Shown: positions 1 to 64,000 of the stretch, piece by piece
Position numbering within the stretch: position 1 is the first letter of the stretch
Layout: each line of letters starts with the position of its first letter
Assembly: GCF_001429185.1 (NCBI RefSeq)
Contig: NZ_LMIW01000008.1
Coordinates: 856,056-920,055, forward strand
DNA: 64,000 bases
Source of the DNA: Terrabacter sp. Root85
GTDB taxonomy: Bacteria > Actinomycetota > Actinomycetes > Actinomycetales > Dermatophilaceae
Direction: 5' to 3'
The notes under the pieces: model-generated
What the model saw: the letters and a program-made list of their open reading frames with translations, nothing else
Databases searched by the model: none
Told to the model about the DNA's origin: nothing
Translations under genes and position numbers: made by a program

Positions 1-275
1 TCGTCGACCCCTCCGGTCGCTGGGGGAGCACCGACCCGCTGCCGCGCCGCTTCGACGTCGAGCAGCTCGAGACGCTCCTCGCCGACGCCGGCTTCACCGA
101 CGTGCGGGTGCGTGGCACCAACATCCTCGGCCACCTCGTCCCGGCCTCGCTCATCGACTCCGAGGCCGACCGCGTCGCCCTGGCCGAGCTCGACGAGCTG
201 CTCGTCACCGGTCCGGGGCGCGAGTTCCTCCGGACCCTCGGCAATGCCCTCCACGTCGTCGCGCGCCGCGACTGA
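1..275 (+). CDS. SAM-dependent methyltransferase, C-terminal fragment
   Basis: Open at the left edge of the window; the reading frame begins at base 3 and ends with TGA at 273-275, leaving 90 residues. The visible part ends in the FTDVRVRG strand and the LHVVARR strand that close the sheet of many class I SAM-dependent methyltransferases. The SAM-binding Gly-rich motif lies outside the window, so the substrate cannot be told. The next gene (dinB) starts 42 bp downstream on the same strand, so co-transcription is possible. The assignment rests on fold-like C-terminal features only. Confidence 0.55.
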   Translation, partial: VDPSGRWGSTDPLPRRFDVEQLETLLADAGFTDVRVRGTNILGHLVPASLIDSEADRVALAELDELLVTGPGREFLRTLGNALHVVARRD

Positions 276-317
276 CCGCGCCCTCGTGAGCGCGTCGACC
301 CGTCCGACGGGCCGACG

Positions 318-1577
318 ATGAGCCGCCGCCAGTTCACCGCGCCGACCCGGGCCGGCTCCGAGCCACCCGACGACACCGGCTGCACCGTCCTGCACGTCGA
401 CATGGACGCCTTCTACGCGTCCGCCTCGCTCATCTCGCGGCCCGAGCTGCGGGGCAGACCCGTCATCATCGGCGGCGCGAGCGGGCGGTCCGTGGTGCTC
501 TCGGCCACCTACGAGGCGCGGGCCTTCGGGGTCACCTCGGCGATGCCGATGGCCAGGGCCCAGCGGCTGTGCCCGCAGGCAGTCATCATCGAGCCCGACC
601 ACCGCCGCTACGCCGCCATCTCCGAGGCCGTCATGGCGACCTTCGCGACGATCACCGACAGCGTCGAGCCGCTCTCGCTCGACGAGGCCTTCCTCGACGT
701 CTCCGGGGCCGTGCGCCGCCTGGGCCGTCCGACCCAGATCGCCGAGCAGCTGCGCGACACGATCGCCGACGAGCAGGGCATCACGTGCTCCGTGGGGGTG
801 GCCTCGACGAAGTTCGTCGCCAAGCTCGCCTCCAACCTCGCCAAGCCCGACGGGCTCATCGTCGTGCCGCGCGAGGAGGTCGTCTCGTTCCTGCACCAGC
901 TGCCCGTCGGCGCGATCTGGGGCGTCGGCGACAAGACCGAGGAGCACCTGCACCGCCTCGGCCTGCGCACCGTCGCCGACCTCGCGCACACGCCCGTCGA
1001 GACCCTCCAGCGTGCCCTCGGCGACGTCTCCGGCCGGAGCCTGCACGACCTCGCGTGGGGTCGTGACCCCCGGTCCGTCGTGCCGGAGCGACGCGAGAAG
1101 TCGATCGGCGCCGACGAGACCTTCGCGCACGACATCGACGACCCCGTCCGCATCCACCGCGAGCTGCTGCGCCTCGCCGACCGCACCGCGGCCCGGGCCC
1201 GGTCCGCCGGCATGACGGGGCGCACCGTGTCGATCAAGGTCCGCTTCGCCGACTTCACGACGATCACCCGCGCCAAGACGCTGCGCCACCACACCGACGT
1301 GTCCCGCGACATCTTCGCGACGGCCCGCGAGCTCTACGACCGCCTCGGCCTCCAACGCGCCCGCATCCGGCTCGTCGGGGTCCGCCTCGAGGGGCTCGTC
1401 CCGTCGGCCGTCGCTCCCATCCAGGCCACCCTCGACGAGCCCGAGCACGGGTGGCGTGAGGCCGACCGCGCGGTCGACCGCGCGAGCGCCAGATTCGGAG
1501 CCGGGTCGGTGCGTCCGGCGTCACTCATGCCCGACCGACCCTCGGGTTCCCAACGCGCTCGGCGCGACCTATCCTGA
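318..1577 (+). CDS. dinB: DNA polymerase IV (Y-family translesion polymerase)
   Basis: 419 residues, a usual length for Y-family Pol IV. The palm carries the first catalytic aspartate in HVDMDAFY (about residues 26-33) and the second acidic pair in SLDEAFLD (residues 120-127); the CSVGVASTKFVAKLAS segment and the helix-hairpin-helix region (AIWGVGDKT) follow, then the little-finger domain to the C-terminus. It copies past DNA lesions and is error-prone. The ATG at 318 has no strong Shine-Dalgarno sequence and lies 42 bp after the methyltransferase. No LexA-type box is visible upstream, so SOS control is not supported here. The C-terminal beta-clamp-binding peptide is not obvious. Confidence 0.95.
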   Translation: MSRRQFTAPTRAGSEPPDDTGCTVLHVDMDAFYASASLISRPELRGRPVIIGGASGRSVVLSATYEARAFGVTSAMPMARAQRLCPQAVIIEPDHRRYAAISEAVMATFATITDSVEPLSLDEAFLDVSGAVRRLGRPTQIAEQLRDTIADEQGITCSVGVASTKFVAKLASNLAKPDGLIVVPREEVVSFLHQLPVGAIWGVGDKTEEHLHRLGLRTVADLAHTPVETLQRALGDVSGRSLHDLAWGRDPRSVVPERREKSIGADETFAHDIDDPVRIHRELLRLADRTAARARSAGMTGRTVSIKVRFADFTTITRAKTLRHHTDVSRDIFATARELYDRLGLQRARIRLVGVRLEGLVPSAVAPIQATLDEPEHGWREADRAVDRASARFGAGSVRPASLMPDRPSGSQRARRDLS

Positions 1578-1651
1578 GGGAAAGAAGTCCGCGTCGGCCG
1601 TTTCCGACATACGATTCGGGCACAGTCGATTTCGCACCAGGGAGGTGCCAG

Positions 1652-2053
1652 GTGGCACTCTCGGAACACGAGGAAGCACTCCTCCAGCAGATGGAGGAAG
1701 CCCTCTACGCCGAAGACCCTCGATTCGCCTCGCGGATCGAGAAGACGAAGTCGCGCGGTCTCGGCCGTGGACGCCTCGTCGCCGGAGTGGTGGCTGCGGT
1801 CGTCGGTCTCGCCCTGGTCGTCTTCTCGGCGATGAGCAGCAGCATCTGGCTCGGTGCGGTCGGCTTCGCCATCATGGTCGCAGGCATCGTCTACGCGATC
1901 ACCCCGTCGAAGACGAAGCTCGCAGCCGTCGCCAGCGACGGCACCACCAAGCCGCGGGCCGGCGGCAAGGCCAAGGCCGCCTCCGCCAAGCAGGGCACCT
2001 TCATGGAGCGCCTCGAGGAGCGGTGGGAGAAGCGCCGCCGCGACCAGTGGTGA
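1652..2053 (+). CDS. DUF3040 membrane protein
   Basis: 133 residues starting at GTG 1652, placed 6 bp after a clear GGAGG ribosome-binding site (1641-1645). The N-terminus is the LSEHEEALLQQMEEAL helix diagnostic of DUF3040, a family known from actinomycetes; it is followed by two hydrophobic segments (about residues 44-63 and 66-84) and a basic C-terminal tail. The product is probably a small inner-membrane protein with both ends in the cytoplasm. Function is unknown. DUF3040 genes often lie near dinB or the dcw cluster in actinomycetes (recalled, not tested). A strong hairpin terminator follows at 2092. Confidence 0.9.
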   Translation: MALSEHEEALLQQMEEALYAEDPRFASRIEKTKSRGLGRGRLVAGVVAAVVGLALVVFSAMSSSIWLGAVGFAIMVAGIVYAITPSKTKLAAVASDGTTKPRAGGKAKAASAKQGTFMERLEERWEKRRRDQW

Positions 2054-2091
2054 CGCGCCGCTGACCGGCCCCCACCTCCACGGACGCAGAC

Positions 2092-2120
2092 AGGACCCCG
2101 ACGGAGACCGTCGGGGTCCT
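2092..2120. terminator. Hairpin terminator between convergent genes
   Basis: A perfect 13-bp inverted repeat, AGGACCCCGACGG (2092-2104) and CCGTCGGGGTCCT (2108-2120), with a 3-nt loop. It lies 39 bp after the DUF3040 stop and 43 bp before the stop of the opposing DUF456 gene, so it can serve both. There is no U-tract, which is usual in high-GC actinomycetes. Confidence 0.85.
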
Positions 2121-2162
2121 TCACATCTCCGGGCCGTGTCAGACGAGAGCCTCGCGGGCGGG

Positions 2163-2651
2163 TCAGGGTCGCGTGGCGTAGACGCCGAGAGCCCACGTCG
2201 CGATCATCGCGAACGCCGTGACGAGCTCGATGCCGATGTTGAGGGCCACCGCGCGGATGGCCTGGGTCGTCGCGTGCCAGGCCGGTGCATGCCCCCGGTG
2301 CTTGGCCAGCTCGAGGACGTAGATCGTCAGGACGAACCCGAGGGGTCCGCCCACGACGGGCACGACGAAGAAGCCCACCACGGCGACGACCAGCGCCACC
2401 GCGACGATGACCCCGTCGACGCCCGCGGTCTTCATCCGTCGCCCGGGGACGAGGTACTGCGCGACGAGGCCCACGGCATACAACAGGGTCGCGATGCCGA
2501 AGACGAGCCAACCCGGCCCGTCCTGACGTTCGAACGCCCACACGAGCGTCGCACCCCAGACCAGCAGCAGCCCCGGCAGCACCGGGACGACGATGCCGAC
2601 GGTGCCCACGATCATCGCGAGCAGAACGAGGACGTTCGTCGCAGTGATCAC
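2163..2651 (-). CDS. DUF456 membrane protein
   Basis: 162 residues, almost entirely hydrophobic, with about four membrane segments (N-terminal VLVLLAMIVGTVGIVVPVLPG, WLVFGIATLLYAVGLVA, VIVAVALVVAVVGFFVVPVVGG, C-terminal ALNIGIELVTAFAMIATWALG). The VPVLPG and GPLGFVLTIYVLEL segments match DUF456. Function is unknown. It is transcribed toward the DUF3040 gene and shares the terminator at 2092-2120. The zinc-ribbon gene starting at 2946 lies upstream on the same strand with a 70-bp gap, so a two-gene unit is possible. Confidence 0.85.
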   Translation of the reverse strand: MITATNVLVLLAMIVGTVGIVVPVLPGLLLVWGATLVWAFERQDGPGWLVFGIATLLYAVGLVAQYLVPGRRMKTAGVDGVIVAVALVVAVVGFFVVPVVGGPLGFVLTIYVLELAKHRGHAPAWHATTQAIRAVALNIGIELVTAFAMIATWALGVYATRP

Positions 2652-2721
2652 GGGGCAGCCGTCGGCGGCGTGCGGATCAGGATGGGGTCAGGAGGGGCCG
2701 GGCCGGAGATCGCCTCTGGAC

Positions 2722-2946
2722 TCAGTGTTCGTCCACGGGAGCAGATCCCGGGACCTCGGTGAGTCGTTCCGTCTCGTCGCGGATGTCGAGAGCCTTGTCC
2801 TTCAGCGCCGGGAGGTGCTCCCGTCCGTGGTGCGCGCAGAAGAGCAGCTCTCCGCCGGAAACGAGGCGGGCGCGGATGTAGGCCTGAGCCCCACATCGGT
2901 CGCAGCGGTCAGCAGCAGTCAGTTCGGGTGCCAGTGCTGTCGTCAT
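2722..2946 (-). CDS. Small Cys/His protein, DUF7455-like
   Basis: 74 residues with a CDRCGAQAY knuckle and a C-x2-H-H-G partner (FCAHHG), predicting one zinc site of treble-clef or ribbon type. The DRCGAQAYIRA segment is typical of a small actinobacterial family (DUF7455). The ATG at 2946 follows a purine-rich GGAGGAAAGAGG site on the minus strand. Function is unknown; protein or nucleic-acid binding is a guess from the zinc knuckle. The gene faces away from parE, with a 398-bp gap between them. Confidence 0.8.
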   Translation of the reverse strand: MTTALAPELTAADRCDRCGAQAYIRARLVSGGELLFCAHHGREHLPALKDKALDIRDETERLTEVPGSAPVDEH

Positions 2947-3344
2947 CGTATTTCGCCTCTTTCCTCCCTCGGGGGTCCCCCGGAGGGAAACCCTGCCATG
3001 TACCTACGACGCCCGATCGGTCCATCCGGTGGACCTCTCGCGCCTCGTGGACGTTCCAACAGTGAATCACGTCGAAACCTTCCCGATGGTGAGGCTCGGT
3101 CAGTGAGACGCCCGCCGGAGCAACATCGTTACGTGTCAGTGATTCGGCGCGCCGCCCAGATACGGATTGGCAGGCCGCTCCCGACGGGGCTCGCGGGGCT
3201 GGTGCCCGACTCGTCGGTGAGGTCCGTCACCCGGGGGAGCCGCGAGCCTCCCGAGGGCGGTCGGTGGCGGTGGCTAGGCTTCCCCTGCCAGCCCTCCACA
3301 GCCCGACCGCTGGCCGCACACCGACGGAAAGAGAACGACACACC
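2947..3344. other. Intergenic region upstream of parE
   Basis: 398 bp between the divergent DUF7455-like gene and parE. I see no convincing coding frame. A TAGGCT hexamer at 3275-3280 fits an actinobacterial -10 element and would give parE a leader of about 57 nt; no good -35 is visible. It presumably holds both divergent promoters. Confidence 0.5.
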
Positions 3345-5477
3345 GTGGCCTCCGCCTCACGACCCGCTCCCTCCGGCAACGGCGACTACACCGCCCGCCA
3401 CCTCCAGGTCCTCGAGGGCCTCGAGGCCGTGCGCAAGCGCCCCGGCATGTACATCGGCTCGACCGACCAGCGCGGCCTCATGCACTGCCTCTGGGAGATC
3501 ATCGACAACGCGGTCGACGAGGCCCTGGCCGGCGTGTGCACCGACATCGAGGTCATCCTCAGCGGCGACGGGTCCATCGAGGTCCGTGACAACGGTCGCG
3601 GCATCCCCGTCGACATCGAGCCCCGCACCGGCCTGTCCGGTGTCGAGGTCGTCTTCACCAAGCTGCACGCGGGTGGCAAGTTCGGTGGCGCGTCGTATGC
3701 CGCCACGGGTGGTCTCCACGGGGTCGGCGCCTCCGTCGTCAACGCCCTGTCCGCGCGGCTCGACGTCGCGGTCGACCGCGGCAGCAAGACGTACGGCATG
3801 AGCTTCCGGCGCGGCGAGCCCGGCACGTTCGCCGACCGCACGGCGATCCACTCGCCCGACTCGGAGTTCACGCCCTACGAGAAGAAGAGCGCGCTGCCCG
3901 TCGTCGGCAAGGCCAAGCGGGGCGTCACCGGCTCGCGTGTGCGCTTCTGGCCCGACCGGCAGATCTTCCTCAAGGACGCCGAGCTCGACTACGACGCCAT
4001 CCTCGGACGCGCCCGCCAGACCTCCTTCCTCGTCCCCGGCCTGCGCCTGGTCATCCGCGACGAGCGACGCCTCAAGGGCACGCCCGGCGAGGAGGGCACC
4101 GTCGAGGAGGTCTTCCAGCACGATGGCGGCATCACCGACTTCGTCGAGTACCTCGCGCCCGACACCCCGATCACCGACGTGTGGCGCCTCGAGGGCTCTG
4201 GCACGTTCACCGAGACCGTCCCGGTCCTCGACGTCAACGGCCACATGACCCCGACCGAGCTCGAGCGCGAGTGCGGTGTCGAGGTCGCCCTGCGCTGGGG
4301 TCAGGGCTACGACACGAAGGTCCAGTCCTTCGTCAACATCATCACCACGCCCAAGGGCGGCACCCACGTCACCGGCTTCGAGCAGTCCATCGTCAAGGTG
4401 TTCCGCAAGCAGCTCGAGGTCAACGCCCGACGCCTCAAGGTCGGCAACGACAAGCCCGAGAAGGACGACATCCTCGCGGGCATGACCGCCGTCGTCACGG
4501 TGCGTCTGGCCGAGCCGCAGTTCGAGGGTCAGACCAAAGAGGTCCTCGGCACCAACGCCGTGCGCGCCATCGTGGCCAAGGTCGTCGAGACGGAGCTGAC
4601 CGACCGCCTCACGTCGACCAAGCGCGGCGACAAGGCGCAGGCGGCCCTGCTGCTCGAGAAGGTCGTCTCCGAGATGAAGTCGCGCATCAGCGCGCGGCTG
4701 CACAAGGAGACCCAGCGGCGCAAGAACGCCCTCGAGAGCTCGACGCTGCCGTCGAAGCTGCGCGACTGCCGCACCACCGACGTCGAGCGCTCCGAGCTGT
4801 TCATCGTCGAGGGTGACTCGGCCATGGGCACCGCCAAGGAGGCCCGCAACTCCGAGTTCCAGGCGCTGCTGCCGATCCGGGGCAAGATCCTCAACGTCCA
4901 GAAGGCGTCGGTCTCCGACATGCTCAAGAACGCCGAGTGCGCCTCGATCATCCAGGTGATCGGCGCCGGCTCGGGTCGCAGCTTCGACCTCGGCGCGGCG
5001 CGCTACGGCAAGGTCATCATCATGACCGACGCCGACGTCGACGGCGCCCACATCCGCACGCTGCTGCTGACGCTCTTCTTCCGCTACATGCGTCCGCTCG
5101 TCGACGCCGGTCGCGTCTACGCCGCCATGCCGCCGCTGCACCGGCTCGAGGTCATCAACGCGGGCGCCAAGAAGAACGAGCTCATCTACACCTTCAACGA
5201 GCCCGAGATGCGCCGCACGCTGGCCCGCCTCGAGAAGTCGGGCAAGAAGATCAAGCAGCCGATGCAGCGTTACAAGGGTCTCGGCGAGATGGACGCCGAC
5301 CAGCTCGCCGACACGACGATGGACCCGCGTCACCGCACGCTGCGCAAGGTGACGATGCGTGACCTCGAGGCCGCCGAGCGCGTCTTCGAGCTGCTCATGG
5401 GCAACGAGGTCGCACCGCGCAAGGACTTCATCATCGAGTCCGCGGCCGAGGTCGACCGCGAGCGGATCGACGCCTGA
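3345..5477 (+). CDS. parE: DNA topoisomerase IV subunit B (ParE)
   Basis: About 710 residues from GTG 3345. The frame is open further upstream, but the conserved protein begins near RHLQVLEGLEAVRKRPGMYIG, so a start near 3345 is more credible than one at 3264. The GHKL ATPase has DNAVDEAL (around residue 54) and the GGLHGVGASVVNALS lid. The TOPRIM domain has EGDSAMG (residue 489 on) and DADVDGAHI (about 561), followed by the GLGEMDADQL motif. The partner parC lies 7 kb away on the opposite strand, and no gyrA is adjacent, which favours ParE over GyrB. With ParC it relaxes and decatenates DNA using ATP. Confidence 0.9.
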   Translation: MASASRPAPSGNGDYTARHLQVLEGLEAVRKRPGMYIGSTDQRGLMHCLWEIIDNAVDEALAGVCTDIEVILSGDGSIEVRDNGRGIPVDIEPRTGLSGVEVVFTKLHAGGKFGGASYAATGGLHGVGASVVNALSARLDVAVDRGSKTYGMSFRRGEPGTFADRTAIHSPDSEFTPYEKKSALPVVGKAKRGVTGSRVRFWPDRQIFLKDAELDYDAILGRARQTSFLVPGLRLVIRDERRLKGTPGEEGTVEEVFQHDGGITDFVEYLAPDTPITDVWRLEGSGTFTETVPVLDVNGHMTPTELERECGVEVALRWGQGYDTKVQSFVNIITTPKGGTHVTGFEQSIVKVFRKQLEVNARRLKVGNDKPEKDDILAGMTAVVTVRLAEPQFEGQTKEVLGTNAVRAIVAKVVETELTDRLTSTKRGDKAQAALLLEKVVSEMKSRISARLHKETQRRKNALESSTLPSKLRDCRTTDVERSELFIVEGDSAMGTAKEARNSEFQALLPIRGKILNVQKASVSDMLKNAECASIIQVIGAGSGRSFDLGAARYGKVIIMTDADVDGAHIRTLLLTLFFRYMRPLVDAGRVYAAMPPLHRLEVINAGAKKNELIYTFNEPEMRRTLARLEKSGKKIKQPMQRYKGLGEMDADQLADTTMDPRHRTLRKVTMRDLEAAERVFELLMGNEVAPRKDFIIESAAEVDRERIDA

Positions 5478-5607
5478 GCGCAGCGATCCAGGCCCCTGAC
5501 GTGTCTGTGGGGTGACGGGACCTCCGGCGCGGCACAGCATGCCGTGCTTACGATGTGTCCCTGCCGGCGCGACTCCCTCCGCCGGTACGCGTCGAGAAGG
5601 GGAATCG

Positions 5608-6873
5608 ATGGTGGGCAACGTCAACGCCGAGGAGTCGGTCGCCGACGAACGGTCCGGCGCGCTCGACGCGCTCGACGAGCCGGGCGCGCAGCCCGACACG
5701 GGTCAGGTCGCCCCGTCGGAGGAGGTCGACGGCACGAGCTTCACCGTCACGCTCCCGAGCCCGGCCGCACCGGACGACGCCGCCGTCCCCGACGAGCCGG
5801 ACCAGCTCTCGGGCTCGCCCGACGCCCCCGACGAGGACGTCGCCGTGGCCGGCATCGACATCGCCCCCGACCGCACCGCACCGGCACCGACGCGTTACCT
5901 CACGCCCGACGAGCTGCACTGGGCCGCCGAGACCATCGAGGCCATCTCGACGGCCTTCGCCTCGAAGGTGGTCGGCCAGGCACGTCTGCAGGAGACCCTG
6001 CTCATCGCCCTGATGACCGGCGGCCACGTCCTCCTCGAGAGCGTGCCCGGGCTGGCCAAGACGACCGCGGCGCAGACGATCGCGCAGGCGGTGGGCGGGT
6101 CGTTCCACCGCATCCAGTGCACCCCGGACCTGCTGCCGAGCGACATCGTCGGCACGCAGGTCTACAACCAGCACTCCGGCACGTTCGAGACCCAGCTCGG
6201 TCCCGTCCACGCCAACTTCGTCCTCCTCGACGAGATCAACCGCAGCAGCGCCAAGACGCAGTCGGCGATGCTCGAGGCGATGCAGGAGCGCCAGACCTCC
6301 ATCGGTGACCGCAGCTACGCGCTGCCCGACCCGTTCCTCGTCCTCGCCACCCAGAACCCCATCGAGCAGGAGGGCACCTACCCGCTGCCCGAGGCGCAGA
6401 TGGACCGCTTCATGCTCAAGGACGTCCTCGACTACCCGTCGCCGGCGGAGGAGGCCGAGGTGCTGCGGCGCATCGACTCCGGCATCTTCCTCACGGCGTC
6501 CGAGCCGGTCGTGTCCGTCGCCGACGTCAAGCGGCTGCAGGGGCTCGTCGGCCGGGTCTACATCGACCCGGCGATCGTCAACTACGTCGTCGGCATCGGC
6601 TACGTCACGCGGCACCCGCGCGACTACATCGAGCCGCGCCTCGCCGGCTACGTCGACTTCGGGGCGAGCCCGCGGGCGAGCATCTCCTTCACGAGTGCGG
6701 CGCGGGCCCGCGCCCTCGTCGACGGCCGCAACCACGTCGTCCCCGACGACGTCAAGGCGCTGACGCACCGGGTGCTGCGGCATCGCGTCACGCTCGGCTT
6801 CGAGGCGGCTGCCGACGAGGTCGCCGTCGAGAGCATCATCGACGCGATGGTCAACGGGATCCGCACCCCCTGA
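5608..6873 (+). CDS. MoxR-family AAA+ ATPase with acidic N-terminal extension
   Basis: 421 residues from ATG 5608, chosen for the GAGAAGGGG purine run just upstream. Walker A (VPGLAKTT, about residue 148), Walker B (LLDEIN, about 207) and sensor 1 (ATQNPIEQEGTYPLPEAQ) define a MoxR AAA+ ATPase. MoxR proteins act with VWA proteins as chaperone-like or metal-insertion systems. The first 95 or so residues are an acidic, low-complexity extension (rich in D, E, P, A) not needed for the AAA+ core. It heads a six-gene operon of DUF58, DUF4381-like, two VWA and a TPR protein, the arrangement seen in Bat-type loci. The substrate is unknown. Confidence 0.92.
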   Translation: MVGNVNAEESVADERSGALDALDEPGAQPDTGQVAPSEEVDGTSFTVTLPSPAAPDDAAVPDEPDQLSGSPDAPDEDVAVAGIDIAPDRTAPAPTRYLTPDELHWAAETIEAISTAFASKVVGQARLQETLLIALMTGGHVLLESVPGLAKTTAAQTIAQAVGGSFHRIQCTPDLLPSDIVGTQVYNQHSGTFETQLGPVHANFVLLDEINRSSAKTQSAMLEAMQERQTSIGDRSYALPDPFLVLATQNPIEQEGTYPLPEAQMDRFMLKDVLDYPSPAEEAEVLRRIDSGIFLTASEPVVSVADVKRLQGLVGRVYIDPAIVNYVVGIGYVTRHPRDYIEPRLAGYVDFGASPRASISFTSAARARALVDGRNHVVPDDVKALTHRVLRHRVTLGFEAAADEVAVESIIDAMVNGIRTP

Positions 6874-6899
6874 CCGGGGAGCCGGACGACGGACGCGAC

Positions 6900-7787
6900 A
6901 TGACGACGACGCTGCTGACGAGGGTGAAGAGCAAGCTCTTCGTCCACGCGCGCCGCAAGTCACGCAGCCTCCTCGAGGGGGAGTACGCCTCCGTCTTCCA
7001 CGGTCGCAGCCTCGACTACGACGACCTGCGCGACTACGTCCCGGGCGACGAGGTGCGCGACATCGACTGGCGGGCCACCGCCCGCAGCCAGTCGCCGCTC
7101 GTCAAGCGCTACGTCGCGACGCGGAAGCAGAACCTCATGCTCGTCATCGACACCGGCCGCGGGATGGCGGCCACGACCCGCAGCGGCGAGCCGAAGAAGT
7201 CGGTGGCCATCGCGGCGGCCGGCCTCGTCGGCTACCTCGCGCAGCGCCACGGAGACCTCGTCGGGCTCGTCCGCGGCACCGCCGGCTCGACGGTCGCGCA
7301 CGACCTGCGCGGCTCCGAGGCGCACCTCGAGCTGTTGCTGCGCGCCGTGGACGCGGCGACCGTCCTCGACGGCGACCAGAGCAACCTCGCGACGCAGCTG
7401 CGCTGGATCGTCCGCAACGTCCGCCGCCGCCTCGTGCTGCTCATCGTCGCCGACGACAAGGAGCTCGACCCGGCGCTCGACGAGCTGCTGCGCCGTCTCC
7501 ACGTCCAGCACGAGATCCTCTGGATCACCGTCGAGGACGCCGACCCCACGGCCATCGAGGGGGACCGGACGGCATACGACGTCGCCGACACGTACACGCT
7601 GCCGACGCTGGTGCGGCTCGACCCGCGGGTGCGCGCGGCGTATGCCGCCTCGGTCGCCGAGCGCGTGCGGCGCACGACCGAGCTGCTCGACCGCCGCGGG
7701 ATCAACCATGCCCGTCTCGGGTCGTCCGACGAGGTCGTCGCGACGGTCTTCGCCCTGCTCGAGAGGCAGCGTCGTGCGCGCCGCTGA
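6900..7787 (+). CDS. DUF58 domain protein (Bat-type operon)
   Basis: 295 residues beginning 26 bp after moxR. The DUF58 signature is clear: GRSLDYDDLRDYVPGDEVRDIDWRATARS near residues 36-65, followed by a VWA-like fold with an LVIDTGRGM strand (about residue 82). In the second position the MIDAS-like motif reads DTGRG rather than DxSxS, so metal binding is uncertain. DUF58 proteins always travel with MoxR ATPases and are taken to be a MoxR partner. There is no signal peptide, so it is cytoplasmic. It overlaps the next gene by 14 bp, indicating translational coupling. Confidence 0.9.
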   Translation: MTTTLLTRVKSKLFVHARRKSRSLLEGEYASVFHGRSLDYDDLRDYVPGDEVRDIDWRATARSQSPLVKRYVATRKQNLMLVIDTGRGMAATTRSGEPKKSVAIAAAGLVGYLAQRHGDLVGLVRGTAGSTVAHDLRGSEAHLELLLRAVDAATVLDGDQSNLATQLRWIVRNVRRRLVLLIVADDKELDPALDELLRRLHVQHEILWITVEDADPTAIEGDRTAYDVADTYTLPTLVRLDPRVRAAYAASVAERVRRTTELLDRRGINHARLGSSDEVVATVFALLERQRRARR

Positions 7788-8256
7788 CGCCCCGCCCCCG
7801 GGCTTCTACGCTCCCGACCCGTATGCCGCGACGTGGCTCTGGATCGGCGTCGGCGCGCTCGTGCTCGTCGCCGCCTGGTACGTCTGGGTGTGGTGGTCGA
7901 CGCGCGAGAGGAAGGTCGTCGTCCCGCCACGCATCACGTCGGACCGGCTCTCACGCCTGCGCGCCGACTACACCCGGCAGATCGACCTCGTGCTCGACCG
8001 GGCCGCGGCCGGCGAGATCAGCCAGCGTCGGGCGCACCAGCAGCTCAGCGTCCTCGTGCGCCACTTCGTCCAGGAGGTGTCGGGGATCCACGCCCCGACG
8101 ATGACGCTCACCGAGCTCAACGCGACGGGATCCCGGCTGACCCCGGTCTCGCAGGTCGTCGGATCGCTCTATCCCGGTGAGTTCGGCCCGCGTGAGACGG
8201 CGACCCTCGTCGGGGCGGGCACCGTCGCCAAGCAGGTGGTGGCGCGATGGAGCTGA
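7774..8256 (+). CDS. Single-pass membrane protein, DUF4381-like
   Basis: 160 residues from GTG 7774, which overlaps the end of the DUF58 gene by 14 bp; a longer reading from 7642 would be antisensical N-terminal extension inside DUF58. After a short outside segment (APPPGFYAPDPYAATW) there is one membrane helix (about residues 24-43) and then a cytoplasmic helical domain. The place between DUF58 and the VWA genes is that of the DUF4381 protein of Bat operons, and size and topology agree; the sequence match is judged by eye. It overlaps the following VWA gene by 10 bp. Confidence 0.75.
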   Translation: MRAADAPPPGFYAPDPYAATWLWIGVGALVLVAAWYVWVWWSTRERKVVVPPRITSDRLSRLRADYTRQIDLVLDRAAAGEISQRRAHQQLSVLVRHFVQEVSGIHAPTMTLTELNATGSRLTPVSQVVGSLYPGEFGPRETATLVGAGTVAKQVVARWS

Positions 8257-9236
8257 ACGGCCTCGACCTCAAGTGGCCGGGCGTGCTCGGCCTCGGGACG
8301 CTCCTCGCGGCCCTGCTCGCGTATGCCGTCTACCGGCTCATGTCCCGCCGGCAGGCACGAGCGTCGGCGGCGGTCGCCAACTCGAGCGCGTTGACCGAGC
8401 TGCCGGAGTACCGCCGGGCGCTGCGCCTGCACCGGATCCGGATGGCCGTGCTCGCGTCCAGCGCCGTGCTCCTCGGCGGGGCGGCCCTCGTGGGCGCAGC
8501 CCGACCGCTCGACACCACCATCGACAAGCCCCAGACCCGCAGCCGCGACATCATGCTGTGCCTCGACATCTCCGGCTCGATGGCCGCCTACGACGCGACC
8601 CTCGTGTCGACGTTCAAGACGCTCGTCTCGAGCTTCGAGGGCGAGCGGATCGGGCTCGTCATCTTCAACTCGTCGGCCGCCACGGTCTTCCCGCTCACCG
8701 ACGACTACGACTTCATCAACGGGGAGCTCGACTCCGCGGGACGTGCGCTGACGGGCGACCCGGAGTACGACTCCTTCTTCGCCGGCACCTTCAACGGCCG
8801 CGGCACCTCGTTGATCGGCGATGGCCTCGCCACCTGCGTCTCCAGCTTCGACAAGGTCGACGTCCAGCGCGCCCGCTCGGTCGTCTTCGCCACCGACAAC
8901 CACCTGGCCGGGCGGCCGATCATCGACGTCGACGAGGCCGGTGCGCTGGCCAAGGCCAAGGGCGTCCGCGTCTACGGGCTCAACCCGGAGGAGGACGGGG
9001 CCGACCAGGAGGCGGTGGAGATGCGCGACATCGTCACCGGCACCGGCGGACGCTACTTCGCGATGAGCGACCAGGCGGCCATCAAGGGGATCGTCGACGC
9101 GGTCCAGGCCCAGGAGGCGACGCTCATCGACGCCGCTTCCCGTGCCCTCTACTCCGACAACCCGACGCTGCCGATCACGCTCGCCGGGATCGGGCTCATC
9201 GGCGTCATCGGTGCGAGCCGGAGGTGGGCGTCGTGA
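8247..9236 (+). CDS. VWA domain membrane protein (BatA-like)
   Basis: 329 residues with a canonical MIDAS motif DISGS (from residue 107), a threonine further on in NGRGTSL and an ATDN strand, as in metal-binding von Willebrand A domains. Two N-terminal hydrophobic segments (about 13-31 and 66-85) and one at the C-terminus (ITLAGIGLIGVIGA) give the BatA/BatB topology with the VWA domain held at the membrane. It likely binds a protein partner through Mg2+ and works with the MoxR ATPase encoded 2.6 kb upstream. It overlaps both neighbours (10 and 4 bp). Confidence 0.9.
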   Translation: MELNGLDLKWPGVLGLGTLLAALLAYAVYRLMSRRQARASAAVANSSALTELPEYRRALRLHRIRMAVLASSAVLLGGAALVGAARPLDTTIDKPQTRSRDIMLCLDISGSMAAYDATLVSTFKTLVSSFEGERIGLVIFNSSAATVFPLTDDYDFINGELDSAGRALTGDPEYDSFFAGTFNGRGTSLIGDGLATCVSSFDKVDVQRARSVVFATDNHLAGRPIIDVDEAGALAKAKGVRVYGLNPEEDGADQEAVEMRDIVTGTGGRYFAMSDQAAIKGIVDAVQAQEATLIDAASRALYSDNPTLPITLAGIGLIGVIGASRRWAS

Positions 9237-10243
9237 CCCTTCTGCCCGTCGCCCCCTGGCCCGTGCTGCTCGTCCTCGCGGTCGGGGCGCTCGCCGCCGT
9301 GTGGTGGAACCCGTCGTCGCGCTCGGTGCCGGGAGAGTCGCGGGCGACGCACTGGCGGCTCACGGGTGCGGTCGTGCTCCTCGGGGTCGCCGCGCTGCGT
9401 CCGGCCGTTGCGGGTGAACAGGTCGACACCACCGCCGCCAACCTCAACGTCTACTTCGTCGTCGACACGACGAGCAGCATCATCGCCGAGGACTACGGCG
9501 ACGGTCGCCCGCGCATCGACGGCGTCTCATCGGACATCTCCGGCATCGCGGACGCTCTTCCGGGTGCCCGCTACTCCGTCGTGACGTTCGACCAGGACGC
9601 CCGGGTGCGGCTGCCGCTGACGACCGACACGACGGCCCTCGACGCGGCGGTCGAGACGTTGCTCCCGGAGTCCTACGAGGTCTCGAGGGGCACATCCGTC
9701 AGCGAGGCGAACGACCGCCTCAAGTCCCTGCTCCAGCAGGCCGACGCGCGCACTCCCGAGCGTGGGCGGGTCGTCTTCTACTTCGGCGACGGCGAGCAGA
9801 CGGCGCAGGACCCTCCTGCGCCCTTCGACATCGACAAGCGGCTCATCAACGGTGGAGCCGTCCTCGGCTACGGCACCACCGAGGGCGGCCGGATGAAGGC
9901 CACGCGGTCGCGTTTCGACACGACACGCGACTACATCAAGGACCCCGCGACCGGTGAGGACGCCCGCTCCGTCGTCAGCGAGGACACGCTGCGCACGATC
10001 GGCGACCAGCTCGGCCTGAGCTACGTGCACCGCGAGGCGGGCGACGCGATCGGCCCCGCCGTGGGCGGCATCGACCTCGAGCGCTTCGGCACGAGCGAGC
10101 AGATCGAGAAGCAGAAGGTCATCGCCCGCCGCGAGCTCTACTGGCCGCTGCTGCTCGGGGTGGCCGGGATCGCCGCGTGGGAGGTCGGCGCCGGCATCAC
10201 GGCGCTCGTCCAGACCCGCCGCCGGAGGGAGACGCGCCCATGA
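9233..10243 (+). CDS. Second VWA domain membrane protein (BatB-like)
   Basis: 336 residues from GTG 9233, overlapping the first VWA gene by the 4-bp GTGA. Hydrophobic segments lie at about 6-24 and 41-57; the VWA domain follows with a DTTSS MIDAS-type motif (residue 78 on) and a YFGDGEQ strand. A C-terminal hydrophobic segment (LLLGVAGIAAWEVGAGITAL) ends in a basic tail. It is a diverged paralogue of the preceding protein, as in BatA/BatB pairs. The two probably form a membrane assembly acted on by MoxR. Confidence 0.88.
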   Translation: MTLLPVAPWPVLLVLAVGALAAVWWNPSSRSVPGESRATHWRLTGAVVLLGVAALRPAVAGEQVDTTAANLNVYFVVDTTSSIIAEDYGDGRPRIDGVSSDISGIADALPGARYSVVTFDQDARVRLPLTTDTTALDAAVETLLPESYEVSRGTSVSEANDRLKSLLQQADARTPERGRVVFYFGDGEQTAQDPPAPFDIDKRLINGGAVLGYGTTEGGRMKATRSRFDTTRDYIKDPATGEDARSVVSEDTLRTIGDQLGLSYVHREAGDAIGPAVGGIDLERFGTSEQIEKQKVIARRELYWPLLLGVAGIAAWEVGAGITALVQTRRRRETRP

Positions 10244-11085
10244 CGATCCTCGACGAGCGACCGGCACGCGCGGACAGCGTCACCGCGGAGGGCGTACGCC
10301 GCCGGTTCCGCCTGCGCCGACGTGACCGTCGCCCGCTCCCGCCGCACCTGCGTCGGCGACGCCGGCGGCTGCTGCTCGCGTCCGCTCCCGTCGTCGTCCT
10401 GCTCGTCCTCGTGGCGCTCAGGCTCATCTCGCTCAACCTCGTGCACGCACAGACGCTCGACGCCTACGAGGCCGGCGACAAGCCGCGCACTCTGACCTGG
10501 GGCGAGCGGCAGGGGTGGGTCAACGTCGTCGAGCAGTTCCGGTCGCCCTTCGCGATCGGTGACGCCCACGTCCTCTCGGGGCACTTCGAGCTGGCGCGGC
10601 CGTGGTTCGAGCAGGCCTTCGAGCAGGTCCCCAAGGGCGGGATCGACGACTGCAAGGTGCGCGTCAACCTCGGCCTGACCTACGAGGCCCTGGGCGACGC
10701 CGCGAAGGCGCGCGAGCGCACCGACGAGTGGAAGCAGTACTACGACAAGGGCATCACGATCACGAAGGAGCGGCCGCCGCTCTGCGACGCGCCCGAAGGC
10801 GGCCAGACCGGCGAGCAGCTCCAGCAGGCGCAGCAGCGGATGGAGCAGAAGAACTCCGACACACCCCCTGACCAGCAGCCCCCCGACAACCCGCAGCAGC
10901 AGCCGGGGCCGGGTCAACAGCCCGCACCCACGCCCGACCCCGGGAACACCCCGAGCCAGGAGGAGCAGGACTACCTCCAGGAGCAGCAGCGGCAGAACAC
11001 CATCGAGCGCAACCAGCAACAGCAGCAGGGCAACGACGACACCGTGCCCGGGGACGGGTCGCAGACCGTCCCCAAGCCCTGGTGA
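10240..11085 (+). CDS. TPR-like membrane protein closing the moxR operon
   Basis: 281 residues from ATG 10240 (ATGA overlap with the VWA gene). A very basic N-terminus (RRRFRLRRRDRRPLPPHLRRRRRR) leads into one membrane helix (about 46-64). A TPR-like helical pair (GHFELARPWFEQAFEQV, LGLTYEALGDAAKARERTDEW) lies outside, followed by a Gln/Pro-rich tail of about 90 residues that is probably disordered. TPR proteins of this kind are the usual last member of Bat operons. The gene ends 22 bp from the stop of a convergent gene. Confidence 0.75.
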   Translation: MTILDERPARADSVTAEGVRRRFRLRRRDRRPLPPHLRRRRRRLLLASAPVVVLLVLVALRLISLNLVHAQTLDAYEAGDKPRTLTWGERQGWVNVVEQFRSPFAIGDAHVLSGHFELARPWFEQAFEQVPKGGIDDCKVRVNLGLTYEALGDAAKARERTDEWKQYYDKGITITKERPPLCDAPEGGQTGEQLQQAQQRMEQKNSDTPPDQQPPDNPQQQPGPGQQPAPTPDPGNTPSQEEQDYLQEQQRQNTIERNQQQQQGNDDTVPGDGSQTVPKPW

Positions 11086-11107
11086 GCGATCCCGTCCCGA
11101 TGCGTGG

Positions 11108-12256
11108 CTAGAACCACGCCTCGACGATCGTCGCTCGGTGCTCGTGCACCTCGACCGCCTTCTTGCCGCAGGACTCGGGGCGCGTGCGACCGGCGGGCTC
11201 GCGCGTCACGCGAACGTGCCAGCGGCGCCCGTCGGCGTGGGTGACGGTGACGTCCCAGCCGTCGTCGACCGCCTCGGGGGCGTCGGCCCACAGCGCGGCG
11301 AGGCGGGTCTCGCCCGTCTCGGAGCGGACGTGGGACTCGGCGCACTGCGACGGACCGGCGACTCCGGAGCGGCCCCGGTCGTGGAGCGGGCCGAGCAGCT
11401 CGGCAGGCAGGTGCCCGGACTCGCTCGCTCCGAGGAGCCACTCCGACGCCCGCTCGTCGAGGCGCGCGAAGGTCTGTCCCCACGGCAGGAGGACGGCAGT
11501 CGGCGCGAAGCGGTGACCGCCGGTGTGCGACACCTCCCACGCCCGGCCGGGGGCGACCCGCGCGGCGTGGGCGGCGAGCGGGCGTCCTCGGACGGCGCAG
11601 CAGACGTCGCGACGACCGTTGGTGCACACGAGCAGCGTGGGCTCAGCGGGGCGTGAGCCGAGGAGCGAGGCCTGCACGAGGGCGCGGCTGCCGCGGGCGA
11701 GGGCGCCCCAGTCGAGTCCCAGCAGGTCGCCGACGTGGTCGACCTCGGCGACGAGCAGCCAGGCGTCCTCGGGACGCGCACCGGCGTGCGCGACGAACAC
11801 GTGGCGGGGGCCGTCGTTGGCCGGATGCCCGCCCGGGCGTCGGATGAGCATGAAGCGCCCACCTGCCCGGCTCGTGCGGCCCTCGAGCTCGGCGCCGAGC
11901 TCCCGGTCGAGGTGCGACTCGCGTGCCGCGTCGCGGCCCCACGGGCCGGGCTGCTCGACGATGACGAAGAAGCGCGCCGTGGCCGCCGTGCCGTAGGCGC
12001 TCGTGCCGTCGTGGTCCCAGAGGACCGAGCACGCGTCGGAGGCCGGGGTGCCGTATCCGGTCGTCGCGGGGTGCTCGGCGTGCTCGGGTTCGGCGTGCTC
12101 GGGTTCGGCGTGCTCGGGTTCGGCGTGCTCGGGCGATCCGGAGATCGCGTCGACGACCGACGTCACCTTTGCGGACGCCGCGGACGCGGCGGCCGTGGCT
12201 GCAGCCGCGGCCGCCGCAGCGCGGCGGGCGGCCTTGCCGCCGGGAGGCGGGGTCAC
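11108..12256 (-). CDS. Sucrase/ferredoxin-like (thioredoxin-fold Fe-S) protein
   Basis: 382 residues. The core has CTNGRRDVCCAVRG (about residue 210) and a later VSHTGGHRFAPTAVLLPWG segment, the signature of the sucrase/ferredoxin-like family (PF06999), a thioredoxin-like fold expected to bind a 2Fe-2S cluster. The role is not established. The N-terminus is odd: an Ala-rich helix (residues 8-30) and then four EPEHA-type repeats encoded by a 15-bp tandem repeat. GTG 12256 overlaps the parC stop by 4 bp (GTGA), so it is translated from the parC message; a start after the repeats is also possible. Confidence 0.85.
   Translation of the reverse strand: MTPPPGGKAARRAAAAAAAATAAASAASAKVTSVVDAISGSPEHAEPEHAEPEHAEPEHAEHPATTGYGTPASDACSVLWDHDGTSAYGTAATARFFVIVEQPGPWGRDAARESHLDRELGAELEGRTSRAGGRFMLIRRPGGHPANDGPRHVFVAHAGARPEDAWLLVAEVDHVGDLLGLDWGALARGSRALVQASLLGSRPAEPTLLVCTNGRRDVCCAVRGRPLAAHAARVAPGRAWEVSHTGGHRFAPTAVLLPWGQTFARLDERASEWLLGASESGHLPAELLGPLHDRGRSGVAGPSQCAESHVRSETGETRLAALWADAPEAVDDGWDVTVTHADGRRWHVRVTREPAGRTRPESCGKKAVEVHEHRATIVEAWF
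12076..12135. repeat. Four tandem copies of a 15-bp unit
   Basis: Unit TCGGCGTGCTCGGGT repeated four times (12076-12090, 12091-12105, 12106-12120, 12121-12135); the last copy differs only in its final base. It lies inside the ferredoxin-like gene and, read on the minus strand, encodes Glu-Pro-Glu-His-Ala repeats. Near-perfect DNA identity suggests recent slippage, so copy number may vary between strains. Confidence 0.9.
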
Positions 12257-14793
12257 GCGTCGCCGCCGTCGGACGGGGCGTCGCCATCGCCGAGGGCATC
12301 CGTCGTGACCGCGACCCCCGACTCCGCGTCGGTGGACTGGGAGGTGGCGGGTGGGGCCGCGACGTGCGCGATGACCGCGGCCGTCGGGACGCCCGAGCCG
12401 TCGCGGCGACCGTCGGCGGGCGGCAGCTCGATGGCGACGCCGTTGGCGGCGGCGGCCCGGGCCGGGGTGTTGCCGGCGAAGGCGAGCACGAGCGTGTCCT
12501 CACCCTTGAGGAAGCGGTGGCAGCGAACGCCACCGGTCGCGCGTCCCTTCGGGGGGTACTCGGCATACGGCGTCACCTTGAGCGACCCGCCCTCGGTGCC
12601 GGGCAGCGCACCCGACGAGCCGGACGACGTGACGACGACACCCTCGCGGGCGGGGTCGGCGACGCCGAAGAAGGCGACTCGGGCGCCGGCGGCGAGCTTG
12701 ATGCCCGCCATGCCGCCGGCCGAGCGGCCTTGTGGGCGAACGGACTTCGCCGCAAAACGCAGCAGCTGTGCGTCGGTCGTGACGAAGACGAGGTCGAGGT
12801 CCTCACGGTCGGCGACCGCGGCTCCGACGACGCGGTCGCCGTCCTTGAGGCTGATGACGTCCCAGTCGTTGCTCTTGGGTGCCTCGGACGTGACCCGCTT
12901 GACGACACCGGCCGCCGTGCCGACGGCGAAGACCGGTGCGTCGGCACCGATCGGCACGATCGTCACCGGCTCCTCGCCCTTGCCGAGGTCGACGTACGCC
13001 GCGAGAGGCGCACCGCCCGACAGGGTGGGGGAGCCGTTGGTCGGCGGCAGGGTCGGCAGGTCGAGCGCCGAGAGGCGCACCATCCGGCCGGCGCTCGTCA
13101 CGAGCCCGAACTCGCCGCGTGCGGTCGTGCGGACGGCGCCGACGACGACGTCGTGCTTCGAGCGTGAGCCCTCGGCGGTGACGGGCTCGGCCGTGCCGGT
13201 GCGGGCCAGCAGGCCGGTCGAGCTCAGCAGGACCCAGCACGGGTCGTCGGCGATCTCGAGCGGCGAGGCGGCCGTCGCCGTCGCGCTGGCACCTGAGCTC
13301 TCGAGGAGCACCGTGCGACGCGGGGTGCCGTGCGCCTTGGCGACGTCGGCGAGCTCGGTCGACACGAGCTTGAGCAGCAGCTTCTCGTTGTCGAGCAGGG
13401 CGCGCAGCTCCTCGATGGCGCGCTCGAGCTCGGTCTTCTCGTTCTCGAGCTCGATGCGCGAGAACTTGGTGAGCCGGCGCAGCTGGAGGTCGAGGATGTA
13501 CGTCGCCTGGGCCTCGGAGAGGTCGAAGACGTCCATGAGCCGCGCGCGGGCGGTGCCGGCGTCGTCGGAGCCGCGGATGACCTGGATGACCTCGTCGATG
13601 TCGACGATGGCGATGAGCAGTCCCTCGACGAGGTGCAGCCGCTCCTCGCGCTTGGCCAGGCGGTGGGCGGTGCGTCGGCGCACGACGTCGGTGCGGAAGT
13701 CGACGTAGACCTTGAGGAGGTCCTTGAGGCCCATGGTGCGCGGTTGGCCCTCGACGAGCGCGACGTTGTTGATGCCGAAGTTCTCCTCCATCGGCGTCAG
13801 CTTGTAGAGCTGCTCGAGGACGGCGTCGGGGTTGAAGCCGTTCTTGATCTCGATGACGAGGCGCAGGCCGTGCTGTCGGTCCGAGAGGTCCTTGAGGTCG
13901 GCGATGCCCTGCAGCTTCTTGCCCTGGACGAGGTCCTTGACCTTGTCGATGACCTTCTCTGGTCCGACGAGGTAGGGCAGCTCGGTGACGACGATGCCCT
14001 TGCGCCGCGGCGTGATCGACTCGATGCGTGCCGTCGCCCGGGTGCGGAAGCTGCCACGCCCGGTGAGGTAGGCGTCGCGGATGCCCTCGAGGCCGACGAT
14101 CTTGCCGCCGCAGGGCAGGTCGGGCCCCGGGACGAACTTCATGAGGTCCTCGAGCGAGCACGTCGGGTTGGCGATGAGGTGCCGCGCGGCGCCGATGACC
14201 TCGACGAGGTTGTGCGGGGGCATGTTCGTGGCCATGCCGACCGCGATGCCAGCCGCGCCGTTGACGAGGAGGTTGGGGTACGCCGCGGGCATCACCCCGG
14301 GCTGGAGCTGGGTGTCGTCGTAGTTCGGGACGAAGTCGACGGTGTCCTCGTCGAGGCCCGCGACCATGAGCAGCGCGGCATTGGCCATGCGCGCCTCGGT
14401 GTAGCGGGCCGCGGCCGGACCGTCGTCGAGCGAGCCGAAGTTGCCGTGACCGTCGACGAGGGGCAGGCGCAGGGTGAACGGCTGCGCCATGCGCACGAGG
14501 GCGTCGTAGATCGCCTGGTCGCCGTGCGGGTGGTACTTGCCCATCACCTCGCCGACGACGCGCTGGCTCTTGACGTGGCCGCGGTCGGGACGCAGCCCGA
14601 GCTCGTTGGCCCCGTAGAGGATGCGTCGCTGGACGGGCTTGAGCCCGTCCCGGGCGTCGGGCAGCGCCCGGCTGTAGATGACGCTGTAGGAGTACTCGAG
14701 GAAGGCGTTCTGCATCTCCTCCTCGACGTCGATGCCGACGATCTTCTCCTCGAAGTCCTCCGGTGGAGGCGGGGGGGTCTTTCCACGGGCCAT
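12253..14793 (-). CDS. parC: DNA topoisomerase IV subunit A (ParC)
   Basis: 846 residues. The N-terminal breakage-reunion domain contains SYSVIYSRALPDARDGLKPVQRRIL (about 35-59) and the catalytic tyrosine in AARYTEARM (Tyr131), with the quinolone-determining region GKYHPHGDQAIYD (85-97). A coiled-coil segment (residues about 400-480) and a C-terminal beta-pinwheel follow, ending in an Asp/Gly tail. It cuts and rejoins DNA with ParE. The ATG at 14793 is preceded by GGAG about 14 nt upstream. GyrA is distinguished from ParC here only by the presence of parE nearby and absence of gyrB-dnaA context. Confidence 0.88.
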   Translation of the reverse strand: MARGKTPPPPPEDFEEKIVGIDVEEEMQNAFLEYSYSVIYSRALPDARDGLKPVQRRILYGANELGLRPDRGHVKSQRVVGEVMGKYHPHGDQAIYDALVRMAQPFTLRLPLVDGHGNFGSLDDGPAAARYTEARMANAALLMVAGLDEDTVDFVPNYDDTQLQPGVMPAAYPNLLVNGAAGIAVGMATNMPPHNLVEVIGAARHLIANPTCSLEDLMKFVPGPDLPCGGKIVGLEGIRDAYLTGRGSFRTRATARIESITPRRKGIVVTELPYLVGPEKVIDKVKDLVQGKKLQGIADLKDLSDRQHGLRLVIEIKNGFNPDAVLEQLYKLTPMEENFGINNVALVEGQPRTMGLKDLLKVYVDFRTDVVRRRTAHRLAKREERLHLVEGLLIAIVDIDEVIQVIRGSDDAGTARARLMDVFDLSEAQATYILDLQLRRLTKFSRIELENEKTELERAIEELRALLDNEKLLLKLVSTELADVAKAHGTPRRTVLLESSGASATATAASPLEIADDPCWVLLSSTGLLARTGTAEPVTAEGSRSKHDVVVGAVRTTARGEFGLVTSAGRMVRLSALDLPTLPPTNGSPTLSGGAPLAAYVDLGKGEEPVTIVPIGADAPVFAVGTAAGVVKRVTSEAPKSNDWDVISLKDGDRVVGAAVADREDLDLVFVTTDAQLLRFAAKSVRPQGRSAGGMAGIKLAAGARVAFFGVADPAREGVVVTSSGSSGALPGTEGGSLKVTPYAEYPPKGRATGGVRCHRFLKGEDTLVLAFAGNTPARAAAANGVAIELPPADGRRDGSGVPTAAVIAHVAAPPATSQSTDAESGVAVTTDALGDGDAPSDGGDA

Positions 14794-14849
14794 GCCGGGT
14801 GGTGCTCCTTGCCGCTAGCGGGTGAACACCCCATCTTCGCGCAGGGTGA

Positions 14850-15470
14850 TCACGGGTTCTCACCTGCCACGCCGAAACGGCCCCAGTGGGCCACGTCGCG
14901 ACCGGTGCGCCGGTGCCGTCGGAGGCTCGGGCTCCTGGGTCCCGGGACGGCATACCCGATCGACACGACGCCCACGATGCTGCGCGTCGAGGGGATGCCG
15001 AACGCCTCGTGGACGGCGCCGTGGCGTTCCGGCGGCACCCCGAAGAAGAGGCTGCCGAGGCCCTCGTCGGTGGCGGTGAGCAGGATGAGGAGCGAGGCCA
15101 TGCCCGTGTCGACGTCCCAGTAGGGCACCGGCCAGCGCGCCTCGTCCCGATCGGTCCAGCCCTTGTCGGGCGCCGCGTAGCGGTCGAGGTAGGCGTCCTT
15201 GTGCGAGAGGCACAGCACGAGCACCGGGGCGGCGCGTATGCCGTCGAGCCAGGGGTCGCTCGCCGCGCCGGGCTCCGTCGTGGCCGCCCAGAAGGCGTCC
15301 CGCTCGGGCGGTGTCGTCAGCACGACGAAGTCCCAGCCCTGGCTGAACCCGGCACTGGGGGAGCGCACCGCGTTGGCGAGGCAGCGCTCCACGACCTCGC
15401 GCGGGACCTCCCGGTCGGGGTCGTAGCGACGGACCATGCGTCGGGAGCGGACGACGTCGGTGAACTCCAT
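14850..15470 (-). CDS. Nitroreductase-family flavoprotein
   Basis: 206 residues from ATG 15470; longer upstream readings run into the divergent gene. The N-terminal RSRRMVRRYDPDREVPREVVERCLANAVRSPSAG segment is the FMN-binding start of the nitroreductase fold, and GLGSLFFGVPPERHGAVHEAFGIP is the conserved region near the second FMN contact. Such enzymes reduce nitro groups, quinones or similar acceptors with NAD(P)H. The gene stands 57 bp upstream of parC on the same strand. Its start faces the GNAT fusion gene with 55 bp between, and a GAGTGT hexamer 6 nt before ATG suggests a leaderless message. Confidence 0.88.
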   Translation of the reverse strand: MEFTDVVRSRRMVRRYDPDREVPREVVERCLANAVRSPSAGFSQGWDFVVLTTPPERDAFWAATTEPGAASDPWLDGIRAAPVLVLCLSHKDAYLDRYAAPDKGWTDRDEARWPVPYWDVDTGMASLLILLTATDEGLGSLFFGVPPERHGAVHEAFGIPSTRSIVGVVSIGYAVPGPRSPSLRRHRRTGRDVAHWGRFGVAGENP

Positions 15471-15476
15471 GCGACC

Positions 15477-15482
15477 ACACTC
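15477..15482 (-). promoter_or_regulatory. Candidate -10 element of the nitroreductase gene
   Basis: GAGTGT read on the minus strand, exactly 6 nt before ATG 15470. It fits the _A___T pattern seen before many starts in this window and predicts a leaderless transcript. Confidence 0.4.
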
Positions 15483-15513
15483 CCATCTCCCGGGGCCGCG
15501 CAGCCCGACGTGA

Positions 15514-15519
15514 CACGAT
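15514..15519 (+). promoter_or_regulatory. Candidate -10 element of the GNAT/ACS fusion gene
   Basis: CACGAT followed by 6 nt and ATG 15526; leaderless layout. Confidence 0.45.
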
Positions 15520-15525
15520 GAGGGC

Positions 15526-18225
15526 ATGGAGGGTGGCGAGCTCAGCGACGACACCGGTGCGATCGAGCGGGTCTCGGCGCAGGCCACGGGTGCCCCCGTC
15601 GAGTGGGAGGCGGACGTCGTGCTCCGGGACGGCACCGTGGCGCACGTGCGGCCGATCGCGCCCGACGACGCCGACGGCATCCGCCACTTCCACAGCCTCC
15701 AGTCGGAGGAGTCGATCTACCTGCGCTTCTTCGCCCCGCTGCGCGAGCTGAGCGCCCGCGACCTCCACCGCTTCACGCACGTCGACCACCACGACCGGGT
15801 CGCCCTCGTCGCGACGCTCGACGGCGAGATCATCGGCATCGGCCGGTACGACCGCATCGACCCGACGTCGGCCGAGGTCGCCTTCAACATCTCGGACCAC
15901 TACCAGGGCAAGGGCATCGGCTCGGTCATGCTCGAGCACCTCGCCGCCATCGCCCAGGAGATGGGCATCAACCGGTTCGTCGCCGAGGTGCTGCCGCAGA
16001 ACCGCAAGATGCTCACCGTCTTCAAGGAGGCGGGCTACGAGGTCACGCACCACATCGAGGACGGCGTCGTCGAGGTGTCCTTCGACATCTCGCCGACCGA
16101 GCAGAGCAAGGCCGTCCAGCTCTCGCGCGAGCACCGCGCCGAGTCCCGCAGCATGCACACGATCCTCTTCCCGGAGCGGGTCGCGATCATCGGCGCGAGC
16201 CGGCGCGAGGAGTCGATCGGTGCCCTCGTCATGCGCAACATCCTCGCCGCCGGCTACCGGGGCGAGCTCTACCCGATCCACCGGGTGGCCGACCGGATCC
16301 AGGGCCTCACGGCCTACCCGAGCATCCACGACGTGCCCGAGCCCGTCGACCTGGCGATCGTCGTCGTCCCGGCGGCGCAGGCCATCGAGGTCGTCAAGGA
16401 CTGCGGCAAGGCCGGGGTCAAGGCGCTCCTCGTCCTGTCGGCCGGGTTCGCCGAGGCGGGCGAGGAGGGAGTCCGCCTGCAGGAGAAGCTCCGTCGTCGG
16501 GTGCGCCGCGCCGGCATGCGCATCGTCGGGCCCAACAGCTTCGGCCTCATCAACAACGACCCGTCCGTGCGCCTCAACGCCACCCTCGCCTCGGTCATCC
16601 CGGACTCGGGTCGGCTCGGCCTCTTCGCCCAGAGCGGTGCGCTCGGGGTCGCGGTGCTCGCCTCGGCGGCCCGCCGCGGCCTCGGCATCTCGGTGTTCGC
16701 GTCGGCCGGCAACCGCGTCGACGTCTCGGGCAACGACCTCATGCAGTACTGGATCGACGACCAGGAGACCGACACGGTCGGCCTCTATCTCGAGTCGATG
16801 GGCAACCCACGCAAGTTCTCACGCATCGCCCGAGCGCTCGCGGCGGCCAAGCCCGTGGTCGTGGTCAGCTCCGGGGTATCGAGCTTCGCCGCCCCTCCCG
16901 GGCACCGCACCAGGGTGACCAACGTGCCCCCTCAGGCGTTCGACGCCCTGCTGCGCCAGGCCGGCGTCATCCGCGTCGAGAACGTCCACCAGCTCTTCGA
17001 CGTCGCCCAGCTGACGCTCCACCAGCCGCTCCCGAAGGGCGACCGCGTCGCCATCGTCGGCAACTCCGACGCGCTCGGCGCGCTGAGTGCGAGCGCGTGC
17101 GTCAGCTGGGGACTGCGGGTGACGCACGGCCCCGTCTCGCTGCCGCCGCAGGCCTCGGCCGAGGAGTTCGCCGCCGCGCTCGACGCGGCCTTCGCCGACC
17201 CCGAGGTCGACAGCGTCGTCGCCGCCTTCATCCCGCCCCTCGTGACCCAGGACGAGGAGGTGCACATGGCGGTCCGCACCATCGTCGCCGACCACGAGAA
17301 GCCTTGTGTCGCGACGTTCCTCGGCATGCGGGGTGTCGGTGACGGTCTCTCCTACGAGCAGCACGGCATCCGGCGGTCGGTGCCGGCGTACTCGATGCCC
17401 GAGGACGGCATCCGGGCCCTCAACGCCGTCACGCGGTATGCCCTCTGGCGCCAGCGCGACCGCGGCACCCAGGTTGCCCCGGTGGGCATCGACCGGCTCC
17501 GTGCGGAGTCGCTCCTCGAGGGCTATCTCGCGGGTAGCCCCGACGGACGCGCGCTGACGCGCGAGGAGGCGCGAGACCTGCTGGGCGCCTACGGCATACG
17601 TGTCTGGCCGGCCGTGGAGGTCGCGGGCGTCGACGCGGCGGTGGCCGCCGCCGACGAGCTGACCTACCCCGTCATCCTCAAGTCGACCTCGCCCGTCGTG
17701 CGTCACCAGCCCGGCCTCGTCGGGGTGCGTGGCGACCTCGTCGACGCCGAGGCCGTCCGCGACGCGCACACGTCGCTGACCCAGCGTCTCGGGCCGCTCG
17801 GGGCCGACCGGTTCGTCGTGCAGCGGATGGCCGTGCCCGGCGTGTCCTGCGTCATCCGCGCCAGCGAGGACCCGCTCTTCGGTCCGGTCGTCAGCTTCTC
17901 CGTCGCCGGGCCGCCCACCGAGCTGCTCGGTGACGTCGCGCACCGCATCCCGCCGCTCACCGACGTCGACGTCACCGACCTCATCGACAGCGTCAAGGCG
18001 GCGCCGCTCCTCAGCGGCCACCGCGGCGCCGCCCCGGTGCACCGGGCGGCGCTCGCCGACCTCATCGCACGGCTGTCGGTCCTCGCCGACGACCACCCGG
18101 AGCTGTCCTCGGTCGAGCTCAACCCCGTCAACGCCTGGACCGGCGGGGTCGACGTGCTCGGCGCCGAGGTCGTCGTGCGACCGGCGCTCGTGCGCAAGGA
18201 CCCGGGCCGGCGCCGGATGACCTGA
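15526..18225 (+). CDS. GNAT - acyl-CoA synthetase (ADP-forming)-like fusion, Pat-type lysine acetyltransferase
   Basis: 899 residues. A GNAT acetyltransferase domain comes first (about 30-185; acetyl-CoA loop YQGKGIG), then a CoA-binding Rossmann domain (VAIIGASRREESIGA, about 215), a succinyl-CoA-ligase-like domain (LFAQSGALG) and an ATP-grasp domain (about 660-890, ending SSVELNPVNAW). Salmonella Pat, which acetylates and silences acetyl-CoA synthetase, has the same parts with GNAT last. In active ADP-forming synthetases the phosphohistidine sits in an SHTG motif; the matching stretch here reads APPGHRTRVTNVPPQ, so that step is probably lost and the synthetase part may be a sensor. Cytoplasmic; single gene with its own promoter. 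Confidence 0.85.
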   Translation: MEGGELSDDTGAIERVSAQATGAPVEWEADVVLRDGTVAHVRPIAPDDADGIRHFHSLQSEESIYLRFFAPLRELSARDLHRFTHVDHHDRVALVATLDGEIIGIGRYDRIDPTSAEVAFNISDHYQGKGIGSVMLEHLAAIAQEMGINRFVAEVLPQNRKMLTVFKEAGYEVTHHIEDGVVEVSFDISPTEQSKAVQLSREHRAESRSMHTILFPERVAIIGASRREESIGALVMRNILAAGYRGELYPIHRVADRIQGLTAYPSIHDVPEPVDLAIVVVPAAQAIEVVKDCGKAGVKALLVLSAGFAEAGEEGVRLQEKLRRRVRRAGMRIVGPNSFGLINNDPSVRLNATLASVIPDSGRLGLFAQSGALGVAVLASAARRGLGISVFASAGNRVDVSGNDLMQYWIDDQETDTVGLYLESMGNPRKFSRIARALAAAKPVVVVSSGVSSFAAPPGHRTRVTNVPPQAFDALLRQAGVIRVENVHQLFDVAQLTLHQPLPKGDRVAIVGNSDALGALSASACVSWGLRVTHGPVSLPPQASAEEFAAALDAAFADPEVDSVVAAFIPPLVTQDEEVHMAVRTIVADHEKPCVATFLGMRGVGDGLSYEQHGIRRSVPAYSMPEDGIRALNAVTRYALWRQRDRGTQVAPVGIDRLRAESLLEGYLAGSPDGRALTREEARDLLGAYGIRVWPAVEVAGVDAAVAAADELTYPVILKSTSPVVRHQPGLVGVRGDLVDAEAVRDAHTSLTQRLGPLGADRFVVQRMAVPGVSCVIRASEDPLFGPVVSFSVAGPPTELLGDVAHRIPPLTDVDVTDLIDSVKAAPLLSGHRGAAPVHRAALADLIARLSVLADDHPELSSVELNPVNAWTGGVDVLGAEVVVRPALVRKDPGRRRMT

Positions 18226-18272
18226 CGCAGCACGGTGTGGACCGCCCGGAGAGGTCACGCCCGCGCTGGTGC

Positions 18273-18278
18273 AAGGAT
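18273..18278 (+). promoter_or_regulatory. Candidate -10 element of the DUF5998 gene
   Basis: AAGGAT, 6 nt before ATG 18285; leaderless layout. Confidence 0.4.
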
Positions 18279-18284
18279 GGGGGC

Positions 18285-18884
18285 ATGCGACGCGTCACCC
18301 CGGGCACCGGCCGAGCCCTTCCCGAAGACCTCACCGAGGCGATCACCCGTGCCGGCTACTACCCCTCGCTCGTCTGCGACGTCGTCGAGTCGGCGATCGC
18401 CGACGACGAGGTCGTCTCGCACCTCGTGCACCAGGAGACGACCTTCGACCACGAGACGGTGCGCCGTCACGTGACCGTGCTCGTCGTCACCCCGCAGCGG
18501 CTCGTCATCGCCCATGCCGACGACCACGCCGAGTCCGAGGACAAGCTCATGGCGACCGCCACGACCGAGACGGTGCCACTCGCCGCTGTCCGGGGCGTCA
18601 TGCTGACCCACGTCGTGGCGCAGCCCGACACCTTCGCGCCGGGCACGCACGGCCGTGACCTCACGCTGACGCTCGGGTGGGGAGCGGTGAGCCGGCTCGA
18701 CATGATCCCTGCCGCCTGCGGCGACCCCGACTGCACGGCCGACCACGGCTTCGAGGGCACCATCGCCTCCGACGACATCTCGCTGCGCATCAGCTCGGCC
18801 GCCGACGGTGAGGACGCCGTGGGTCGGGCCATGAGCTTCGCCCGGGTGCTCTCCGCGAGCATCGGTGGCGGCACGGCCCGCTGA
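18285..18884 (+). CDS. DUF5998 family protein
   Basis: 199 residues from ATG 18285. A conserved actinobacterial protein of unknown function (DUF5998): the N-terminal LTEAITRAGYYPSLVCDVVE helix, the VLVVTPQRLVIAHADDH strands and the GDPDCTADHGFEG segment are what I recognise. The fold looks like a PH-type or similar beta-rich domain, which would suit the LVIAHADD strand pattern, but that is a guess. No signal or membrane segment. It lies 59 bp after the GNAT fusion and 10 bp before the phosphodiesterase gene, so the latter pair is probably co-transcribed. Confidence 0.75.
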   Translation: MRRVTPGTGRALPEDLTEAITRAGYYPSLVCDVVESAIADDEVVSHLVHQETTFDHETVRRHVTVLVVTPQRLVIAHADDHAESEDKLMATATTETVPLAAVRGVMLTHVVAQPDTFAPGTHGRDLTLTLGWGAVSRLDMIPAACGDPDCTADHGFEGTIASDDISLRISSAADGEDAVGRAMSFARVLSASIGGGTAR

Positions 18885-18894
18885 CCAGCGCACC

Positions 18895-20055
18895 GTGGCC
18901 GACGACGTGACCGCCCACGCGCCGACGCCGACCGACTGGTCGGCGGGCACCCTGGCCTCCGTGCTCCCGTCGGTCGCCGACCGACTCGGGGTGCCCGCGT
19001 ATGCCGGCCGCGACGTCTTCGACCTACCCACCGTCCCGCGCACCGTCGTCGTGCTCGTCGACGGGCTCGGTCACGACCTGCTGCGACAGCGCAGCGGCCA
19101 CGCACCCTTCCTGCGCAGCCATCTGGGCACCGCCCACCGGGTGCCGTGCGGCTTCCCGACGACGACCGCGACCTCGATGGGGACCTTCGGCACCGGCCTT
19201 CCTCCTGGCTCGCACGGGCTCGTCGGCATGCAGGTGCTCGATCCGGCCACCGACCGGTTGCTCAACGAGCTGTCCTGGGAGGACGGTCCCGACCCGCGCG
19301 CCTGGCAGCCGAACGAGACCGTCTTCGAGGCTGCCGAGAACGCCGGCGTCTCGGTGACGATGGTGGGTCCGCACTACTTCGACGGGTCGGGCCTGACCAC
19401 CGCCGCGCTGCGCGGCGGGCGCTTCCGCGCCGGACGCACGCTCGACGACCGTGTGTCGGCCGCCGCGTCAGCCGTGCGGGCCACGCCACGAGCCCTCGTC
19501 TACCTCTACTGGGGCGACGTCGACAAGATCGGCCACGTCCACGGCTGCCAGTCGTGGCAGTGGGGCGACGAGGTCGAGTCGGTCGACGCCGCGCTGCGAC
19601 AGCTCGCTGCTCGCGTGCCGGACGACACCTCGATCGTCGTCACGGCCGACCACGGCATGGTCGACGTGCCCTTCCACGACCGGATCGACCTCGTGCACGA
19701 GCCCGGTCTCATGGCAGGCGTGCGCCATCTCGGCGGCGAGCCGCGCAACCTCCAGCTCTACGCGGAGCCCGCCGCCGCCGCCGACGTCGAGGAGGCGTGG
19801 GCAGCCCGTCTCGGTGACCGTGCCCGGATCCTCACCCGTGAGCGCGCCGTCGACGAGGGGTGGTTCGGCCCGGTGCGAGCGGGGGTCGAGGGCCGCATCG
19901 GCGACCTGCTCGTCGTCACCGAGGGGTCCTTCGCCGTCGTCCACTCGGGGCTCATGCGCCGCGAGGTGGTCGCGCTGCTCGGGCTGCACGGCTCGACGAG
20001 CGACGCGGAACTCGCCGTGCCGGTGGTCGTGGTGCCACCCCGCCGCGGCGCCTAG
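18895..20055 (+). CDS. Alkaline-phosphatase-superfamily phosphodiesterase / nucleotide pyrophosphatase
   Basis: 386 residues from GTG 18895 (an in-frame GTG at 18865 inside the previous gene is an alternative). Metal-binding motifs of the type I phosphodiesterase fold are in order: VVVLVDGLGHD (first Asp), the nucleophile threonine in FPTTTATSMGTFGTG, DVDKIGHVHG and TADHGMVDV. No signal peptide is visible, so it works in the cytoplasm. The family hydrolyses phosphodiester or pyrophosphate bonds; the substrate is not known. It follows the DUF5998 gene by 10 bp, and its own stop codon TAG forms part of the next gene's -10 element. Confidence 0.85.
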   Translation: MADDVTAHAPTPTDWSAGTLASVLPSVADRLGVPAYAGRDVFDLPTVPRTVVVLVDGLGHDLLRQRSGHAPFLRSHLGTAHRVPCGFPTTTATSMGTFGTGLPPGSHGLVGMQVLDPATDRLLNELSWEDGPDPRAWQPNETVFEAAENAGVSVTMVGPHYFDGSGLTTAALRGGRFRAGRTLDDRVSAAASAVRATPRALVYLYWGDVDKIGHVHGCQSWQWGDEVESVDAALRQLAARVPDDTSIVVTADHGMVDVPFHDRIDLVHEPGLMAGVRHLGGEPRNLQLYAEPAAAADVEEAWAARLGDRARILTRERAVDEGWFGPVRAGVEGRIGDLLVVTEGSFAVVHSGLMRREVVALLGLHGSTSDAELAVPVVVVPPRRGA

Positions 20056-20058
20056 GGT
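20053..20058 (+). promoter_or_regulatory. Candidate -10 element of tdk overlapping a stop codon
   Basis: TAGGGT, whose TAG is the stop codon of the upstream gene; GTG 20067 starts 8 nt later, so a transcript could begin at or next to the start codon. Confidence 0.5.
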
Positions 20059-20066
20059 GGTGCCTC

Positions 20067-20759
20067 GTGGCTGAGCTCGTCTTCTTCTCCGGGACCATGG
20101 ACTGTGGCAAGTCGACCCTCGCCCTCCAGATGGACCACAACCACGGCGCACGGGGTCGCGTCGGTCTCATCTTCACCAAGATGGACCGCGCCGGCACCAA
20201 CGTCCTCAGCTCGCGGCTCGGTCTCTCGACCGGGGCGCTCGAGGTCCGCGACGACCTCGACTTCTGGGAGGCGATCGTCGACCGGGCCACGGCGGGCACC
20301 CGCATCGACTACCTCATCTGCGACGAGGCCCAGTTCTACACCAGCGACCAGGTGGAGCAGCTGGCGCGGATCGTCGACGAGATGGACGTCGACGTCTTCG
20401 CCTTCGGCATCACCGCCGACTTCCGCACCGAGCTCTTCCCGGGCAGCAAGCGGCTCATCGAGCTCGCCGACAAGGTGCAGGTGCTCCAGGTCGAGGCGCT
20501 GTGCTGGTGCGGCCGTCGGGCGACGACGAATGCCCGAGTCATGGACGGCGTCATGGTCGTCGAGGGGGAGCAGGTCGTCGTCGGCGACACGAAGCCGGGC
20601 ACGACCGGTCTCGTCGAGTACGAGGTGCTCTGCCGGCGGCACTACATGCGACGGATGACCTCGCACGCCGCGCGGGCCGCCGCGATCTCGCCCGAGGTGC
20701 TGCCCTTCGACCTCGACGTGTGCCCGCTGCCACCGCTGCCGATCACCCAGGCCGACTAG
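20067..20759 (+). CDS. tdk: Thymidine kinase, type II
   Basis: 230 residues from GTG 20067. Walker A is SGTMDCGKST (about residues 8-17), the Walker B aspartate is in CDEAQFY, and the lasso/zinc region carries CWCGRR and a later CRRHYMRR, giving the structural zinc site of type II thymidine kinases. It phosphorylates thymidine to dTMP with ATP in the salvage route, and complements dut encoded 6 kb away in supplying dTTP. The tail beyond the zinc domain (about 30 residues) is longer than in the shortest bacterial enzymes. It is convergent with sepH. Confidence 0.92.
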   Translation: MAELVFFSGTMDCGKSTLALQMDHNHGARGRVGLIFTKMDRAGTNVLSSRLGLSTGALEVRDDLDFWEAIVDRATAGTRIDYLICDEAQFYTSDQVEQLARIVDEMDVDVFAFGITADFRTELFPGSKRLIELADKVQVLQVEALCWCGRRATTNARVMDGVMVVEGEQVVVGDTKPGTTGLVEYEVLCRRHYMRRMTSHAARAAAISPEVLPFDLDVCPLPPLPITQAD

Positions 20760-20875
20760 CGGAGTCCCTCGCCCACCGATGGCGTATGCCGTCCTGCGGG
20801 CTCCCGAGGGCCGCTCACCCGGGTGCAGCGGCCCCGAGCTCATCGGGCGCGACTGGCGTGTGAGGCGCGGCGCCG

Positions 20876-22348
20876 TCAGTCGTTCTTGCGGCCGAACATG
20901 ATGTCGTCCCAGCTCGGCACGCTGGGCCGTCCCGACTTGCGCGCCGGAGGAGCGGGTCGGGGGACGGGCTTGGCCGCCGGGGCCGCGGCCCTCTGCTCGA
21001 CGACGTCGTAGCCGTCGTCCTCGGGCTCGTCGGGCTCGTCGGGCTCGGCGGACTCGTCGCCGTCGTCGGCGTCAAGGGACGGCTCGGACTGCGCGGTGGG
21101 GACACGTGACAGCCGTCGGGCGTCCTCGCGGCGGCGCATGGCCGGACGCAGCGGCTGCTCGACGGGGACGGGCTCGGACGGCGTCTCGTCCACGACGGCA
21201 TCCGCGGCGTCCGCCTCGACGTCGGCGAGGCCTATCTCGTGGGTGCCGTGCTGCTCGGCATCCGACTCGGGCTCGGAGGCGGGCGGGCGCTCGGGCTCGT
21301 GGGCGCCGACGGGCCCGGGCTCGCCCGGCGCCGGGTCCGCGTCCTGGTCGGTCGTCGGCTCGGGCGCCTGCCGCACCGGCTGGGTCGGCTCGGTACGGCG
21401 TGCCTTGCGGCGGGCGGCGTCGACCCCGACGCGCTGCTCGACGGATCCGGTCTTGACGACCTCGGGGTCGTCCTCCGGGTGCGTGTGCGCCGGGGGAGGC
21501 AGCTCGTCGCGGGGGTCGCCGGCGAGCTCTTCCAGCGGCAGGGCCTCCTCGGGCGCCTCGTCGAGACCGGGGACCTCGGTGGACTTGGGACGGCGACGAC
21601 GGCCGCGCTGGGCGCTGCGCTCGCGCATGGCCGCCATGAGGTCGACGGTCTCGCCCACGCGGCGGCGCATCGTGGAGGCGCCGACCCCACCCTCGGCCTC
21701 GACGTCGTAGACGCGGCTCGGACGGTTCGAGGCGCTGAGGTGCGGGGCCGGGATCGGGCCGGGAACCTGCTGGTCCTCGTCCTCGCTCAGCCAGCGGGCC
21801 TCGTCGTCGACGGCCGAGACGGTGCGGGCGAGTGGGTCGTACTGCCAGGCGGCCTCGCGCTCGCGACCACCGGCGGTGAAGAGCAGCAGGACGGTCCAGG
21901 CGCCCTTGTCGGTGCGACGGGAGTCCCAGCGTGCCGTGACGGAGTCGATCTCGCGGGTGCGCAGACGCTCGGTGACGCGCGCGTCGAGGGTGGGTGCTGC
22001 ACCGTGGGAGCCGCCGCGCGGGCGCAGCCGGACCTGGCGGGCGAGGCCGGCCACGTGCTCGCGCTCGGCGAGGATCGGCCCCTCGTAGCGGTGCACCTTC
22101 TCGACGGGCCAGCCGGCGCGCTCGGCGACCTCCTCGGCGGTCAGGCCGGCCCGGATCATCGCCTGGACGTCCTTGGGCCGCAGGCCTCCCGAGATCTCGA
22201 TCTGGAGCTGGCCGAGCCGCGGTCGGTCGCGCCGCACCGCGGCACGGAGCGAGTCGTCGAGGGGGACGGAGAAGCGGTGGCCCTCGTCGTCGGCCAGCAG
22301 CAGGTGCAATCCGTCCTCGTGGACGCCGACGAGCCTGAGGTGCTGCAT
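20876..22348 (-). CDS. sepH: Cell-division protein SepH
   Basis: 490 residues from ATG 22348, preceded by GGAGACCCACCC; the frame is open further upstream but runs into the divergent gene. The N-terminus (LRLVGVHEDGLHLLLADDEGHRF) and the HTH-like AMIRAGLTAEEVAERAGWPVEKVHRYEGPIL make up DUF3071, and the very C-terminus has RPSVPSWDDIMFG, the conserved end of SepH. Between them are about 250 residues of acidic, Pro-rich disordered sequence. SepH of Streptomyces and mycobacteria binds FtsZ and promotes its assembly at the septum. The DUF3071 plus C-terminal motif makes the call secure. Confidence 0.93.
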   Translation of the reverse strand: MQHLRLVGVHEDGLHLLLADDEGHRFSVPLDDSLRAAVRRDRPRLGQLQIEISGGLRPKDVQAMIRAGLTAEEVAERAGWPVEKVHRYEGPILAEREHVAGLARQVRLRPRGGSHGAAPTLDARVTERLRTREIDSVTARWDSRRTDKGAWTVLLLFTAGGREREAAWQYDPLARTVSAVDDEARWLSEDEDQQVPGPIPAPHLSASNRPSRVYDVEAEGGVGASTMRRRVGETVDLMAAMRERSAQRGRRRRPKSTEVPGLDEAPEEALPLEELAGDPRDELPPPAHTHPEDDPEVVKTGSVEQRVGVDAARRKARRTEPTQPVRQAPEPTTDQDADPAPGEPGPVGAHEPERPPASEPESDAEQHGTHEIGLADVEADAADAVVDETPSEPVPVEQPLRPAMRRREDARRLSRVPTAQSEPSLDADDGDESAEPDEPDEPEDDGYDVVEQRAAAPAAKPVPRPAPPARKSGRPSVPSWDDIMFGRKND

Positions 22349-22509
22349 GGGTGGGTCTCCCGGTACCGAGTCTGCGTGGTCCTGCCGTGAAGGTGCCCGG
22401 TGGCTCGCGTCGCGCGACGTGATGTCGCGTCCCGAGGGGCCGGCCGTGCGCCGTGCTGTCGAGCATGCCACCGGGCCGGGTGCCCACCAAAGCGACCACG
22501 CCGCACGGG

Positions 22510-22515
22510 TACCGT
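22510..22515 (+). promoter_or_regulatory. Candidate -10 element of the TRIC channel gene
   Basis: TACCGT, 10 nt before ATG 22526; leaderless or nearly so. Confidence 0.4.
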
Positions 22516-22525
22516 TTGCTCTGGC

Positions 22526-23161
22526 ATGCCTACCTCTTTCGCGTCCGCGCAGCTCGCCCTCGACCTCGTCGGCGTGTTCGTCTTCGCGCTCTCCGGCGGC
22601 CTCGTGGCCGTCAAGAAGCGTTTCGACCTCTTCGGGGTGCTCGTGCTGGCCTGTGCCGCGGCCCTCGGCGGCGGCATCCTGCGCGACCTGCTCATCGGCG
22701 ACATCCCGCCGGTCGGCATCAGCGACTGGCGGCTGCTGACCGCCGCGGCGCTCGGCGGTCTCGTCACGTTCCTCTTCCACCCGGGCGTCGAGCGCATCAC
22801 CCGGTTCGTCCGGGTCCTCGACGCCGCCGGCCTCGGGGCCTTCGCGGTCGCGGGCAGTCTCAAGGCCGTGACGACGCTCGGGGTGTCGCCGATCGCGGCC
22901 GTCCTCGTCGGCGTCATCACGGCGGTCGGGGGCGGGGTCGTGCGCGACCTGCTGGCGGGCCAGGTGCCCGAGGTCCTGCGCCGCGAGCTGTATGCCGTCC
23001 CGGCCATGCTCGGGTCCATCCTCGTCGTTGTCGCCGCCCAGCTCGGCTCGCTCCAGGACTGGGTGCTCTGGACCGCCGCGGGTCTGGTCTTCGCCCTCCG
23101 GATCCTCGCCGTCCGCCTCGACCTCAACGCCCCGACCCCGTTGCGCTCCAACCCGACCTGA
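22526..23161 (+). CDS. TRIC-family cation channel protein (formerly UPF0126)
   Basis: 211 residues from ATG 22526. Two repeats of three membrane helices are visible, each with the family motif: ALGGGILRDLLIGDIPP (about 46-62) and AVGGGVVRDLLAGQVPEVL (about 133-151). The GGGxxRD signature identifies prokaryotic TRIC channels, homotrimeric monovalent-cation channels. It stands alone between divergent sepH and the ferrochelatase, 59 bp before the latter. The physiological role in bacteria is not settled. Confidence 0.9.
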   Translation: MPTSFASAQLALDLVGVFVFALSGGLVAVKKRFDLFGVLVLACAAALGGGILRDLLIGDIPPVGISDWRLLTAAALGGLVTFLFHPGVERITRFVRVLDAAGLGAFAVAGSLKAVTTLGVSPIAAVLVGVITAVGGGVVRDLLAGQVPEVLRRELYAVPAMLGSILVVVAAQLGSLQDWVLWTAAGLVFALRILAVRLDLNAPTPLRSNPT

Positions 23162-23220
23162 CGACGGCGCACCACAGCCGACCCGTCCCACGCACCCTTT
23201 CACCCACCGATGGCGGAGAC

Positions 23221-24348
23221 ATGACACCTGACGCAGCACCGACGCCCGACGAGCCCCAGCCCTCGCCGCTCGAACCGTACGACGCCGTGATCCTCCTCGG
23301 CTTCGGTGGTCCCGAGGCGCCCGACGAGGTCATGCCCTTCCTGCGGCGGGTCACGGCCGGACGGGGCATCCCCGACGAGCGTCTCGAGGCCGTCGGTGAG
23401 CACTACCATCACTTCGGGGGCCGCAGCCCCATCAACGACCAGAACCGGGCGCTCATCGCGGCCCTGCGCGCCGAGCTCGACGCGCGCGACATCAGCACGC
23501 CGATCGTCTGGGGCAACCGCAACAGCGAGCCCTTCATCGACGACGCCCTGCGCGAGAGCCACGCGGCCGGCCACCGCCGTGTCGTCGCCCTGACGACGAG
23601 TGCCTACTCGTGCTACTCCTCCTGTCGCCAGTACCGCGAGAACCTCGCGGACGCCGCGGCCACGGTGGCCGAGGACGGTGTCGAGCTGCAGATCGACAAG
23701 GTGTCGCAGTACGCCCGGCGTCCCGGGTTCGCGGCCGCCAACGCAGGCGAGCTCGTCCGGTCGCTGCGGACGCTCGACGGCGCGCCGGACGCGGAGATCG
23801 CGCTGCTCTTCGTCACGCACTCGATCCCCGATGCCATGGACGACACGTCCGGACCGGGCGACGGCGAGGGCAACCTCTACCAGCGCCAGCACCTGGCGCT
23901 CGCGTCGCAGCTGACCGAGGAGGTCAACCGGGTCCTCGGCCGCGACCTGACGGGCGAGCTCGTCTTCTGCTCGCGCTCGGGTCCGCCGACCCAGCCGTGG
24001 CTCGAGCCCGACGTCAACGACCGGATGCGCGAGCTCGCGGCCGCCGGCGTCCGCACGGTCGTCACGGCCCCGATCGGCTTCGTCAGCGACCACATGGAGG
24101 TCGTCTACGACCTCGACACCGAGGCGCAGGAGACGGCGGACGAGCTCGGCCTCACCCACGTGCGCGTCCCGACGGTCGGCACCGACTCCGTCTTCGTGCG
24201 CGATCTCGTCGACGCCCTGCTCGAACGCGCGGCGGAGGCCCGCGGCGAGGACGTCCCGCAGTTCGAGGGTCGGATGCCGTCGGTGTGCGCGCCCGGGTGC
24301 TGCCCCAACCTGCGCCAGGCCCGTCCGGCCCTGTGCGGCAGCGACTGA
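23221..24348 (+). CDS. cpfC: Coproporphyrin III ferrochelatase (actinobacterial, Fe-S type)
   Basis: 375 residues from ATG 23221 with GGCGGAGAC just before it. The N-terminal LLGFGGPEAPDEVMPFLRRVTAGRGIP, the SAYSCYSSCRQYREN segment and FVTHSIPDAM (catalytic histidine) are diagnostic. The C-terminus has CAPGCCPN and a final ALCGSD; with the earlier cysteine this matches the 2Fe-2S ligands of actinobacterial ferrochelatases. In Gram-positive actinomycetes the enzyme inserts Fe2+ into coproporphyrin III rather than protoporphyrin, hence cpfC (long annotated hemH). The IMPase gene begins 11 bp after it, so the two are likely co-transcribed. Confidence 0.93.
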   Translation: MTPDAAPTPDEPQPSPLEPYDAVILLGFGGPEAPDEVMPFLRRVTAGRGIPDERLEAVGEHYHHFGGRSPINDQNRALIAALRAELDARDISTPIVWGNRNSEPFIDDALRESHAAGHRRVVALTTSAYSCYSSCRQYRENLADAAATVAEDGVELQIDKVSQYARRPGFAAANAGELVRSLRTLDGAPDAEIALLFVTHSIPDAMDDTSGPGDGEGNLYQRQHLALASQLTEEVNRVLGRDLTGELVFCSRSGPPTQPWLEPDVNDRMRELAAAGVRTVVTAPIGFVSDHMEVVYDLDTEAQETADELGLTHVRVPTVGTDSVFVRDLVDALLERAAEARGEDVPQFEGRMPSVCAPGCCPNLRQARPALCGSD

Positions 24349-24358
24349 GGGCGCCGCG

Positions 24359-25246
24359 ATGACCACCGCACGCCCCGTTCCCGCGCTGCCCGACGGAGTC
24401 ACGGTCGAGGAGCTCGAGCGGCTCTGCGTCGAGGTCGCCGTCGAGGCCTCGCGCTTCATCCGAGACGAGCGCCCGCCCCGGATGGGTGTCGCCGCGACGA
24501 AGTCGACCGAGACCGACGTCGTGACCGTCATGGACCGACGCTCCGAGGAGCTGCTCCACCGGCTCATCCAGGCCGCCCGCCCCGACGACGGCATCCTCGG
24601 CGAGGAGGGTGCCGACGTCACCGGGACGTCCGGTCTGACGTGGGTCCTCGATCCCATCGACGGCACCGTCAACTACCTCTACGAGATCCCTGCGTATGCC
24701 GTGTCCGTGGCCGTCGTCGTCGGGGACGCCCACTCCCAGGGTGGGTGGACCCCTGTCGCGGGCGCCGTCGCCGACCCCTGCCGCAGCCTCGTGCACCACG
24801 CCGGCCGGGGCACCGGCGCCTGGACGAGCCCCGAGGACCCGACCGAGTCCGTGGCTCCGGAGCGTCTGTCCGTCTCGGCCGAGGACCGCCTCGCCCGCAC
24901 CCTGCTCGCGACCGGCTTCGGCTACGCCCCCGAGGTGCGCGCCCGGCAGGCCGAGGTGCTCCGGCGGGTCCTGCCCCTCGTCCGCGACATCCGACGCATC
25001 GGCAGCGCTGCTCTCGACCTCGTGCGGGTGGCCGAGGGGTCCGTGGACGTCTACGCCGAGACCGGGCTCAACGCCTGGGACCTCGCGGCGGGCTGGCTCG
25101 TCGTCGAGGAGGCCGGGGGCGTCGTCGTCGGCGCGGGAGAGGAGCCCGGGTCGGCGCCCGGCACCGCCCTCACCGTCGCCGCGGGGCCCGCCCTCGTCGA
25201 GCAGGTCCGCGCCCTCTTCGTCGCGCCGGTGGACGCAGCAGGCTGA
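24359..25246 (+). CDS. Inositol monophosphatase family protein
   Basis: 295 residues from ATG 24359. The metal-binding motifs of the IMPase fold are in order: GEEGADV (about 81), WVLDPIDGTVNY (about 98-109) and the C-terminal GLNAWDLAAGWLVVEEAGG (about 236-254). It should remove phosphate from a sugar or inositol phosphate, or from 3'-phosphoadenosine phosphate or histidinol phosphate; the sequence alone does not decide. It is separated from the ferrochelatase by 11 bp. A strong terminator at 25278 ends the unit. Confidence 0.9.
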   Translation: MTTARPVPALPDGVTVEELERLCVEVAVEASRFIRDERPPRMGVAATKSTETDVVTVMDRRSEELLHRLIQAARPDDGILGEEGADVTGTSGLTWVLDPIDGTVNYLYEIPAYAVSVAVVVGDAHSQGGWTPVAGAVADPCRSLVHHAGRGTGAWTSPEDPTESVAPERLSVSAEDRLARTLLATGFGYAPEVRARQAEVLRRVLPLVRDIRRIGSAALDLVRVAEGSVDVYAETGLNAWDLAAGWLVVEEAGGVVVGAGEEPGSAPGTALTVAAGPALVEQVRALFVAPVDAAG

Positions 25247-25277
25247 CCGTCACGCGCGGGCGCCCAGGACACACGAC

Positions 25278-25310
25278 GACGCCCCACCCGGCCGTGCCGG
25301 GTGGGGCGTC
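25278..25310. terminator. Perfect 15-bp hairpin terminator
   Basis: GACGCCCCACCCGGC (25278-25292), CGT loop, GCCGGGTGGGGCGTC (25296-25310). It sits 32 bp after the IMPase stop and faces the end of the opposing 61-residue gene, so it may work both ways. One copy of the GGCATACG 8-mer follows 21 bp later. Confidence 0.9.
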
Positions 25311-25374
25311 TGTCGTCCTGGAGGAGCGGACGGCATACGCCCGCTGGTGTCGAGGTGTGTCGCTGGGACGCCGC

Positions 25375-25560
25375 TCAGGCCGCCTGGAACGGCTCGAGCT
25401 CGGGGACGCGGATGCCGTTCTCCGTGGCGAGACGGGCGAACGACTCCAGCTCGCCGGTGTGCACCTGCACGCGGTAGTCGTCACCCGCCTGTCGCGCCTC
25501 GGCGAGGTCGCCCAGCGCGTCGTTGACACGTTGCCTGATCTGGTCGACGAACTCGGTCAT
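25375..25560 (-). CDS. Conserved small helical protein, function unknown
   Basis: 61 residues from ATG 25560, which has GGAGG 7 nt upstream; a GTG three codons earlier would sit on that ribosome-binding site. The sequence MTEFVDQIRQRVNDALGDL through GELESFARLATENGIRVPE predicts two or three amphipathic helices and no membrane segment, cysteine or signal. I do not recognise a named family. It is monocistronic and convergent with the IMPase gene. Confidence 0.75.
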   Translation of the reverse strand: MTEFVDQIRQRVNDALGDLAEARQAGDDYRVQVHTGELESFARLATENGIRVPELEPFQAA

Positions 25561-25908
25561 GGGTGCCACCTCCGGGCCTGGGTTGTCGATCGGTCGAGTC
25601 CGGAGACCCTACCGCGCCGTAGGACCACCAATGTGCACCCGCGATGGTCGGCGAATGGCAAAGCCCAGGTGAACTGTTCGTCCGAAAAGGGTAGGCGTGA
25701 GTGGTGCGGGAGGGCCCGCGTCTCAGGCCTTGGCTCGGACAACGTGACAACGCGGTGGCGATCGGGCACCATACGCGCACGCGGACATGTTTCGTCGCTG
25801 TTAACAACGTCGTTGATCGCACGGGTTCTCCGGGAACAAGCACGGGCCCACGAGCGTTCTCCGCGTCACAGACCGCAAGGCGCAGACGAGTAGAAGTGAG
25901 ACAACGAG
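25561..25908. other. Intergenic region between divergent small genes
   Basis: 348 bp upstream of the DUF4193 gene. No coding frame is convincing. The region is locally A+T-richer around 25795-25820, where CAACG-T-CGTTG (25805-25815) forms a short palindrome. It presumably holds the DUF4193 promoter, but no confident -10 or -35 can be assigned. Confidence 0.45.
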
Positions 25909-26208
25909 ATGGCAACCGATTACGACGCGCCACGCAAGACTGACGACGATCTGAGCGAAGACTCCATCGAGGAGCTGAAGTCCCGTCGGGTCGACAAGAC
26001 GTCGTCCAGCGTGGACGTCGACGAGACCGAGCAGGCCGAGGGCTTCGAGCTCCCGGGCGCCGACCTCTCCGGTGAGGAGCTGTCGGTGCGCGTCCTGCCC
26101 AAGCAGGCCGACGAGTTCACCTGTGGGCGTTGTTTCCTCGTCCACCACCGCAGCCAGCTCGCCAAGGAGAGCAACGGCATGATGATCTGCACGGAGTGCG
26201 CCGCCTGA
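25909..26208 (+). CDS. DUF4193 family protein with C-terminal zinc knuckle
   Basis: 99 residues. The acidic N-terminus ([23 protein letters not shown]) and the C-terminal [16 protein letters not shown] with ICTECAA are diagnostic of DUF4193, an actinobacterial family; the two C-x2-C pairs should bind one zinc. The function is unknown. It begins the dut - DUF3710 - OB - DUF3159 gene string that is conserved in many actinomycetes (recalled gene order). The gene ends 53 bp before dut. Confidence 0.9.
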
Positions 26209-26247
26209 GCGCATTCCAGACCGGGCAGCAGCACGGCCAGGAGCAAG

Positions 26248-26253
26248 TAGGGT
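26248..26253 (+). promoter_or_regulatory. Candidate -10 element of dut
   Basis: TAGGGT, 8 nt before GTG 26262; same sequence and spacing as the tdk promoter at 20053. Confidence 0.45.
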
Positions 26254-26261
26254 CGGTCCTC

Positions 26262-26759
26262 GTGACCGACCCTTGTGCTGTCCCGGTCCGGAGGCTCGAC
26301 CCCGACCTGGCGCTGCCCCGCTATGCGCACCCCGGTGACGCCGGTGCCGACCTCTGCTCGCGCGTCGACGTGACCATCGAGCCGGGGGAGCGCGTCCTCG
26401 TCCCGACCGGCGTCGCCCTCGCCCTGCCGGCCGGCCACGCGGGCTTCGTGCACCCGCGCTCCGGCCTCGCCGCGCGCCACGGCATCTCCATCGTCAACGC
26501 CCCCGGAACGGTCGACGAGGGGTACCGGGGCGAGATCCTCGTCAACCTCGTCAACCTCGACCCGCGCGAGACGTTCACGGTGCGGCGCGGTGACCGCATC
26601 GCCCAGCTGGTCGTCCAGCGGGTCGAGCGCGTGCACTTCGTCGAGGTGGATTCGCTCGACGAGACCAGTCGGGGGGACACTGGACACGGATCCACCGGTG
26701 GGTTCGCCACCGGCGGCGCCGCCTCGCCGACACCGGGGGAGACGCCCACCCGGGCGTGA
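26262..26759 (+). CDS. dut: dUTP diphosphatase (dUTPase)
   Basis: 165 residues from GTG 26262. The trimeric dUTPase motifs are in order: HPGDAGADL (motif 1), [11 protein letters not shown] (motif 2), [14 protein letters not shown] (motif 3, with the base-binding Tyr), [10 protein letters not shown] (motif 4), and a Gly-rich [10 protein letters not shown] tail (motif 5). It hydrolyses dUTP to dUMP and pyrophosphate, keeping uracil out of DNA and feeding dTMP synthesis. It lies between DUF4193 and DUF3710, the usual actinobacterial context. Its promoter resembles that of tdk. Confidence 0.95.
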
Positions 26760-26854
26760 TCATCGGATACGGTTCGCCGGGCGCTGCGTCAGCGCCGACG
26801 ACCGCGGGCGGGCATCGTGCCCACCGTGCAGCAGGACTCAAAGGACGGAATGAC

Positions 26855-27613
26855 GTGGGACTCTTCAGCCGGGGCAAGTCGAAGGACCGCCCGGACACCG
26901 ATGCCGTGGACCGTGCCGACGACCTCGAGCAGGACGAGCTCGCCGATGACGGCGCGCTCTACGGCGACGCGGACGGTGACACCGCCGCCTCGGCCACGTC
27001 CCGACCGCTCGACCGCAGCGAGGTCGAGGACGACTCCGACTACCTCAACCTCGGCGCCATCTGGCTGCGTGGACAGCAGGGCATGGAGCTGCGCCTCGAG
27101 GTCAACGAGCAGGAGCAGCAGATCACGGGCGTGACGGCCGTCATCGGCGAGTCGGCGGTGCAGCTGCAGGCCTTCGCGGCCCCGCGCACCGAGGGTGTCT
27201 GGATCGACATCCGCAACGAGATCGCCGCGAGCATCGTCGATGCCGGCGGCACCGCCGAGGTGCTCACCGGCGAGTTCGGCGAGGAGCTCCTGACCCGCAT
27301 GCCGCAGGCCGGACCCGACGGCCGCACCGTCTTCATGCCGGCCCGTTTCGTCGGCGTCGACGGCCCCCGCTGGTTCCTCCGAGCCGTGGTCTCCGGCCGC
27401 GCCGCGATCGAGCCGGCCGCCGCCGAGGCCGTGCACGACGTGATCCGGACGACGGTCATCGACCGCGGCGAGGAGGCCATGCCTCCCCGCGAGCTGCTGC
27501 CCCTGCGCCTGCCCGACGCCGACGGCGCCGTCCAGGCCGAGGAGGGCGCTGTCGAGGGCGGCCCCGACCTCAACCCGTTCGAGCGCGGACCCGAGATCAC
27601 CGAGGTCCGTTGA
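26855..27613 (+). CDS. DUF3710 family protein
   Basis: 252 residues from GTG 26855, with AAGGA 7-11 nt upstream. After an acidic, disordered N-terminus (about residues 10-60) comes the conserved DUF3710 domain: LNLGAIWLRGQQGMELRLEV and GPRWFLRAVVSGRAA. Function is unknown; the family is encoded next to dut in many actinomycetes. It is cytoplasmic, with no signal or membrane helix. The OB-fold gene begins 10 bp after the stop. Confidence 0.88.
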   Translation: MGLFSRGKSKDRPDTDAVDRADDLEQDELADDGALYGDADGDTAASATSRPLDRSEVEDDSDYLNLGAIWLRGQQGMELRLEVNEQEQQITGVTAVIGESAVQLQAFAAPRTEGVWIDIRNEIAASIVDAGGTAEVLTGEFGEELLTRMPQAGPDGRTVFMPARFVGVDGPRWFLRAVVSGRAAIEPAAAEAVHDVIRTTVIDRGEEAMPPRELLPLRLPDADGAVQAEEGAVEGGPDLNPFERGPEITEVR

Positions 27614-27623
27614 TGGCCGGCCC

Positions 27624-28052
27624 GTGTCCCGCACCGCGTCCCAGCCGGACGCACCCGTGACCACGGGCCAGCCCGGCGCCCTGCGTCGGCTCACCGACCG
27701 CCTCACGCGCTCGTCGCACGAGATCGAGGCGGCCGAGCTGCGCCGTGAGTCCTCGGACCTCGACGGCGTCGTGCACATCGGCGACGCACCCCAGCGGATC
27801 ACGGTCACCGTGTGCGGCGAGGTGCGTTCCGTGACGCTGCGCCCGCGCGAGGAGACGCCCGCGCTCGACGTCGAGGTCTGGGACGGCACCGAGTCGCTGC
27901 ACCTCGTGTGGCTCGGCCGTCGGCGCATCGCCGGCATCATCCCCGGTGTCAAGATCCAGGCCACGGGTCGCATCACCACCCGCCGGAAGGTCAAGACGAT
28001 GTTCAACCCGGCGTACGAGCTCATCGGCCGGGCAGGGCAGGCACATGGCTGA
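27624..28052 (+). CDS. OB-fold nucleic-acid-binding-type protein
   Basis: 142 residues from GTG 27624 (an in-frame GTG at 27657 is possible). The segment VVHIGDAPQRITVTVCGEVRSV through LVWLGRRRIAGIIPGVKIQATGRI is a single OB-fold of the RecG-wedge or RecJ-like type, ending NPAYELIG. The family is known in actinomycetes downstream of DUF3710. It may bind DNA or RNA, but no partner is known. It overlaps the DUF3159 gene by 8 bp. Confidence 0.82.
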   Translation: MSRTASQPDAPVTTGQPGALRRLTDRLTRSSHEIEAAELRRESSDLDGVVHIGDAPQRITVTVCGEVRSVTLRPREETPALDVEVWDGTESLHLVWLGRRRIAGIIPGVKIQATGRITTRRKVKTMFNPAYELIGRAGQAHG

Positions 28053-28782
28053 CGCCGACGGCCGGGCCGTCGGCCCGGGCGGAGAACGCGCCGGGGAGGG
28101 CGACGCGGTCGTCCGCTCCGAGGCCGACCTGCGCCGCTACGACACGGTCGAGGAGCTGCTCCGCGACAAGCTGTCCGACGCCATCGGCGGGTGGCGCGGC
28201 GCCGTCGAGTCGGCCGTCCCGACCCTGGCGTTCGCCCTCGTGTGGGCACGCACCGAGAACCTCCGCACCTCCCTCGTGGTCGCCGGTGTCCTCGTGGCCG
28301 TCCTCCTGCTCGTGCGTCTCGTGCAGCGACAGGACCCCCGCTTCATCGCGTATGCCGCCGCGGGCGTGGGGATCTCGGCCTTCTTCGCGCTGCGGTCGGG
28401 TCGGGCGGAGGACGCCTTCCTGCCGGGCATGCTCCAGAACGCCGCGCTGCTCGTCCTGCTGCTCGTGACGAACCTGACGCGGTGGCCGCTCTTCGGCTTC
28501 GTCGTCGGCGTCGCCGAGCCCGAGGCGTTCGCCGAGAACCCGACGTGGTGGCGTCGCCACTCCGGCATCGTCACGGTCGCGGCACGACTCGCCTGGGTGC
28601 TCATCGCCCTCAACGTCGTGCGGCTCTCGATCATGGTGCCGCTCTACCTCGCCGAGCAGGTGGCCGCGCTCGGGGTGGCCAAGGTGGTCCTCGGCTGGCC
28701 GGCCTACCTGCTCGCCATCACGGCGATGGGTGCAATCCTGCTCCGCGGGCGCACCCCGATCGACCCCTCGCGGCTCGCCTGA
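28045..28782 (+). CDS. DUF3159 membrane protein
   Basis: 245 residues from ATG 28045, overlapping the OB-fold gene by 8 bp. About six membrane segments are visible, with DKLSDAIGGWRGAVESAVPTLAF at the start and LTRWPLFGFVVG and NPTWWRRHSGIV in loops, typical of DUF3159. Function is unknown; a transporter-like role is suggested only by topology. It ends 24 bp from the stop of the convergent TrkA-type gene. Confidence 0.88.
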   Translation: MADADGRAVGPGGERAGEGDAVVRSEADLRRYDTVEELLRDKLSDAIGGWRGAVESAVPTLAFALVWARTENLRTSLVVAGVLVAVLLLVRLVQRQDPRFIAYAAAGVGISAFFALRSGRAEDAFLPGMLQNAALLVLLLVTNLTRWPLFGFVVGVAEPEAFAENPTWWRRHSGIVTVAARLAWVLIALNVVRLSIMVPLYLAEQVAALGVAKVVLGWPAYLLAITAMGAILLRGRTPIDPSRLA

Positions 28783-28806
28783 CGCTCGACGCCGGCGACC
28801 TCGGGA

Positions 28807-29493
28807 TCAGTCCTCGAGGCTCGTGTGGTGCCGCTCGCCCGGGGCGACGAGGTCCTGGAGGCGGTCCTCCTGCTCCGTCGTCGTGATGAAGAGCAGCTCG
28901 TCGCCGGCCTCGATCGCGTCGTCGGGCGTGGGAGCGAGCGGGCGCTCCTCGCGGATGATCGCGACGAGCACGGTGTCGGTGGGCCAGTCGACGTCACCGA
29001 CGCGGCGCCCAGCGAAGGGGCTGCCCTCGGGCAGGGTGATCTCGACCATCGAGGCCCGGCCCTGCTGGAACTCGAAGATGCGCACGAGGTCGCCGATGCT
29101 CACGGCCTCCTCGATGAGCGCCGTCATCAGGCGTGGGGTCGACACCGCGACGTCGACGCCCCACGACTCGTCGAACATCCACTCGTTCTTGGGGTTGTTG
29201 ACGCGCGCGACGGTGCGCGGGACGCCGAACTCGGTCTTGGCGAGCAGCGAGAGCACGAGGTTGGCCTTGTCGTCACCGGTGGCGGCGACGCAGACGTCGG
29301 ACTCCTCGAGCCGGGCCTCCTCGAGGGCGGCGAGCTCGCAGGCGTCGGCCAGCAGCCACGACGCCTCGGGCACGCGCGAGGCCTGGACGTCGTCGGCGTC
29401 CTTGTCGATGAGCAGCACCTGGTGCCCGTTGCCGAGCAGCTCACGGGCGATGGAGCGGCCGACGCTTCCGGCTCCGGCGATGACGACGCGCAT
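28807..29493 (-). CDS. TrkA-type potassium channel regulatory subunit (CeoB/CeoC-like)
   Basis: 228 residues from ATG 29493. An N-terminal RCK Rossmann domain (VVIAGAGSVGRSIARELL, NAD(H)-binding GxGxxG) with an acidic LLIDKDADD beta-2 end is followed by a TrkA-C domain (about 140-215; ITLPEGSPFAGRRVGDVDWP). Such proteins gate K+ uptake systems by binding NAD(H), ATP or c-di-AMP. It lies 23 bp downstream of a second TrkA protein on the same strand, like mycobacterial ceoBC, and the pair is divergent from a KimA-like K+ transporter. Confidence 0.9.
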   Translation of the reverse strand: MRVVIAGAGSVGRSIARELLGNGHQVLLIDKDADDVQASRVPEASWLLADACELAALEEARLEESDVCVAATGDDKANLVLSLLAKTEFGVPRTVARVNNPKNEWMFDESWGVDVAVSTPRLMTALIEEAVSIGDLVRIFEFQQGRASMVEITLPEGSPFAGRRVGDVDWPTDTVLVAIIREERPLAPTPDDAIEAGDELLFITTTEQEDRLQDLVAPGERHHTSLED

Positions 29494-29516
29494 GGGGTTG
29501 TTTTCTCCTGTGCCGG

Positions 29517-30179
29517 TCAGTGGGCGGCCGGGGCCTGGTCGCAGAGCCGCTCGACGCGAGCGAGGTCGTCGCGCGGGACGGTGAGGTGCACGAGGTCGCC
29601 CTGCTGGACGACCATGTCGGGCCGGGGGAGCGTGCCCTCGCCGAGCCGGGTGACGTAGGCGACGCGGGCGCCGGTCTGCTCCTCGAGGTCGGTGAGGTGC
29701 CGGCCGACCCAACCCTCGGCGAGGGGGACCTCGGCGATGACGATCTTGCCGCTCGGGTCGGTCAGCTCGGGCACGGCGCCCTGCGGCAGCAGCCGCTGGA
29801 TCATCTGGTCGGCGGTCCAGCGCACCGTCGCGACGGTCGGGATGCCGAGGCGCTGGTAGACCATGGCGCGCTGCGGGTCGTAGATGCGGGCGGCGACGTG
29901 CTCGACGCCGAATGTCTCGCGCGCCACCCGGGCGGCGAGGATGTTGGAGTTGTCACCGCTGCTGACGGCCGCGAACGCATAGGCCTCGCGGATGCCGGCG
30001 GCGATGAGGGTGTCGCGGTCGAAACCGATGCCCGTGACCGTCTGGCCCTCGAAGGAGGTGCCCAGCCGGCGGAACGCGGAGGCGTCCGCGTCGATGATGG
30101 CGACGTCGTGGCCGTTGCGGCCCAGGGTGCGGGCGAGGGTCGACCCGACGCGGCCGCATCCCATGATGACGAAGTGCAC
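29517..30179 (-). CDS. Second TrkA-type potassium regulatory subunit
   Basis: 220 residues from GTG 30179. RCK domain with IMGCGRVGSTLARTL (GxGxxG) and AIIDADASAFRRLG; TrkA-C domain from about 140 (IVIAEVPLAEGWVGRHLTDLE). It is a paralogue of the following gene, and paired RCK proteins of this type can form mixed assemblies. A TAGCGT hexamer (30187-30192) lies 7 nt before the GTG. The divergent neighbour is the KimA-like transporter, separated by 157 bp, which makes a K+ homeostasis locus likely. Confidence 0.9.
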   Translation of the reverse strand: MHFVIMGCGRVGSTLARTLGRNGHDVAIIDADASAFRRLGTSFEGQTVTGIGFDRDTLIAAGIREAYAFAAVSSGDNSNILAARVARETFGVEHVAARIYDPQRAMVYQRLGIPTVATVRWTADQMIQRLLPQGAVPELTDPSGKIVIAEVPLAEGWVGRHLTDLEEQTGARVAYVTRLGEGTLPRPDMVVQQGDLVHLTVPRDDLARVERLCDQAPAAH

Positions 30180-30186
30180 GGACGCG

Positions 30187-30192
30187 ACGCTA
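30187..30192 (-). promoter_or_regulatory. Candidate -10 element of the trkA pair
   Basis: TAGCGT on the minus strand, 7 nt before GTG 30179. Confidence 0.4.
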
Positions 30193-30268
30193 CACCGTGA
30201 CGCCGTCGCCCAGTCTGCAGGCCGCGCGGGCTGGACCGGGGAGCGAAACGGTCGGGACGGCATACGTT

Positions 30269-30296
30269 CTCGGGGTCGTGTCCACGACGTCCCGAG
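30269..30296. promoter_or_regulatory. Inverted repeat between the K+ regulator and K+ transporter genes
   Basis: CTCGGGGTCGTG (30269-30280) can pair with CACGAC-GT-CCCGAG (30283-30296): twelve pairs with one GT bulge and a 2-nt loop. It is about 29 bp upstream of the kimA-like -10 hexamer, so it could be a regulator site for the divergent promoters or an RNA hairpin for the trkA side. Confidence 0.5.
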
Positions 30297-30324
30297 TGGG
30301 TCAGTGCGGGGAGCTGATCCGTCA

Positions 30325-30330
30325 TACAGT
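30325..30330 (+). promoter_or_regulatory. Candidate -10 element of the KimA-like gene
   Basis: TACAGT, exactly 6 nt before GTG 30337. It supports that start and a leaderless transcript. Confidence 0.5.
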
Positions 30331-30336
30331 TGCGTC

Positions 30337-32346
30337 GTGCCCGGTACCGGTTCGCTGTTCAAGCGCCTCCTCCTCGGTCGCGCGATGCGCAGCGACAAGC
30401 TCGGGGAGACCTTGCTGCCCAAGCGCCTCGCGCTGCCCATCTTCGCGAGCGACGCACTCTCGTCCGTGGCCTACGCGCCCGACGAGATCCTGCTCATGCT
30501 CGGTCTGGCGGGCGGCGCCTTCGTCGCGACGCACAGCTGGCAGGTCACCGTCGCGGTCGTCCTCGTCATGGTCGTCGTGGTGGCGTCGTACCGCCAGAAC
30601 GTGCACGCCTACCCCTCGGGTGGCGGCGACTACGAGGTCGCGACCGTCAACCTCGGCCCACGGGCCGGCCTCACCGTCGCCAGCGCCCTTCTCGTCGACT
30701 ACGTCCTCACCGTCGCCGTGTCGATCTCGTCGGGTGTGCAGAACGCCGCCACGGTGCTCGGGTTCGTGCGCGGGCACGAGGTCATCGTCGCGGTGGCTCT
30801 CATCGCCTTCCTCACGGCGATGAACCTGCGCGGGGTGCGCGAGTCGGGCAAGGCCTTCGCCGTGCCGGTCTACGCCTTCATGCTCGCCATCATCGGCATG
30901 GGCATCTACGGCTTCATCCAGCACTTCACGGGCTCCCTGACCCCGGCCGAGAGCGCCGGCCTGACCCTGAAGCCCGAGGAGGGGCAGGGTCTCACCGGTC
31001 TGGCCGCGGCGTTCCTCCTGCTCCGCGCCTTCTCGTCCGGGTGTGCGGCCCTGACCGGCGTCGAGGCGATCAGCAACGGTGTGCCCGCCTTCAAGAAGCC
31101 CAAGAGCGCCAACGCCGCCACGACCCTGCTGCTCATGGGCACGCTGTCGGTCGTGATGCTCGGCTCGATCATCGCGCTGAGCCAGTGGACCGGCGTCAAG
31201 ATCGCCGACAACCCGGGCGCCCAGCTGCTGCGCGACGGGCAGCCTGTCGGCGACTCGTACATCCAGCACACCGCGATCGGCCAGCTCGCCGAGTCGGTGT
31301 TCGCGAACTTCCCGATCGGTGTCGTCTTCGTCTCGATCGTCACCGGCCTGATCCTCGTCCTCGCGGCGAACACAGCGTTCAACGGCTTCCCGGTGCTCGG
31401 CTCGATCCTCGCCCGCGACGGCTACCTGCCCCGCCAGATGCACACCCGCGGCGACCGGCTGGCCTTCAGCAACGGCATCCTCATCCTCGCCGGTGCGGCC
31501 ATCGTCCTCGTCATCGTCTTCAAGGCCGAGGTCACGGCTCTCATCCAGCTCTACATCGTCGGGGTGTTCGTCTCGTTCACCACCTCGCAGGTGGGCATGG
31601 TCCGGCACTGGACGCGCCACCTCAGGCTCGAGCGCAACCCCAAGGAGCGGGCCCGGATGCAGCGCTCGCGCGTCATCAACGCCGTCGGCGCGGCGATGTC
31701 GGCGACGGTGCTCATCGTCGTGCTCCTGACGAAGTTCCAGGCCGGGGCGAAGTACGCCATCCTCGCGATGGTCGTCCTCTTCGTCCTCATGCTCGGGATC
31801 AAGAAGCACTACAACCGGGTGCGCGACGAGCTGGCCATCGACTGGGACGTCGAGCGGCCGATGCTACCGAGCCACGTGCACGCCATCGTCTGCATCTCCA
31901 AGGTGCACAAGCCGACGATGCGCGCGCTGGCCTACGCCCGGGCGAGCCGGCCGTCCTACCTCGAGGCCGTGACGGTCGACGTCGACCCCGACGAGACGCA
32001 GGCGCTGCTCGACGAGTGGGACAAGCGCGAGATCCCGGTGCCGCTCAAGGTGCTGTCCTCGCCGTACCGCCAGATCACCAAGCCGATCCTCGACTACGTC
32101 CGGTCGATCCGCAGCGGCAACCCGCGCGACATCGTCACGGTCTACCTGCCGGAGTACGTCCTCGGGAAGTGGTGGGAGCAGGTGCTGCACAACCAGAGCG
32201 CGTTGCGCCTCAAGGCCCGGCTGCTCTTCACACCAGGTGTCATGGTCGTCAGCGTCCCGTGGCAGCTGCAGTCCTCCGAGGGCGCCGAGCGCGACTGGAT
32301 CGACGAGCCCCCGATCAGCGGCTCGGTGCGCGGTGGAGCGCTGTGA
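30337..32346 (+). CDS. APC-superfamily permease, KimA-like K+ transporter
   Basis: 669 residues from GTG 30337. Twelve or so membrane helices are followed by a cytoplasmic domain of about 180 residues. Compared from memory with KimA (YdaO) of Bacillus subtilis, several blocks match closely: ASDALSSVAYAPDEILL, SYRQNVHAYPSGGGDYEV, LLVDYVLTVAVSISSG, LRAFSSGCAALTGVEAISNGVPAFKKP and LHNQSALRLKARLLF near the end. KimA is a K+/H+ symporter whose cytoplasmic domain binds c-di-AMP. Divergent trkA genes fit a potassium role, though plain amino-acid transport is not excluded. The RNA methyltransferase gene overlaps the stop by 4 bp. Confidence 0.8.
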   Translation: MPGTGSLFKRLLLGRAMRSDKLGETLLPKRLALPIFASDALSSVAYAPDEILLMLGLAGGAFVATHSWQVTVAVVLVMVVVVASYRQNVHAYPSGGGDYEVATVNLGPRAGLTVASALLVDYVLTVAVSISSGVQNAATVLGFVRGHEVIVAVALIAFLTAMNLRGVRESGKAFAVPVYAFMLAIIGMGIYGFIQHFTGSLTPAESAGLTLKPEEGQGLTGLAAAFLLLRAFSSGCAALTGVEAISNGVPAFKKPKSANAATTLLLMGTLSVVMLGSIIALSQWTGVKIADNPGAQLLRDGQPVGDSYIQHTAIGQLAESVFANFPIGVVFVSIVTGLILVLAANTAFNGFPVLGSILARDGYLPRQMHTRGDRLAFSNGILILAGAAIVLVIVFKAEVTALIQLYIVGVFVSFTTSQVGMVRHWTRHLRLERNPKERARMQRSRVINAVGAAMSATVLIVVLLTKFQAGAKYAILAMVVLFVLMLGIKKHYNRVRDELAIDWDVERPMLPSHVHAIVCISKVHKPTMRALAYARASRPSYLEAVTVDVDPDETQALLDEWDKREIPVPLKVLSSPYRQITKPILDYVRSIRSGNPRDIVTVYLPEYVLGKWWEQVLHNQSALRLKARLLFTPGVMVVSVPWQLQSSEGAERDWIDEPPISGSVRGGAL

Positions 32347-33617
32347 GCGGTCGCCAGAACCGCGAGCGGGCCGCCGGTGGCGAGTCTCTCGTCGGGAGGG
32401 AGTGGACCGTCGAGGTCGGACCCGTCGCCCACGGCGGCCACTGCGTGGCCCGTCACGAGGGTCAGGTCGTCTTCGTGCGCCACACGCTGCCCGGTGAGCG
32501 CGTCGTCGCACGCGTCACCGAGGGCCGCGTCGGTGACAGCTTCGTGCGCGCCGACGCCGTCGAGGTGCTCGAGGCCGCGCCTGGTCGTGTGACCGCACCG
32601 TGCCCGTATGCCGCCCCGGGCCTCTGTGGTGGCTGCGACTTCCAGCACGCGTCCCTCGACACCCAGCGGGCGCTCAAGGGTGCCGTCGTGCGGGAACAGT
32701 TCGCGCGCGTTGCCGGCCTCGACGTCGATGTCGTCGTCCAGCCGGTGCCGGGCGACGAGGAAGGGCTGCGCTGGCGCACCCGGGTCGAGTTCGCCGTCGA
32801 CGGTGCCGGCCGAGCGGGTCTGCGCGGACACCGGTCGAGCGACATCGTTCCCGTCGAGGACTGCCTCATCGCCACGCGGGCGGTCATCGACTCCGGCGTG
32901 CTCGACACCGAGTGGCCGGACGTCGAGTCGGTCGACGTCATCGATGCCGTGCACCCCGACGAGCCGGTGCTCGTGCCGCTGCCTGCGCCCGAGGGTGGGA
33001 GTGGTGGCGGCGGAGGCCTCGTCGGCGAGCTGGCCCGCGACGGGGACTGGGAGGGCGAGTACGTCGTCTCGGCCCGGGGCTTCTGGCAGGTGCACCCGGG
33101 CGCGGCCACGACGTTCCTGTCACGGGTGTCGACGCTGCTCGGGGCGGAGCCGGGGGACCGCGTCCTCGACCTCTTCGCGGGCTCGGGTCTCTTCACGATG
33201 CGGCTCGGCGAGCTCGTCGCGCCGGACGGATTCGTCCTCGGCGTCGAGGGTGATCGCCGAGCGGTCGAGAACGGCGAGTCCAACACCGAGCACCTCGAGA
33301 ACGTCGAGTGGCGCGCCAACCGTGTCGACCGTGAGCTGCGGTCGCTCGTCGGACAGGGCGTCACGGCAGACCTCGTGGTGCTCGACCCGCCCCGGACGGG
33401 TGCCGGCAAGGACGTCATGGCCCTGGTGGCCGGGATGGGGCCCCGACGCGTCGTCTACGTCGCGTGCGACCCCGCAGCCCTGGCCCGCGACGTCAAGGCG
33501 GCTGTGACCCACGGCTACGGCCTCGTCTCGCTCGAGGCCTGGGACGCCTTCCCGATGACCCACCACGTCGAGTGCATCGCCGTGCTCGAGACGCAAGATG
33601 GGTCGACGAGCGCCTGA
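32343..33617 (+). CDS. TRAM-domain RNA m5U methyltransferase (RlmCD/TrmA family)
   Basis: 424 residues from GTG 32343 (GTGA overlap). A TRAM domain (about 15-75; GHCVARHEGQVVFVRHTLPGE) precedes a 4Fe-4S motif, CPYAAPGLCGGCDFQH, and the methyltransferase domain has DLFAGSGLFTMRLGE, VVLDPPRTGAG and the catalytic region YVACDPAALARD. These features mark the 5-methyluridine RNA methyltransferases acting on 23S rRNA or tRNA. Which uridine is modified cannot be told. It is translationally coupled to the K+ transporter, a gene pair recalled in other actinomycetes. Confidence 0.9.
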   Translation: MSGRQNRERAAGGESLVGREWTVEVGPVAHGGHCVARHEGQVVFVRHTLPGERVVARVTEGRVGDSFVRADAVEVLEAAPGRVTAPCPYAAPGLCGGCDFQHASLDTQRALKGAVVREQFARVAGLDVDVVVQPVPGDEEGLRWRTRVEFAVDGAGRAGLRGHRSSDIVPVEDCLIATRAVIDSGVLDTEWPDVESVDVIDAVHPDEPVLVPLPAPEGGSGGGGGLVGELARDGDWEGEYVVSARGFWQVHPGAATTFLSRVSTLLGAEPGDRVLDLFAGSGLFTMRLGELVAPDGFVLGVEGDRRAVENGESNTEHLENVEWRANRVDRELRSLVGQGVTADLVVLDPPRTGAGKDVMALVAGMGPRRVVYVACDPAALARDVKAAVTHGYGLVSLEAWDAFPMTHHVECIAVLETQDGSTSA

Positions 33618-33677
33618 GCCCGCGGCGGTAGAGCGTGCTTCGTCGACTGAACCGACTCGAGGAGCACTGTCGGTGGA

Positions 33678-33693
33678 TCGTACTAGTGTTCGA
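33678..33693 (+). promoter_or_regulatory. Near-consensus LexA (SOS) box on the -10 of the 13E12 gene
   Basis: TCGTACTAGTGTTCGA matches the mycobacterial/actinobacterial SOS box TCGAAC-N4-GTTCGA at 11 of 12 fixed positions. It contains a TAGTGT -10 hexamer (33684-33689), which is 6 nt from ATG 33696, so bound LexA would block the promoter. 13E12-family genes of Mycobacterium tuberculosis are known LexA targets. Confidence 0.75.
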
Positions 33694-33695
33694 AC

Positions 33696-35459
33696 ATGGA
33701 GATGGGGAGCGCCGGAGAGAGCATCGAGGTCGCTGCGGGTGGCGTGCTGTCGTTCCTGACACAGATCCCCGCTGACGTCTTCGACGCGCTGCCACCGGTG
33801 GCCCAGGCGGTAGTCGTGGCACGTGTGGTGCCAGAGCGCCTGCGCAGTCTCGACACGGCGAGCGCCGAGGCGGTCCTTGCTGTCGCGCAGCGCGCGATGA
33901 ACGTCCTCGGCGCCGTTCAGGACCTCGCGCTCGCGGCCTGCGTTCGACGCGAGGAGCTCGACTTCGCCGATCTGGACGGTGAATGGGGTGACGGCTCGGA
34001 GTGGCGGCCCTCGTCGGTGAAGATCGTGGCCTCCAGCGTCGCGCCCGTCCTGTGCTCGACGCCGCGCGGCGCCGAGTCGCGGGTCGCCGACGCGCTCTGC
34101 CTCGTCGAGGACCTCCCACGCACCTTGGCAGCCGCACTCGGCGGGCGGCTCACCCAGCGGCAGACGGGCGTCGTGGCGGACCGAGCGGGACTTGTCGCGG
34201 TTGATGCTCGCCCGGCCTTCGATGCCGTCGTGATGGAGACCGGGGTGGAGTCGCTGACGCCCGCCCGGCTGCGACGCCAGTGCGAGCGTGCCGCCATGGC
34301 GATCGACCCGGACGCCGTTCATCGTCGGGCGGAGCACGGTCTGCGTGACCGCTTCGTGCGGGTGGAGCCGGGACTCGACCCGGGCACGACGTGGTGGAAG
34401 GCGTCGCTGCCGGCGGGGGACTCGATGCAGGCCTGGGGCGCCGTCGATGAGCTGGCCCACGAGTACGTGCGTGCCGACCCGGCCCGGTCGATCGAGCAGG
34501 CGCGGGCGGACGCCTTCCTCGACCTGCTGCTCGGGAGCGCCCAGGTGTCCACCACCGTCGAGCTGGTCGTGCCCACCTTCACCGGTCCCTCGACGGACGA
34601 CCAGTGGAGCGTTGCCCTCCGAGGTCCATACGACGCCGGGGCCGCTCCCTCCGTCGTGCCGGTGGACGTGTGGCCGGGCGCCCCGTCTGGTCGGCAGGCC
34701 CAGCCATCTGCCCCCAACGCGTTCGCAGACGCCGACGCAGCCCCGGATGCCGAGGCCGGTGCTCGCGCTGACGCCGATGCAGCCCCACATGCCGATGCCG
34801 GCGCCGGCGATCTGGCGTACATCACCGGTCCCCGGCTCGCGCCGGAGCATGCGATCGGGTCCGAGCTCTTCGGTCCCGTGACAGGGTCGCCCGCCGGACA
34901 CCACGAGGGTGTGGATGCGTACGGGCGGGCAGCCGGCCACTCGGTGTCGAGGCCCGGACCCGAAGCGGCCTCGGCAGCCGACGTGAACGGGACCGAGCTG
35001 GTCGGACGTCCACCCTGGCGGCCACCGGAGCTCGGCGTCCGGCATCCGCGGTTCGGCTGGATGCTCTCGGACGTGCTGGCAGAGGTGCTGTCCGACCCTG
35101 ACGTCGCGCTGCGCGTGACCCGGGCCGACGCGTTGACCGGCGTCACGGTCGCCCGCGACCCCGCGATCTACCGGCCCAACGCTGCTCTGGCACAACGCGT
35201 TCGGGACCGCGACCGCACGTGTCGGTTCCCGGGGTGCGGTGTCGCCGCGCGCCGGTGCGACCTCGATCATGTCGTGCGCTTCCCCGACGGCCCGACCGCC
35301 GAGGACAACCTCGTCTGCCTGTGCCGGACCCACCACGGTTTCAAGCACCACGCCGGCTGGACGCTGACGTCGGAAGCCGACGGCACATGCACGTGGAGCT
35401 CGCCGACCGGACGCTCCTATGTGACGCACCCAGCAGACGTCAGGCTCGACGCTGCCTGA
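33696..35459 (+). CDS. 13E12-repeat family protein: DUF222 plus HNH endonuclease domain
   Basis: 587 residues. A long helical DUF222 region (about 20-310) with QRQTGVVADRAGLV is followed by an HNH nuclease motif near the C-terminus: CRFPGCGVAARRCDLDH (from residue 509), then CRTHHGFKH. An insertion of about 110 residues (about 310-450) includes Ala-Asp-Pro repeats (34722-34812), probably disordered. These genes are multi-copy and mobile-looking in actinomycetes; the nuclease substrate is unknown. It breaks what I recall as the usual gene order between the RNA methyltransferase and acnA. A LexA box covers the promoter. ATG 33702 is an alternative start. Confidence 0.9.
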   Translation: MEMGSAGESIEVAAGGVLSFLTQIPADVFDALPPVAQAVVVARVVPERLRSLDTASAEAVLAVAQRAMNVLGAVQDLALAACVRREELDFADLDGEWGDGSEWRPSSVKIVASSVAPVLCSTPRGAESRVADALCLVEDLPRTLAAALGGRLTQRQTGVVADRAGLVAVDARPAFDAVVMETGVESLTPARLRRQCERAAMAIDPDAVHRRAEHGLRDRFVRVEPGLDPGTTWWKASLPAGDSMQAWGAVDELAHEYVRADPARSIEQARADAFLDLLLGSAQVSTTVELVVPTFTGPSTDDQWSVALRGPYDAGAAPSVVPVDVWPGAPSGRQAQPSAPNAFADADAAPDAEAGARADADAAPHADAGAGDLAYITGPRLAPEHAIGSELFGPVTGSPAGHHEGVDAYGRAAGHSVSRPGPEAASAADVNGTELVGRPPWRPPELGVRHPRFGWMLSDVLAEVLSDPDVALRVTRADALTGVTVARDPAIYRPNAALAQRVRDRDRTCRFPGCGVAARRCDLDHVVRFPDGPTAEDNLVCLCRTHHGFKHHAGWTLTSEADGTCTWSSPTGRSYVTHPADVRLDAA

Positions 35460-35572
35460 GGTGGACTCGTGGCCCCTGGGATCTCGACGGTCGCGAAGGC
35501 TCGCAGCGTCCATTTTGTGTCTCGCAGCTGGCCGTCTGCGGACCTGGCGACGAAGGGGTGCGCACGTCACGA

Positions 35573-35578
35573 GACGAT
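35573..35578 (+). promoter_or_regulatory. Candidate -10 element of the thioesterase gene
   Basis: GACGAT, 6 nt before ATG 35585; leaderless layout. Confidence 0.4.
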
Positions 35579-35584
35579 GGGGTC

Positions 35585-36010
35585 ATGTCGTTCAGCTATC
35601 CCGTGGCCGTGAAGTTCTCCGAGATCGATCTCGCCGGCGTCGTCTTCAACTCCCACTACCTGACGTGGTGCGAGGACGCGAAGATGGCCTTCCTCGACCA
35701 CCTCGGCTACGGGCCCTACCGCTTCGCCGACGAGCACCGGCTCGCCCTCGTCCGGCACGCGGAGATCGACTGGACCGCGAGCCTCAAGCCGCTCGACCAT
35801 GCCGACATCCGCGTGGTCGTCGACCGGATCGGCACGTCGTCGTTCACCCTTCGACACGAGATCTGGCGCCGGGGCGAGCACCCTCTCCTCACGGCCACGT
35901 GCGTCATCACCTACGTCTGGTTCGACACCGAGGCCGGCGCGAAGGCCGAGCTCGATCCCCATTTCCGGGACGCCCTGACGGGTGAGGGCACCGGCGACGG
36001 GCTCGTCTGA
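35585..36010 (+). CDS. Hotdog-fold acyl-CoA thioesterase (4HBT/YbgC-like)
   Basis: 141 residues from ATG 35585. The KFSEIDLAGVVFNSHYLTWCEDAKMAFLDHLG segment has the Asp of the 4-hydroxybenzoyl-CoA thioesterase active site (usually DxxGHVNNxxY; here DLAGVVFNSHY). It should hydrolyse a thioester, probably an acyl-CoA; the chain is not known. The product is cytoplasmic. It is 125 bp after the 13E12 gene and 68 bp before the Hcp gene and seems to have its own promoter. Confidence 0.88.
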   Translation: MSFSYPVAVKFSEIDLAGVVFNSHYLTWCEDAKMAFLDHLGYGPYRFADEHRLALVRHAEIDWTASLKPLDHADIRVVVDRIGTSSFTLRHEIWRRGEHPLLTATCVITYVWFDTEAGAKAELDPHFRDALTGEGTGDGLV

Positions 36011-36039
36011 AGGCCTTCTGGCGCGGACCACCGCGGTGC

Positions 36040-36045
36040 TAGCGT
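36040..36045 (+). promoter_or_regulatory. Candidate -10 element of the Hcp-like gene
   Basis: TAGCGT, 33 nt before ATG 36079, leaving a short leader that carries the GGAGG ribosome-binding site at about 36069-36073. Confidence 0.4.
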
Positions 36046-36078
36046 CGACGGACGTGCTCGGCATCGGGTGGAGGCGAC

Positions 36079-36546
36079 ATGGATGCGTTCATGAAGTTCG
36101 ACGGTATCGACGGCAGCAGCCAGAGCAAGGACCACAAGGGCGCCATCGACGTCGTCTCGTGGAACTGGGGGGTGACGACCCAGACGAACGGCTCCGGCAG
36201 CGGCGGCGCGTCCGGACGTCCGCGGGCCCACGAGTTCCGGATCGTGCACCGCTATGACCTCGCCTCGCCCCACCTCGCGTCGTTCGCCGCGACCGGCAAG
36301 CACCTCAAGGACGCGACGCTCAACGTCGCCCATCCCGGCGCGCGCAAGGACTTCCTCACGGTGACGATGAAGGACCTCGTCGTCACCGAGGTCCTGGTCT
36401 CCGGTGACGAGGACGACGTCGACGAGGAGGTCGCCCTCCAGCCCGCATGGATCCGCTTCGACTACGCGGAGCCCGGTCCGGGCGGGGGTGCGACCGGGCG
36501 AACGTCCAGCGTCACGTGGGACATCCGATCCAACAAGATGGGCTGA
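36079..36546 (+). CDS. Orphan Hcp-family tube protein
   Basis: 155 residues from ATG 36079 with GGTGGAGG 5 nt upstream. The start MDAFMKFDGIDG followed by IDVVSWNWGV, then HEFRIVHRYDLASPHLASFAATGKH, LTVTMKDLVVTEVLVSG and a terminal VTWDIRSNKMG, is the Hcp1 beta-barrel pattern (PF05638) of type VI secretion tubes. No other T6SS or contractile-injection gene is in the window. Hcp-like proteins occur singly in actinomycetes, with no established role. There is no signal peptide. The next gene, a TPR-methyltransferase fusion, lies 47 bp downstream on the same strand and may be functionally linked. Confidence 0.85.
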   Translation: MDAFMKFDGIDGSSQSKDHKGAIDVVSWNWGVTTQTNGSGSGGASGRPRAHEFRIVHRYDLASPHLASFAATGKHLKDATLNVAHPGARKDFLTVTMKDLVVTEVLVSGDEDDVDEEVALQPAWIRFDYAEPGPGGGATGRTSSVTWDIRSNKMG

Positions 36547-36593
36547 CCTCCGGCCCCGACGGCGCGAACCCTCACCACGTCCCGCTGGACGAG

Positions 36594-37868
36594 GTGCTCG
36601 AGCAGGCGCTGACGCGCTTGCGCGCAGGCGACGGGCCGGGTGCCGAGACGGCGCTCGCCGCGGCGACTTGGACACCAGATGACGTACGCGTGTTGCACCT
36701 TCGAGCGGTCGCAGCGCACCTGCGTCGTGACGACGCCGCCGCAGAGCGGCTCGTCGCTGAGGCGATCTCGGTGGCCACGGACCCGGTGGTGCTCGCGAGC
36801 CTGCACAACGACCTCGGCAACATGCGGCTGGAGGCCGGGGACCCGGCGGCCGCCATCGCGGCCTACGAGTCCAGCCTCGCCGTCCACCCGACCGACGTCC
36901 CGACGTGGGCCAACCTCGCCACCGCGCTGCGGCTGGCCCGGGACCCGGCCCGTGCCGGGGAGGCCGGGCTCAGGGCCCTCGAGCTCGAGCCAATGAGTTC
37001 GCTCGGGCGGGGTGCCCTGACCGCGGCCGTGCTGGCCCTGACCGCCGACGGAGCGGAGGCCCGGGCCCTCGAGCTCGTGCGTCGGTGGGTCCGTGTCGAC
37101 CCCGACCATCCTGGCGCCCGACACCGCCTCGCAGCGCTCGGCGGGCTGCCCCCGCCCGACCGGGCGCCGGACGACTACGTCGAGACGCTCTTCGACGCCA
37201 CGGCCGAGGCCTTCGACCCGCACCTCGCCGGTCTCGGCTACCGCGCGCCGGAGCTCGTCGCGGACCGGGTCGCCGCGGTCCTGGGCCGGCCGGCGGGTGA
37301 GCTCGACGTGGCAGACCTCGGCTGCGGCACGGGCCTCGTCGGGGCACTCGTCCGACCGTGGGCGCGCACCCTGTCCGGCTGCGACCTCTCGGTCAACATG
37401 CTCCGGCTGGCGCAGGTGCGCGGCTGCTACGACGTCCTACAGCGCGCCGAGCTCGGCGCGTTCCTCCGGGCCGAGCCCACGGCATACGACCTCGTCGTCG
37501 GTGCGGACACTCTCTGCTATCTCGGGGACCTCGGCCCGACGACCACGGCCGCAGCGTGGTCGTTGCGGCCCGGCGGTGTCCTCGTGGCGACCGTCGAGCG
37601 GCTGGTCGACGGGGTGGGGGACTGGCGGCTCACGTCGTCGGGGCGCTACGCCCACGGCGAGGAGTACCTGCGGTCGGTCAGCGCCGTCGCCGGTCTGGGA
37701 GACGTCGAGGTGACCCCGGTCCACCTCCGCCTCGAAGCGGGTGTCCCGGCCGAGGGACTGCTGTGGTCGGCGCGTCGACCCGTCACAGGGAGCGGTCCGA
37801 CCGCTGCGGGAGAGAGGCCGGCCCAGGGGGCGACAACGGCGCGAGCGGAGGGAAGGATGGGCGGGTAG
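36594..37868 (+). CDS. TPR - SAM methyltransferase fusion protein
   Basis: About 424 residues from GTG 36594; an in-frame GTG at 36516 inside the Hcp gene would keep the first helix whole, so the start is unsure. Three to four tetratricopeptide-like repeats come first (for example LHNDLGNMRLEAGDPAAAIAAYESSL and VPTWANLATALRLARD, to about 190). A class I methyltransferase domain follows: VADLGCGTGLVGALV (SAM motif I), GCDLSVNMLRLA (motif II), DLVVGADTLCYLGDL. TPR-methyltransferase proteins of this design are annotated as putative TPR methyltransferases; the substrate, possibly a protein bound by the TPR part, is unknown. Confidence 0.8.
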   Translation: MLEQALTRLRAGDGPGAETALAAATWTPDDVRVLHLRAVAAHLRRDDAAAERLVAEAISVATDPVVLASLHNDLGNMRLEAGDPAAAIAAYESSLAVHPTDVPTWANLATALRLARDPARAGEAGLRALELEPMSSLGRGALTAAVLALTADGAEARALELVRRWVRVDPDHPGARHRLAALGGLPPPDRAPDDYVETLFDATAEAFDPHLAGLGYRAPELVADRVAAVLGRPAGELDVADLGCGTGLVGALVRPWARTLSGCDLSVNMLRLAQVRGCYDVLQRAELGAFLRAEPTAYDLVVGADTLCYLGDLGPTTTAAAWSLRPGGVLVATVERLVDGVGDWRLTSSGRYAHGEEYLRSVSAVAGLGDVEVTPVHLRLEAGVPAEGLLWSARRPVTGSGPTAAGERPAQGATTARAEGRMGG

Positions 37869-37905
37869 GGGTGGACTGACAAGGACGAACGCGTGTGGTT
37901 AGATA

Positions 37906-37923
37906 TATCTTGACGTCAAGATA
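37906..37923. promoter_or_regulatory. 18-bp perfect palindrome upstream of aconitase
   Basis: TATCTTGACGTCAAGATA, 43 bp before GTG 37966. A TAGATA hexamer (37900-37905) directly abuts it and could be the -10 element, which would place the palindrome across the transcription start. It is a likely repressor site; I cannot name the regulator with confidence, and it does not resemble the AcnR box I recall from Corynebacterium. Confidence 0.75.
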
Positions 37924-37965
37924 AATCGAGCACCGTGACATCAGAGTTGCTGGAAGGAGCCCGTC

Positions 37966-40770
<2,805 letters not shown>

Positions 40771-40792
40771 CCCGCAGGCCAGCCCAGCCCGC

Positions 40793-40829
40793 CGGGCCCG
40801 TATGCCGTACGCCACGGCATGCGGGCCCG
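40793..40829 (+). terminator. 16-bp stem-loop after acnA
   Basis: CGGGCCCGTATGCCGT (40793-40808) pairs with ACGGCATGCGGGCCCG (40814-40829) with one G-U pair and a 5-nt loop. The stem contains the window's over-represented CGTATGCC 8-mer. It lies 23 bp after the acnA stop. Confidence 0.75.
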
Positions 40830-40883
40830 TCGCCGTGTGCGGGCGCTCGGGGACCCGGCCGGACGGCATGCGCACTCGGATGG

Positions 40884-40889
40884 CATGCT
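40884..40889 (+). promoter_or_regulatory. Candidate -10 element of the first C39-type protease gene
   Basis: CATGCT, 6 nt before GTG 40896; leaderless layout. Confidence 0.35.
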
Positions 40890-40895
40890 CGTCGC

Positions 40896-42047
40896 GTGAC
40901 TGAGCGACACGCCATCCTGACCGTGTGGGAGACCGGTTTCGACTGGTCCCCGGCACCCGACGTCGACTATGCCGACGTCCACGTCGACGGAGCCGAGGCG
41001 ATGACCTACCGCGCGCGGGTCTGGGAGTCACCGGTCGTCGAGTCCCCTTTCGCCGCAACGGAGCTCATCCCGTCGTGGAACGCCCGGACGCCGGCCGGCA
41101 CGTGGCTCCGGGTCGAGGGGCGGGTGGCCGACGACGCCGGCTGGACGCCGTGGTTCACCTTCGCGCGGTGGGCCGAGGACGACCCGGCGGGGGAGTCGCC
41201 GATCACCCGGACCACGGTGCCCGGACAGACCTTCGAGCCGGGGAGCGTCTCGACGGACACCTGGCTGTCCGCGCCGGGACGAGGCGTCGACCGGTGGCAG
41301 CTGCGGGTCACGGCCCTCGCACTCCCGGATGACGGGATCGTCTGGCCCACGGTGACGCTCGTCGCCGGCGCGGCCTCACGCTTCACCGTCACGCCTGACG
41401 AGTCGACGAGCCGACCCGGTGTGGGGCAGGGTCACGAGGTCGCGGTCCCGCCGCACTCGCAGCGGCTGCACGTCGGGTGGTTCCCCCAGTGGGACAACGG
41501 CGGGCAGTCGTGGTGCTCACCGACGTCGACGACGATGCTCCTCGAGCACTGGGGGAGAGCGCCCTCACGGGACGAGGCCTCGTGGGTCGGGCACGACACC
41601 GACCCGGAGGTCGTGCACGGCGTGCGTCGCGTCTACGACCTGGCTTACGGCGGGGCGGGCAACTGGGCCTTCAACACCGCGTATGCCGGCGCGCGGGGGC
41701 TGCGTGCCTACGTGACCCGCCTGCGCGACCTCACCGAGGTCGAGGCGTTCGTCGCGGCGGGCATCCCGCTCGTCGTGTCGGTGGGCTTCCGCGAGGACGA
41801 GCTCGACGGGGCCGGCTACGAGACCAACGGCCACCTGCTGACGGTCGTCGGCTTCACGGACGCGGGTGACGTCGTGTCCAACGACCCCAACTCCCACCGC
41901 ATCGCGAGCAACGAGCAGGTGCGCAGCGTCTACCGCCGCGACCAGTTCGAACGGGTCTGGCTCGGCACCAACGGAGGGCTGGCCTACGTCATGCACCCGC
42001 GCGACGTCGCGCTGCCGTCCTCGCTCTCCGAGCCGAACTGGCGCTGA
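40896..42047 (+). CDS. C39-type cysteine protease, cytoplasmic paralogue
   Basis: 383 residues from GTG 40896. The C-terminal half is a papain-like C39 peptidase domain: WCSPTSTTMLLEHWG (Cys207), NGHLLTVVGF (His313) and NDPNS (Asp330) give a plausible catalytic triad. The first 190 residues are a beta-rich domain (RARVWESPVVESPF, AGTWLRVEGRV). There is no signal peptide or membrane helix, so the product stays in the cytoplasm unless exported with a partner. The next gene is a paralogue with a Tat signal. The substrate is unknown; the bacteriocin-transporter C39 context (ABC domains) is absent. Confidence 0.85.
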   Translation: MTERHAILTVWETGFDWSPAPDVDYADVHVDGAEAMTYRARVWESPVVESPFAATELIPSWNARTPAGTWLRVEGRVADDAGWTPWFTFARWAEDDPAGESPITRTTVPGQTFEPGSVSTDTWLSAPGRGVDRWQLRVTALALPDDGIVWPTVTLVAGAASRFTVTPDESTSRPGVGQGHEVAVPPHSQRLHVGWFPQWDNGGQSWCSPTSTTMLLEHWGRAPSRDEASWVGHDTDPEVVHGVRRVYDLAYGGAGNWAFNTAYAGARGLRAYVTRLRDLTEVEAFVAAGIPLVVSVGFREDELDGAGYETNGHLLTVVGFTDAGDVVSNDPNSHRIASNEQVRSVYRRDQFERVWLGTNGGLAYVMHPRDVALPSSLSEPNWR

Positions 42048-42161
42048 CGCGTCAATTTCCTCCACATCGCGTCCTCATCGCGAGAATTTGCGACGCCAAC
42101 GCCCCACGGGGCGAGGACCGGGTGTTGACTGGCCGCGCGATCCCCCTCCGGAAGGTGTGCC

Positions 42162-43469
42162 ATGCCCAGTCGCTCGACCGTCTCAGCCGCCCCGTTCCAG
42201 CCCAGCCGTCGCTCGCTGCTCGCGGGTGCGGCCGCGGGCGCCGCCGCCGGTGCCGCCCTCGTCGGCGTCTCCGACGCGCCGCGGGCCCGCGCGGCAGAGA
42301 GCAAGAAGGGCGGGGCCGACCGGCACGTCCACTACACCTCGTGGTCGGGCACCGACCTCGTCTTCGGGCCGTTCGACCGCACCCTCGACTACACCGACCC
42401 GCACGCCACGGCGGGCACTCCCGTCACGTACGAGGTCGCGACCTGGACCTCGCCCGTCGTCACCCCGGGCTTCGGCCTGACCGAGCTCGTCGCCTCGTGG
42501 AACGCCGCGACGCCCGGCGGTTCGTGGGTCGAGGTGCGCGTCCGGGGCACCAGCGCCGGCACGACGACGAAGGACTACGTCCTGGGCCGCTGGGCGGCCG
42601 AGGACCCCGCGGACGGAGGCGGCATCCACCGCACCTCCGTCGCCGGCCAGGGCGACACCGTGGCGACCGTCTTCACCGACACCCTCGCGACCCGCACCGG
42701 CTACTCCCTGACGGACTGGCAGCTCGAGGTCCGGCTCCTGCGTCCCCGCGGCACCTCCGACACGCCGTCCGTGTCCGTCGTCGGGGCGATGGCCTCGGCC
42801 CTGCCCGACGCCAAGAAGGTGCCGCGCAGCCCCAACGGACCCGCCTGCGGCACGACCCTCGACGTCCCCACCTACTCGCAGGAGGTCCACGTCGGGCACT
42901 ACCCGCAGTGGGACAACGGCGGCGAGGCCTGGTGCTCACCCACCTCGACGTCGATGGTCGTCGCCTACTGGGGCGCCGGGCCGACGCCGTCCGAGACCGC
43001 GTGGGTCGACCCGCCGGTCGACGCCCAGGTCGACTTCACGGCACGCAACGTCTTCGACTACACCTACGACGGCGCCGGCAACTGGCCCTTCAACACCGCG
43101 TATGCCGCCACACGCGCCGACCTCCGTGGTTTCGTGACGCGACTGCGCACTCTCACCGAGGCCGAGGCGTTCATCGCCGCAGGCATCCCCCTCGTCGTGT
43201 CGGTGTCGTTCAAGAAGGGCGAGCTCACGGGCGCGGGCTACGGCACGAACGGCCACCTCATGGTGGTCGTCGGCTTCACCCCGTCCGGCGACGTCGTGTG
43301 CAACGACCCGGCCTCGCACCTCGTCGCGAGCGACGACCAGGTGCGCGTCGTCTACGACCGGGAGGAGTTCGAGAACGTCTGGGTGCCGCACAGCGGGGGC
43401 ATCGTCTACGTCATCCGGCCCGCCGACCGTCCGCTCCCCCCGGCGCCGGCACACGAACCCAACTGGTGA
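42162..43469 (+). CDS. C39-type cysteine protease, Tat-exported paralogue
   Basis: 435 residues from ATG 42162, with GGAAGG upstream at 42148. The N-terminus has a twin-arginine signal (SRRSLLAGAAAG, Arg16-Arg17) and a likely Ala-x-Ala cleavage site near residue 46. The mature part aligns with the preceding gene end to end: WCSPTSTSMVVAYWG (Cys258), NGHLMVVVGF (His365), NDPAS (Asp382), with the same spacing of triad residues. It is expected to fold in the cytoplasm and be secreted or wall-associated. The product likely arose by tandem duplication with gain or loss of the signal. A stem-loop follows the stop. Confidence 0.88.
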   Translation: MPSRSTVSAAPFQPSRRSLLAGAAAGAAAGAALVGVSDAPRARAAESKKGGADRHVHYTSWSGTDLVFGPFDRTLDYTDPHATAGTPVTYEVATWTSPVVTPGFGLTELVASWNAATPGGSWVEVRVRGTSAGTTTKDYVLGRWAAEDPADGGGIHRTSVAGQGDTVATVFTDTLATRTGYSLTDWQLEVRLLRPRGTSDTPSVSVVGAMASALPDAKKVPRSPNGPACGTTLDVPTYSQEVHVGHYPQWDNGGEAWCSPTSTSMVVAYWGAGPTPSETAWVDPPVDAQVDFTARNVFDYTYDGAGNWPFNTAYAATRADLRGFVTRLRTLTEAEAFIAAGIPLVVSVSFKKGELTGAGYGTNGHLMVVVGFTPSGDVVCNDPASHLVASDDQVRVVYDREEFENVWVPHSGGIVYVIRPADRPLPPAPAHEPNW

Positions 43470-43471
43470 CC

Positions 43472-43503
43472 TGACGCCCGGTCCGGCGTGGCCTCGGGCG
43501 TCA
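43472..43503. terminator. Stem-loop between convergent genes
   Basis: TGACGCCCG (43472-43480) and CGGGCGTCA (43495-43503) with a 14-nt loop; the right arm includes the stop codon of the opposing VOC gene. Confidence 0.5.
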
Positions 43504-44268
43504 CCGACCGAGGCCCGACCTCGGGTCGCGGTCGGTGACGCAGTAGAGGGCGCCGGCCGGGTCGCGGAGCGTGGTCCACCCGCCGCCGTGGTCGGCCGCG
43601 ACGGTCGCGCCGAGGCCCACGTGTCGGGAGACCTCGGTCGGCCGGTTGTCGCACGCCAGGTCGAGGTGGCCGGTGACCGGCCCGGTCGCGGGCTCGACGA
43701 GCCGCTGCAGGAGCAGCCGCAGCGGGATGCCGTCCGGACGCACGAGGTGGCGGAACTCCGGGCGGCTCACGGACCCGCGCAGCGGCCAGCCGGTCAGCTC
43801 GGACCAGAAGGTGCACTCCGTCTCGTAGGCGGCGGCCGGGATGTCGAGGCACACCTGGTCGACGACACTCTCGTGCTCCTGGGGCCACCGGGTCGGCCAG
43901 GGACGTTGGGCGAGCGGCTCGTGGACGAAGCAGAAGACGAAGCCGCCGGGGGAGCGGAGCACGACGTACCCGTGCTCCGACCCGTGGACGACCTCGGCGC
44001 CCAGCCCTGCAGCCCTGACCGCTGACTCTGCGGCCGAGCTGACGTGCAGGTCCAGGTGGATCCCGGGCACGGCTGCATCGTCGGCGGCGGTGCGCTGGAT
44101 CTTGAGGTAGGGGTCACCGACCGGTGGGAGCAACGTCGTGAACTCCGCGTCGTCCCCGCGAGCCGGCGACACGGCATACCCCGTCACTGCCGACCAGAAG
44201 TGGGTGCCCGCCGCGTGGACGTCGGGAGGGAGGTCGAGGAAGGCCGTGACCCAGCTGACCGTCGTCAT
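43501..44268 (-). CDS. Two-domain VOC (glyoxalase/bleomycin-resistance fold) protein
   Basis: 255 residues from ATG 44268. Two VOC units follow each other: residues about 1-125 (VSWVTAFLDLP, HLDLHVSS, VVLRSPGGFVFCFVHE) and about 130-255 (VDQVCLDIPAA, HLDLACDN, TTLRDPAGALYCVTDRDP). Metal ligands are incomplete by eye, so it may bind a small molecule rather than catalyse. The start faces a small gene with only 31 bp between the two ATGs, each with its own -10 hexamer. Confidence 0.85.
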   Translation of the reverse strand: MTTVSWVTAFLDLPPDVHAAGTHFWSAVTGYAVSPARGDDAEFTTLLPPVGDPYLKIQRTAADDAAVPGIHLDLHVSSAAESAVRAAGLGAEVVHGSEHGYVVLRSPGGFVFCFVHEPLAQRPWPTRWPQEHESVVDQVCLDIPAAAYETECTFWSELTGWPLRGSVSRPEFRHLVRPDGIPLRLLLQRLVEPATGPVTGHLDLACDNRPTEVSRHVGLGATVAADHGGGWTTLRDPAGALYCVTDRDPRSGLGR

Positions 44269-44274
44269 GCTCCG

Positions 44275-44280
44275 AGAGTA
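44275..44280 (-). promoter_or_regulatory. Candidate -10 element of the VOC gene
   Basis: TACTCT on the minus strand, 6 nt before ATG 44268; back-to-back with the plus-strand element at 44288. Confidence 0.45.
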
Positions 44281-44287
44281 GGCGAGG

Positions 44288-44293
44288 CAGACT
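44288..44293 (+). promoter_or_regulatory. Candidate -10 element of the 130-residue gene
   Basis: CAGACT, 6 nt before ATG 44300; the two divergent promoters must overlap. Confidence 0.4.
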
Positions 44294-44299
44294 GGGAGC

Positions 44300-44692
44300 A
44301 TGCCGACTCCGACCTCCTCTGCGTCTCGAGGACACACCCCACCGGGGTGGCCGCCTGGCGTCCCGCCGGCCCACACGCCCGGCTGGGAGGACCGCGCCGT
44401 GCTGTGGCTGCTCGACCAGTGCCCGCCCGACTACCGCGCGTATGCCGGGTGGCGGCGTCACCCGATCGCGCTCGCATGGCTGGCCGGTCGGCACCTCGAC
44501 GGGCAGGTCGTGGCGATGCGGGACGCGTGGCGTGAGGCACGCGTCGCCATCGGGCCGCACGTGCCGGCAGACGCCCTGACCGAGATCCTCGGGCAGATCG
44601 AGGCCGAGGGGATCCGGCTGCTGGCGGCCTCGCGCTCGACGCGGCTGCTCCACGAGGCGCTCCAGGGCAAGGTCTTCGCGCCCCGTCTCTGA
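44300..44692 (+). CDS. Hypothetical protein, helical
   Basis: 130 residues from ATG 44300. I do not recognise a family. A Pro-rich N-terminus (about 30 residues) is followed by WEDRAVLWLLDQCPPDYRAYAGWRRHPIALAWLAGRHL and further helices; the central stretch looks like a folded helical domain with no signal peptide. Codon use and composition match the neighbours, and the frame carries one copy of the 8-mer, so it is probably a real gene. It ends 161 bp before dxs. Confidence 0.7.
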   Translation: MPTPTSSASRGHTPPGWPPGVPPAHTPGWEDRAVLWLLDQCPPDYRAYAGWRRHPIALAWLAGRHLDGQVVAMRDAWREARVAIGPHVPADALTEILGQIEAEGIRLLAASRSTRLLHEALQGKVFAPRL

Positions 44693-44797
44693 GCGCATCA
44701 GCCGGGGACGTCGGGCGTCGGGTTGCCGTGTGGAGGTCGTGTGACGAGACCGACAGGGCCTCGTGCGCACGGTTGGGAGCCGCTGGACGTTGACCCG

Positions 44798-44828
44798 TAG
44801 ACTCGATCGACCCACCCGAGTGGGTCGA
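44798..44828 (+). promoter_or_regulatory. dxs promoter hexamer and leader stem-loop
   Basis: TAGACT (44798-44803) fits a -10 element. Just after it TCGACCCA (44807-44814) and TGGGTCGA (44821-44828) form an 8-bp stem with loop CCCGAG, within the first bases of the expected transcript; CTCGA at 44802-44806 could compete for pairing with the right arm. Confidence 0.5.
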
Positions 44829-44853
44829 GACACCACCGAGAGGACGAGGCAGC

Positions 44854-46719
44854 GTGGCCCTGCTGGAGACGATCACGAGCCCCGCGGCACTCAAGGCGCT
44901 ACCGGCGACCCAGCTGCCGGCGCTGGCCGAGGAGATCCGCACCTTTCTCGTCACCGAGGTCTCCAAGACCGGTGGACACCTCGGCCCGAACCTCGGCGTC
45001 GTCGAGCTGACGATCGCGCTGCACCGGGTCTTCGAGTCGCCTCGCGACACCCTCGTCTTCGACACGGGCCACCAGGCCTACGTGCACAAGCTGCTCACCG
45101 GGCGGCACGACTTCAGCAAGCTCAAGAAGCAGGGCGGGCTCTCCGGCTACCCGAGCCGCGCCGAGTCCGAGCACGACGTCGTCGAGAACTCGCACGCCTC
45201 GACCGCGCTCTCGTGGGCCGATGGCATCGCCAAGGGCCGCCGGCTGTCGGGAGAGAGCGACCGGCACACCGTCGCGGTCATCGGTGACGGCGCACTGACC
45301 GGGGGCATGGCATGGGAGGCGATCAACAACATCGCCGTCGACAAGACCCTGCCGCTCGTCATCGTCGTCAACGACAACGAGCGCTCCTACGCGCCGACGA
45401 TCGGCGGGCTCGCCGACCATCTCGCCACGCTGCGCACGACCCGTGGCTACGAGCGGTTCCTCGACTGGGGCAAGCGGTCACTCGCCAGGACGCCGGTCGT
45501 CGGCGGCGCGATGTTCGAGACGCTCCACGGCGTCAAGAAGGGCATCAAGGACATCGTCGCCCCGCAGGGCATGTTCGAGGACCTCGGCCTCAAGTACATC
45601 GGTCCCGTCGACGGCCACGACGAGCAGGCGCTCGAGCGGTCCCTGGCCAAGGCCAAGGACTTCGGCGGCCCCGTCATCGTGCACGTCATCACCCAGAAGG
45701 GCCGCGGCTACCAGCCGGCCATCGACGACGAGGCCGACCAGTTCCACGGCGTCGGCAAGTTCAACCCCGAGACAGGGCTCCCGTTCGAGGTGTCCGGCCG
45801 CATCTGGACCGACGAGTTCAACGAGGAGATGGTGGCCATCGGGGCCGAGCGCCCCGACGTCGTCGCCCTCACTGCCGCCATGCTCATCCCGGTCGGCCTC
45901 GACGGCTTCGCCGCCGCCTATCCCGACCGCGTCTTCGACGTCGGCATCGCCGAGCAGCACGCCGTCACGATGGCGTCCGGGCTCGCCTACGCGGGCCTGC
46001 ACCCGGTCGTCGCCGTCTACGCGACCTTCCTCAACCGGGCCTTCGACCAGCTCCTCATGGACTGCGCGCTCCACCGGGCCGGCATCACCCTCATCCTCGA
46101 CCGGGCCGGTGTCACCGGCAGCGACGGCGCATCGCACAACGGGATGTGGGACATGACGCTCACCTCGATCGTGCCCGGGCTGCGCCTCGCCGCGCCCCGC
46201 GACGGCGAGCAGGTCCGACTCCAGCTGCGTGAGGCCGTCGACGTCTCCGACGGCCCGACGGTGATCCGGTTCCCCAAGGGCGACGTCGCCGACCCGCTGA
46301 CCGCGGTCCGCTCGATCGGCGACGTCGACGTGCTCTTCGAGAACGCCGGTGACGACGTCGACCTGCTCGTCGTGGGCGTCGGTGCCTTCGCCGGGCTCGC
46401 CATCGAGGCCGGCGAGAAGATCGCCGCCCACGGACGCACCGTCCGCGTCGTCGACCCGCGGTGGGTGCTGCCCGTCAGCGACGACGTCGTCGCCCTCGCC
46501 CGCCGGGCGAAGGCGGTCGCCGTCGTCGAGGACAACCTCGTCAGCGGCGGGGTCGGCGCGGCCGTGACCCTCGCGCTGCGCGAGGCGACCGTCGACGTGC
46601 CCGTCCACACGTACGGCATCCCGAAGCGCTTCCTCGACCACGCCTCTCGCGGCCAGATCCTCGAGGAGCTCGGCCTGACCGGCGACCAGGTCGTCGCGGA
46701 CCTCGAGCCGAGGCTCTGA
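44854..46719 (+). CDS. dxs: 1-deoxy-D-xylulose-5-phosphate synthase
   Basis: 621 residues from GTG 44854 with GAGAGGACGAG upstream. Thiamine-diphosphate motif [16 protein letters not shown] (about 145-160), the GHDEQALE segment, and [18 protein letters not shown] and [14 protein letters not shown] in the transketolase-like half are diagnostic. It condenses pyruvate and glyceraldehyde 3-phosphate, the first step of the MEP isoprenoid pathway and a source for thiamine and pyridoxal synthesis. A leader stem-loop may affect expression. The next gene starts 2 bp after the stop, so they are co-transcribed. Confidence 0.96.
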
Positions 46720-46720
46720 C

Positions 46721-47038
46721 ATGAAGCTCCGGGACGCAGCCGACGTGACGACCGCCCCCATCGCTGCCCTCGGGCTCGTCGGCGGCTACGTCGTCGCCCG
46801 CGAGAGCGGCATCCGACCCCTCGGAGGCGTCGTGCTCGGTGCGGCCGGCCTCTATGCCGGACGTAGCTGGGTCGCCAAGGCCGGGGGAGCCGGCGCCGCG
46901 GGTCTCGTGGCCGTCTACCTCGGTGGCTTCGGCGCCTCGCACGTGCTGGCGAAGAAGATCGGTGCGTGGCCGGCGGTCCTCACCGTGGCCGCGGTCAGCG
47001 CTGCCGCTTCCTGGGTCGTCGCCGACCGCCCTCGCTGA
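46721..47038 (+). CDS. Small membrane protein coupled to dxs
   Basis: 105 residues from ATG 46721, 1 bp after the dxs stop. Three or four short hydrophobic, Gly/Ala-rich segments cover most of the protein (IAALGLVGGYVVARES, LGGVVLGAAGLYAG, AAGLVAVYLGGFGAS, VLTVAAVSAAASWVV). I do not recognise a named family; similar small genes sit at this spot in related actinomycetes as far as I recall. Function unknown. Confidence 0.75.
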   Translation: MKLRDAADVTTAPIAALGLVGGYVVARESGIRPLGGVVLGAAGLYAGRSWVAKAGGAGAAGLVAVYLGGFGASHVLAKKIGAWPAVLTVAAVSAAASWVVADRPR

Positions 47039-47189
47039 GTAGGGGCGAGACACATGCCGACACCTGCTTTGTGGTCTCCGGTCCCACCGCGGGCCGTTCG
47101 AGGCTGAACTACTTTCGCCGAAACGGTTGGGCGTCAACGGATCTCGTTGCAGCAAAGGCGCGAGCGCCCACCAGAGGTGGAGGACATCG

Positions 47190-48410
47190 GTGTCCAAGCG
47201 GTGGAGTCTCGCGCTCGCGAGTGCCATGATCACGCTGTCGGTCGCGGCCTGCGGCTCTCCCGGCCAGCCGGGCGCACCGGCTGCCGACAACGGCACGGGG
47301 GCTGCCTCCGGCGGTGCCGGCGCCCCGTACAAGGTCGGCCTCGTCTACTCGAAGTCGGGCCCGCTGGCCAGCTACGGCGGGCAGTACCGGCAGGGCCTCA
47401 CGGCCGGCATCGACTTCGCCACCAAGGGCACCGGCGCGGTCGCCGGTCACACGATCCAGATCACCGAGCAGGACGACGCGGGCGACCCGGCCAAGGCCGT
47501 GGCCTCGGCGACCGATCTCATCGGGCAGGGCAACACGATCATCGCGGGCTCGACGTCGAGCGGCGTGGCCCTGCAGGTCGCGCCGCTGGCCAAGGACAAC
47601 AAGGTGCTCTTCATCTCCGGCCCGGCTGCCGCCGACGCCGTGACCGGTGCCAACCGCTACACCTTCCGATCGGGTCGCCAGACCTACCAGGACGTCGCGA
47701 CCGCGGGCAGCATCCTCGGTGACGTCAAGGGCAAGAAGGTCACGGTGCTCGCGCAGGACAGCGCCTTCGGCAAGGCGAACGTCGCCGCCGTGACGGCCAT
47801 CCTCGGAGCCAAGGGGGCAACGGTGAGCGCCGTCGAGGTGCCCTCGGCCGCGACCGACCTGACTCCCTTCGCGACCAAGGTCAAGGGCGCAGCCCCTGAC
47901 CTGCTCTTCGTCGCGTGGGCCGGTGCCAACGCGACGGCGATGTGGACCACCCTCGGCCAGCAGGGCGTCTTCGACTCCACGAAGGTCGTCACCGGGCTCG
48001 ACATCAAGGCAACGCATGCCCTCTTCGGCGAGGTCGCGACGAAGATCAACTTCCTCTCCCACTTCTTCGAGGGTGCGGCGGACAACGCCGCCTACCAGGC
48101 GCTCGACGCCGGCCTGAAGAAGCAGGGCGCCACCGTCGACCTGTTCACCAACGACGGCTTCGTCGCCGGCCAGATGATCGTCCACGCGCTCGAGGCCGGG
48201 GGAGACGACGTCGACAAGATGGTGACCTCCCTCGAGGGCTGGACGTTCGACGGTCCCAAGGGCTCGCTCGAGATCCGAGCCGAGGACCACGCGCTCCTCC
48301 AGCCGATGTTCACGGCCACCCTGAAGAAGGACGGCAGCAACGTGGTGCCACAGCTCGTCGACACCCTCGACGCGGCCACCGTCGCACCGCCCGTCACCCC
48401 CTTCAAGTGA
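47190..48410 (+). CDS. Branched-chain-type ABC importer, substrate-binding lipoprotein
   Basis: 406 residues from GTG 47190 with GGTGGAGG upstream. The signal peptide ends in a lipobox, LSVAACG, so the protein should be a membrane-anchored lipoprotein. The mature part is a Leu/Ile/Val-binding-protein fold: VGLVYSKSGPLASYGGQYRQGL, QDDAGDPAKAVASATDLI and DSAFGKANVAAVTAILGAKGA. It begins a five-protein transport operon with two ATPases and two permeases, followed by a hydrolase. The substrate need not be an amino acid; this family also takes up amides, urea and aromatic acids. Confidence 0.92.
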   Translation: MSKRWSLALASAMITLSVAACGSPGQPGAPAADNGTGAASGGAGAPYKVGLVYSKSGPLASYGGQYRQGLTAGIDFATKGTGAVAGHTIQITEQDDAGDPAKAVASATDLIGQGNTIIAGSTSSGVALQVAPLAKDNKVLFISGPAAADAVTGANRYTFRSGRQTYQDVATAGSILGDVKGKKVTVLAQDSAFGKANVAAVTAILGAKGATVSAVEVPSAATDLTPFATKVKGAAPDLLFVAWAGANATAMWTTLGQQGVFDSTKVVTGLDIKATHALFGEVATKINFLSHFFEGAADNAAYQALDAGLKKQGATVDLFTNDGFVAGQMIVHALEAGGDDVDKMVTSLEGWTFDGPKGSLEIRAEDHALLQPMFTATLKKDGSNVVPQLVDTLDAATVAPPVTPFK

Positions 48411-48426
48411 TCGGGCACCCTCCGTC

Positions 48427-49161
48427 GTGATCAGCGCAGAGGCCGTCGGCTGGAAGGTCGGTGGCGCCCAGATCCTCGACGACGTCTCCCTGACCGTCGG
48501 GGCCGGTGAGCTGCTCGGCATCATCGGCCCCAACGGCGCGGGCAAGTCGTCGCTCGTCAACATCCTCAGTGGGGTGACCAGTCCGTCCTCCGGCCGGATC
48601 ATCCTGCAGGACAAGGAGGTCACCGGAGCGAGCGCCACCCGGCGCGCACGTCTGGGACTGGCGCGCTCCTTCCAGACGTCGGCGCTCTTCGACGGTCTGA
48701 CCGCGGGAGAGAACGTCCGTCTCGCCATCCAAGCCGTCGGGCCGGCGGCGTTCTCGCCCTTCCGCGGCGCCGGACCGGCATCGTCGGGCCAGATCAAGGC
48801 CCTCCTGACCCGAGTGCGTATGCCGGGTCGCGCGCAGACGCTCGCTCGTGACCTCTCGCACGGGGACCGTCGCAAGCTCGAGCTCGCCATGGCCCTCGCC
48901 TCCGAGCCCGCCGTGCTGCTCCTCGACGAGCCCATGGCGGGCGTGTCCGCAGAGGACGTCGACGGCCTGAGCGAGATCATCGGCGAGGTCCGGGACTCGG
49001 GGGTCGCCGTCGCGATGGTCGAGCACCACATGCACGTCGTGCTGGGCCTCGCCGACCGTGTCGCCGTCCTGCACCACGGGCAGCTGCTCGCCGTCGGTGC
49101 CCCGACCGAGGTGACCGCCGACGAGCGGGTCCAGCAGGCCTACCTGGGAGAAGCCCTGTGA
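48427..49161 (+). CDS. ABC importer ATPase, LivG-type
   Basis: 244 residues from GTG 48427. Walker A is GPNGAGKSS, the signature motif reads LSHGDRRKLELAMAL (LSHGD in place of LSGGQ, common in LivG), Walker B is VLLLDEPMAG, and the H-loop is VEHHMHVV. It powers the importer with the LivF-type ATPase that overlaps it by 4 bp. It lies 16 bp after the binding-protein gene. Confidence 0.92.
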   Translation: MISAEAVGWKVGGAQILDDVSLTVGAGELLGIIGPNGAGKSSLVNILSGVTSPSSGRIILQDKEVTGASATRRARLGLARSFQTSALFDGLTAGENVRLAIQAVGPAAFSPFRGAGPASSGQIKALLTRVRMPGRAQTLARDLSHGDRRKLELAMALASEPAVLLLDEPMAGVSAEDVDGLSEIIGEVRDSGVAVAMVEHHMHVVLGLADRVAVLHHGQLLAVGAPTEVTADERVQQAYLGEAL

Positions 49162-49910
49162 CCGAACGCAACCCATCCGCACCCGAGTCGTCGGAGGCAG
49201 CTCCCGTCCTGGCCCTCGAGGACGTCCACGTCCGCTACGGCGGGTCCCACATCCTCCAGGGCGTGTCCTTCGACGTCCCCGCCACCGGTGTGACGGCGCT
49301 GCTCGGGCGCAACGGCGTCGGCAAGACGACGACGCTCAGGTCGATCATCGGGCTGGCCCCGCGCACCGGCCGGATCCTGCTCGAGGGCACCGAGATCCAG
49401 GGCCGGACGACCGCACGCATCGTCCGTGGAGGCATCGGCTACGTCCCCGAGGACCGAGAGGTCTTCGGGGGTCTCACCGTCGAGGAGAACCTGCGCCTCG
49501 TCGACCCGGACCGTGGGGTCGACGCCCCCGTGGTGGCCAGGCTCTTCCCGGACCTCGTGTCCCGGCGCGGCCAGCGGGCCGGCACCCTCTCGGGGGGCCA
49601 GCAGCAGATGGTCTCGCTGGCCAGGGTCCTGCTTCGGGAGAACGTCCTCCTGCTCATCGACGAACCCACCAAGGGCCTCGCCCCGAAGCTCGTGACCGAG
49701 GTCGCCGACGTGCTCGCCGAGGTGGCCCGCACGACCCCCATCCTGCTCGTCGAGCAGAACCTCCCGCTCGTGCGTCGCATCGCGGACCGGGTCGTCGTGC
49801 TGGACGCCGGAGCCGTCGTGCACCGTGGCGCCACCGCCGACCTCGTCGCGGACGCGGACCTGACCCGCGAGCTGCTCGGGGTCTCGATGCGGCGGGCGGG
49901 TGTGGCATGA
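49158..49910 (+). CDS. ABC importer ATPase, LivF-type
   Basis: 250 residues from GTG 49158 (GTGA overlap). Walker A GRNGVGKTTTLRSI, signature LSGGQQQMVSLARVLL, Walker B LLLIDEPTKGLAPK and the H-loop in VEQNLPL are complete. GYVPEDREVFGGLTVEENL is the LivF-specific Q-loop region. An extra 18-residue N-terminal stretch precedes the first strand. It forms the second half of the ATPase dimer. Confidence 0.93.
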   Translation: MTERNPSAPESSEAAPVLALEDVHVRYGGSHILQGVSFDVPATGVTALLGRNGVGKTTTLRSIIGLAPRTGRILLEGTEIQGRTTARIVRGGIGYVPEDREVFGGLTVEENLRLVDPDRGVDAPVVARLFPDLVSRRGQRAGTLSGGQQQMVSLARVLLRENVLLLIDEPTKGLAPKLVTEVADVLAEVARTTPILLVEQNLPLVRRIADRVVVLDAGAVVHRGATADLVADADLTRELLGVSMRRAGVA

Positions 49911-50791
49911 GCGACCTCGTCCTGCTCCTCGTCACGGGCCTCGGCCTGGGGGCCCTCTACTTCATCGCGGCGAGCGGGCTCAGCCTGATCTACGGGCTCA
50001 TGGGCGTGCTCAACTTCGCCCACGGCGTCTTCATGACGGCCGGGGCGTATGCCGCGTGGCTGACGATGGGTGCCCTGCCCGTCGGTTGGCCGGTGGCCGG
50101 ACGCCTCGTGGTCGGCGTGCTCGTGGCCGTCACGGTCGGGGCTGTCGTCGGTCTCGTGGTCGAGGTCGTCCTCATCCGGCCGCTCTACCGCCATCACATC
50201 CAGCAGGTCCTCGTCACGGTGGGCCTTGCCCTCGCGGGCGTGGCTGCTGCACAGGGGATCTGGGGCGCGGACCCGCGGCCGGTCGAGTCGCCTGCTTGGA
50301 TGAGCGGGACGACGGACGTCCTCGGCGCACGGCTGCCCAACGACCGCTTCGTCTACCTGCTCGTCGCCGCCGCGCTCTTCGCCGGGCTTCTCGCGCTCCT
50401 TCACCTGACCCGCCTCGGCCTCGTGATCCGCGCGGGCGTCGAGAACCGGACGATGGTCGAGGCCCTCGGCATCAACGTGCACCGGACCTTCACCACCGTC
50501 TTCGCCCTCGGCGGTGCCGCGGCGGGTCTCGCCGGGGTGCTCTACTCGCAGTACGCCGGGGCCGTGTCACCCGCGCAGGGCGGCTCGCTGCTCATCTTCG
50601 CCTTCATCGTCGTCGTCATCGGCGGCATGGGCTCCCTCACGGGCACCGCGGTCGCCGCCGTCGTCGTCGGGCTCGTCCAGCAGCTCGCGAACTACTACGC
50701 GGCGAGCGGGGTCGGCGACCTGTCGGTCGTGCTGCTCCTCGCGCTGGTGCTCCTGCTCCGACCGACCTCGCTGAAGGGAGCGACGGCATGA
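49907..50791 (+). CDS. ABC importer permease, LivH-type
   Basis: 294 residues from ATG 49907 (ATGA overlap). About eight membrane helices; YGLMGVLNFAHGVFMTAGAYAAW is the family's conserved helix and the loop RAGVENRTMVEALGINVHRTF is the coupling region contacting the ATPases. It pairs with the LivM-type permease to form the channel. Confidence 0.92.
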   Translation: MSDLVLLLVTGLGLGALYFIAASGLSLIYGLMGVLNFAHGVFMTAGAYAAWLTMGALPVGWPVAGRLVVGVLVAVTVGAVVGLVVEVVLIRPLYRHHIQQVLVTVGLALAGVAAAQGIWGADPRPVESPAWMSGTTDVLGARLPNDRFVYLLVAAALFAGLLALLHLTRLGLVIRAGVENRTMVEALGINVHRTFTTVFALGGAAAGLAGVLYSQYAGAVSPAQGGSLLIFAFIVVVIGGMGSLTGTAVAAVVVGLVQQLANYYAASGVGDLSVVLLLALVLLLRPTSLKGATA

Positions 50792-51924
50792 CGTCGCGCA
50801 CGGACCACCTGACGCACCCGCATACGCCATCCACGACCCAGGAAGTGGTGGCCGGGACGGTGACGCCCGTGGCGTCGGGGGAGGGCCACGGCGCGCGCCG
50901 GATCGTCCGGGCGCTGCCCGCCGTCGTCGTGCTGGCCGTGCTCGCCTACCTGCCCTACCTTCCGGTCGAGCTGCCGGGCGTCCTCCCGGGCCGGGTCAAC
51001 GGGCCGGGCTCGATGCAGCTCCTCGCGACGTGTCTCGTGATCGGTGGCATCGCCCTGAGCTACGACGTGCTCTTCGGCCGGACCGGCCTGCTCAGCTTCG
51101 GGCACGCCCTCTTCGTCGCGGCCGGCAGCTATCTGCTGACGATCTCCCTCTCGACGTGGGCCCTGCCCCTTCCGCTCGCGGTGCTCGTCGCTCTGGCCCT
51201 CTCCACGGGGCTCGCCCTCGTCGTCGGCGCGATCGCGCTGCGCGTCGGCGGTATCGCCTTCGCGATGGTGACCCTCGCATTCGCCCAGGCCGCCTCGATC
51301 ATCGTCATGCGCAACCCGGGAGGCGTGACCGGCGGTGAGGAGGGACGCCCGCTCGACCGCGACGCCGTGCCGGACCTGCTCGTCGGCGTCGCCAACGCGC
51401 CCTACCGCTACTGGCTGGCGCTGTCCTTCGTCGTCGTGGCCTGGGTCGTCGTCACGGCCCTCGTGCGGTCGCGGGCCGGGCGCGCGATGGCGGCCGTCCG
51501 CGAGAACGAGCAGCGCGCCGCGGTCCTCGGCTTCGGGACCTACCGCGTCAAGCTGCTCGCCATCGTCGTCGGGTCGTCCCTCGGAGCCCTCGGCGGGGTC
51601 GTCCACGCCCTCGTGCTCGGCGGCTCGAACCCCCACCTGACGACCTCGGAGTTCACCCTGTCCCTACTCGTCATGGTCGTGCTCGGAGGTGCGGGCAGCC
51701 GCTGGGGCGCCCTCGTCGGCGGCGTGCTCTACACGTATGCCGATGCCCGGCTCGTCGAGGTCAGCAACGCCGCGTTCCTGCAGGACCTGCCCGTCGTCGT
51801 GCGCCAGGTCCTGTCGCAGCCGTTGTTCATCCTCGGCGTCTTCTTCGTCGTCGTGGTCTACTTCGCTCCGTCGGGCCTCACCGGGCTCGGCGGCAGACTG
51901 ATCAGGAGGTCAGGGTCCAGATGA
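50788..51924 (+). CDS. ABC importer permease, LivM-type
   Basis: 378 residues from ATG 50788 (ATGA overlap). After about 40 residues of disordered N-terminus there are around nine membrane helices; YDVLFGRTGLLSFGHALFVAAGSY is the conserved LivM region, and RAMAAVRENEQRAAVLGFGTYRVK is the coupling loop. It overlaps the hydrolase gene by 4 bp, so the hydrolase is made with the transporter. Confidence 0.92.
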   Translation: MTSRTDHLTHPHTPSTTQEVVAGTVTPVASGEGHGARRIVRALPAVVVLAVLAYLPYLPVELPGVLPGRVNGPGSMQLLATCLVIGGIALSYDVLFGRTGLLSFGHALFVAAGSYLLTISLSTWALPLPLAVLVALALSTGLALVVGAIALRVGGIAFAMVTLAFAQAASIIVMRNPGGVTGGEEGRPLDRDAVPDLLVGVANAPYRYWLALSFVVVAWVVVTALVRSRAGRAMAAVRENEQRAAVLGFGTYRVKLLAIVVGSSLGALGGVVHALVLGGSNPHLTTSEFTLSLLVMVVLGGAGSRWGALVGGVLYTYADARLVEVSNAAFLQDLPVVVRQVLSQPLFILGVFFVVVVYFAPSGLTGLGGRLIRRSGSR

Positions 51925-52853
51925 GCACCACACCGTCCGCGTTCGTCATCGAGCTGCCCGAGGGAAGCCTCGCCATCCACGACCTGAGCCTGGGCACGCC
52001 GGCGCCCGACGCGCCCGTCGTGCTCGCCGTCCACGGCATCACGGCCAACGGCCTGTCGTGGCGCCGGGTCGCCGACGAGGTGGGTCGTCGCCACGGGCCC
52101 GGCGGGGTGCGCTTCCTCGCGCCCGACCTGCGTGGTCGCGGCGACAGCCGCTCGGCGCCGGGACCCTACGGTCTCGGTGCACACGTGGACGACCTGACCT
52201 CGATCGCCACCGTGTTCGGCTCCGCCCCGGTGCTCGTCGGCCACTCCATGGGGGCGTTCATCGCGGCCCTCGCCGCGGCCCGGCATCCCGAGCGGTTCCC
52301 GGCGGCCGTGCTCGTCGACGGGGGCCTGGCCTTTCCCGTGCCCGACGACCTCGACGTCGACGCCGCTCTCCAGTCGGTGATCGGGCCGGCCATGGACCGG
52401 CTGTCGATGCGCTTCGCCGATCCGGCGGCATACCTCGGCTTCTGGATGGGGCACCCGGCCCTCGGACCGGTGCTGCACGGGCCCGGTGGCGACGCCGCTC
52501 GGGCCTACATCGAGCACGACCTCGTGCAGGATCCCTCCGACGGTCAGTGGCGCAGCACGTGCGTGCTCGAGGCCGTCCGTGCCGACGGCGCCGACGTCAT
52601 GGCCGACCGCGAGACCCACGCCGGCCTCGCGACCGCGGTCGGGGAGGGGGTCCGGGCCGAGCTCGTGTGGGCCGAGCGCGGCCTGCTCGACGAGCCGCAG
52701 GGGCTCTACGACGAGTCACGGCTCGCGGCCCTGCACCTGCCGGAGGGCGTGCGGACGACCCGGGTCGACGCGAACCACTACGACGTCATCCTCGGGGACC
52801 CGGGCGTCGCATCAGTCGTCGACGCCGTCGACCGCCTCCTCCTCCCGGGCTGA
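51921..52853 (+). CDS. Alpha/beta hydrolase coupled to the ABC importer
   Basis: 310 residues from ATG 51921 (ATGA overlap). Oxyanion-hole motif AVHGITANGLSW, nucleophile elbow LVGHSMGA (Ser109) and a C-terminal histidine in DANHYDVILGD complete the triad with an acid that is probably Asp or Glu around residue 240. No signal peptide, so it acts in the cytoplasm, presumably on an ester, amide or lactone brought in by the importer. It is the last gene of the operon. Confidence 0.88.
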   Translation: MSTTPSAFVIELPEGSLAIHDLSLGTPAPDAPVVLAVHGITANGLSWRRVADEVGRRHGPGGVRFLAPDLRGRGDSRSAPGPYGLGAHVDDLTSIATVFGSAPVLVGHSMGAFIAALAAARHPERFPAAVLVDGGLAFPVPDDLDVDAALQSVIGPAMDRLSMRFADPAAYLGFWMGHPALGPVLHGPGGDAARAYIEHDLVQDPSDGQWRSTCVLEAVRADGADVMADRETHAGLATAVGEGVRAELVWAERGLLDEPQGLYDESRLAALHLPEGVRTTRVDANHYDVILGDPGVASVVDAVDRLLLPG

Positions 52854-52872
52854 CGACGACCGGGACGGCGTT

Positions 52873-52878
52873 CACCGT
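52873..52878 (+). promoter_or_regulatory. Candidate -10 element of the DUF1254/1214 gene
   Basis: CACCGT, 6 nt before GTG 52885; it favours that codon over ATG 52888 as the start. Confidence 0.35.
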
Positions 52879-52884
52879 CTGTGG

Positions 52885-53868
52885 GTGATGCCTCCCTGGC
52901 GCACGTCGGCCGATCCTGCCGTCATGACCGGTATCCACGTCAATGCAGACACGTTCGCCCGCGCCGAGACCGACCGGATGTTCACCGCGATCGCCCGGGA
53001 TGCCGGCGGCGTCAACCAGCTCAACCACTCCCGGGTGCCCACACCGCTCGACCACCAGCCGGTGATCCGGATGAACCGCGACACGCTCTACAGCGCGGCG
53101 ATCGTCGACATCACGAGCGGCGCGGCCCTCAGCCTCCCCGACACGGGAGACCGGTACCTCTCCGCGATGGTCGTCAACCGCGACCACTACGTGAACGCCG
53201 TGTTCCACGAGGCCGGCACGTACGAGCTCACGACAGACCGCTTCGACACCGACTTCGTGTGCGTCGCGATCAGGACGCTCGTCGACCCGGCCGACCCCGA
53301 CGACGTCGCGGCCGTCAACGCCGCCCAGGACGCCATCACCCTCTCGGCCCGCTCAGCGAGCCCGTTCACGGCGCCGGACTACGACGACGGATCCCTCGAC
53401 CGGACACGGGGCGCGCTCCTGGAGCTGGCCAAGGACTACCCGGGTTTCGACCGGGCCTTCGGCGCACGACAGGACGTCGAACCGGTGCGCCACCTCCTGG
53501 GTACCGCGGCCGGCTGGGGTGGCCTCCCGTCCGACGAGGCGACGTACGTCAACGTCAGTCCCGACCTGCCCGTGGGGGAGTACCGGCTCACGGTGCGTGA
53601 CGTCCCTGTCGACGGCTTCTGGTCGGTCAGCGTCTACGACGGCGACGGGTACTTCGCCGACGACGGAAGCCGCGTCAGCCTCAACAACCTCACGGCGGAC
53701 CGGGACCCGGACGGCTCCGTGACCGTGCACTTCGGTGGGTGCGGCGACGGCCGGACGAACTGCCTCGGTATCACGGAGGGGTGGAACTACCTCGTGCGCC
53801 TCTACCGCCCGCGGCCTGAGGTCCTCGACGGCACGTGGACGTTCCCGGAGGTCTCGCGCCTCGGCTGA
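52885..53868 (+). CDS. DUF1254/DUF1214 domain protein
   Basis: About 327 residues from GTG 52885 or 326 from ATG 52888. The N-terminal HSRVPTPLDHQPVIRMNRDTLYSAAIVDI is the DUF1254 pattern and the C-terminal RDVPVDGFWSVSVYDGDGYF followed by GCGDGRTNCLGITEGWNYLVRLYRP is DUF1214. The family is common near transport and catabolic genes, has a beta-sandwich fold, and no known enzyme activity. No signal peptide is visible here, whereas many relatives are secreted. It is convergent with the PucR-type regulator 27 bp away. Confidence 0.85.
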   Translation: MMPPWRTSADPAVMTGIHVNADTFARAETDRMFTAIARDAGGVNQLNHSRVPTPLDHQPVIRMNRDTLYSAAIVDITSGAALSLPDTGDRYLSAMVVNRDHYVNAVFHEAGTYELTTDRFDTDFVCVAIRTLVDPADPDDVAAVNAAQDAITLSARSASPFTAPDYDDGSLDRTRGALLELAKDYPGFDRAFGARQDVEPVRHLLGTAAGWGGLPSDEATYVNVSPDLPVGEYRLTVRDVPVDGFWSVSVYDGDGYFADDGSRVSLNNLTADRDPDGSVTVHFGGCGDGRTNCLGITEGWNYLVRLYRPRPEVLDGTWTFPEVSRLG

Positions 53869-53895
53869 CCGTGCTGTCGTGCTGTCGTGCACGGG

Positions 53896-55785
53896 TCAGG
53901 CCGGGGCCTGGAGCGCGCGGAGACGCAGCGCGATCTGCAGCTCGAGTGCGTGGTCGGGGTGCTGCCAGGACTCCCCGAGCAGGGCCGCGATGCGCTCGAG
54001 CCGTTGCGAGACCGTGTTGACGTGGACGTGGAGGGTGCCCGCGGCGTGGCGTGGGCTGCCGCCCGCGGCGAAGTAGGCCGCGAGCGTGCCCACGAGGTCG
54101 GTGCCGCGCCGCTCGTCGTAGTCGAGGACGGGGCCGAGCAGCTTGCGGACGTACTCGTCGACGTCCGGCGACGAGCCCACGATGAGCCCGGCGAAGCCGA
54201 GCTGGGTCGCCGCGGCGCCCTTGCCTCGGTGGCCGAGGGCGATGAGGGCTCCGACGGTGCGGTGGCCCTCCTCGTGCGCCTCGGTGATCCCGTCGACGTC
54301 GGTGACCGGACCGACACCGGCCACCGTGACGCACGTGCGCTTGCCGATCCGGGCTGCCACGGCGCGGGCCAGGCCGTCGGGCTCGGTGCCGGGCACGAGG
54401 GCGATGACGTCGCCGTCGTGGGAGCCGACGAGCGAGGCCTCACCGGTGGCGGCACTGGCGGAGATGAGCAGGGCCCGGTGTCCGGTCGGCTCGTCGCCGC
54501 GGAGCACGAGCAGGCAGAAGGGCCGCTGGGGGTCGAAGCCGACGGCGCGGGCGAGCGCGAGGCGCTCCTCGCGCGAGCCACGCGCGCTGACGAGGTCGCT
54601 GACGAGTCGGTTGCGGGCGGACTGCCTGGCGTCGGCGGCCTGGCGCTCGAAGAGCAGGACGAGGGCGGTGACGACACCGGCGCGCTCGACGGTGCGCTGG
54701 TCCGAGTCGCTGAGGGTCGGGCCGCCGACGTAGATCGTGCCGAGCCGTTCGCGGGCTGCGGTGACGGCGACGGCATAGACACCGTCCCGTTCGACGAGGC
54801 GACCGGCGGCCAGGCCGGGGAGCGCGTTGAGGGCCGCGAACGGGTCGCCACCGGCAGGGTCGTGCTCCGGCGCCGGGCCGGACGAGCTGTGGCGATGCCC
54901 GTTCTCGTCGACGAGCACGGCCCACCCTCCGAGCAGCTCGGCGAGGGCGTGCGTGATGTCGTCGACCCCACCGCCGCCGAGCACGAGGGAGGCGAAGCGG
55001 TCGTGGGCCGCGGCGGCCTTCTCCACGCCCTCGGCATACTGCCGCACGGTCTCGTGGGCGTCCGAGAGGGCGGCCAGCGCGTTCTCGGCGTCGGCGAGGG
55101 CGCGTGTCTGCACGAGGGTCACCGCGGCCAGGGTGGCGAGGTTGCCGAGGAGTCCGACCTCCTCGCGGGTGAACGGGCGCGACGACCGGTTGGCTGCGAA
55201 GAGCACACCGACGAAGTGCTTCTCGACGATGAGGGGCGTCCCGCAGATCGCGATGATGCCCTCCTCGCCCACGGCTCCGTCGATGGCGTTGGTGTGCCGG
55301 AAGCGCTCGTCGGCCCAGTAGTCGGCGGTCCAGTAGGGCTTGTGGGTCGAGGCGACGAGACCGCCGAGGCCGGCCCCGAGCGCCAGACGCACGGACTGGA
55401 ACGCCGCCGAGACGGACCCGTCGGTGGCCCGCATGAAGGTGTCGCCGGCGTCGGGGTCGTAGAGCGTGAGGTAGGCGAGGTCGGTGCCGACGAGGCGGCG
55501 GGCCCGGCGGACGATCGCGTCGAGCACCGAGCCCGGGTCGCTCTCGGTCGCGAGCTCACGGGCCGTGTCGAGCAGGGCCGCGAGGCCGGCCTCGCGGTGC
55601 TGGTGGACCTCGCGGGCGCTCGTGATGCGCAGGGCCAGCTCCCGGGCCTCGGCCGGGGCGTCAGCGGCGGCGATCTCGGCGACGGTGGCGTCGGCGGCGA
55701 GCAGCTCGAGCAGGGCGATGACCTGGTCGGCCTGCTCGGTGCCCACGTGCTCGGCGGGCGGCTGCGTCTCGCTGCGGGTGGCCAC
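53896..55785 (-). CDS. GAF - PucR-type transcriptional regulator
   Basis: 629 residues from GTG 55785. A helical N-terminus is followed by a GAF sensor domain (about 85-225; LVGTDLAYLTLYDPDAGDTFMRATDGS, GIIAICGTPL), a CdaR-type GGDEF-like middle region (about 390-500), and a C-terminal PucR HTH (LVGTLAAYFAAGGSPRHAAGTLHVHVNTVSQRLERIAALLG). PucR/CdaR regulators activate catabolic genes in response to small molecules. It lies 68 bp downstream of the 3-hydroxybutyrate dehydrogenase gene on the same strand but has a TAGGAT-N6-GTG promoter of its own. It probably controls neighbouring catabolic genes. Confidence 0.9.
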   Translation of the reverse strand: MATRSETQPPAEHVGTEQADQVIALLELLAADATVAEIAAADAPAEARELALRITSAREVHQHREAGLAALLDTARELATESDPGSVLDAIVRRARRLVGTDLAYLTLYDPDAGDTFMRATDGSVSAAFQSVRLALGAGLGGLVASTHKPYWTADYWADERFRHTNAIDGAVGEEGIIAICGTPLIVEKHFVGVLFAANRSSRPFTREEVGLLGNLATLAAVTLVQTRALADAENALAALSDAHETVRQYAEGVEKAAAAHDRFASLVLGGGGVDDITHALAELLGGWAVLVDENGHRHSSSGPAPEHDPAGGDPFAALNALPGLAAGRLVERDGVYAVAVTAARERLGTIYVGGPTLSDSDQRTVERAGVVTALVLLFERQAADARQSARNRLVSDLVSARGSREERLALARAVGFDPQRPFCLLVLRGDEPTGHRALLISASAATGEASLVGSHDGDVIALVPGTEPDGLARAVAARIGKRTCVTVAGVGPVTDVDGITEAHEEGHRTVGALIALGHRGKGAAATQLGFAGLIVGSSPDVDEYVRKLLGPVLDYDERRGTDLVGTLAAYFAAGGSPRHAAGTLHVHVNTVSQRLERIAALLGESWQHPDHALELQIALRLRALQAPA

Positions 55786-55791
55786 GGGCAG

Positions 55792-55797
55792 ATCCTA
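55792..55797 (-). promoter_or_regulatory. Candidate -10 element of the PucR-type regulator
   Basis: TAGGAT on the minus strand, 6 nt before GTG 55785. Confidence 0.5.
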
Positions 55798-55853
55798 GGC
55801 GGGTCGGGTCTCGGGTGGGTCGGGTGAACGGGGCGACGGCGGGCTGGGCCCGT

Positions 55854-56675
55854 TCAGTGGGCCGTCCAGCCGCCGTCCATCGAGAACGACGTGCCGCTCA
55901 TCGAGCCCGATGCCGGTCCGCACAGGAAGAGCGTGAGCGCCGCGACCTCGTCGGGCTCGACGAGGCGCTTGACCGCGACGGGCGCCAGCATGACCTTCTC
56001 GACGACCTCGGACTCGGGGATGCCGTGGGTGCGCGCCTGGTCGGCGATCTGCCTCTCCACCAAGGGCGTCCGCACGTAGGCGGGGTTGATGCACGTCGAG
56101 GTGACGCCGTGCGGGGCCCCCTCGAGCGCGACGACCTTCGAGAGTCCTTCGAGCCCGTGCTTGGCGGTGACGTAGGCCGACTTGAAGGCGCTGGCACGCA
56201 GGCCGTGGACACTGGAGATGTTGACGACGCGACCCCACCCGCGGTCGTACATGTGCGGGAGGCTCTGCCGGATCAGCCGGAACGGCGAGGTGAGCATGAG
56301 GTCGAGGATGAAGTCGAAGCGGTCGAGCGGGAAGTCCTCGATGGGGCTCACGTGCTGGATGCCGGCGTTGTTGACGAGGATGTCGACCTCTGTGGGCAGG
56401 TCGGCCAAGGCATCGAGGTCGGCGAGGTCCGCCGTGATCGTGGCGACGCCCGAGTTCTCGGCCAGAGCTACGAGGCCCTCCTCGTCCCGATCGACGGCGT
56501 GCACCTTGGCGCCGGCGGTCGCGAGGGCCCGCGCGACACTTGCCCCGATGCCGCTCGCAGCGCCGGTGACGAGCGCCGTGCGCCCGGTGAGGTCGATGGG
56601 GTCGTTGACCGCCAGGGAGCCGCGCTGCTGGCGGTCCGGGGCGTCGTCGCGTGCGTCGGTGCGGGCGTCGGCCAT
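55854..56675 (-). CDS. 3-hydroxybutyrate dehydrogenase (SDR family)
   Basis: 273 residues from ATG 56675; the conserved part starts near DLTGRTALVTGAASGIG, so the first 25 residues are an extension. NAD-binding TGAASGIG, NNAGIQHVSPIEDFP, catalytic SSVHGLRAS (Ser) and YVTAKHG (Tyr-x3-Lys), and NPAYVRTPLVERQIADQA are the fingerprint of D-3-hydroxybutyrate dehydrogenases. It oxidises 3-hydroxybutyrate to acetoacetate with NAD+. It is next to a PucR-type regulator and divergent from a carboxylesterase, which together suggest ester or polyester catabolism; fadA and fadB 5 kb away could use the product. Confidence 0.9.
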   Translation of the reverse strand: MADARTDARDDAPDRQQRGSLAVNDPIDLTGRTALVTGAASGIGASVARALATAGAKVHAVDRDEEGLVALAENSGVATITADLADLDALADLPTEVDILVNNAGIQHVSPIEDFPLDRFDFILDLMLTSPFRLIRQSLPHMYDRGWGRVVNISSVHGLRASAFKSAYVTAKHGLEGLSKVVALEGAPHGVTSTCINPAYVRTPLVERQIADQARTHGIPESEVVEKVMLAPVAVKRLVEPDEVAALTLFLCGPASGSMSGTSFSMDGGWTAH

Positions 56676-56681
56676 GCGGGA

Positions 56682-56687
56682 AGACTA
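56682..56687 (-). promoter_or_regulatory. Candidate -10 element of the 3-hydroxybutyrate dehydrogenase gene
   Basis: TAGTCT on the minus strand, 6 nt before ATG 56675. Confidence 0.5.
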
Positions 56688-56737
56688 GGTAGGCGATCCG
56701 GAGCCACCTGTGTGGTGACCTGACACAAAACCCGGCA

Positions 56738-56749
56738 ACCCATGTGGGT
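56738..56749. promoter_or_regulatory. Short palindrome in the divergent bdh/esterase control region
   Basis: ACCCA-TG-TGGGT lies in the 190-bp gap between the two divergent genes, upstream of both -10 hexamers. A regulator such as the adjacent PucR-type protein could bind here; this is position-based only. Confidence 0.3.
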
Positions 56750-56853
56750 CCCGCTCACCTTCGGTCACCGCGTGCGAAAGGGTCCCGGCGGCGGTCGCGG
56801 ACCTGCCGCCGCACCGGGACCTTCGCCTCTGGCCCGCGCCGCGTCGTCCGCTC

Positions 56854-56859
56854 GACGAT
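56854..56859 (+). promoter_or_regulatory. Candidate -10 element of the carboxylesterase gene
   Basis: GACGAT, 6 nt before GTG 56866, supporting that start. Confidence 0.4.
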
Positions 56860-56865
56860 GAAGGG

Positions 56866-58440
56866 GTGGAGACCGTCGTGAGGACGAGATGTGGGACGGT
56901 GCAGGGCTTCGTGCACGAGGGGGTGCACACGTTCCTCGGCATCCCCTATGCCGCACCACCCGTCGGAGCCGCTCGGCTCCGGCCACCCCGGCCACCGGAC
57001 CCGTGGCAGGGCGTCCGCGACGCGACGAGGCCGGGTGCCGAGCCGCCTCAGGTGGCGCCACCGTCGTCCGGTGGGCCGCCGGCCGGAGCGGGGGAGAGCT
57101 GGGACGACGTCACCGGCGCCTTCGAGCAGGTGCGACGCGCTGCCCCGTCCTCGGACTACCTCAACCTCAACATCTGGACGCCCGAGCCCGGTCCGGGCGG
57201 TCGGCCGGTGATGGTCTGGATCCAGGGCGGCATGTTCGAGCTCAGCTCGACGGCGGCGTACGACGGACGACAGTTCGCACGTGACGGGGTCGTGTGCGTC
57301 GTTATCAACTGGCGCCCCGGCGCAGAGGGCTTCCTGTACCTCGACGACGGCATCGCCGACCTCGGTCTGCTCGACCAGGTCGCAGCCCTGGCCTGGGTGC
57401 GCGACAACATCGCGGAGTTCGGCGGCGACCCGGGCCGCGTGACCGTCTTCGGGGAGTCGGCCGGGGCGATGAGCATCGGCTGCCTGCTGGCGATGCCGGA
57501 GGCCGCGGGACTCTTCCGCCGAGCCGTGCTGCAGAGCGGTGCCGCGCACCACGTGAGCGAGCCAGAGCACGCCCTGAGCATCGCCCACGACCTCGCCCAC
57601 CGCCTCGGCGTCCCGCCGACGCGCGAGGCCATCGCAGGCACCGGGGTCGCGCGGCTGCTGACGGCCCAGGCCGACCTGAAGCGTGACCTGCTCGCCGACC
57701 CGGACCCGGAGCGCTGGGGCCCAGCGGTGGTGACGAGCACGATGCCCTGGCAGCCCGTCGTCGACGGGTCGGTGCTTCCGGGGCGACCGATCGACCGGAT
57801 CGCCGCGGGCTCGGCCGCCGACGTCGACGTCCTCATCGGCACCAACACCGAGGACTGGCGGCTGTGGCTCATGGTGAGTGGAGCGTTCGCCGGGATCACC
57901 GACGACATCCTGTGCGGGCCGGTCAGCACCCATGGCCACCAGTGTCTCGAGGCCTACGGCCTCGACCCGCAGGTCGCGCTGCACGCCTACCGGGCGCACT
58001 ACCCGCGAGCCGTTCCCGGTGACCTGCTGGCTGCGGTGCAGACGGACTGGTGGATGCGGATCCCCGCCATCAGACTCGCCGAGGCGCACGCGTACGCCCG
58101 CTCACCCGCGCCTTCCCCGGGAGCTCAGGCCGGGACCTACATGTACGAGTTCGCCTGGGGTGCGCCGGGACTCGGCGCGGTGCACGCCCTCGAGGTACCC
58201 TTCGTCTTCGACACGGCGAGGGGCGACACGCCACTCTTCGGGCCGTTGCTCGGAGCGGACCCGCCCCAGGAGCTGGCGCGGACGATGCACTCCGCCTGGG
58301 TGGCCTTCGCGTCGACCGGGGACCCGGGTTGGGCGGCATACGACACGGACCACCGCAGGACGATGCGCTTCGACACCCCCAGCGCTGTGGTCGACGACCC
58401 TCGTGTCTGGGAGCGGGCGTTCTGGGAGGGCCTGCGGTGA
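56866..58440 (+). CDS. Type B carboxylesterase/lipase
   Basis: 524 residues from GTG 56866. The family start TRCGTVQGFVHEGVHTFLGIPYAAPP, the oxyanion region WIQGGMFELSS (usually HGG; here QGG), and the nucleophile GESAGAMS (Ser198) are clear, with a C-terminal histidine expected near MHSAWVAFASTGDPGW. No signal peptide, so it is cytoplasmic. It cleaves carboxylic esters; the QGG replacement of HGG may alter activity. It overlaps the E2-like acyltransferase gene by 4 bp, an unusual partner. Confidence 0.9.
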   Translation: METVVRTRCGTVQGFVHEGVHTFLGIPYAAPPVGAARLRPPRPPDPWQGVRDATRPGAEPPQVAPPSSGGPPAGAGESWDDVTGAFEQVRRAAPSSDYLNLNIWTPEPGPGGRPVMVWIQGGMFELSSTAAYDGRQFARDGVVCVVINWRPGAEGFLYLDDGIADLGLLDQVAALAWVRDNIAEFGGDPGRVTVFGESAGAMSIGCLLAMPEAAGLFRRAVLQSGAAHHVSEPEHALSIAHDLAHRLGVPPTREAIAGTGVARLLTAQADLKRDLLADPDPERWGPAVVTSTMPWQPVVDGSVLPGRPIDRIAAGSAADVDVLIGTNTEDWRLWLMVSGAFAGITDDILCGPVSTHGHQCLEAYGLDPQVALHAYRAHYPRAVPGDLLAAVQTDWWMRIPAIRLAEAHAYARSPAPSPGAQAGTYMYEFAWGAPGLGAVHALEVPFVFDTARGDTPLFGPLLGADPPQELARTMHSAWVAFASTGDPGWAAYDTDHRRTMRFDTPSAVVDDPRVWERAFWEGLR

Positions 58441-59270
58441 GCGGGGACCACACCCTTCCAGTGGGCTATGTCGTCCGTCGGATGCCGACGGGACGCCAGC
58501 CCGTCCTCGACCGGCTTGCCGGGGCGAGCCGTCGGTTCCAGGTGCACGCGCTCGTCGAGCTCGACGTCACGACGGCCGCGGAGCGGATGCGGGCGGATCC
58601 GGAGGAAGGCGTCTCGTGGACCGGGTTCGTCATCGCCTCGGTCGCGCGGGCCGTGTCGTTGCACCCGGAGCTGAACGCCCGCCGGGCCGGTGGTCGGCTG
58701 GTCTGCTTCGACCGCGTCGACATCGGTGCCACGGTCGAGCGCGGCACACCCGACCGCCCTGCCCTCGATGTCGTCGTCGTCCCGGGAGCAGACCGGCTCA
58801 CGTGCGCCGAGATCTCGGCGCTGCTCCACGAGGCCAAGGTCGGGCAGGCTCCGCCGCACGAGGTCACCCGCCCGATGGGCGCGATGCTGCGACTGCCGGG
58901 ACCACTACGACGGGCGGCCATCCGCGCCGCAGGCGCTCGACCCGGAGTCTCGGCGCGCTTCGGTCCTGCGATCGGCGTGACGTCCTTGGGCATGTTCGCA
59001 CACACCTGGGGCTGGGCGATCCCACTGGCCCCGCTGACCGTGATCGTCACCGTGGGCAGCGTCACCGATCGACCCACGGTGGAGTCGGCGGCCGTCGTCG
59101 CGAGGCCGCGACTGCCCCTCACGCTGACCTTCGACCACGCCGTCGTGGACGGAGCACCGGCGGCCCGCTTCGTCGACACGCTCCGCGAGCTCGTCGAGAC
59201 GGCAGCCGCCCTCGATGACGGCGCTCGCCGAACCGCTGCCGCTCCACGGCCGGCGCGCGACACGGCCTGA
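58437..59270 (+). CDS. Lipoyl-less 2-oxoacid dehydrogenase E2-like acyltransferase
   Basis: 277 residues from GTG 58437 (GTGA overlap). The protein is the catalytic (CAT-fold) domain only: WTGFVIASVARAVSLHPELNARRAGG near residue 60, GPAIGVTSLGMFAHTWGWAIPLAPLTVIVTVGSV near 175, and the active-site TFDHAVVDGAPAARFV (H-x3-D-G). Neither a lipoyl domain nor an E1-binding domain is present, so it is not a normal E2; it may transfer an acyl group from CoA to an unknown acceptor. It is made together with the carboxylesterase. It is convergent with the HTH-MurA gene. Confidence 0.82.
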   Translation: MSGDHTLPVGYVVRRMPTGRQPVLDRLAGASRRFQVHALVELDVTTAAERMRADPEEGVSWTGFVIASVARAVSLHPELNARRAGGRLVCFDRVDIGATVERGTPDRPALDVVVVPGADRLTCAEISALLHEAKVGQAPPHEVTRPMGAMLRLPGPLRRAAIRAAGARPGVSARFGPAIGVTSLGMFAHTWGWAIPLAPLTVIVTVGSVTDRPTVESAAVVARPRLPLTLTFDHAVVDGAPAARFVDTLRELVETAAALDDGARRTAAAPRPARDTA

Positions 59271-59295
59271 CGCGGACGATCCCGCGAGGTCCCAC

Positions 59296-60825
59296 TCAGA
59301 TGTCGCGGAAGACCTCGATCGTCGCGCCGAGGGCGTTGAGGCGCTCGGCGAGGTCCTCGTAGCCGCGGTTGATGACGTAGACGTTGCGCAGCACCGACGT
59401 GCCGGGCGCGGCAAGCATGGCGAGCAGCACGACGACCCCGGGACGCAGCGCCGGCGGACACACGACCTCGGCCGCACGCCAGCGGGTCGGCCCCTCGACG
59501 ATGACACGGTGCGGGTCGAGCAGCTGCACCTTGGCCCCGACCTTCGTCAGCTCGGTGAGGTAGATCGCGCGGTTCTCGTAGACCCAGTCGTGGATCATCG
59601 TGCTGCCCTCGGCGACCGCGCCGATGAGGGCGAAGAACGGCAGGTTGTCGATGTTGAGGCCCGGGAACGGCATCGGGTGGATCTTGTCGATCGGGGCGTG
59701 GAGCGGACCGGGGATGGTCGTGAGGTCGACGAGGCGGGTCTTGCCGTTGGCCGACGTGTACTCCGGCGTGAGGTCGTACTTCATCCCCATGCCGTCGAGC
59801 GTCGCGAGCTCGATCTCGATGAACTCGATCGGCACGCGTCGGATCGTGATGGCGCTGTCGGTGACGACAGCGGCGGCGATGAGGCTCATGGCCTCGATGG
59901 GGTCCTCGCTGGGGGCGTACTCGACGTCCACGTCGATCTGGGCCACACCGTGGACCGTCAGCGTCGTGGTCCCGATCCCGTCGATCCGGACCCCGAGCTT
60001 CTCGAGGAAGAAGCACAGGTCCTGGACCATGTAGTTGGGGCTCGCGTTGCGGATGATGGTGGTGCCGGCGTGGCGGGCCGCGGCCATGAGGACGTTCTCG
60101 GTGACGGTGTCGCCGCGCTCGGTGAGCACGATCGCTCGATCCGGGCCGACGGAGCGGTCGGAGCGCGCCTCGTAGAAGCCGTGGGTCGCGGTGACCTCGA
60201 GACCGAAGGACCGCAACGCCGCCATGTGGGGCTCGACGGTGCGGGTACCGAGGTCGCAGCCACCGGCGTACGGCAGCTGGAAGGCCTCGTGCTCGTGGAG
60301 CAGGGGGCCGAGGAACATGATCACGGTGCGCGTGCGACGGGCGGCCGCGACATCGATGTCGTCGAGGTTGAGCACGGTCGGCGGGATGATCTCGAGGTCG
60401 CTGCTGTCGGGCAGCCAGCGCGTCTTGACGCCGATCGAGGCGAGCACCTCGAGGATGCGGTTGACCTCCTCGATGCGGGCCAGGTTGCGCAGCGTGGTGC
60501 GACCCCGGTTGAGCAGGGCGGCGCAGAGCAGCGCCACCGCGGCGTTCTTCGAGGTCTTGACGTCGATGGAGCCGGTGAGCTTCTGGCCGCCGACGATGCG
60601 CAGGTGCTGGGGGCCGGAGTGGCCGAGCGAGACGAACTCGGAGTCGAGCGCGTCACCGATCTTGGCGAGCATGTCGAGGCTGAGGTTCTGCTTGCCCTGC
60701 TCGATGCGCGTGACGGCGCCCTGGGAGGTCCCGAGGAGCTCCGCGAGGTCCGACTGGGTCAACCCCTTGTGGCGTCGCGCGTCGCGGATGAGTCCGCCGA
60801 TCCGGGTCAGGTAGGTCTGAGGCAC
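59296..60825 (-). CDS. HTH - MurA fusion (UDP-GlcNAc 1-carboxyvinyltransferase with XRE DNA-binding domain)
   Basis: 509 residues from GTG 60825. Residues about 8-62 form an XRE-type helix-turn-helix (IRDARRHKGLTQSDLAELLGTSQGAVTRIEQGKQ). From about 75 on it is a full MurA: KTSKNAAVALL (Lys93-Asn94), RTRTVIMFLGPLL and the catalytic Cys190 in GGCDLGTRTVEPH, so transfer of enolpyruvate to UDP-GlcNAc is plausible. An extra 80-odd residues at the front explain the length (normal MurA is about 420). An 18-bp palindrome lies at the promoter, suggesting self-regulation. I recall similar proteins in Streptomyces, in addition to the usual MurA. There is no Shine-Dalgarno; TAGCCT-N7-GTG predicts a leaderless message. 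Confidence 0.9.
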   Translation of the reverse strand: MPQTYLTRIGGLIRDARRHKGLTQSDLAELLGTSQGAVTRIEQGKQNLSLDMLAKIGDALDSEFVSLGHSGPQHLRIVGGQKLTGSIDVKTSKNAAVALLCAALLNRGRTTLRNLARIEEVNRILEVLASIGVKTRWLPDSSDLEIIPPTVLNLDDIDVAAARRTRTVIMFLGPLLHEHEAFQLPYAGGCDLGTRTVEPHMAALRSFGLEVTATHGFYEARSDRSVGPDRAIVLTERGDTVTENVLMAAARHAGTTIIRNASPNYMVQDLCFFLEKLGVRIDGIGTTTLTVHGVAQIDVDVEYAPSEDPIEAMSLIAAAVVTDSAITIRRVPIEFIEIELATLDGMGMKYDLTPEYTSANGKTRLVDLTTIPGPLHAPIDKIHPMPFPGLNIDNLPFFALIGAVAEGSTMIHDWVYENRAIYLTELTKVGAKVQLLDPHRVIVEGPTRWRAAEVVCPPALRPGVVVLLAMLAAPGTSVLRNVYVINRGYEDLAERLNALGATIEVFRDI

Positions 60826-60832
60826 GTCGAAG

Positions 60833-60838
60833 AGGCTA
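60833..60838 (-). promoter_or_regulatory. Candidate -10 element of the HTH-MurA gene
   Basis: TAGCCT on the minus strand, 7 nt before GTG 60825; its upstream end overlaps the palindrome by 2 bp. Confidence 0.5.
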
Positions 60839-60854
60839 ACTCATATATGAGTTA
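60837..60854. promoter_or_regulatory. 18-bp perfect palindrome at the HTH-MurA promoter
   Basis: TAACTCATATATGAGTTA begins 11 bp upstream of GTG 60825 and occupies the spacer next to the -10 hexamer. It is strikingly A+T-rich for this genome. The best candidate binder is the XRE domain of the MurA fusion itself. Confidence 0.8.
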
Positions 60855-60875
60855 CGGCAAATCCGCCGCACGGCC

Positions 60876-60915
60876 GGAGGCCACGGACCGGGACGTCCCG
60901 GGGTCCGTGGCCTCC
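60876..60915 (-). terminator. Strong terminator after fadB
   Basis: GGAGGCCACGGACC (60876-60889) and GGTCCGTGGCCTCC (60902-60915), a perfect 14-bp stem; the 12-nt centre holds its own palindrome GGGACGTCCC. It lies 31 bp downstream of the fadB stop (minus strand) and upstream of the HTH-MurA promoter, so it separates the two units. Confidence 0.9.
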
Positions 60916-60946
60916 GAACAGCGATGGCGTATGCCGTGTGGCTGGG

Positions 60947-63079
60947 TCAGCCGCGTGCGTTGGCGACGCCGACGGGGAGGAAGCGCGAGCCCGTGACGGC
61001 CTCGGCCACGCCGGTCCGGTCGAGGAGCGGGGTGATGCCGCCGTTCCAGAACTGGAAGCCGGCGCCGCTGATCATCGCGAGGTCGATGTCCATCGGCGCC
61101 TGTGCGACACCCTCGTCGAGCATCCGTCGTGCCTCGTCGGCCAGGACCGTGAGGACACGCTGCCGCACCTGGGCGAGGTCGAGCACGACCGGCTCGGCCG
61201 GCTTCTCGATGAGCTCGGCGACCTCGGGGTCGAGCACCGGACGGCCCGAGCTGAGGTCGTAGAAGCCGCGCTTGCCGGCCGCGACGATCCGCTGGAGCGT
61301 CGGCGAGGCGTAGAAGCGGTCCGGGAAGGCCCGGACGAGCGTCTCGCCGTTGTGCAACGCGATGGCCGGCCCGACGAGCCCGATAAGGACGAAGGGCGGC
61401 ATCGGCGCCAGACCGGCGAAGGCGCGGTCGACGACCTCGATCGGCGTGCCCTCGTCGAGGATCTTCGCGGCCTCGCCCATGAAGCGGCCAAGGAGTCGGT
61501 TGACGATGAACGACGGCCGGTCCGCGGCGCGGATGCACGTCTTCTTCAGCGCCTTCCCGACGGCGAAAGCCGTTGCGAGAGTGGGGTCGTCGGTTTGCTC
61601 GCCCGGGATGATCTCGAGCAGCGGCATGACGGCCACCGGGTTGAAGAAGTGGAAGCCGACGACGCGCTCCGGGTGCTCGAGCGCCGATGCCATCTCGGCG
61701 ATCGACAGGCTCGACGTGTTGGTCGCGAGCACGCACTCGGCCGACACGACGGCCTCCACCTCGGCGAAGACCTGCTGCTTGACCGACATCTCCTCGAAGA
61801 CGGCCTCGATGACGAAGTCGGCATCGGCGAAGCCGTCCTTGCTCGTCGACCCGGTCACGAGGGCCTTGTAGCGGTTCAGCTTGTCGGCGTTGAGGCGTCC
61901 CTTGCCCGCGAGCTTGTCCAGCTCGGCGTGGACGTAGCCGACGCCCTTGGCGGCGCGGTCGTCGTCGATGTCGGTGAGAACGACGGGCACCTGGAGGCGC
62001 TGGATGAAGAGCAGCGCGAGCTGGCTCGCCATGAGCCCGGCGCCGACGATGCCCACCTTCGTGACCTTGCGGGCGAGCTGCTTGTCGGGAGCGCCAGCAG
62101 GCCGCTTGGCGCGCTTCTGCACGAGGTCGAAGGCGTAGAGGCCGGCACGGAGCTCGTCGCTCATGAGCAGGTCGGCGAGCACCTCGTCCTCGGCGGCGAA
62201 GCCCTCCTCGCGGGTCGCCGTGCGAGCCGCCGCGAGCAGGTCGAGGGCGGCATACGGGCTCCTGGCCTGTCGGCCGGTCTTGACGTCGGCGAGGCCCTTG
62301 GCCCTGGCGATGGCGGCATTCCACACCGTCTCGTCGCGGTCGACCTCGGGACGCACGACGGTGACCTCACCGGAGAGGACGCGGGCGGCCCAGGCGATCG
62401 ACTCCTCGAGGAAGTCGGCCGGCTCGAAGAGCGCGTCGGCCATGCCGAGCCGGTACGCGTCGACTCCCTTGAGCATGCGGTTCTGGCTCAGCGGGTTGTC
62501 GATGACGACGGTGATGGCCTTCTCGACACCGATGAGGTTGGGCAGCATCCAGCAGCCGCCCCAGCCGGGGACGAGGCCGAGGAAGACCTCGGGGAGCGCG
62601 ACGGCGGGCACTCCGGCGCTCATCGTCCGGTAGGTCGCCGACAGCGCCAGCTCGACGCCACCGCCCATGGCCGCGCCGTTGACGAACGCGAACGTCGGGA
62701 CCGGCAGGTCGGAGAAGGCGGCGTATGCCGCGTGGCCGGCCCGGGCGATCTCGAGCGCCTGGTCGCGCGACCCGATGAACGGCACGCCGGTGAGGTCGGC
62801 GCCGACGGCGAAGATGAACGGCTTGCCGGTGACGGCCACGGCGACGATCTCGCCCGCCTCGGCGCGCTCGCGCAGGCGCTCGACCGTGGCGGCGAGGCCG
62901 GCGATCGACTGCGGGCCGAACGTGTTGGGCTTGGTGTGGTCGAAGCCGTTGTCGAGGGTGACGAGCGCCAGGGTCCCGGCGCCGCCCGGGAGGGCGACGT
63001 CGTGCACCGGGGTGCGGGTGACGACCTCGGACGCGAAGTCGGCTGCGGCCGTGGGCTTGTCGGTCGTGGTGGCGCTCAC
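60947..63079 (-). CDS. fadB: Fatty-acid oxidation multifunctional protein: enoyl-CoA hydratase / 3-hydroxyacyl-CoA dehydrogenase
   Basis: 710 residues from GTG 63079 (GTGA overlap with fadA). The N-terminal third is a crotonase domain (FAVGADLTGVPF, FVNGAAMGGGVELALSATYR with the oxyanion glycines, PEVFLGLVPGWGGCWMLPNLIG). The dehydrogenase follows from about residue 335: VGIVGAGLMASQLALL (NAD-binding), HFFNPVAVMPLLEII with the catalytic His, and a C-terminal domain with NRLLGRFMGEA. With the thiolase it carries out the last three steps of beta-oxidation. A strong terminator lies downstream. Confidence 0.93.
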   Translation of the reverse strand: MSATTTDKPTAAADFASEVVTRTPVHDVALPGGAGTLALVTLDNGFDHTKPNTFGPQSIAGLAATVERLRERAEAGEIVAVAVTGKPFIFAVGADLTGVPFIGSRDQALEIARAGHAAYAAFSDLPVPTFAFVNGAAMGGGVELALSATYRTMSAGVPAVALPEVFLGLVPGWGGCWMLPNLIGVEKAITVVIDNPLSQNRMLKGVDAYRLGMADALFEPADFLEESIAWAARVLSGEVTVVRPEVDRDETVWNAAIARAKGLADVKTGRQARSPYAALDLLAAARTATREEGFAAEDEVLADLLMSDELRAGLYAFDLVQKRAKRPAGAPDKQLARKVTKVGIVGAGLMASQLALLFIQRLQVPVVLTDIDDDRAAKGVGYVHAELDKLAGKGRLNADKLNRYKALVTGSTSKDGFADADFVIEAVFEEMSVKQQVFAEVEAVVSAECVLATNTSSLSIAEMASALEHPERVVGFHFFNPVAVMPLLEIIPGEQTDDPTLATAFAVGKALKKTCIRAADRPSFIVNRLLGRFMGEAAKILDEGTPIEVVDRAFAGLAPMPPFVLIGLVGPAIALHNGETLVRAFPDRFYASPTLQRIVAAGKRGFYDLSSGRPVLDPEVAELIEKPAEPVVLDLAQVRQRVLTVLADEARRMLDEGVAQAPMDIDLAMISGAGFQFWNGGITPLLDRTGVAEAVTGSRFLPVGVANARG

Positions 63080-64000
63080 TGGGCGATCTCCTCGTCGGTC
63101 GTGGTCGTCGTCGAGGACTCGTAGTCCTCGTGGTGCGGGTTCTCCCAGATGACGGCGCCGCCCATGCCGATGCCGATGCACATCGCGGTCAGGCCGTAGC
63201 GGACCTCGGGATGCTCCTCGAACTGCCGCGCGAGCTGGGTCATGAGGCGCACGCCGGAGCTCGCCAGCGGATGACCCGTGGCGATGGCGCCGCCGTACTC
63301 GTTGACGCGAGGGTCGTCGTCGGCGATGCCGAAGTGGTCGAGGAAGGCGAGCACCTGGACGGCGAACGCCTCGTTGAGCTCGAAGAGACCGATGTCGCCG
63401 ATCGTCAGGCCGGCCTTGGCGAGGGCCTTCTCGGTGGCAGGGACCGGACCGACGCCCATGACCTCGGGCTCGACGCCGACGAACGAGAAGGACACGAGGC
63501 GCATCCGGACCGGCAGGCCGAGCTCGGTGGCGGCCGCCTCGGAGGCGAGGAGGCACGCGGTCGCACCGTCGTTGAGCCCGGCCGCGTTGCCCGCGGTGAC
63601 GTTGCCGTGCGCGCGGAACGGCGTCTTGAGCTGGCCGAGGTCCTCGACGGTCGTGCCGGGACGCGGCGGCTCGTCGGCGGTGGCCAGGCCCCAGCCCTGC
63701 TCGGCGTGTCGCGTCGCGACGGTGACGAGGTCGCGCTGGATCTTGCCGTCGGCATACGCCTGGGCGAGCTTGTCCTGGCTGCCCACCGCGAAGGCGTCGG
63801 AGCGCTGCTTGGTCAGCTGCGGGAACCGGTCGTGGAGGTTCTCGGCGGTCTTGCCCATGACGAGTGCGTCGGGGTCGACGATCTTCTCGGACACGATGCG
63901 CGGGTTGGGGTCGACGCCCTCGCCCATGGGGTGGCGGCCCATGTGCTCGACGCCGCCGGCGATGGCGATGTCGTAGGCACCGAAGGCGATCGAGCTCGCG
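63076..64000 (-). CDS. fadA: Acetyl-CoA acyltransferase (thiolase), N-terminus outside the window
   Basis: The frame is open to the right edge; 307 residues are visible. The middle and C-terminal thiolase motifs are present: IAIAGGVEHMGR, HGNVTAGNAAGLNDGA, LFELNEAFAVQVLAFLDHFG (catalytic-region Asn-Glu-Ala-Phe), GGAIATGHPLASSG (His) and MCIGIGMGGAVIWEN (second Cys). The nucleophilic Cys near residue 90 lies beyond the window. It splits 3-ketoacyl-CoA, releasing acetyl-CoA. It is the upstream gene of the fadA-fadB unit. Confidence 0.93.
   Translation of the reverse strand, partial: ASSIAFGAYDIAIAGGVEHMGRHPMGEGVDPNPRIVSEKIVDPDALVMGKTAENLHDRFPQLTKQRSDAFAVGSQDKLAQAYADGKIQRDLVTVATRHAEQGWGLATADEPPRPGTTVEDLGQLKTPFRAHGNVTAGNAAGLNDGATACLLASEAAATELGLPVRMRLVSFSFVGVEPEVMGVGPVPATEKALAKAGLTIGDIGLFELNEAFAVQVLAFLDHFGIADDDPRVNEYGGAIATGHPLASSGVRLMTQLARQFEEHPEVRYGLTAMCIGIGMGGAVIWENPHHEDYESSTTTTTDEEIAQ

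What the first reader, a model, noticed from the sequence alone, without database searches (positions are those of the whole stretch)
3694..63758. A strongly over-represented 8-mer, CGTATGCC/GGCATACG
I find about 28 exact copies by eye. With 71 percent G+C and independent bases about 2 would be expected on both strands of 64 kb. The excess is at DNA level, not protein level: copies occur as xCG-TAT-GCC (Ala/Pro/Ser/Thr-Tyr-Ala), as GCA-TAC-Gxx (Ala-Tyr), as GGC-ATA-CGx using the rare Ile codon ATA (17593 and, on the minus strand, 15235), as CGT-ATG-CC (48817), and in five intergenic gaps. Tyr is otherwise almost always TAC. This resembles highly iterated or architecture motifs (HIP1, Chi, KOPS, uptake sequences), but I know of no description of this one.
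Basis: partly seen in the sequence, partly recalled or inferred. Interest (0 to 1): 0.8.

Follow-up and report, generated by a model that had tools for sequence, protein, structure and literature searches.

The report
DNA-uptake-like genome password in actinobacteria
A soil actinobacterium and many of its relatives carry one short DNA word scattered over a thousand times through their chromosomes, with related 'dialect' spellings in other genera, and it looks like the recognition tags that a few other bacteria use to take up DNA of their own kind.

Summary
All 28 CGTATGCC copies continue into G; the invariant core is GTATGCCG (34 in the window). The genome is a Terrabacter (Dermatophilaceae) with 1,469 CGTATGCCG against 223 for the reversed control.

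The excess is at DNA level: 87 intergenic copies against 2.7 expected (606-kb sample); Tyr is TAT 79:22 inside the motif, about 4% elsewhere. Motif TAT codons survive in Humibacillus (9 of 12; other TAT 1 of 10) but not in an equally diverged genus (0 of 10) that is instead rich in CGGATGCCG.

By my thresholds 32 of 52 Dermatophilaceae genera are enriched for one or both spellings. A second, unnamed family (probably Microbacteriaceae, inferred) has up to 2,929 CGGATGCCG.

Copies are strand-balanced, spaced more evenly than random, denser between genes, and some form hairpin pairs. This resembles neisserial uptake sequences and argues against KOPS and RecBCD-Chi; HIP-like repair drive or an architectural role remain possible. 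ComEA/ComEC and Tad genes are present, also in unenriched genera; no receptor was found and uptake was not tested. Best reading: an undescribed uptake-sequence system with dialects in actinobacteria (0.66).

The parts
2474..2481 (-). GTATGCCG core copy (T-flank) in a gene
3694..3702 (+). CGTATGCCG copy, first of the 28 reported, in a gene
7570..7578 (-). CGTATGCCG copy antisense to a gene; inverted pair with 7639-7647
7639..7647 (+). CGTATGCCG copy in a gene; inverted pair with 7570-7578
7820..7828 (+). CGTATGCCG copy in a gene
8320..8328 (+). CGTATGCCG copy in a gene
12561..12569 (-). CGTATGCCG copy in the gene for a DNA gyrase/topoisomerase IV subunit A-like protein
14948..14955 (-). GTATGCCG core copy (G-flank) in a gene
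15235..15243 (+). CGTATGCCG copy antisense to a gene, read there through the rare Ile codon ATA
17592..17600 (-). CGTATGCCG copy antisense to a gene, read there through the rare Ile codon ATA
18998..19006 (+). CGTATGCCG copy in a gene
20783..20791 (+). intergenic CGTATGCCG copy with extended flanks (cgatggc upstream)
22990..22997 (+). GTATGCCG core copy (T-flank) in a gene
24693..24701 (+). CGTATGCCG copy in a gene
25331..25339 (-). intergenic CGTATGCCG copy
28349..28357 (+). CGTATGCCG copy in a gene
30258..30266 (-). intergenic CGTATGCCG copy
32605..32613 (+). CGTATGCCG copy in a gene
37480..37488 (-). CGTATGCCG copy antisense to a gene
40799..40807 (+). intergenic CGTATGCCG copy just downstream of the aconitase-family gene
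41680..41688 (+). CGTATGCCG copy in a gene
43099..43107 (+). CGTATGCCG copy in a gene
44172..44179 (-). GTATGCCG core copy (G-flank) in a gene
44439..44447 (+). CGTATGCCG copy in a gene
48817..48825 (+). CGTATGCCG copy in a gene, read as CGT-ATG-CCG
50046..50054 (+). CGTATGCCG copy in a gene
51734..51742 (+). CGTATGCCG copy in a gene
52426..52433 (-). GTATGCCG core copy (G-flank) antisense to a gene
55032..55039 (-). GTATGCCG core copy (A-flank) in a gene
58334..58342 (-). CGTATGCCG copy antisense to a gene
60928..60936 (+). intergenic CGTATGCCG copy with extended flanks (cgatggc upstream, tgtggc downstream)
62248..62256 (-). CGTATGCCG copy in a gene
62722..62730 (+). CGTATGCCG copy antisense to a gene
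63750..63758 (-). CGTATGCCG copy in a gene

Best explanation
GTATGCCG is most likely the core of a DNA uptake sequence. During natural transformation a surface or cell-wall receptor, probably tied to the Tad (Flp) pilus and ComEA/ComEC, binds it and favours import of DNA that carries it. Recombination of imported fragments then copies motif-bearing alleles into the population, so the motif accumulates by point substitution wherever the protein code or an intergenic gap permits, on both strands and fairly evenly. When receptor specificity shifts, the word changes and a new dialect takes over. SHOWN: the excess; that it is at DNA level; maintenance and turnover by substitution; dialects; hairpin pairs; strand balance; even spacing; presence of uptake-type genes. 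INFERRED: that uptake bias is the cause, that a receptor exists, and its link to the Tad pilus.
For: Genome counts: 1,469 CGTATGCCG against 223 control. Core GTATGCCG 279 against 10.9 expected in 606 kb. One-base variants within the core stay near or below expectation, except a rise of GGATGCCG (up to fourfold as GGATGCCGT) and two- to threefold of GTAGGCCG. DNA level: intergenic 87 against 2.67; TAT:TAC 79:22 in the motif context against 87:2037 elsewhere. Maintenance: in 7 Terrabacter genomes 99 of 136 site comparisons are conserved and 37 changed, all by substitution, none gapped. Humibacillus keeps 11 of 18 sites where 29% of all 8-mers are conserved; genus G034, equally diverged but with the other spelling, keeps 0 of 14 where 30% are (Fisher p=0.0004). 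Dialects. Traits of neisserial uptake sequences seen in passages of PMC2397512 and PMC3630211 and found here too: close inverted pairs (16 opposite, 5 same-strand within 100 bp; hairpins), intergenic over-representation (0.91 against 0.38 per kb), mean spacing of the order of 1.5 kb (1.9 kb here), change by point mismatch rather than deletion, lineage dialects. Uptake-type genes: ComEA- and ComEC-like domains, PF03772 in 92 of 98 relatives, PF00437 ATPase in 98 of 98. Tad genes are required for transformation in the actinobacterium Micrococcus luteus (passages of PMC4322843).
Against: No uptake or competence experiment exists here; one search for the family name with natural transformation found no paper. 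ComEC and PF00437 genes are just as present in unenriched genera, and no receptor was identified. PilM, a marker of type IV pili of the class that carries ComP and the predicted ComN (class recalled), is absent from the own genome and from 57 of the 59 other family genomes. One-mismatch variants are rarer than I would expect under slow molecular drive. Only 87 of 279 copies are intergenic, whereas most neisserial ones are. Enrichment is not constant within a genus everywhere: in f19 genus g78, G095 has 2,245 CGGATGCCG and G228 175, and Intrasporangium flavum shows none in 22 kb while I. oryzae has 10. Intrasporangium calvum (G023) is enriched yet shares only 1 of 17 window sites, and its copies sit mostly in a longer, mainly intergenic element, possibly another kind of repeat. 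The TAT contrast is weak in some Terrabacter genomes (G001 8 of 13 against 4 of 7). The window itself is 19:9 by strand for the 28 copies. Enrichment goes with lack of RecC, which this model did not predict.
Confidence: 0.66

Rival explanations
1. HIP-like motif: a methyltransferase-guided mismatch or short-patch repair system converts near-matches into GTATGCCG and thereby creates and keeps the sites, as Elhai proposed for HIP1 in cyanobacteria. Dialects would follow the enzyme's specificity.
For: HIP1 shows the same patchy excess and replacement by alternate words, each with a cognate methyltransferase (passages of PMC4390886). The scarcity of one-mismatch variants in the core fits an active conversion process.
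Against: HIPs are palindromic and this word is not. Repair drive predicts neither inverted hairpin pairs nor extended intergenic flanks, nor spacing more even than random. No search for a cognate methyltransferase was made.
Confidence: 0.13
2. Architectural site: a sequence-specific nucleoid or chromosome-organising protein binds GTATGCCG about every 2 kb, and selection keeps the sites spread out.
For: Even spacing (CV 0.743 against 0.912 expected, 0 of 2,000 simulations as low), strand balance and maintenance.
Against: The word is lost or respelled between genera at about 82% identity, and 18 of 52 genera in the family lack the two words tested, which is odd for a core chromosome function. 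Hairpin pairs are not explained.
Confidence: 0.12
3. Chi-like recombination hotspot for a helicase-nuclease other than RecBCD, such as AdnAB.
For: An 8-base non-palindromic word on both strands; enriched genera tend to lack RecC (26 of 32) while most unenriched ones have it (11 of 18), so a different enzyme may be at work (p=0.0045, not corrected for phylogeny).
Against: Known Chi sites are skewed to the leading strand (recalled), whereas copies here total 86:85 over 21 stretches, the window itself being 20:14, and 76:80 in G034. Intergenic enrichment, inverted pairs and extended flanks do not fit a word read as single-stranded DNA. AdnAB is recalled to lack Chi and was not searched.
Confidence: 0.05
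4. Artefact of sequencing adapters, codon-pair bias or repeated elements.
For: The Illumina adapter contains CGTATGCCG (recalled; some hits may be adapter lists, but none was opened).
Against: No adapter continuation in any fetched sequence; 8 further genomes of the genus, and G023, taken as the I. calvum type-strain genome published in 2010, show the excess; flanks are diverse; intergenic and rare-codon frames are used.
Confidence: 0.01

Closest known systems
DUS of Neisseriaceae (DNA uptake sequences with dialects)
   Same: Thousands of copies of a short non-palindromic word, lineage dialects, intergenic over-representation, close inverted pairs forming hairpins, mean spacing of the order of 1-2 kb, change by mismatch rather than deletion (passages of PMC2397512 and PMC3630211).
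   Different: Found in Gram-positive, high-G+C actinobacteria; a minority of copies is intergenic (87 of 279); unrelated word, although GTATGCCGTC shares ATGCCGTC with the meningococcal DUS as recalled, probably by chance; no PilM in nearly all of the family, so no ComP-like receptor expected; function untested.
USS of Pasteurellaceae
   Same: Conserved core of 8-9 bases plus weaker extended flanks (USS flanks recalled), dialects.
   Different: Different sequence and phylum; the predicted receptor ComN/PpdA (abstract and outline of PMC12616744) is a type IV minor pilin of a system not seen here.
HIP1 of cyanobacteria
   Same: Patchy, extremely over-represented octamer kept at DNA level, with alternates replacing it in some genomes (passages of PMC4390886).
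   Different: HIP1 and alternate HIPs are palindromic and tied to methyltransferases; this word is not palindromic and has flanks and hairpin pairs; methyltransferases were not surveyed.
Chi and KOPS
   Same: Short over-represented non-palindromic octamers.
   Different: Those are oriented with replication (recalled); this one is strand-balanced, and the own genome has no RecC hit.

Membership tests
DNA uptake sequence (DUS/USS), as a kind | Hundreds to thousands of copies far above expectation | tested here: met
   1,469 copies genome-wide against 223 control; 279 against 10.9 in 606 kb
DNA uptake sequence (DUS/USS), as a kind | Non-palindromic word on both strands without replication polarity | tested here: met
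   86:85 over 21 stretches; G034 dialect 76:80 over 8 stretches; origin and terminus not mapped
DNA uptake sequence (DUS/USS), as a kind | Dialects that differ by lineage | tested here: met
   Terrabacter 9 of 9 genomes share one spelling, but copy number varies within some genera of f19
DNA uptake sequence (DUS/USS), as a kind | Intergenic over-representation and close inverted pairs forming hairpins | tested here: met
   0.91 against 0.38 per kb; 16 opposite and 5 same-strand pairs within 100 bp; folds of 14 of the 16 (no shuffled control; U-tracts not tested)
DNA uptake sequence (DUS/USS), as a kind | Competence uptake machinery present | tested here: met
   ComEA- and ComEC-like domains and PF00437 ATPases; not discriminating, because unenriched genera have them too
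DNA uptake sequence (DUS/USS), as a kind | Cognate receptor that co-varies with the dialect | tested here: inconclusive
   none found beside comEC (by eye) or in 20 tad loci
DNA uptake sequence (DUS/USS), as a kind | Preferential uptake of motif-bearing DNA | not testable with these tools
   needs a transformation or uptake assay
Neisseriaceae DUS / Pasteurellaceae USS proper | Type IV pilus of the class that carries ComP or the predicted ComN (marker PilM, recalled) | tested here: not met
   no PilM in the own genome and in 57 of the 59 other family genomes; so it is not filed as a member of either
HIP1 | Palindromic octamer | tested here: not met
   GTATGCCG is not its own reverse complement; flanks do not make single copies so
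HIP1 | Cognate methyltransferase | not tested
   no base-modification data; methyltransferases not surveyed
Chi (RecBCD) | RecBCD present | tested here: not met
   no RecC (PF04257) in the own genome; 1 of 9 Terrabacter genomes has it
Chi (RecBCD) | Skew to the leading strand | tested here: not met
   by stretch, not by mapped replichore
KOPS / polar architecture motifs | Strand polarity along replichores | tested here: not met
   by stretch, not by mapped replichore

The most novel reading that the evidence does not exclude
Two families of Actinomycetales (Dermatophilaceae and a second one, probably Microbacteriaceae) share an ancient sequence-specific DNA-uptake code, G-N-ATG-N-C-G/T, that evolves as dialects. 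It would be the first uptake-sequence system in Gram-positive bacteria, read through the cell wall by a receptor of the Flp (Tad) pilus rather than by a type IVa minor pilin, and setting who can exchange genes with whom in soil and water actinobacteria.
Probability: 0.55. Interest if true: 0.93.

Novelty: new variant of a known kind. Interest (0 to 1): 0.82.

Why it matters
In the literature seen here, abundant uptake sequences are described for Neisseriaceae and Pasteurellaceae. Flp-pilus-dependent transformation is documented in Micrococcus luteus; the words 'uptake sequence', 'uptake signal' and 'sequence-specific' do not occur in that paper's main text (PMC4322843). A dialect-forming code in two actinobacterial families would offer an independent origin for studying why uptake sequences evolve (selection for self-DNA or molecular drive), would predict which species exchange DNA, and would give a practical key, adding the right word to donor DNA, for transforming soil actinobacteria. 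If it is not uptake, a maintained, dialect-forming octamer with no known reader is still a striking open problem that can be tested at once.

Tried and rejected
Adapter artefact: no continuation in any fetched sequence. Tyr-Ala codon-pair bias: rejected by intergenic excess and TAT:TAC contrast. KOPS/polar motif: strand balance. RecBCD-Chi: no RecC in the own genome. Type IV pilus marker PilM: not associated. ComEC or PF00437 presence as the discriminating gene: near universal; 3 of the 6 genomes without a ComEC hit are enriched family genomes in many contigs (G037, G041, G042).

Receptor search: the genes beside comEC were looked at by eye in 20 loci (my gene finder missed ComEC in 3 of them, G011, G022, G049). 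In 20 tad-type loci (14 from enriched or respelled genera, 6 unenriched) proteins were clustered (Tad names by eye). No cluster is in all 14 and in none of the 6. Five clusters (8, 12, 13, 14, 16) occur only in enriched or respelled loci, but in 6 to 9 of the 14; I take them as shared neighbourhood of a subgroup (one, cluster 14, looks by eye like a transcription regulator). A small TadE/F-like pilin beside flp is hit in 13 of 14 and in 4 of 6; the own-genome locus there is a different tad cluster and the G032 locus is cut at 11 kb.

Plasmid search with 8 kb of the motif-free island: one 91-base hit to an IS region. One phage, Microbacterium phage Min1, holds 1 CGGATGCCG against 2.3 expected; its host's dialect is unknown, so this is weak.

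Literature searches for a prior description: in the held open library only, with capped lists (30 of 3,011 papers listed; 20 of 77; 12 of 151), so an earlier description cannot be excluded. Papers: passages of PMC3630211, PMC2397512, PMC4322843, PMC4390886 and PMC3035309; abstract and outline of PMC12616744; everything else only as search listings.

Limits: gene calls come from my own simple script, not a published caller; its coding fraction (83-84%) is low, so some 'intergenic' copies may be coding. Context statistics use 606 kb or less of 4.87 Mb. The labels rest on thresholds chosen after seeing the counts, one genome per genus, and on two words only, so an unenriched genus may use another; G009 is borderline. 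Site comparisons across Terrabacter genomes are not independent. The RecC association is not corrected for phylogeny.
Full report
WHAT WAS CHECKED. The window holds 28 CGTATGCC/GGCATACG copies; shuffles that keep dinucleotides give 0.89 on average and never more than 3. Every copy is followed by G. One-base variants of CGTATGCCG in the window are near expectation inside the core, with CGGATGCCG (12 against 3.1) the main exception. In a 406-kb sample the core GTATGCCG (171 copies) is preceded mostly by C and followed mostly by T or C; the window has 34 core copies. The window is G000:C8:856056-920055 of a 4.87-Mb genome in 15 contigs. The best named ComEC match is Terrabacter, 88% identical, so the genome is taken as Terrabacter, family Dermatophilaceae (family from general taxonomy, not from a call).

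GENOME-WIDE. CGTATGCC occurs 792+747 times against 165+180 for the reversed word, and CGTATGCCG 757+712 against 104+119. In 606 kb of this genome GTATGCCG has the highest score of all 8-mers counted at least 8 times (279 against 10.9).

DNA LEVEL, NOT PROTEIN LEVEL. Intergenic DNA alone has 87 copies against 2.67 expected, 0.91 per kb against 0.38 in genes. By gap type the density is 2.23 per kb between convergent genes (15 copies), 1.01 divergent (16), 0.89 tandem (29) in a 426-kb sample. In genes the word is used in several frames, including the rare ATA frame, but the Tyr-Ala frame dominates (76 of 112 core copies). Tyr is TAC 2,059 and TAT 166 times, yet in the context xxG-Tyr-GCC-G it is TAT 79 and TAC 22.

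MAINTENANCE AND TURNOVER. Orthologous stretches were fetched from 10 of the 12 genomes in which a window gene had been located. Conserved window sites, with the share of all 8-mers conserved in brackets: G003 19 of 19 (65%), G008 17 of 19 (64%), G007 12 of 18 (47%), G004 13 of 19 (44%), G005 16 of 21 (39%), G006 12 of 20 (40%), G001 10 of 20 (37%), G047 11 of 18 (29%), G034 0 of 14 (30%), G023 1 of 17 (24%). In some Terrabacter genomes the margin is modest. G047 is Humibacillus xanthopallidus by equal contig length. Over the seven Terrabacter genomes 99 of 136 comparisons are conserved, 37 differ by one to four substitutions and none by a gap. TAT codons kept as TAT, inside the motif against elsewhere: G003 12 of 12 against 2 of 11, G008 12 of 12 against 5 of 10, G007 6 of 11 against 1 of 10, G004 7 of 12 against 4 of 10, G005 10 of 13 against 3 of 11, G006 7 of 12 against 2 of 13, G001 8 of 13 against 4 of 7, Humibacillus 9 of 12 against 1 of 10, G034 0 of 10 against 1 of 9, G023 2 of 12 against 1 of 8. 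In G034 8 of the 10 are still Tyr. G034 is as similar to the window as Humibacillus (82%) but its genome is enriched for another word. G023 is enriched yet shares almost no sites.

DIALECTS. In one genome for each of 52 genera of the family, 32 are enriched by my thresholds for CGTATGCCG and/or CGGATGCCG, 2 are ambiguous and 18 unenriched. G034 has 2,294 CGGATGCCG and 19 CGTATGCCG, G024 1,941 and 102, G052 1,011 and 504. Some genera relax the sixth core base: GTATGDCG reaches 4,011 copies in G035 and 3,747 in G011 but only 86 in Terrabacter. In a second family of the order (f19; not named by any search, probably Microbacteriaceae from its size range and number of genera) CGGATGCCG reaches 2,929 copies, and by my tally by eye 45 of 120 genomes have 500 or more; copy number can differ within a genus there (g78: 2,245 and 175). 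G079 of that family also has 1,215 CGGATGCCT. A class-wide draw of 394 genomes shows a strong CGTATGCCG excess only within the own family, in 5 of its 8 members drawn; no other genome exceeds 132 copies. Named loci with visible excess include Humibacillus, Intrasporangium oryzae, Arsenicicoccus, Ornithinimicrobium, Knoellia, Tetrasphaera and two of three Phycicoccus loci; I. flavum, Dermacoccus abyssi and the third Phycicoccus locus have none in 22 kb each.

ANATOMY. Core copies total 86:85 by strand over 21 stretches, the window itself 20:14, and 19:9 for its 28 CGTATGCC copies; the G034 dialect is 76:80 over 8 stretches. Spacing, with copies within 100 bp merged, averages 1.93 kb with CV 0.743; none of 2,000 random placements was as even. 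Close pairs within 100 bp are 16 opposite and 5 same-strand, although the total (21) is only moderately above the 12.8 expected from uniform density. Of 14 of these 16 opposite pairs folded, 11 are intergenic, 4 of them between convergent genes; predicted hairpins range from -14.4 to -54.4 kcal/mol, without shuffled controls. The 86 intergenic copies with full flanks carry a weak extended consensus from about -9 to +18; hairpin partners were not removed before that count. G023, whose chromosome length of 4,024,382 bp equals that published for Intrasporangium calvum, mostly has the core inside a longer element GCCGTATGCCGCTGRGCYSGSTC; 23 of 34 copies are intergenic by my gene calls, and three places hold paired copies as perfect or near-perfect palindromes of about 36 bp.

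WHAT COULD READ IT. A ComEA-like protein (SLBB, HHH) and ComEC lie side by side; ComEC is in 92 of 98 relatives and the PF00437 ATPase in 98 of 98, 97 above its cut-off. PilM is in 18 of 98, only 2 of them in the own family. Tad genes are required for transformation in Micrococcus luteus (passages of PMC4322843). No gene cluster of the tad loci is in all enriched and no unenriched loci, though five flanking clusters occur only in a subset of the enriched. RecC is in 6 of 32 enriched and 11 of 18 unenriched genera (p=0.0045, uncorrected for phylogeny).

INTERPRETATION. Lineage dialects, intergenic excess, close inverted pairs as hairpins, mean spacing of the order of 1.5 kb and change by mismatch rather than deletion are described for neisserial uptake sequences in the passages I read (PMC2397512, PMC3630211). 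I therefore hold that this is an uptake-sequence system in actinobacteria, with the causal step, preferential uptake, inferred and untested. A HIP-like repair drive and an architectural role remain possible. Literature searches in the held library (lists capped) brought no description of such a motif in actinobacteria.

Noticed in passing
relatives G000-G059: RecC is rarer in genera enriched for the motif (6 of 32) than in unenriched ones (11 of 18); not corrected for phylogeny and unexplained.
   Followed up: partly
L198:8554-8583, L232:745-774, L232:17861-17890 (G023, Intrasporangium calvum by length): The core lies in a longer, mainly intergenic element, at these three places as paired copies forming a perfect or near-perfect palindrome of about 36 bp; it could be a distinct repeat family.
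   Followed up: partly
intergenic DNA of the Terrabacter sample: A palindromic octamer, ACTCGAGT, is over-represented between genes: 34 counted over both strands (17 sites) against 2.4 expected on the same count.
   Followed up: no
L048 and L219:1-4000 (contig C2 of the own genome): About 24 kb of lower G+C DNA with no motif copy, carrying an IS110-type transposase, a glycosyltransferase and other accessory genes; looks like a recent acquisition.
   Followed up: partly
L219:11490-11528: Three copies of the motif in tandem at 15-16 bp spacing.
   Followed up: no
L133, L134, L171, L178 (Nocardioides, Hamadaea, Marmoricola loci): Octamers around CGTACG are enriched, for example GCGTACGC in Hamadaea (34 counted over both strands, so 17 sites, in 22 kb); a possible separate family of iterated palindromes.
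   Followed up: no
L107 (Phycicoccus MAG), L103 (Arsenicicoccus): Further spellings: GAATGCCG (14 in 22 kb) and GTATGGCG (6 in 22 kb).
   Followed up: no
Terrabacter genome: GGATGCCG is mildly raised (130 against 59 in 606 kb), perhaps a trace of the other dialect or of Asp-Ala codon pairs.
   Followed up: no
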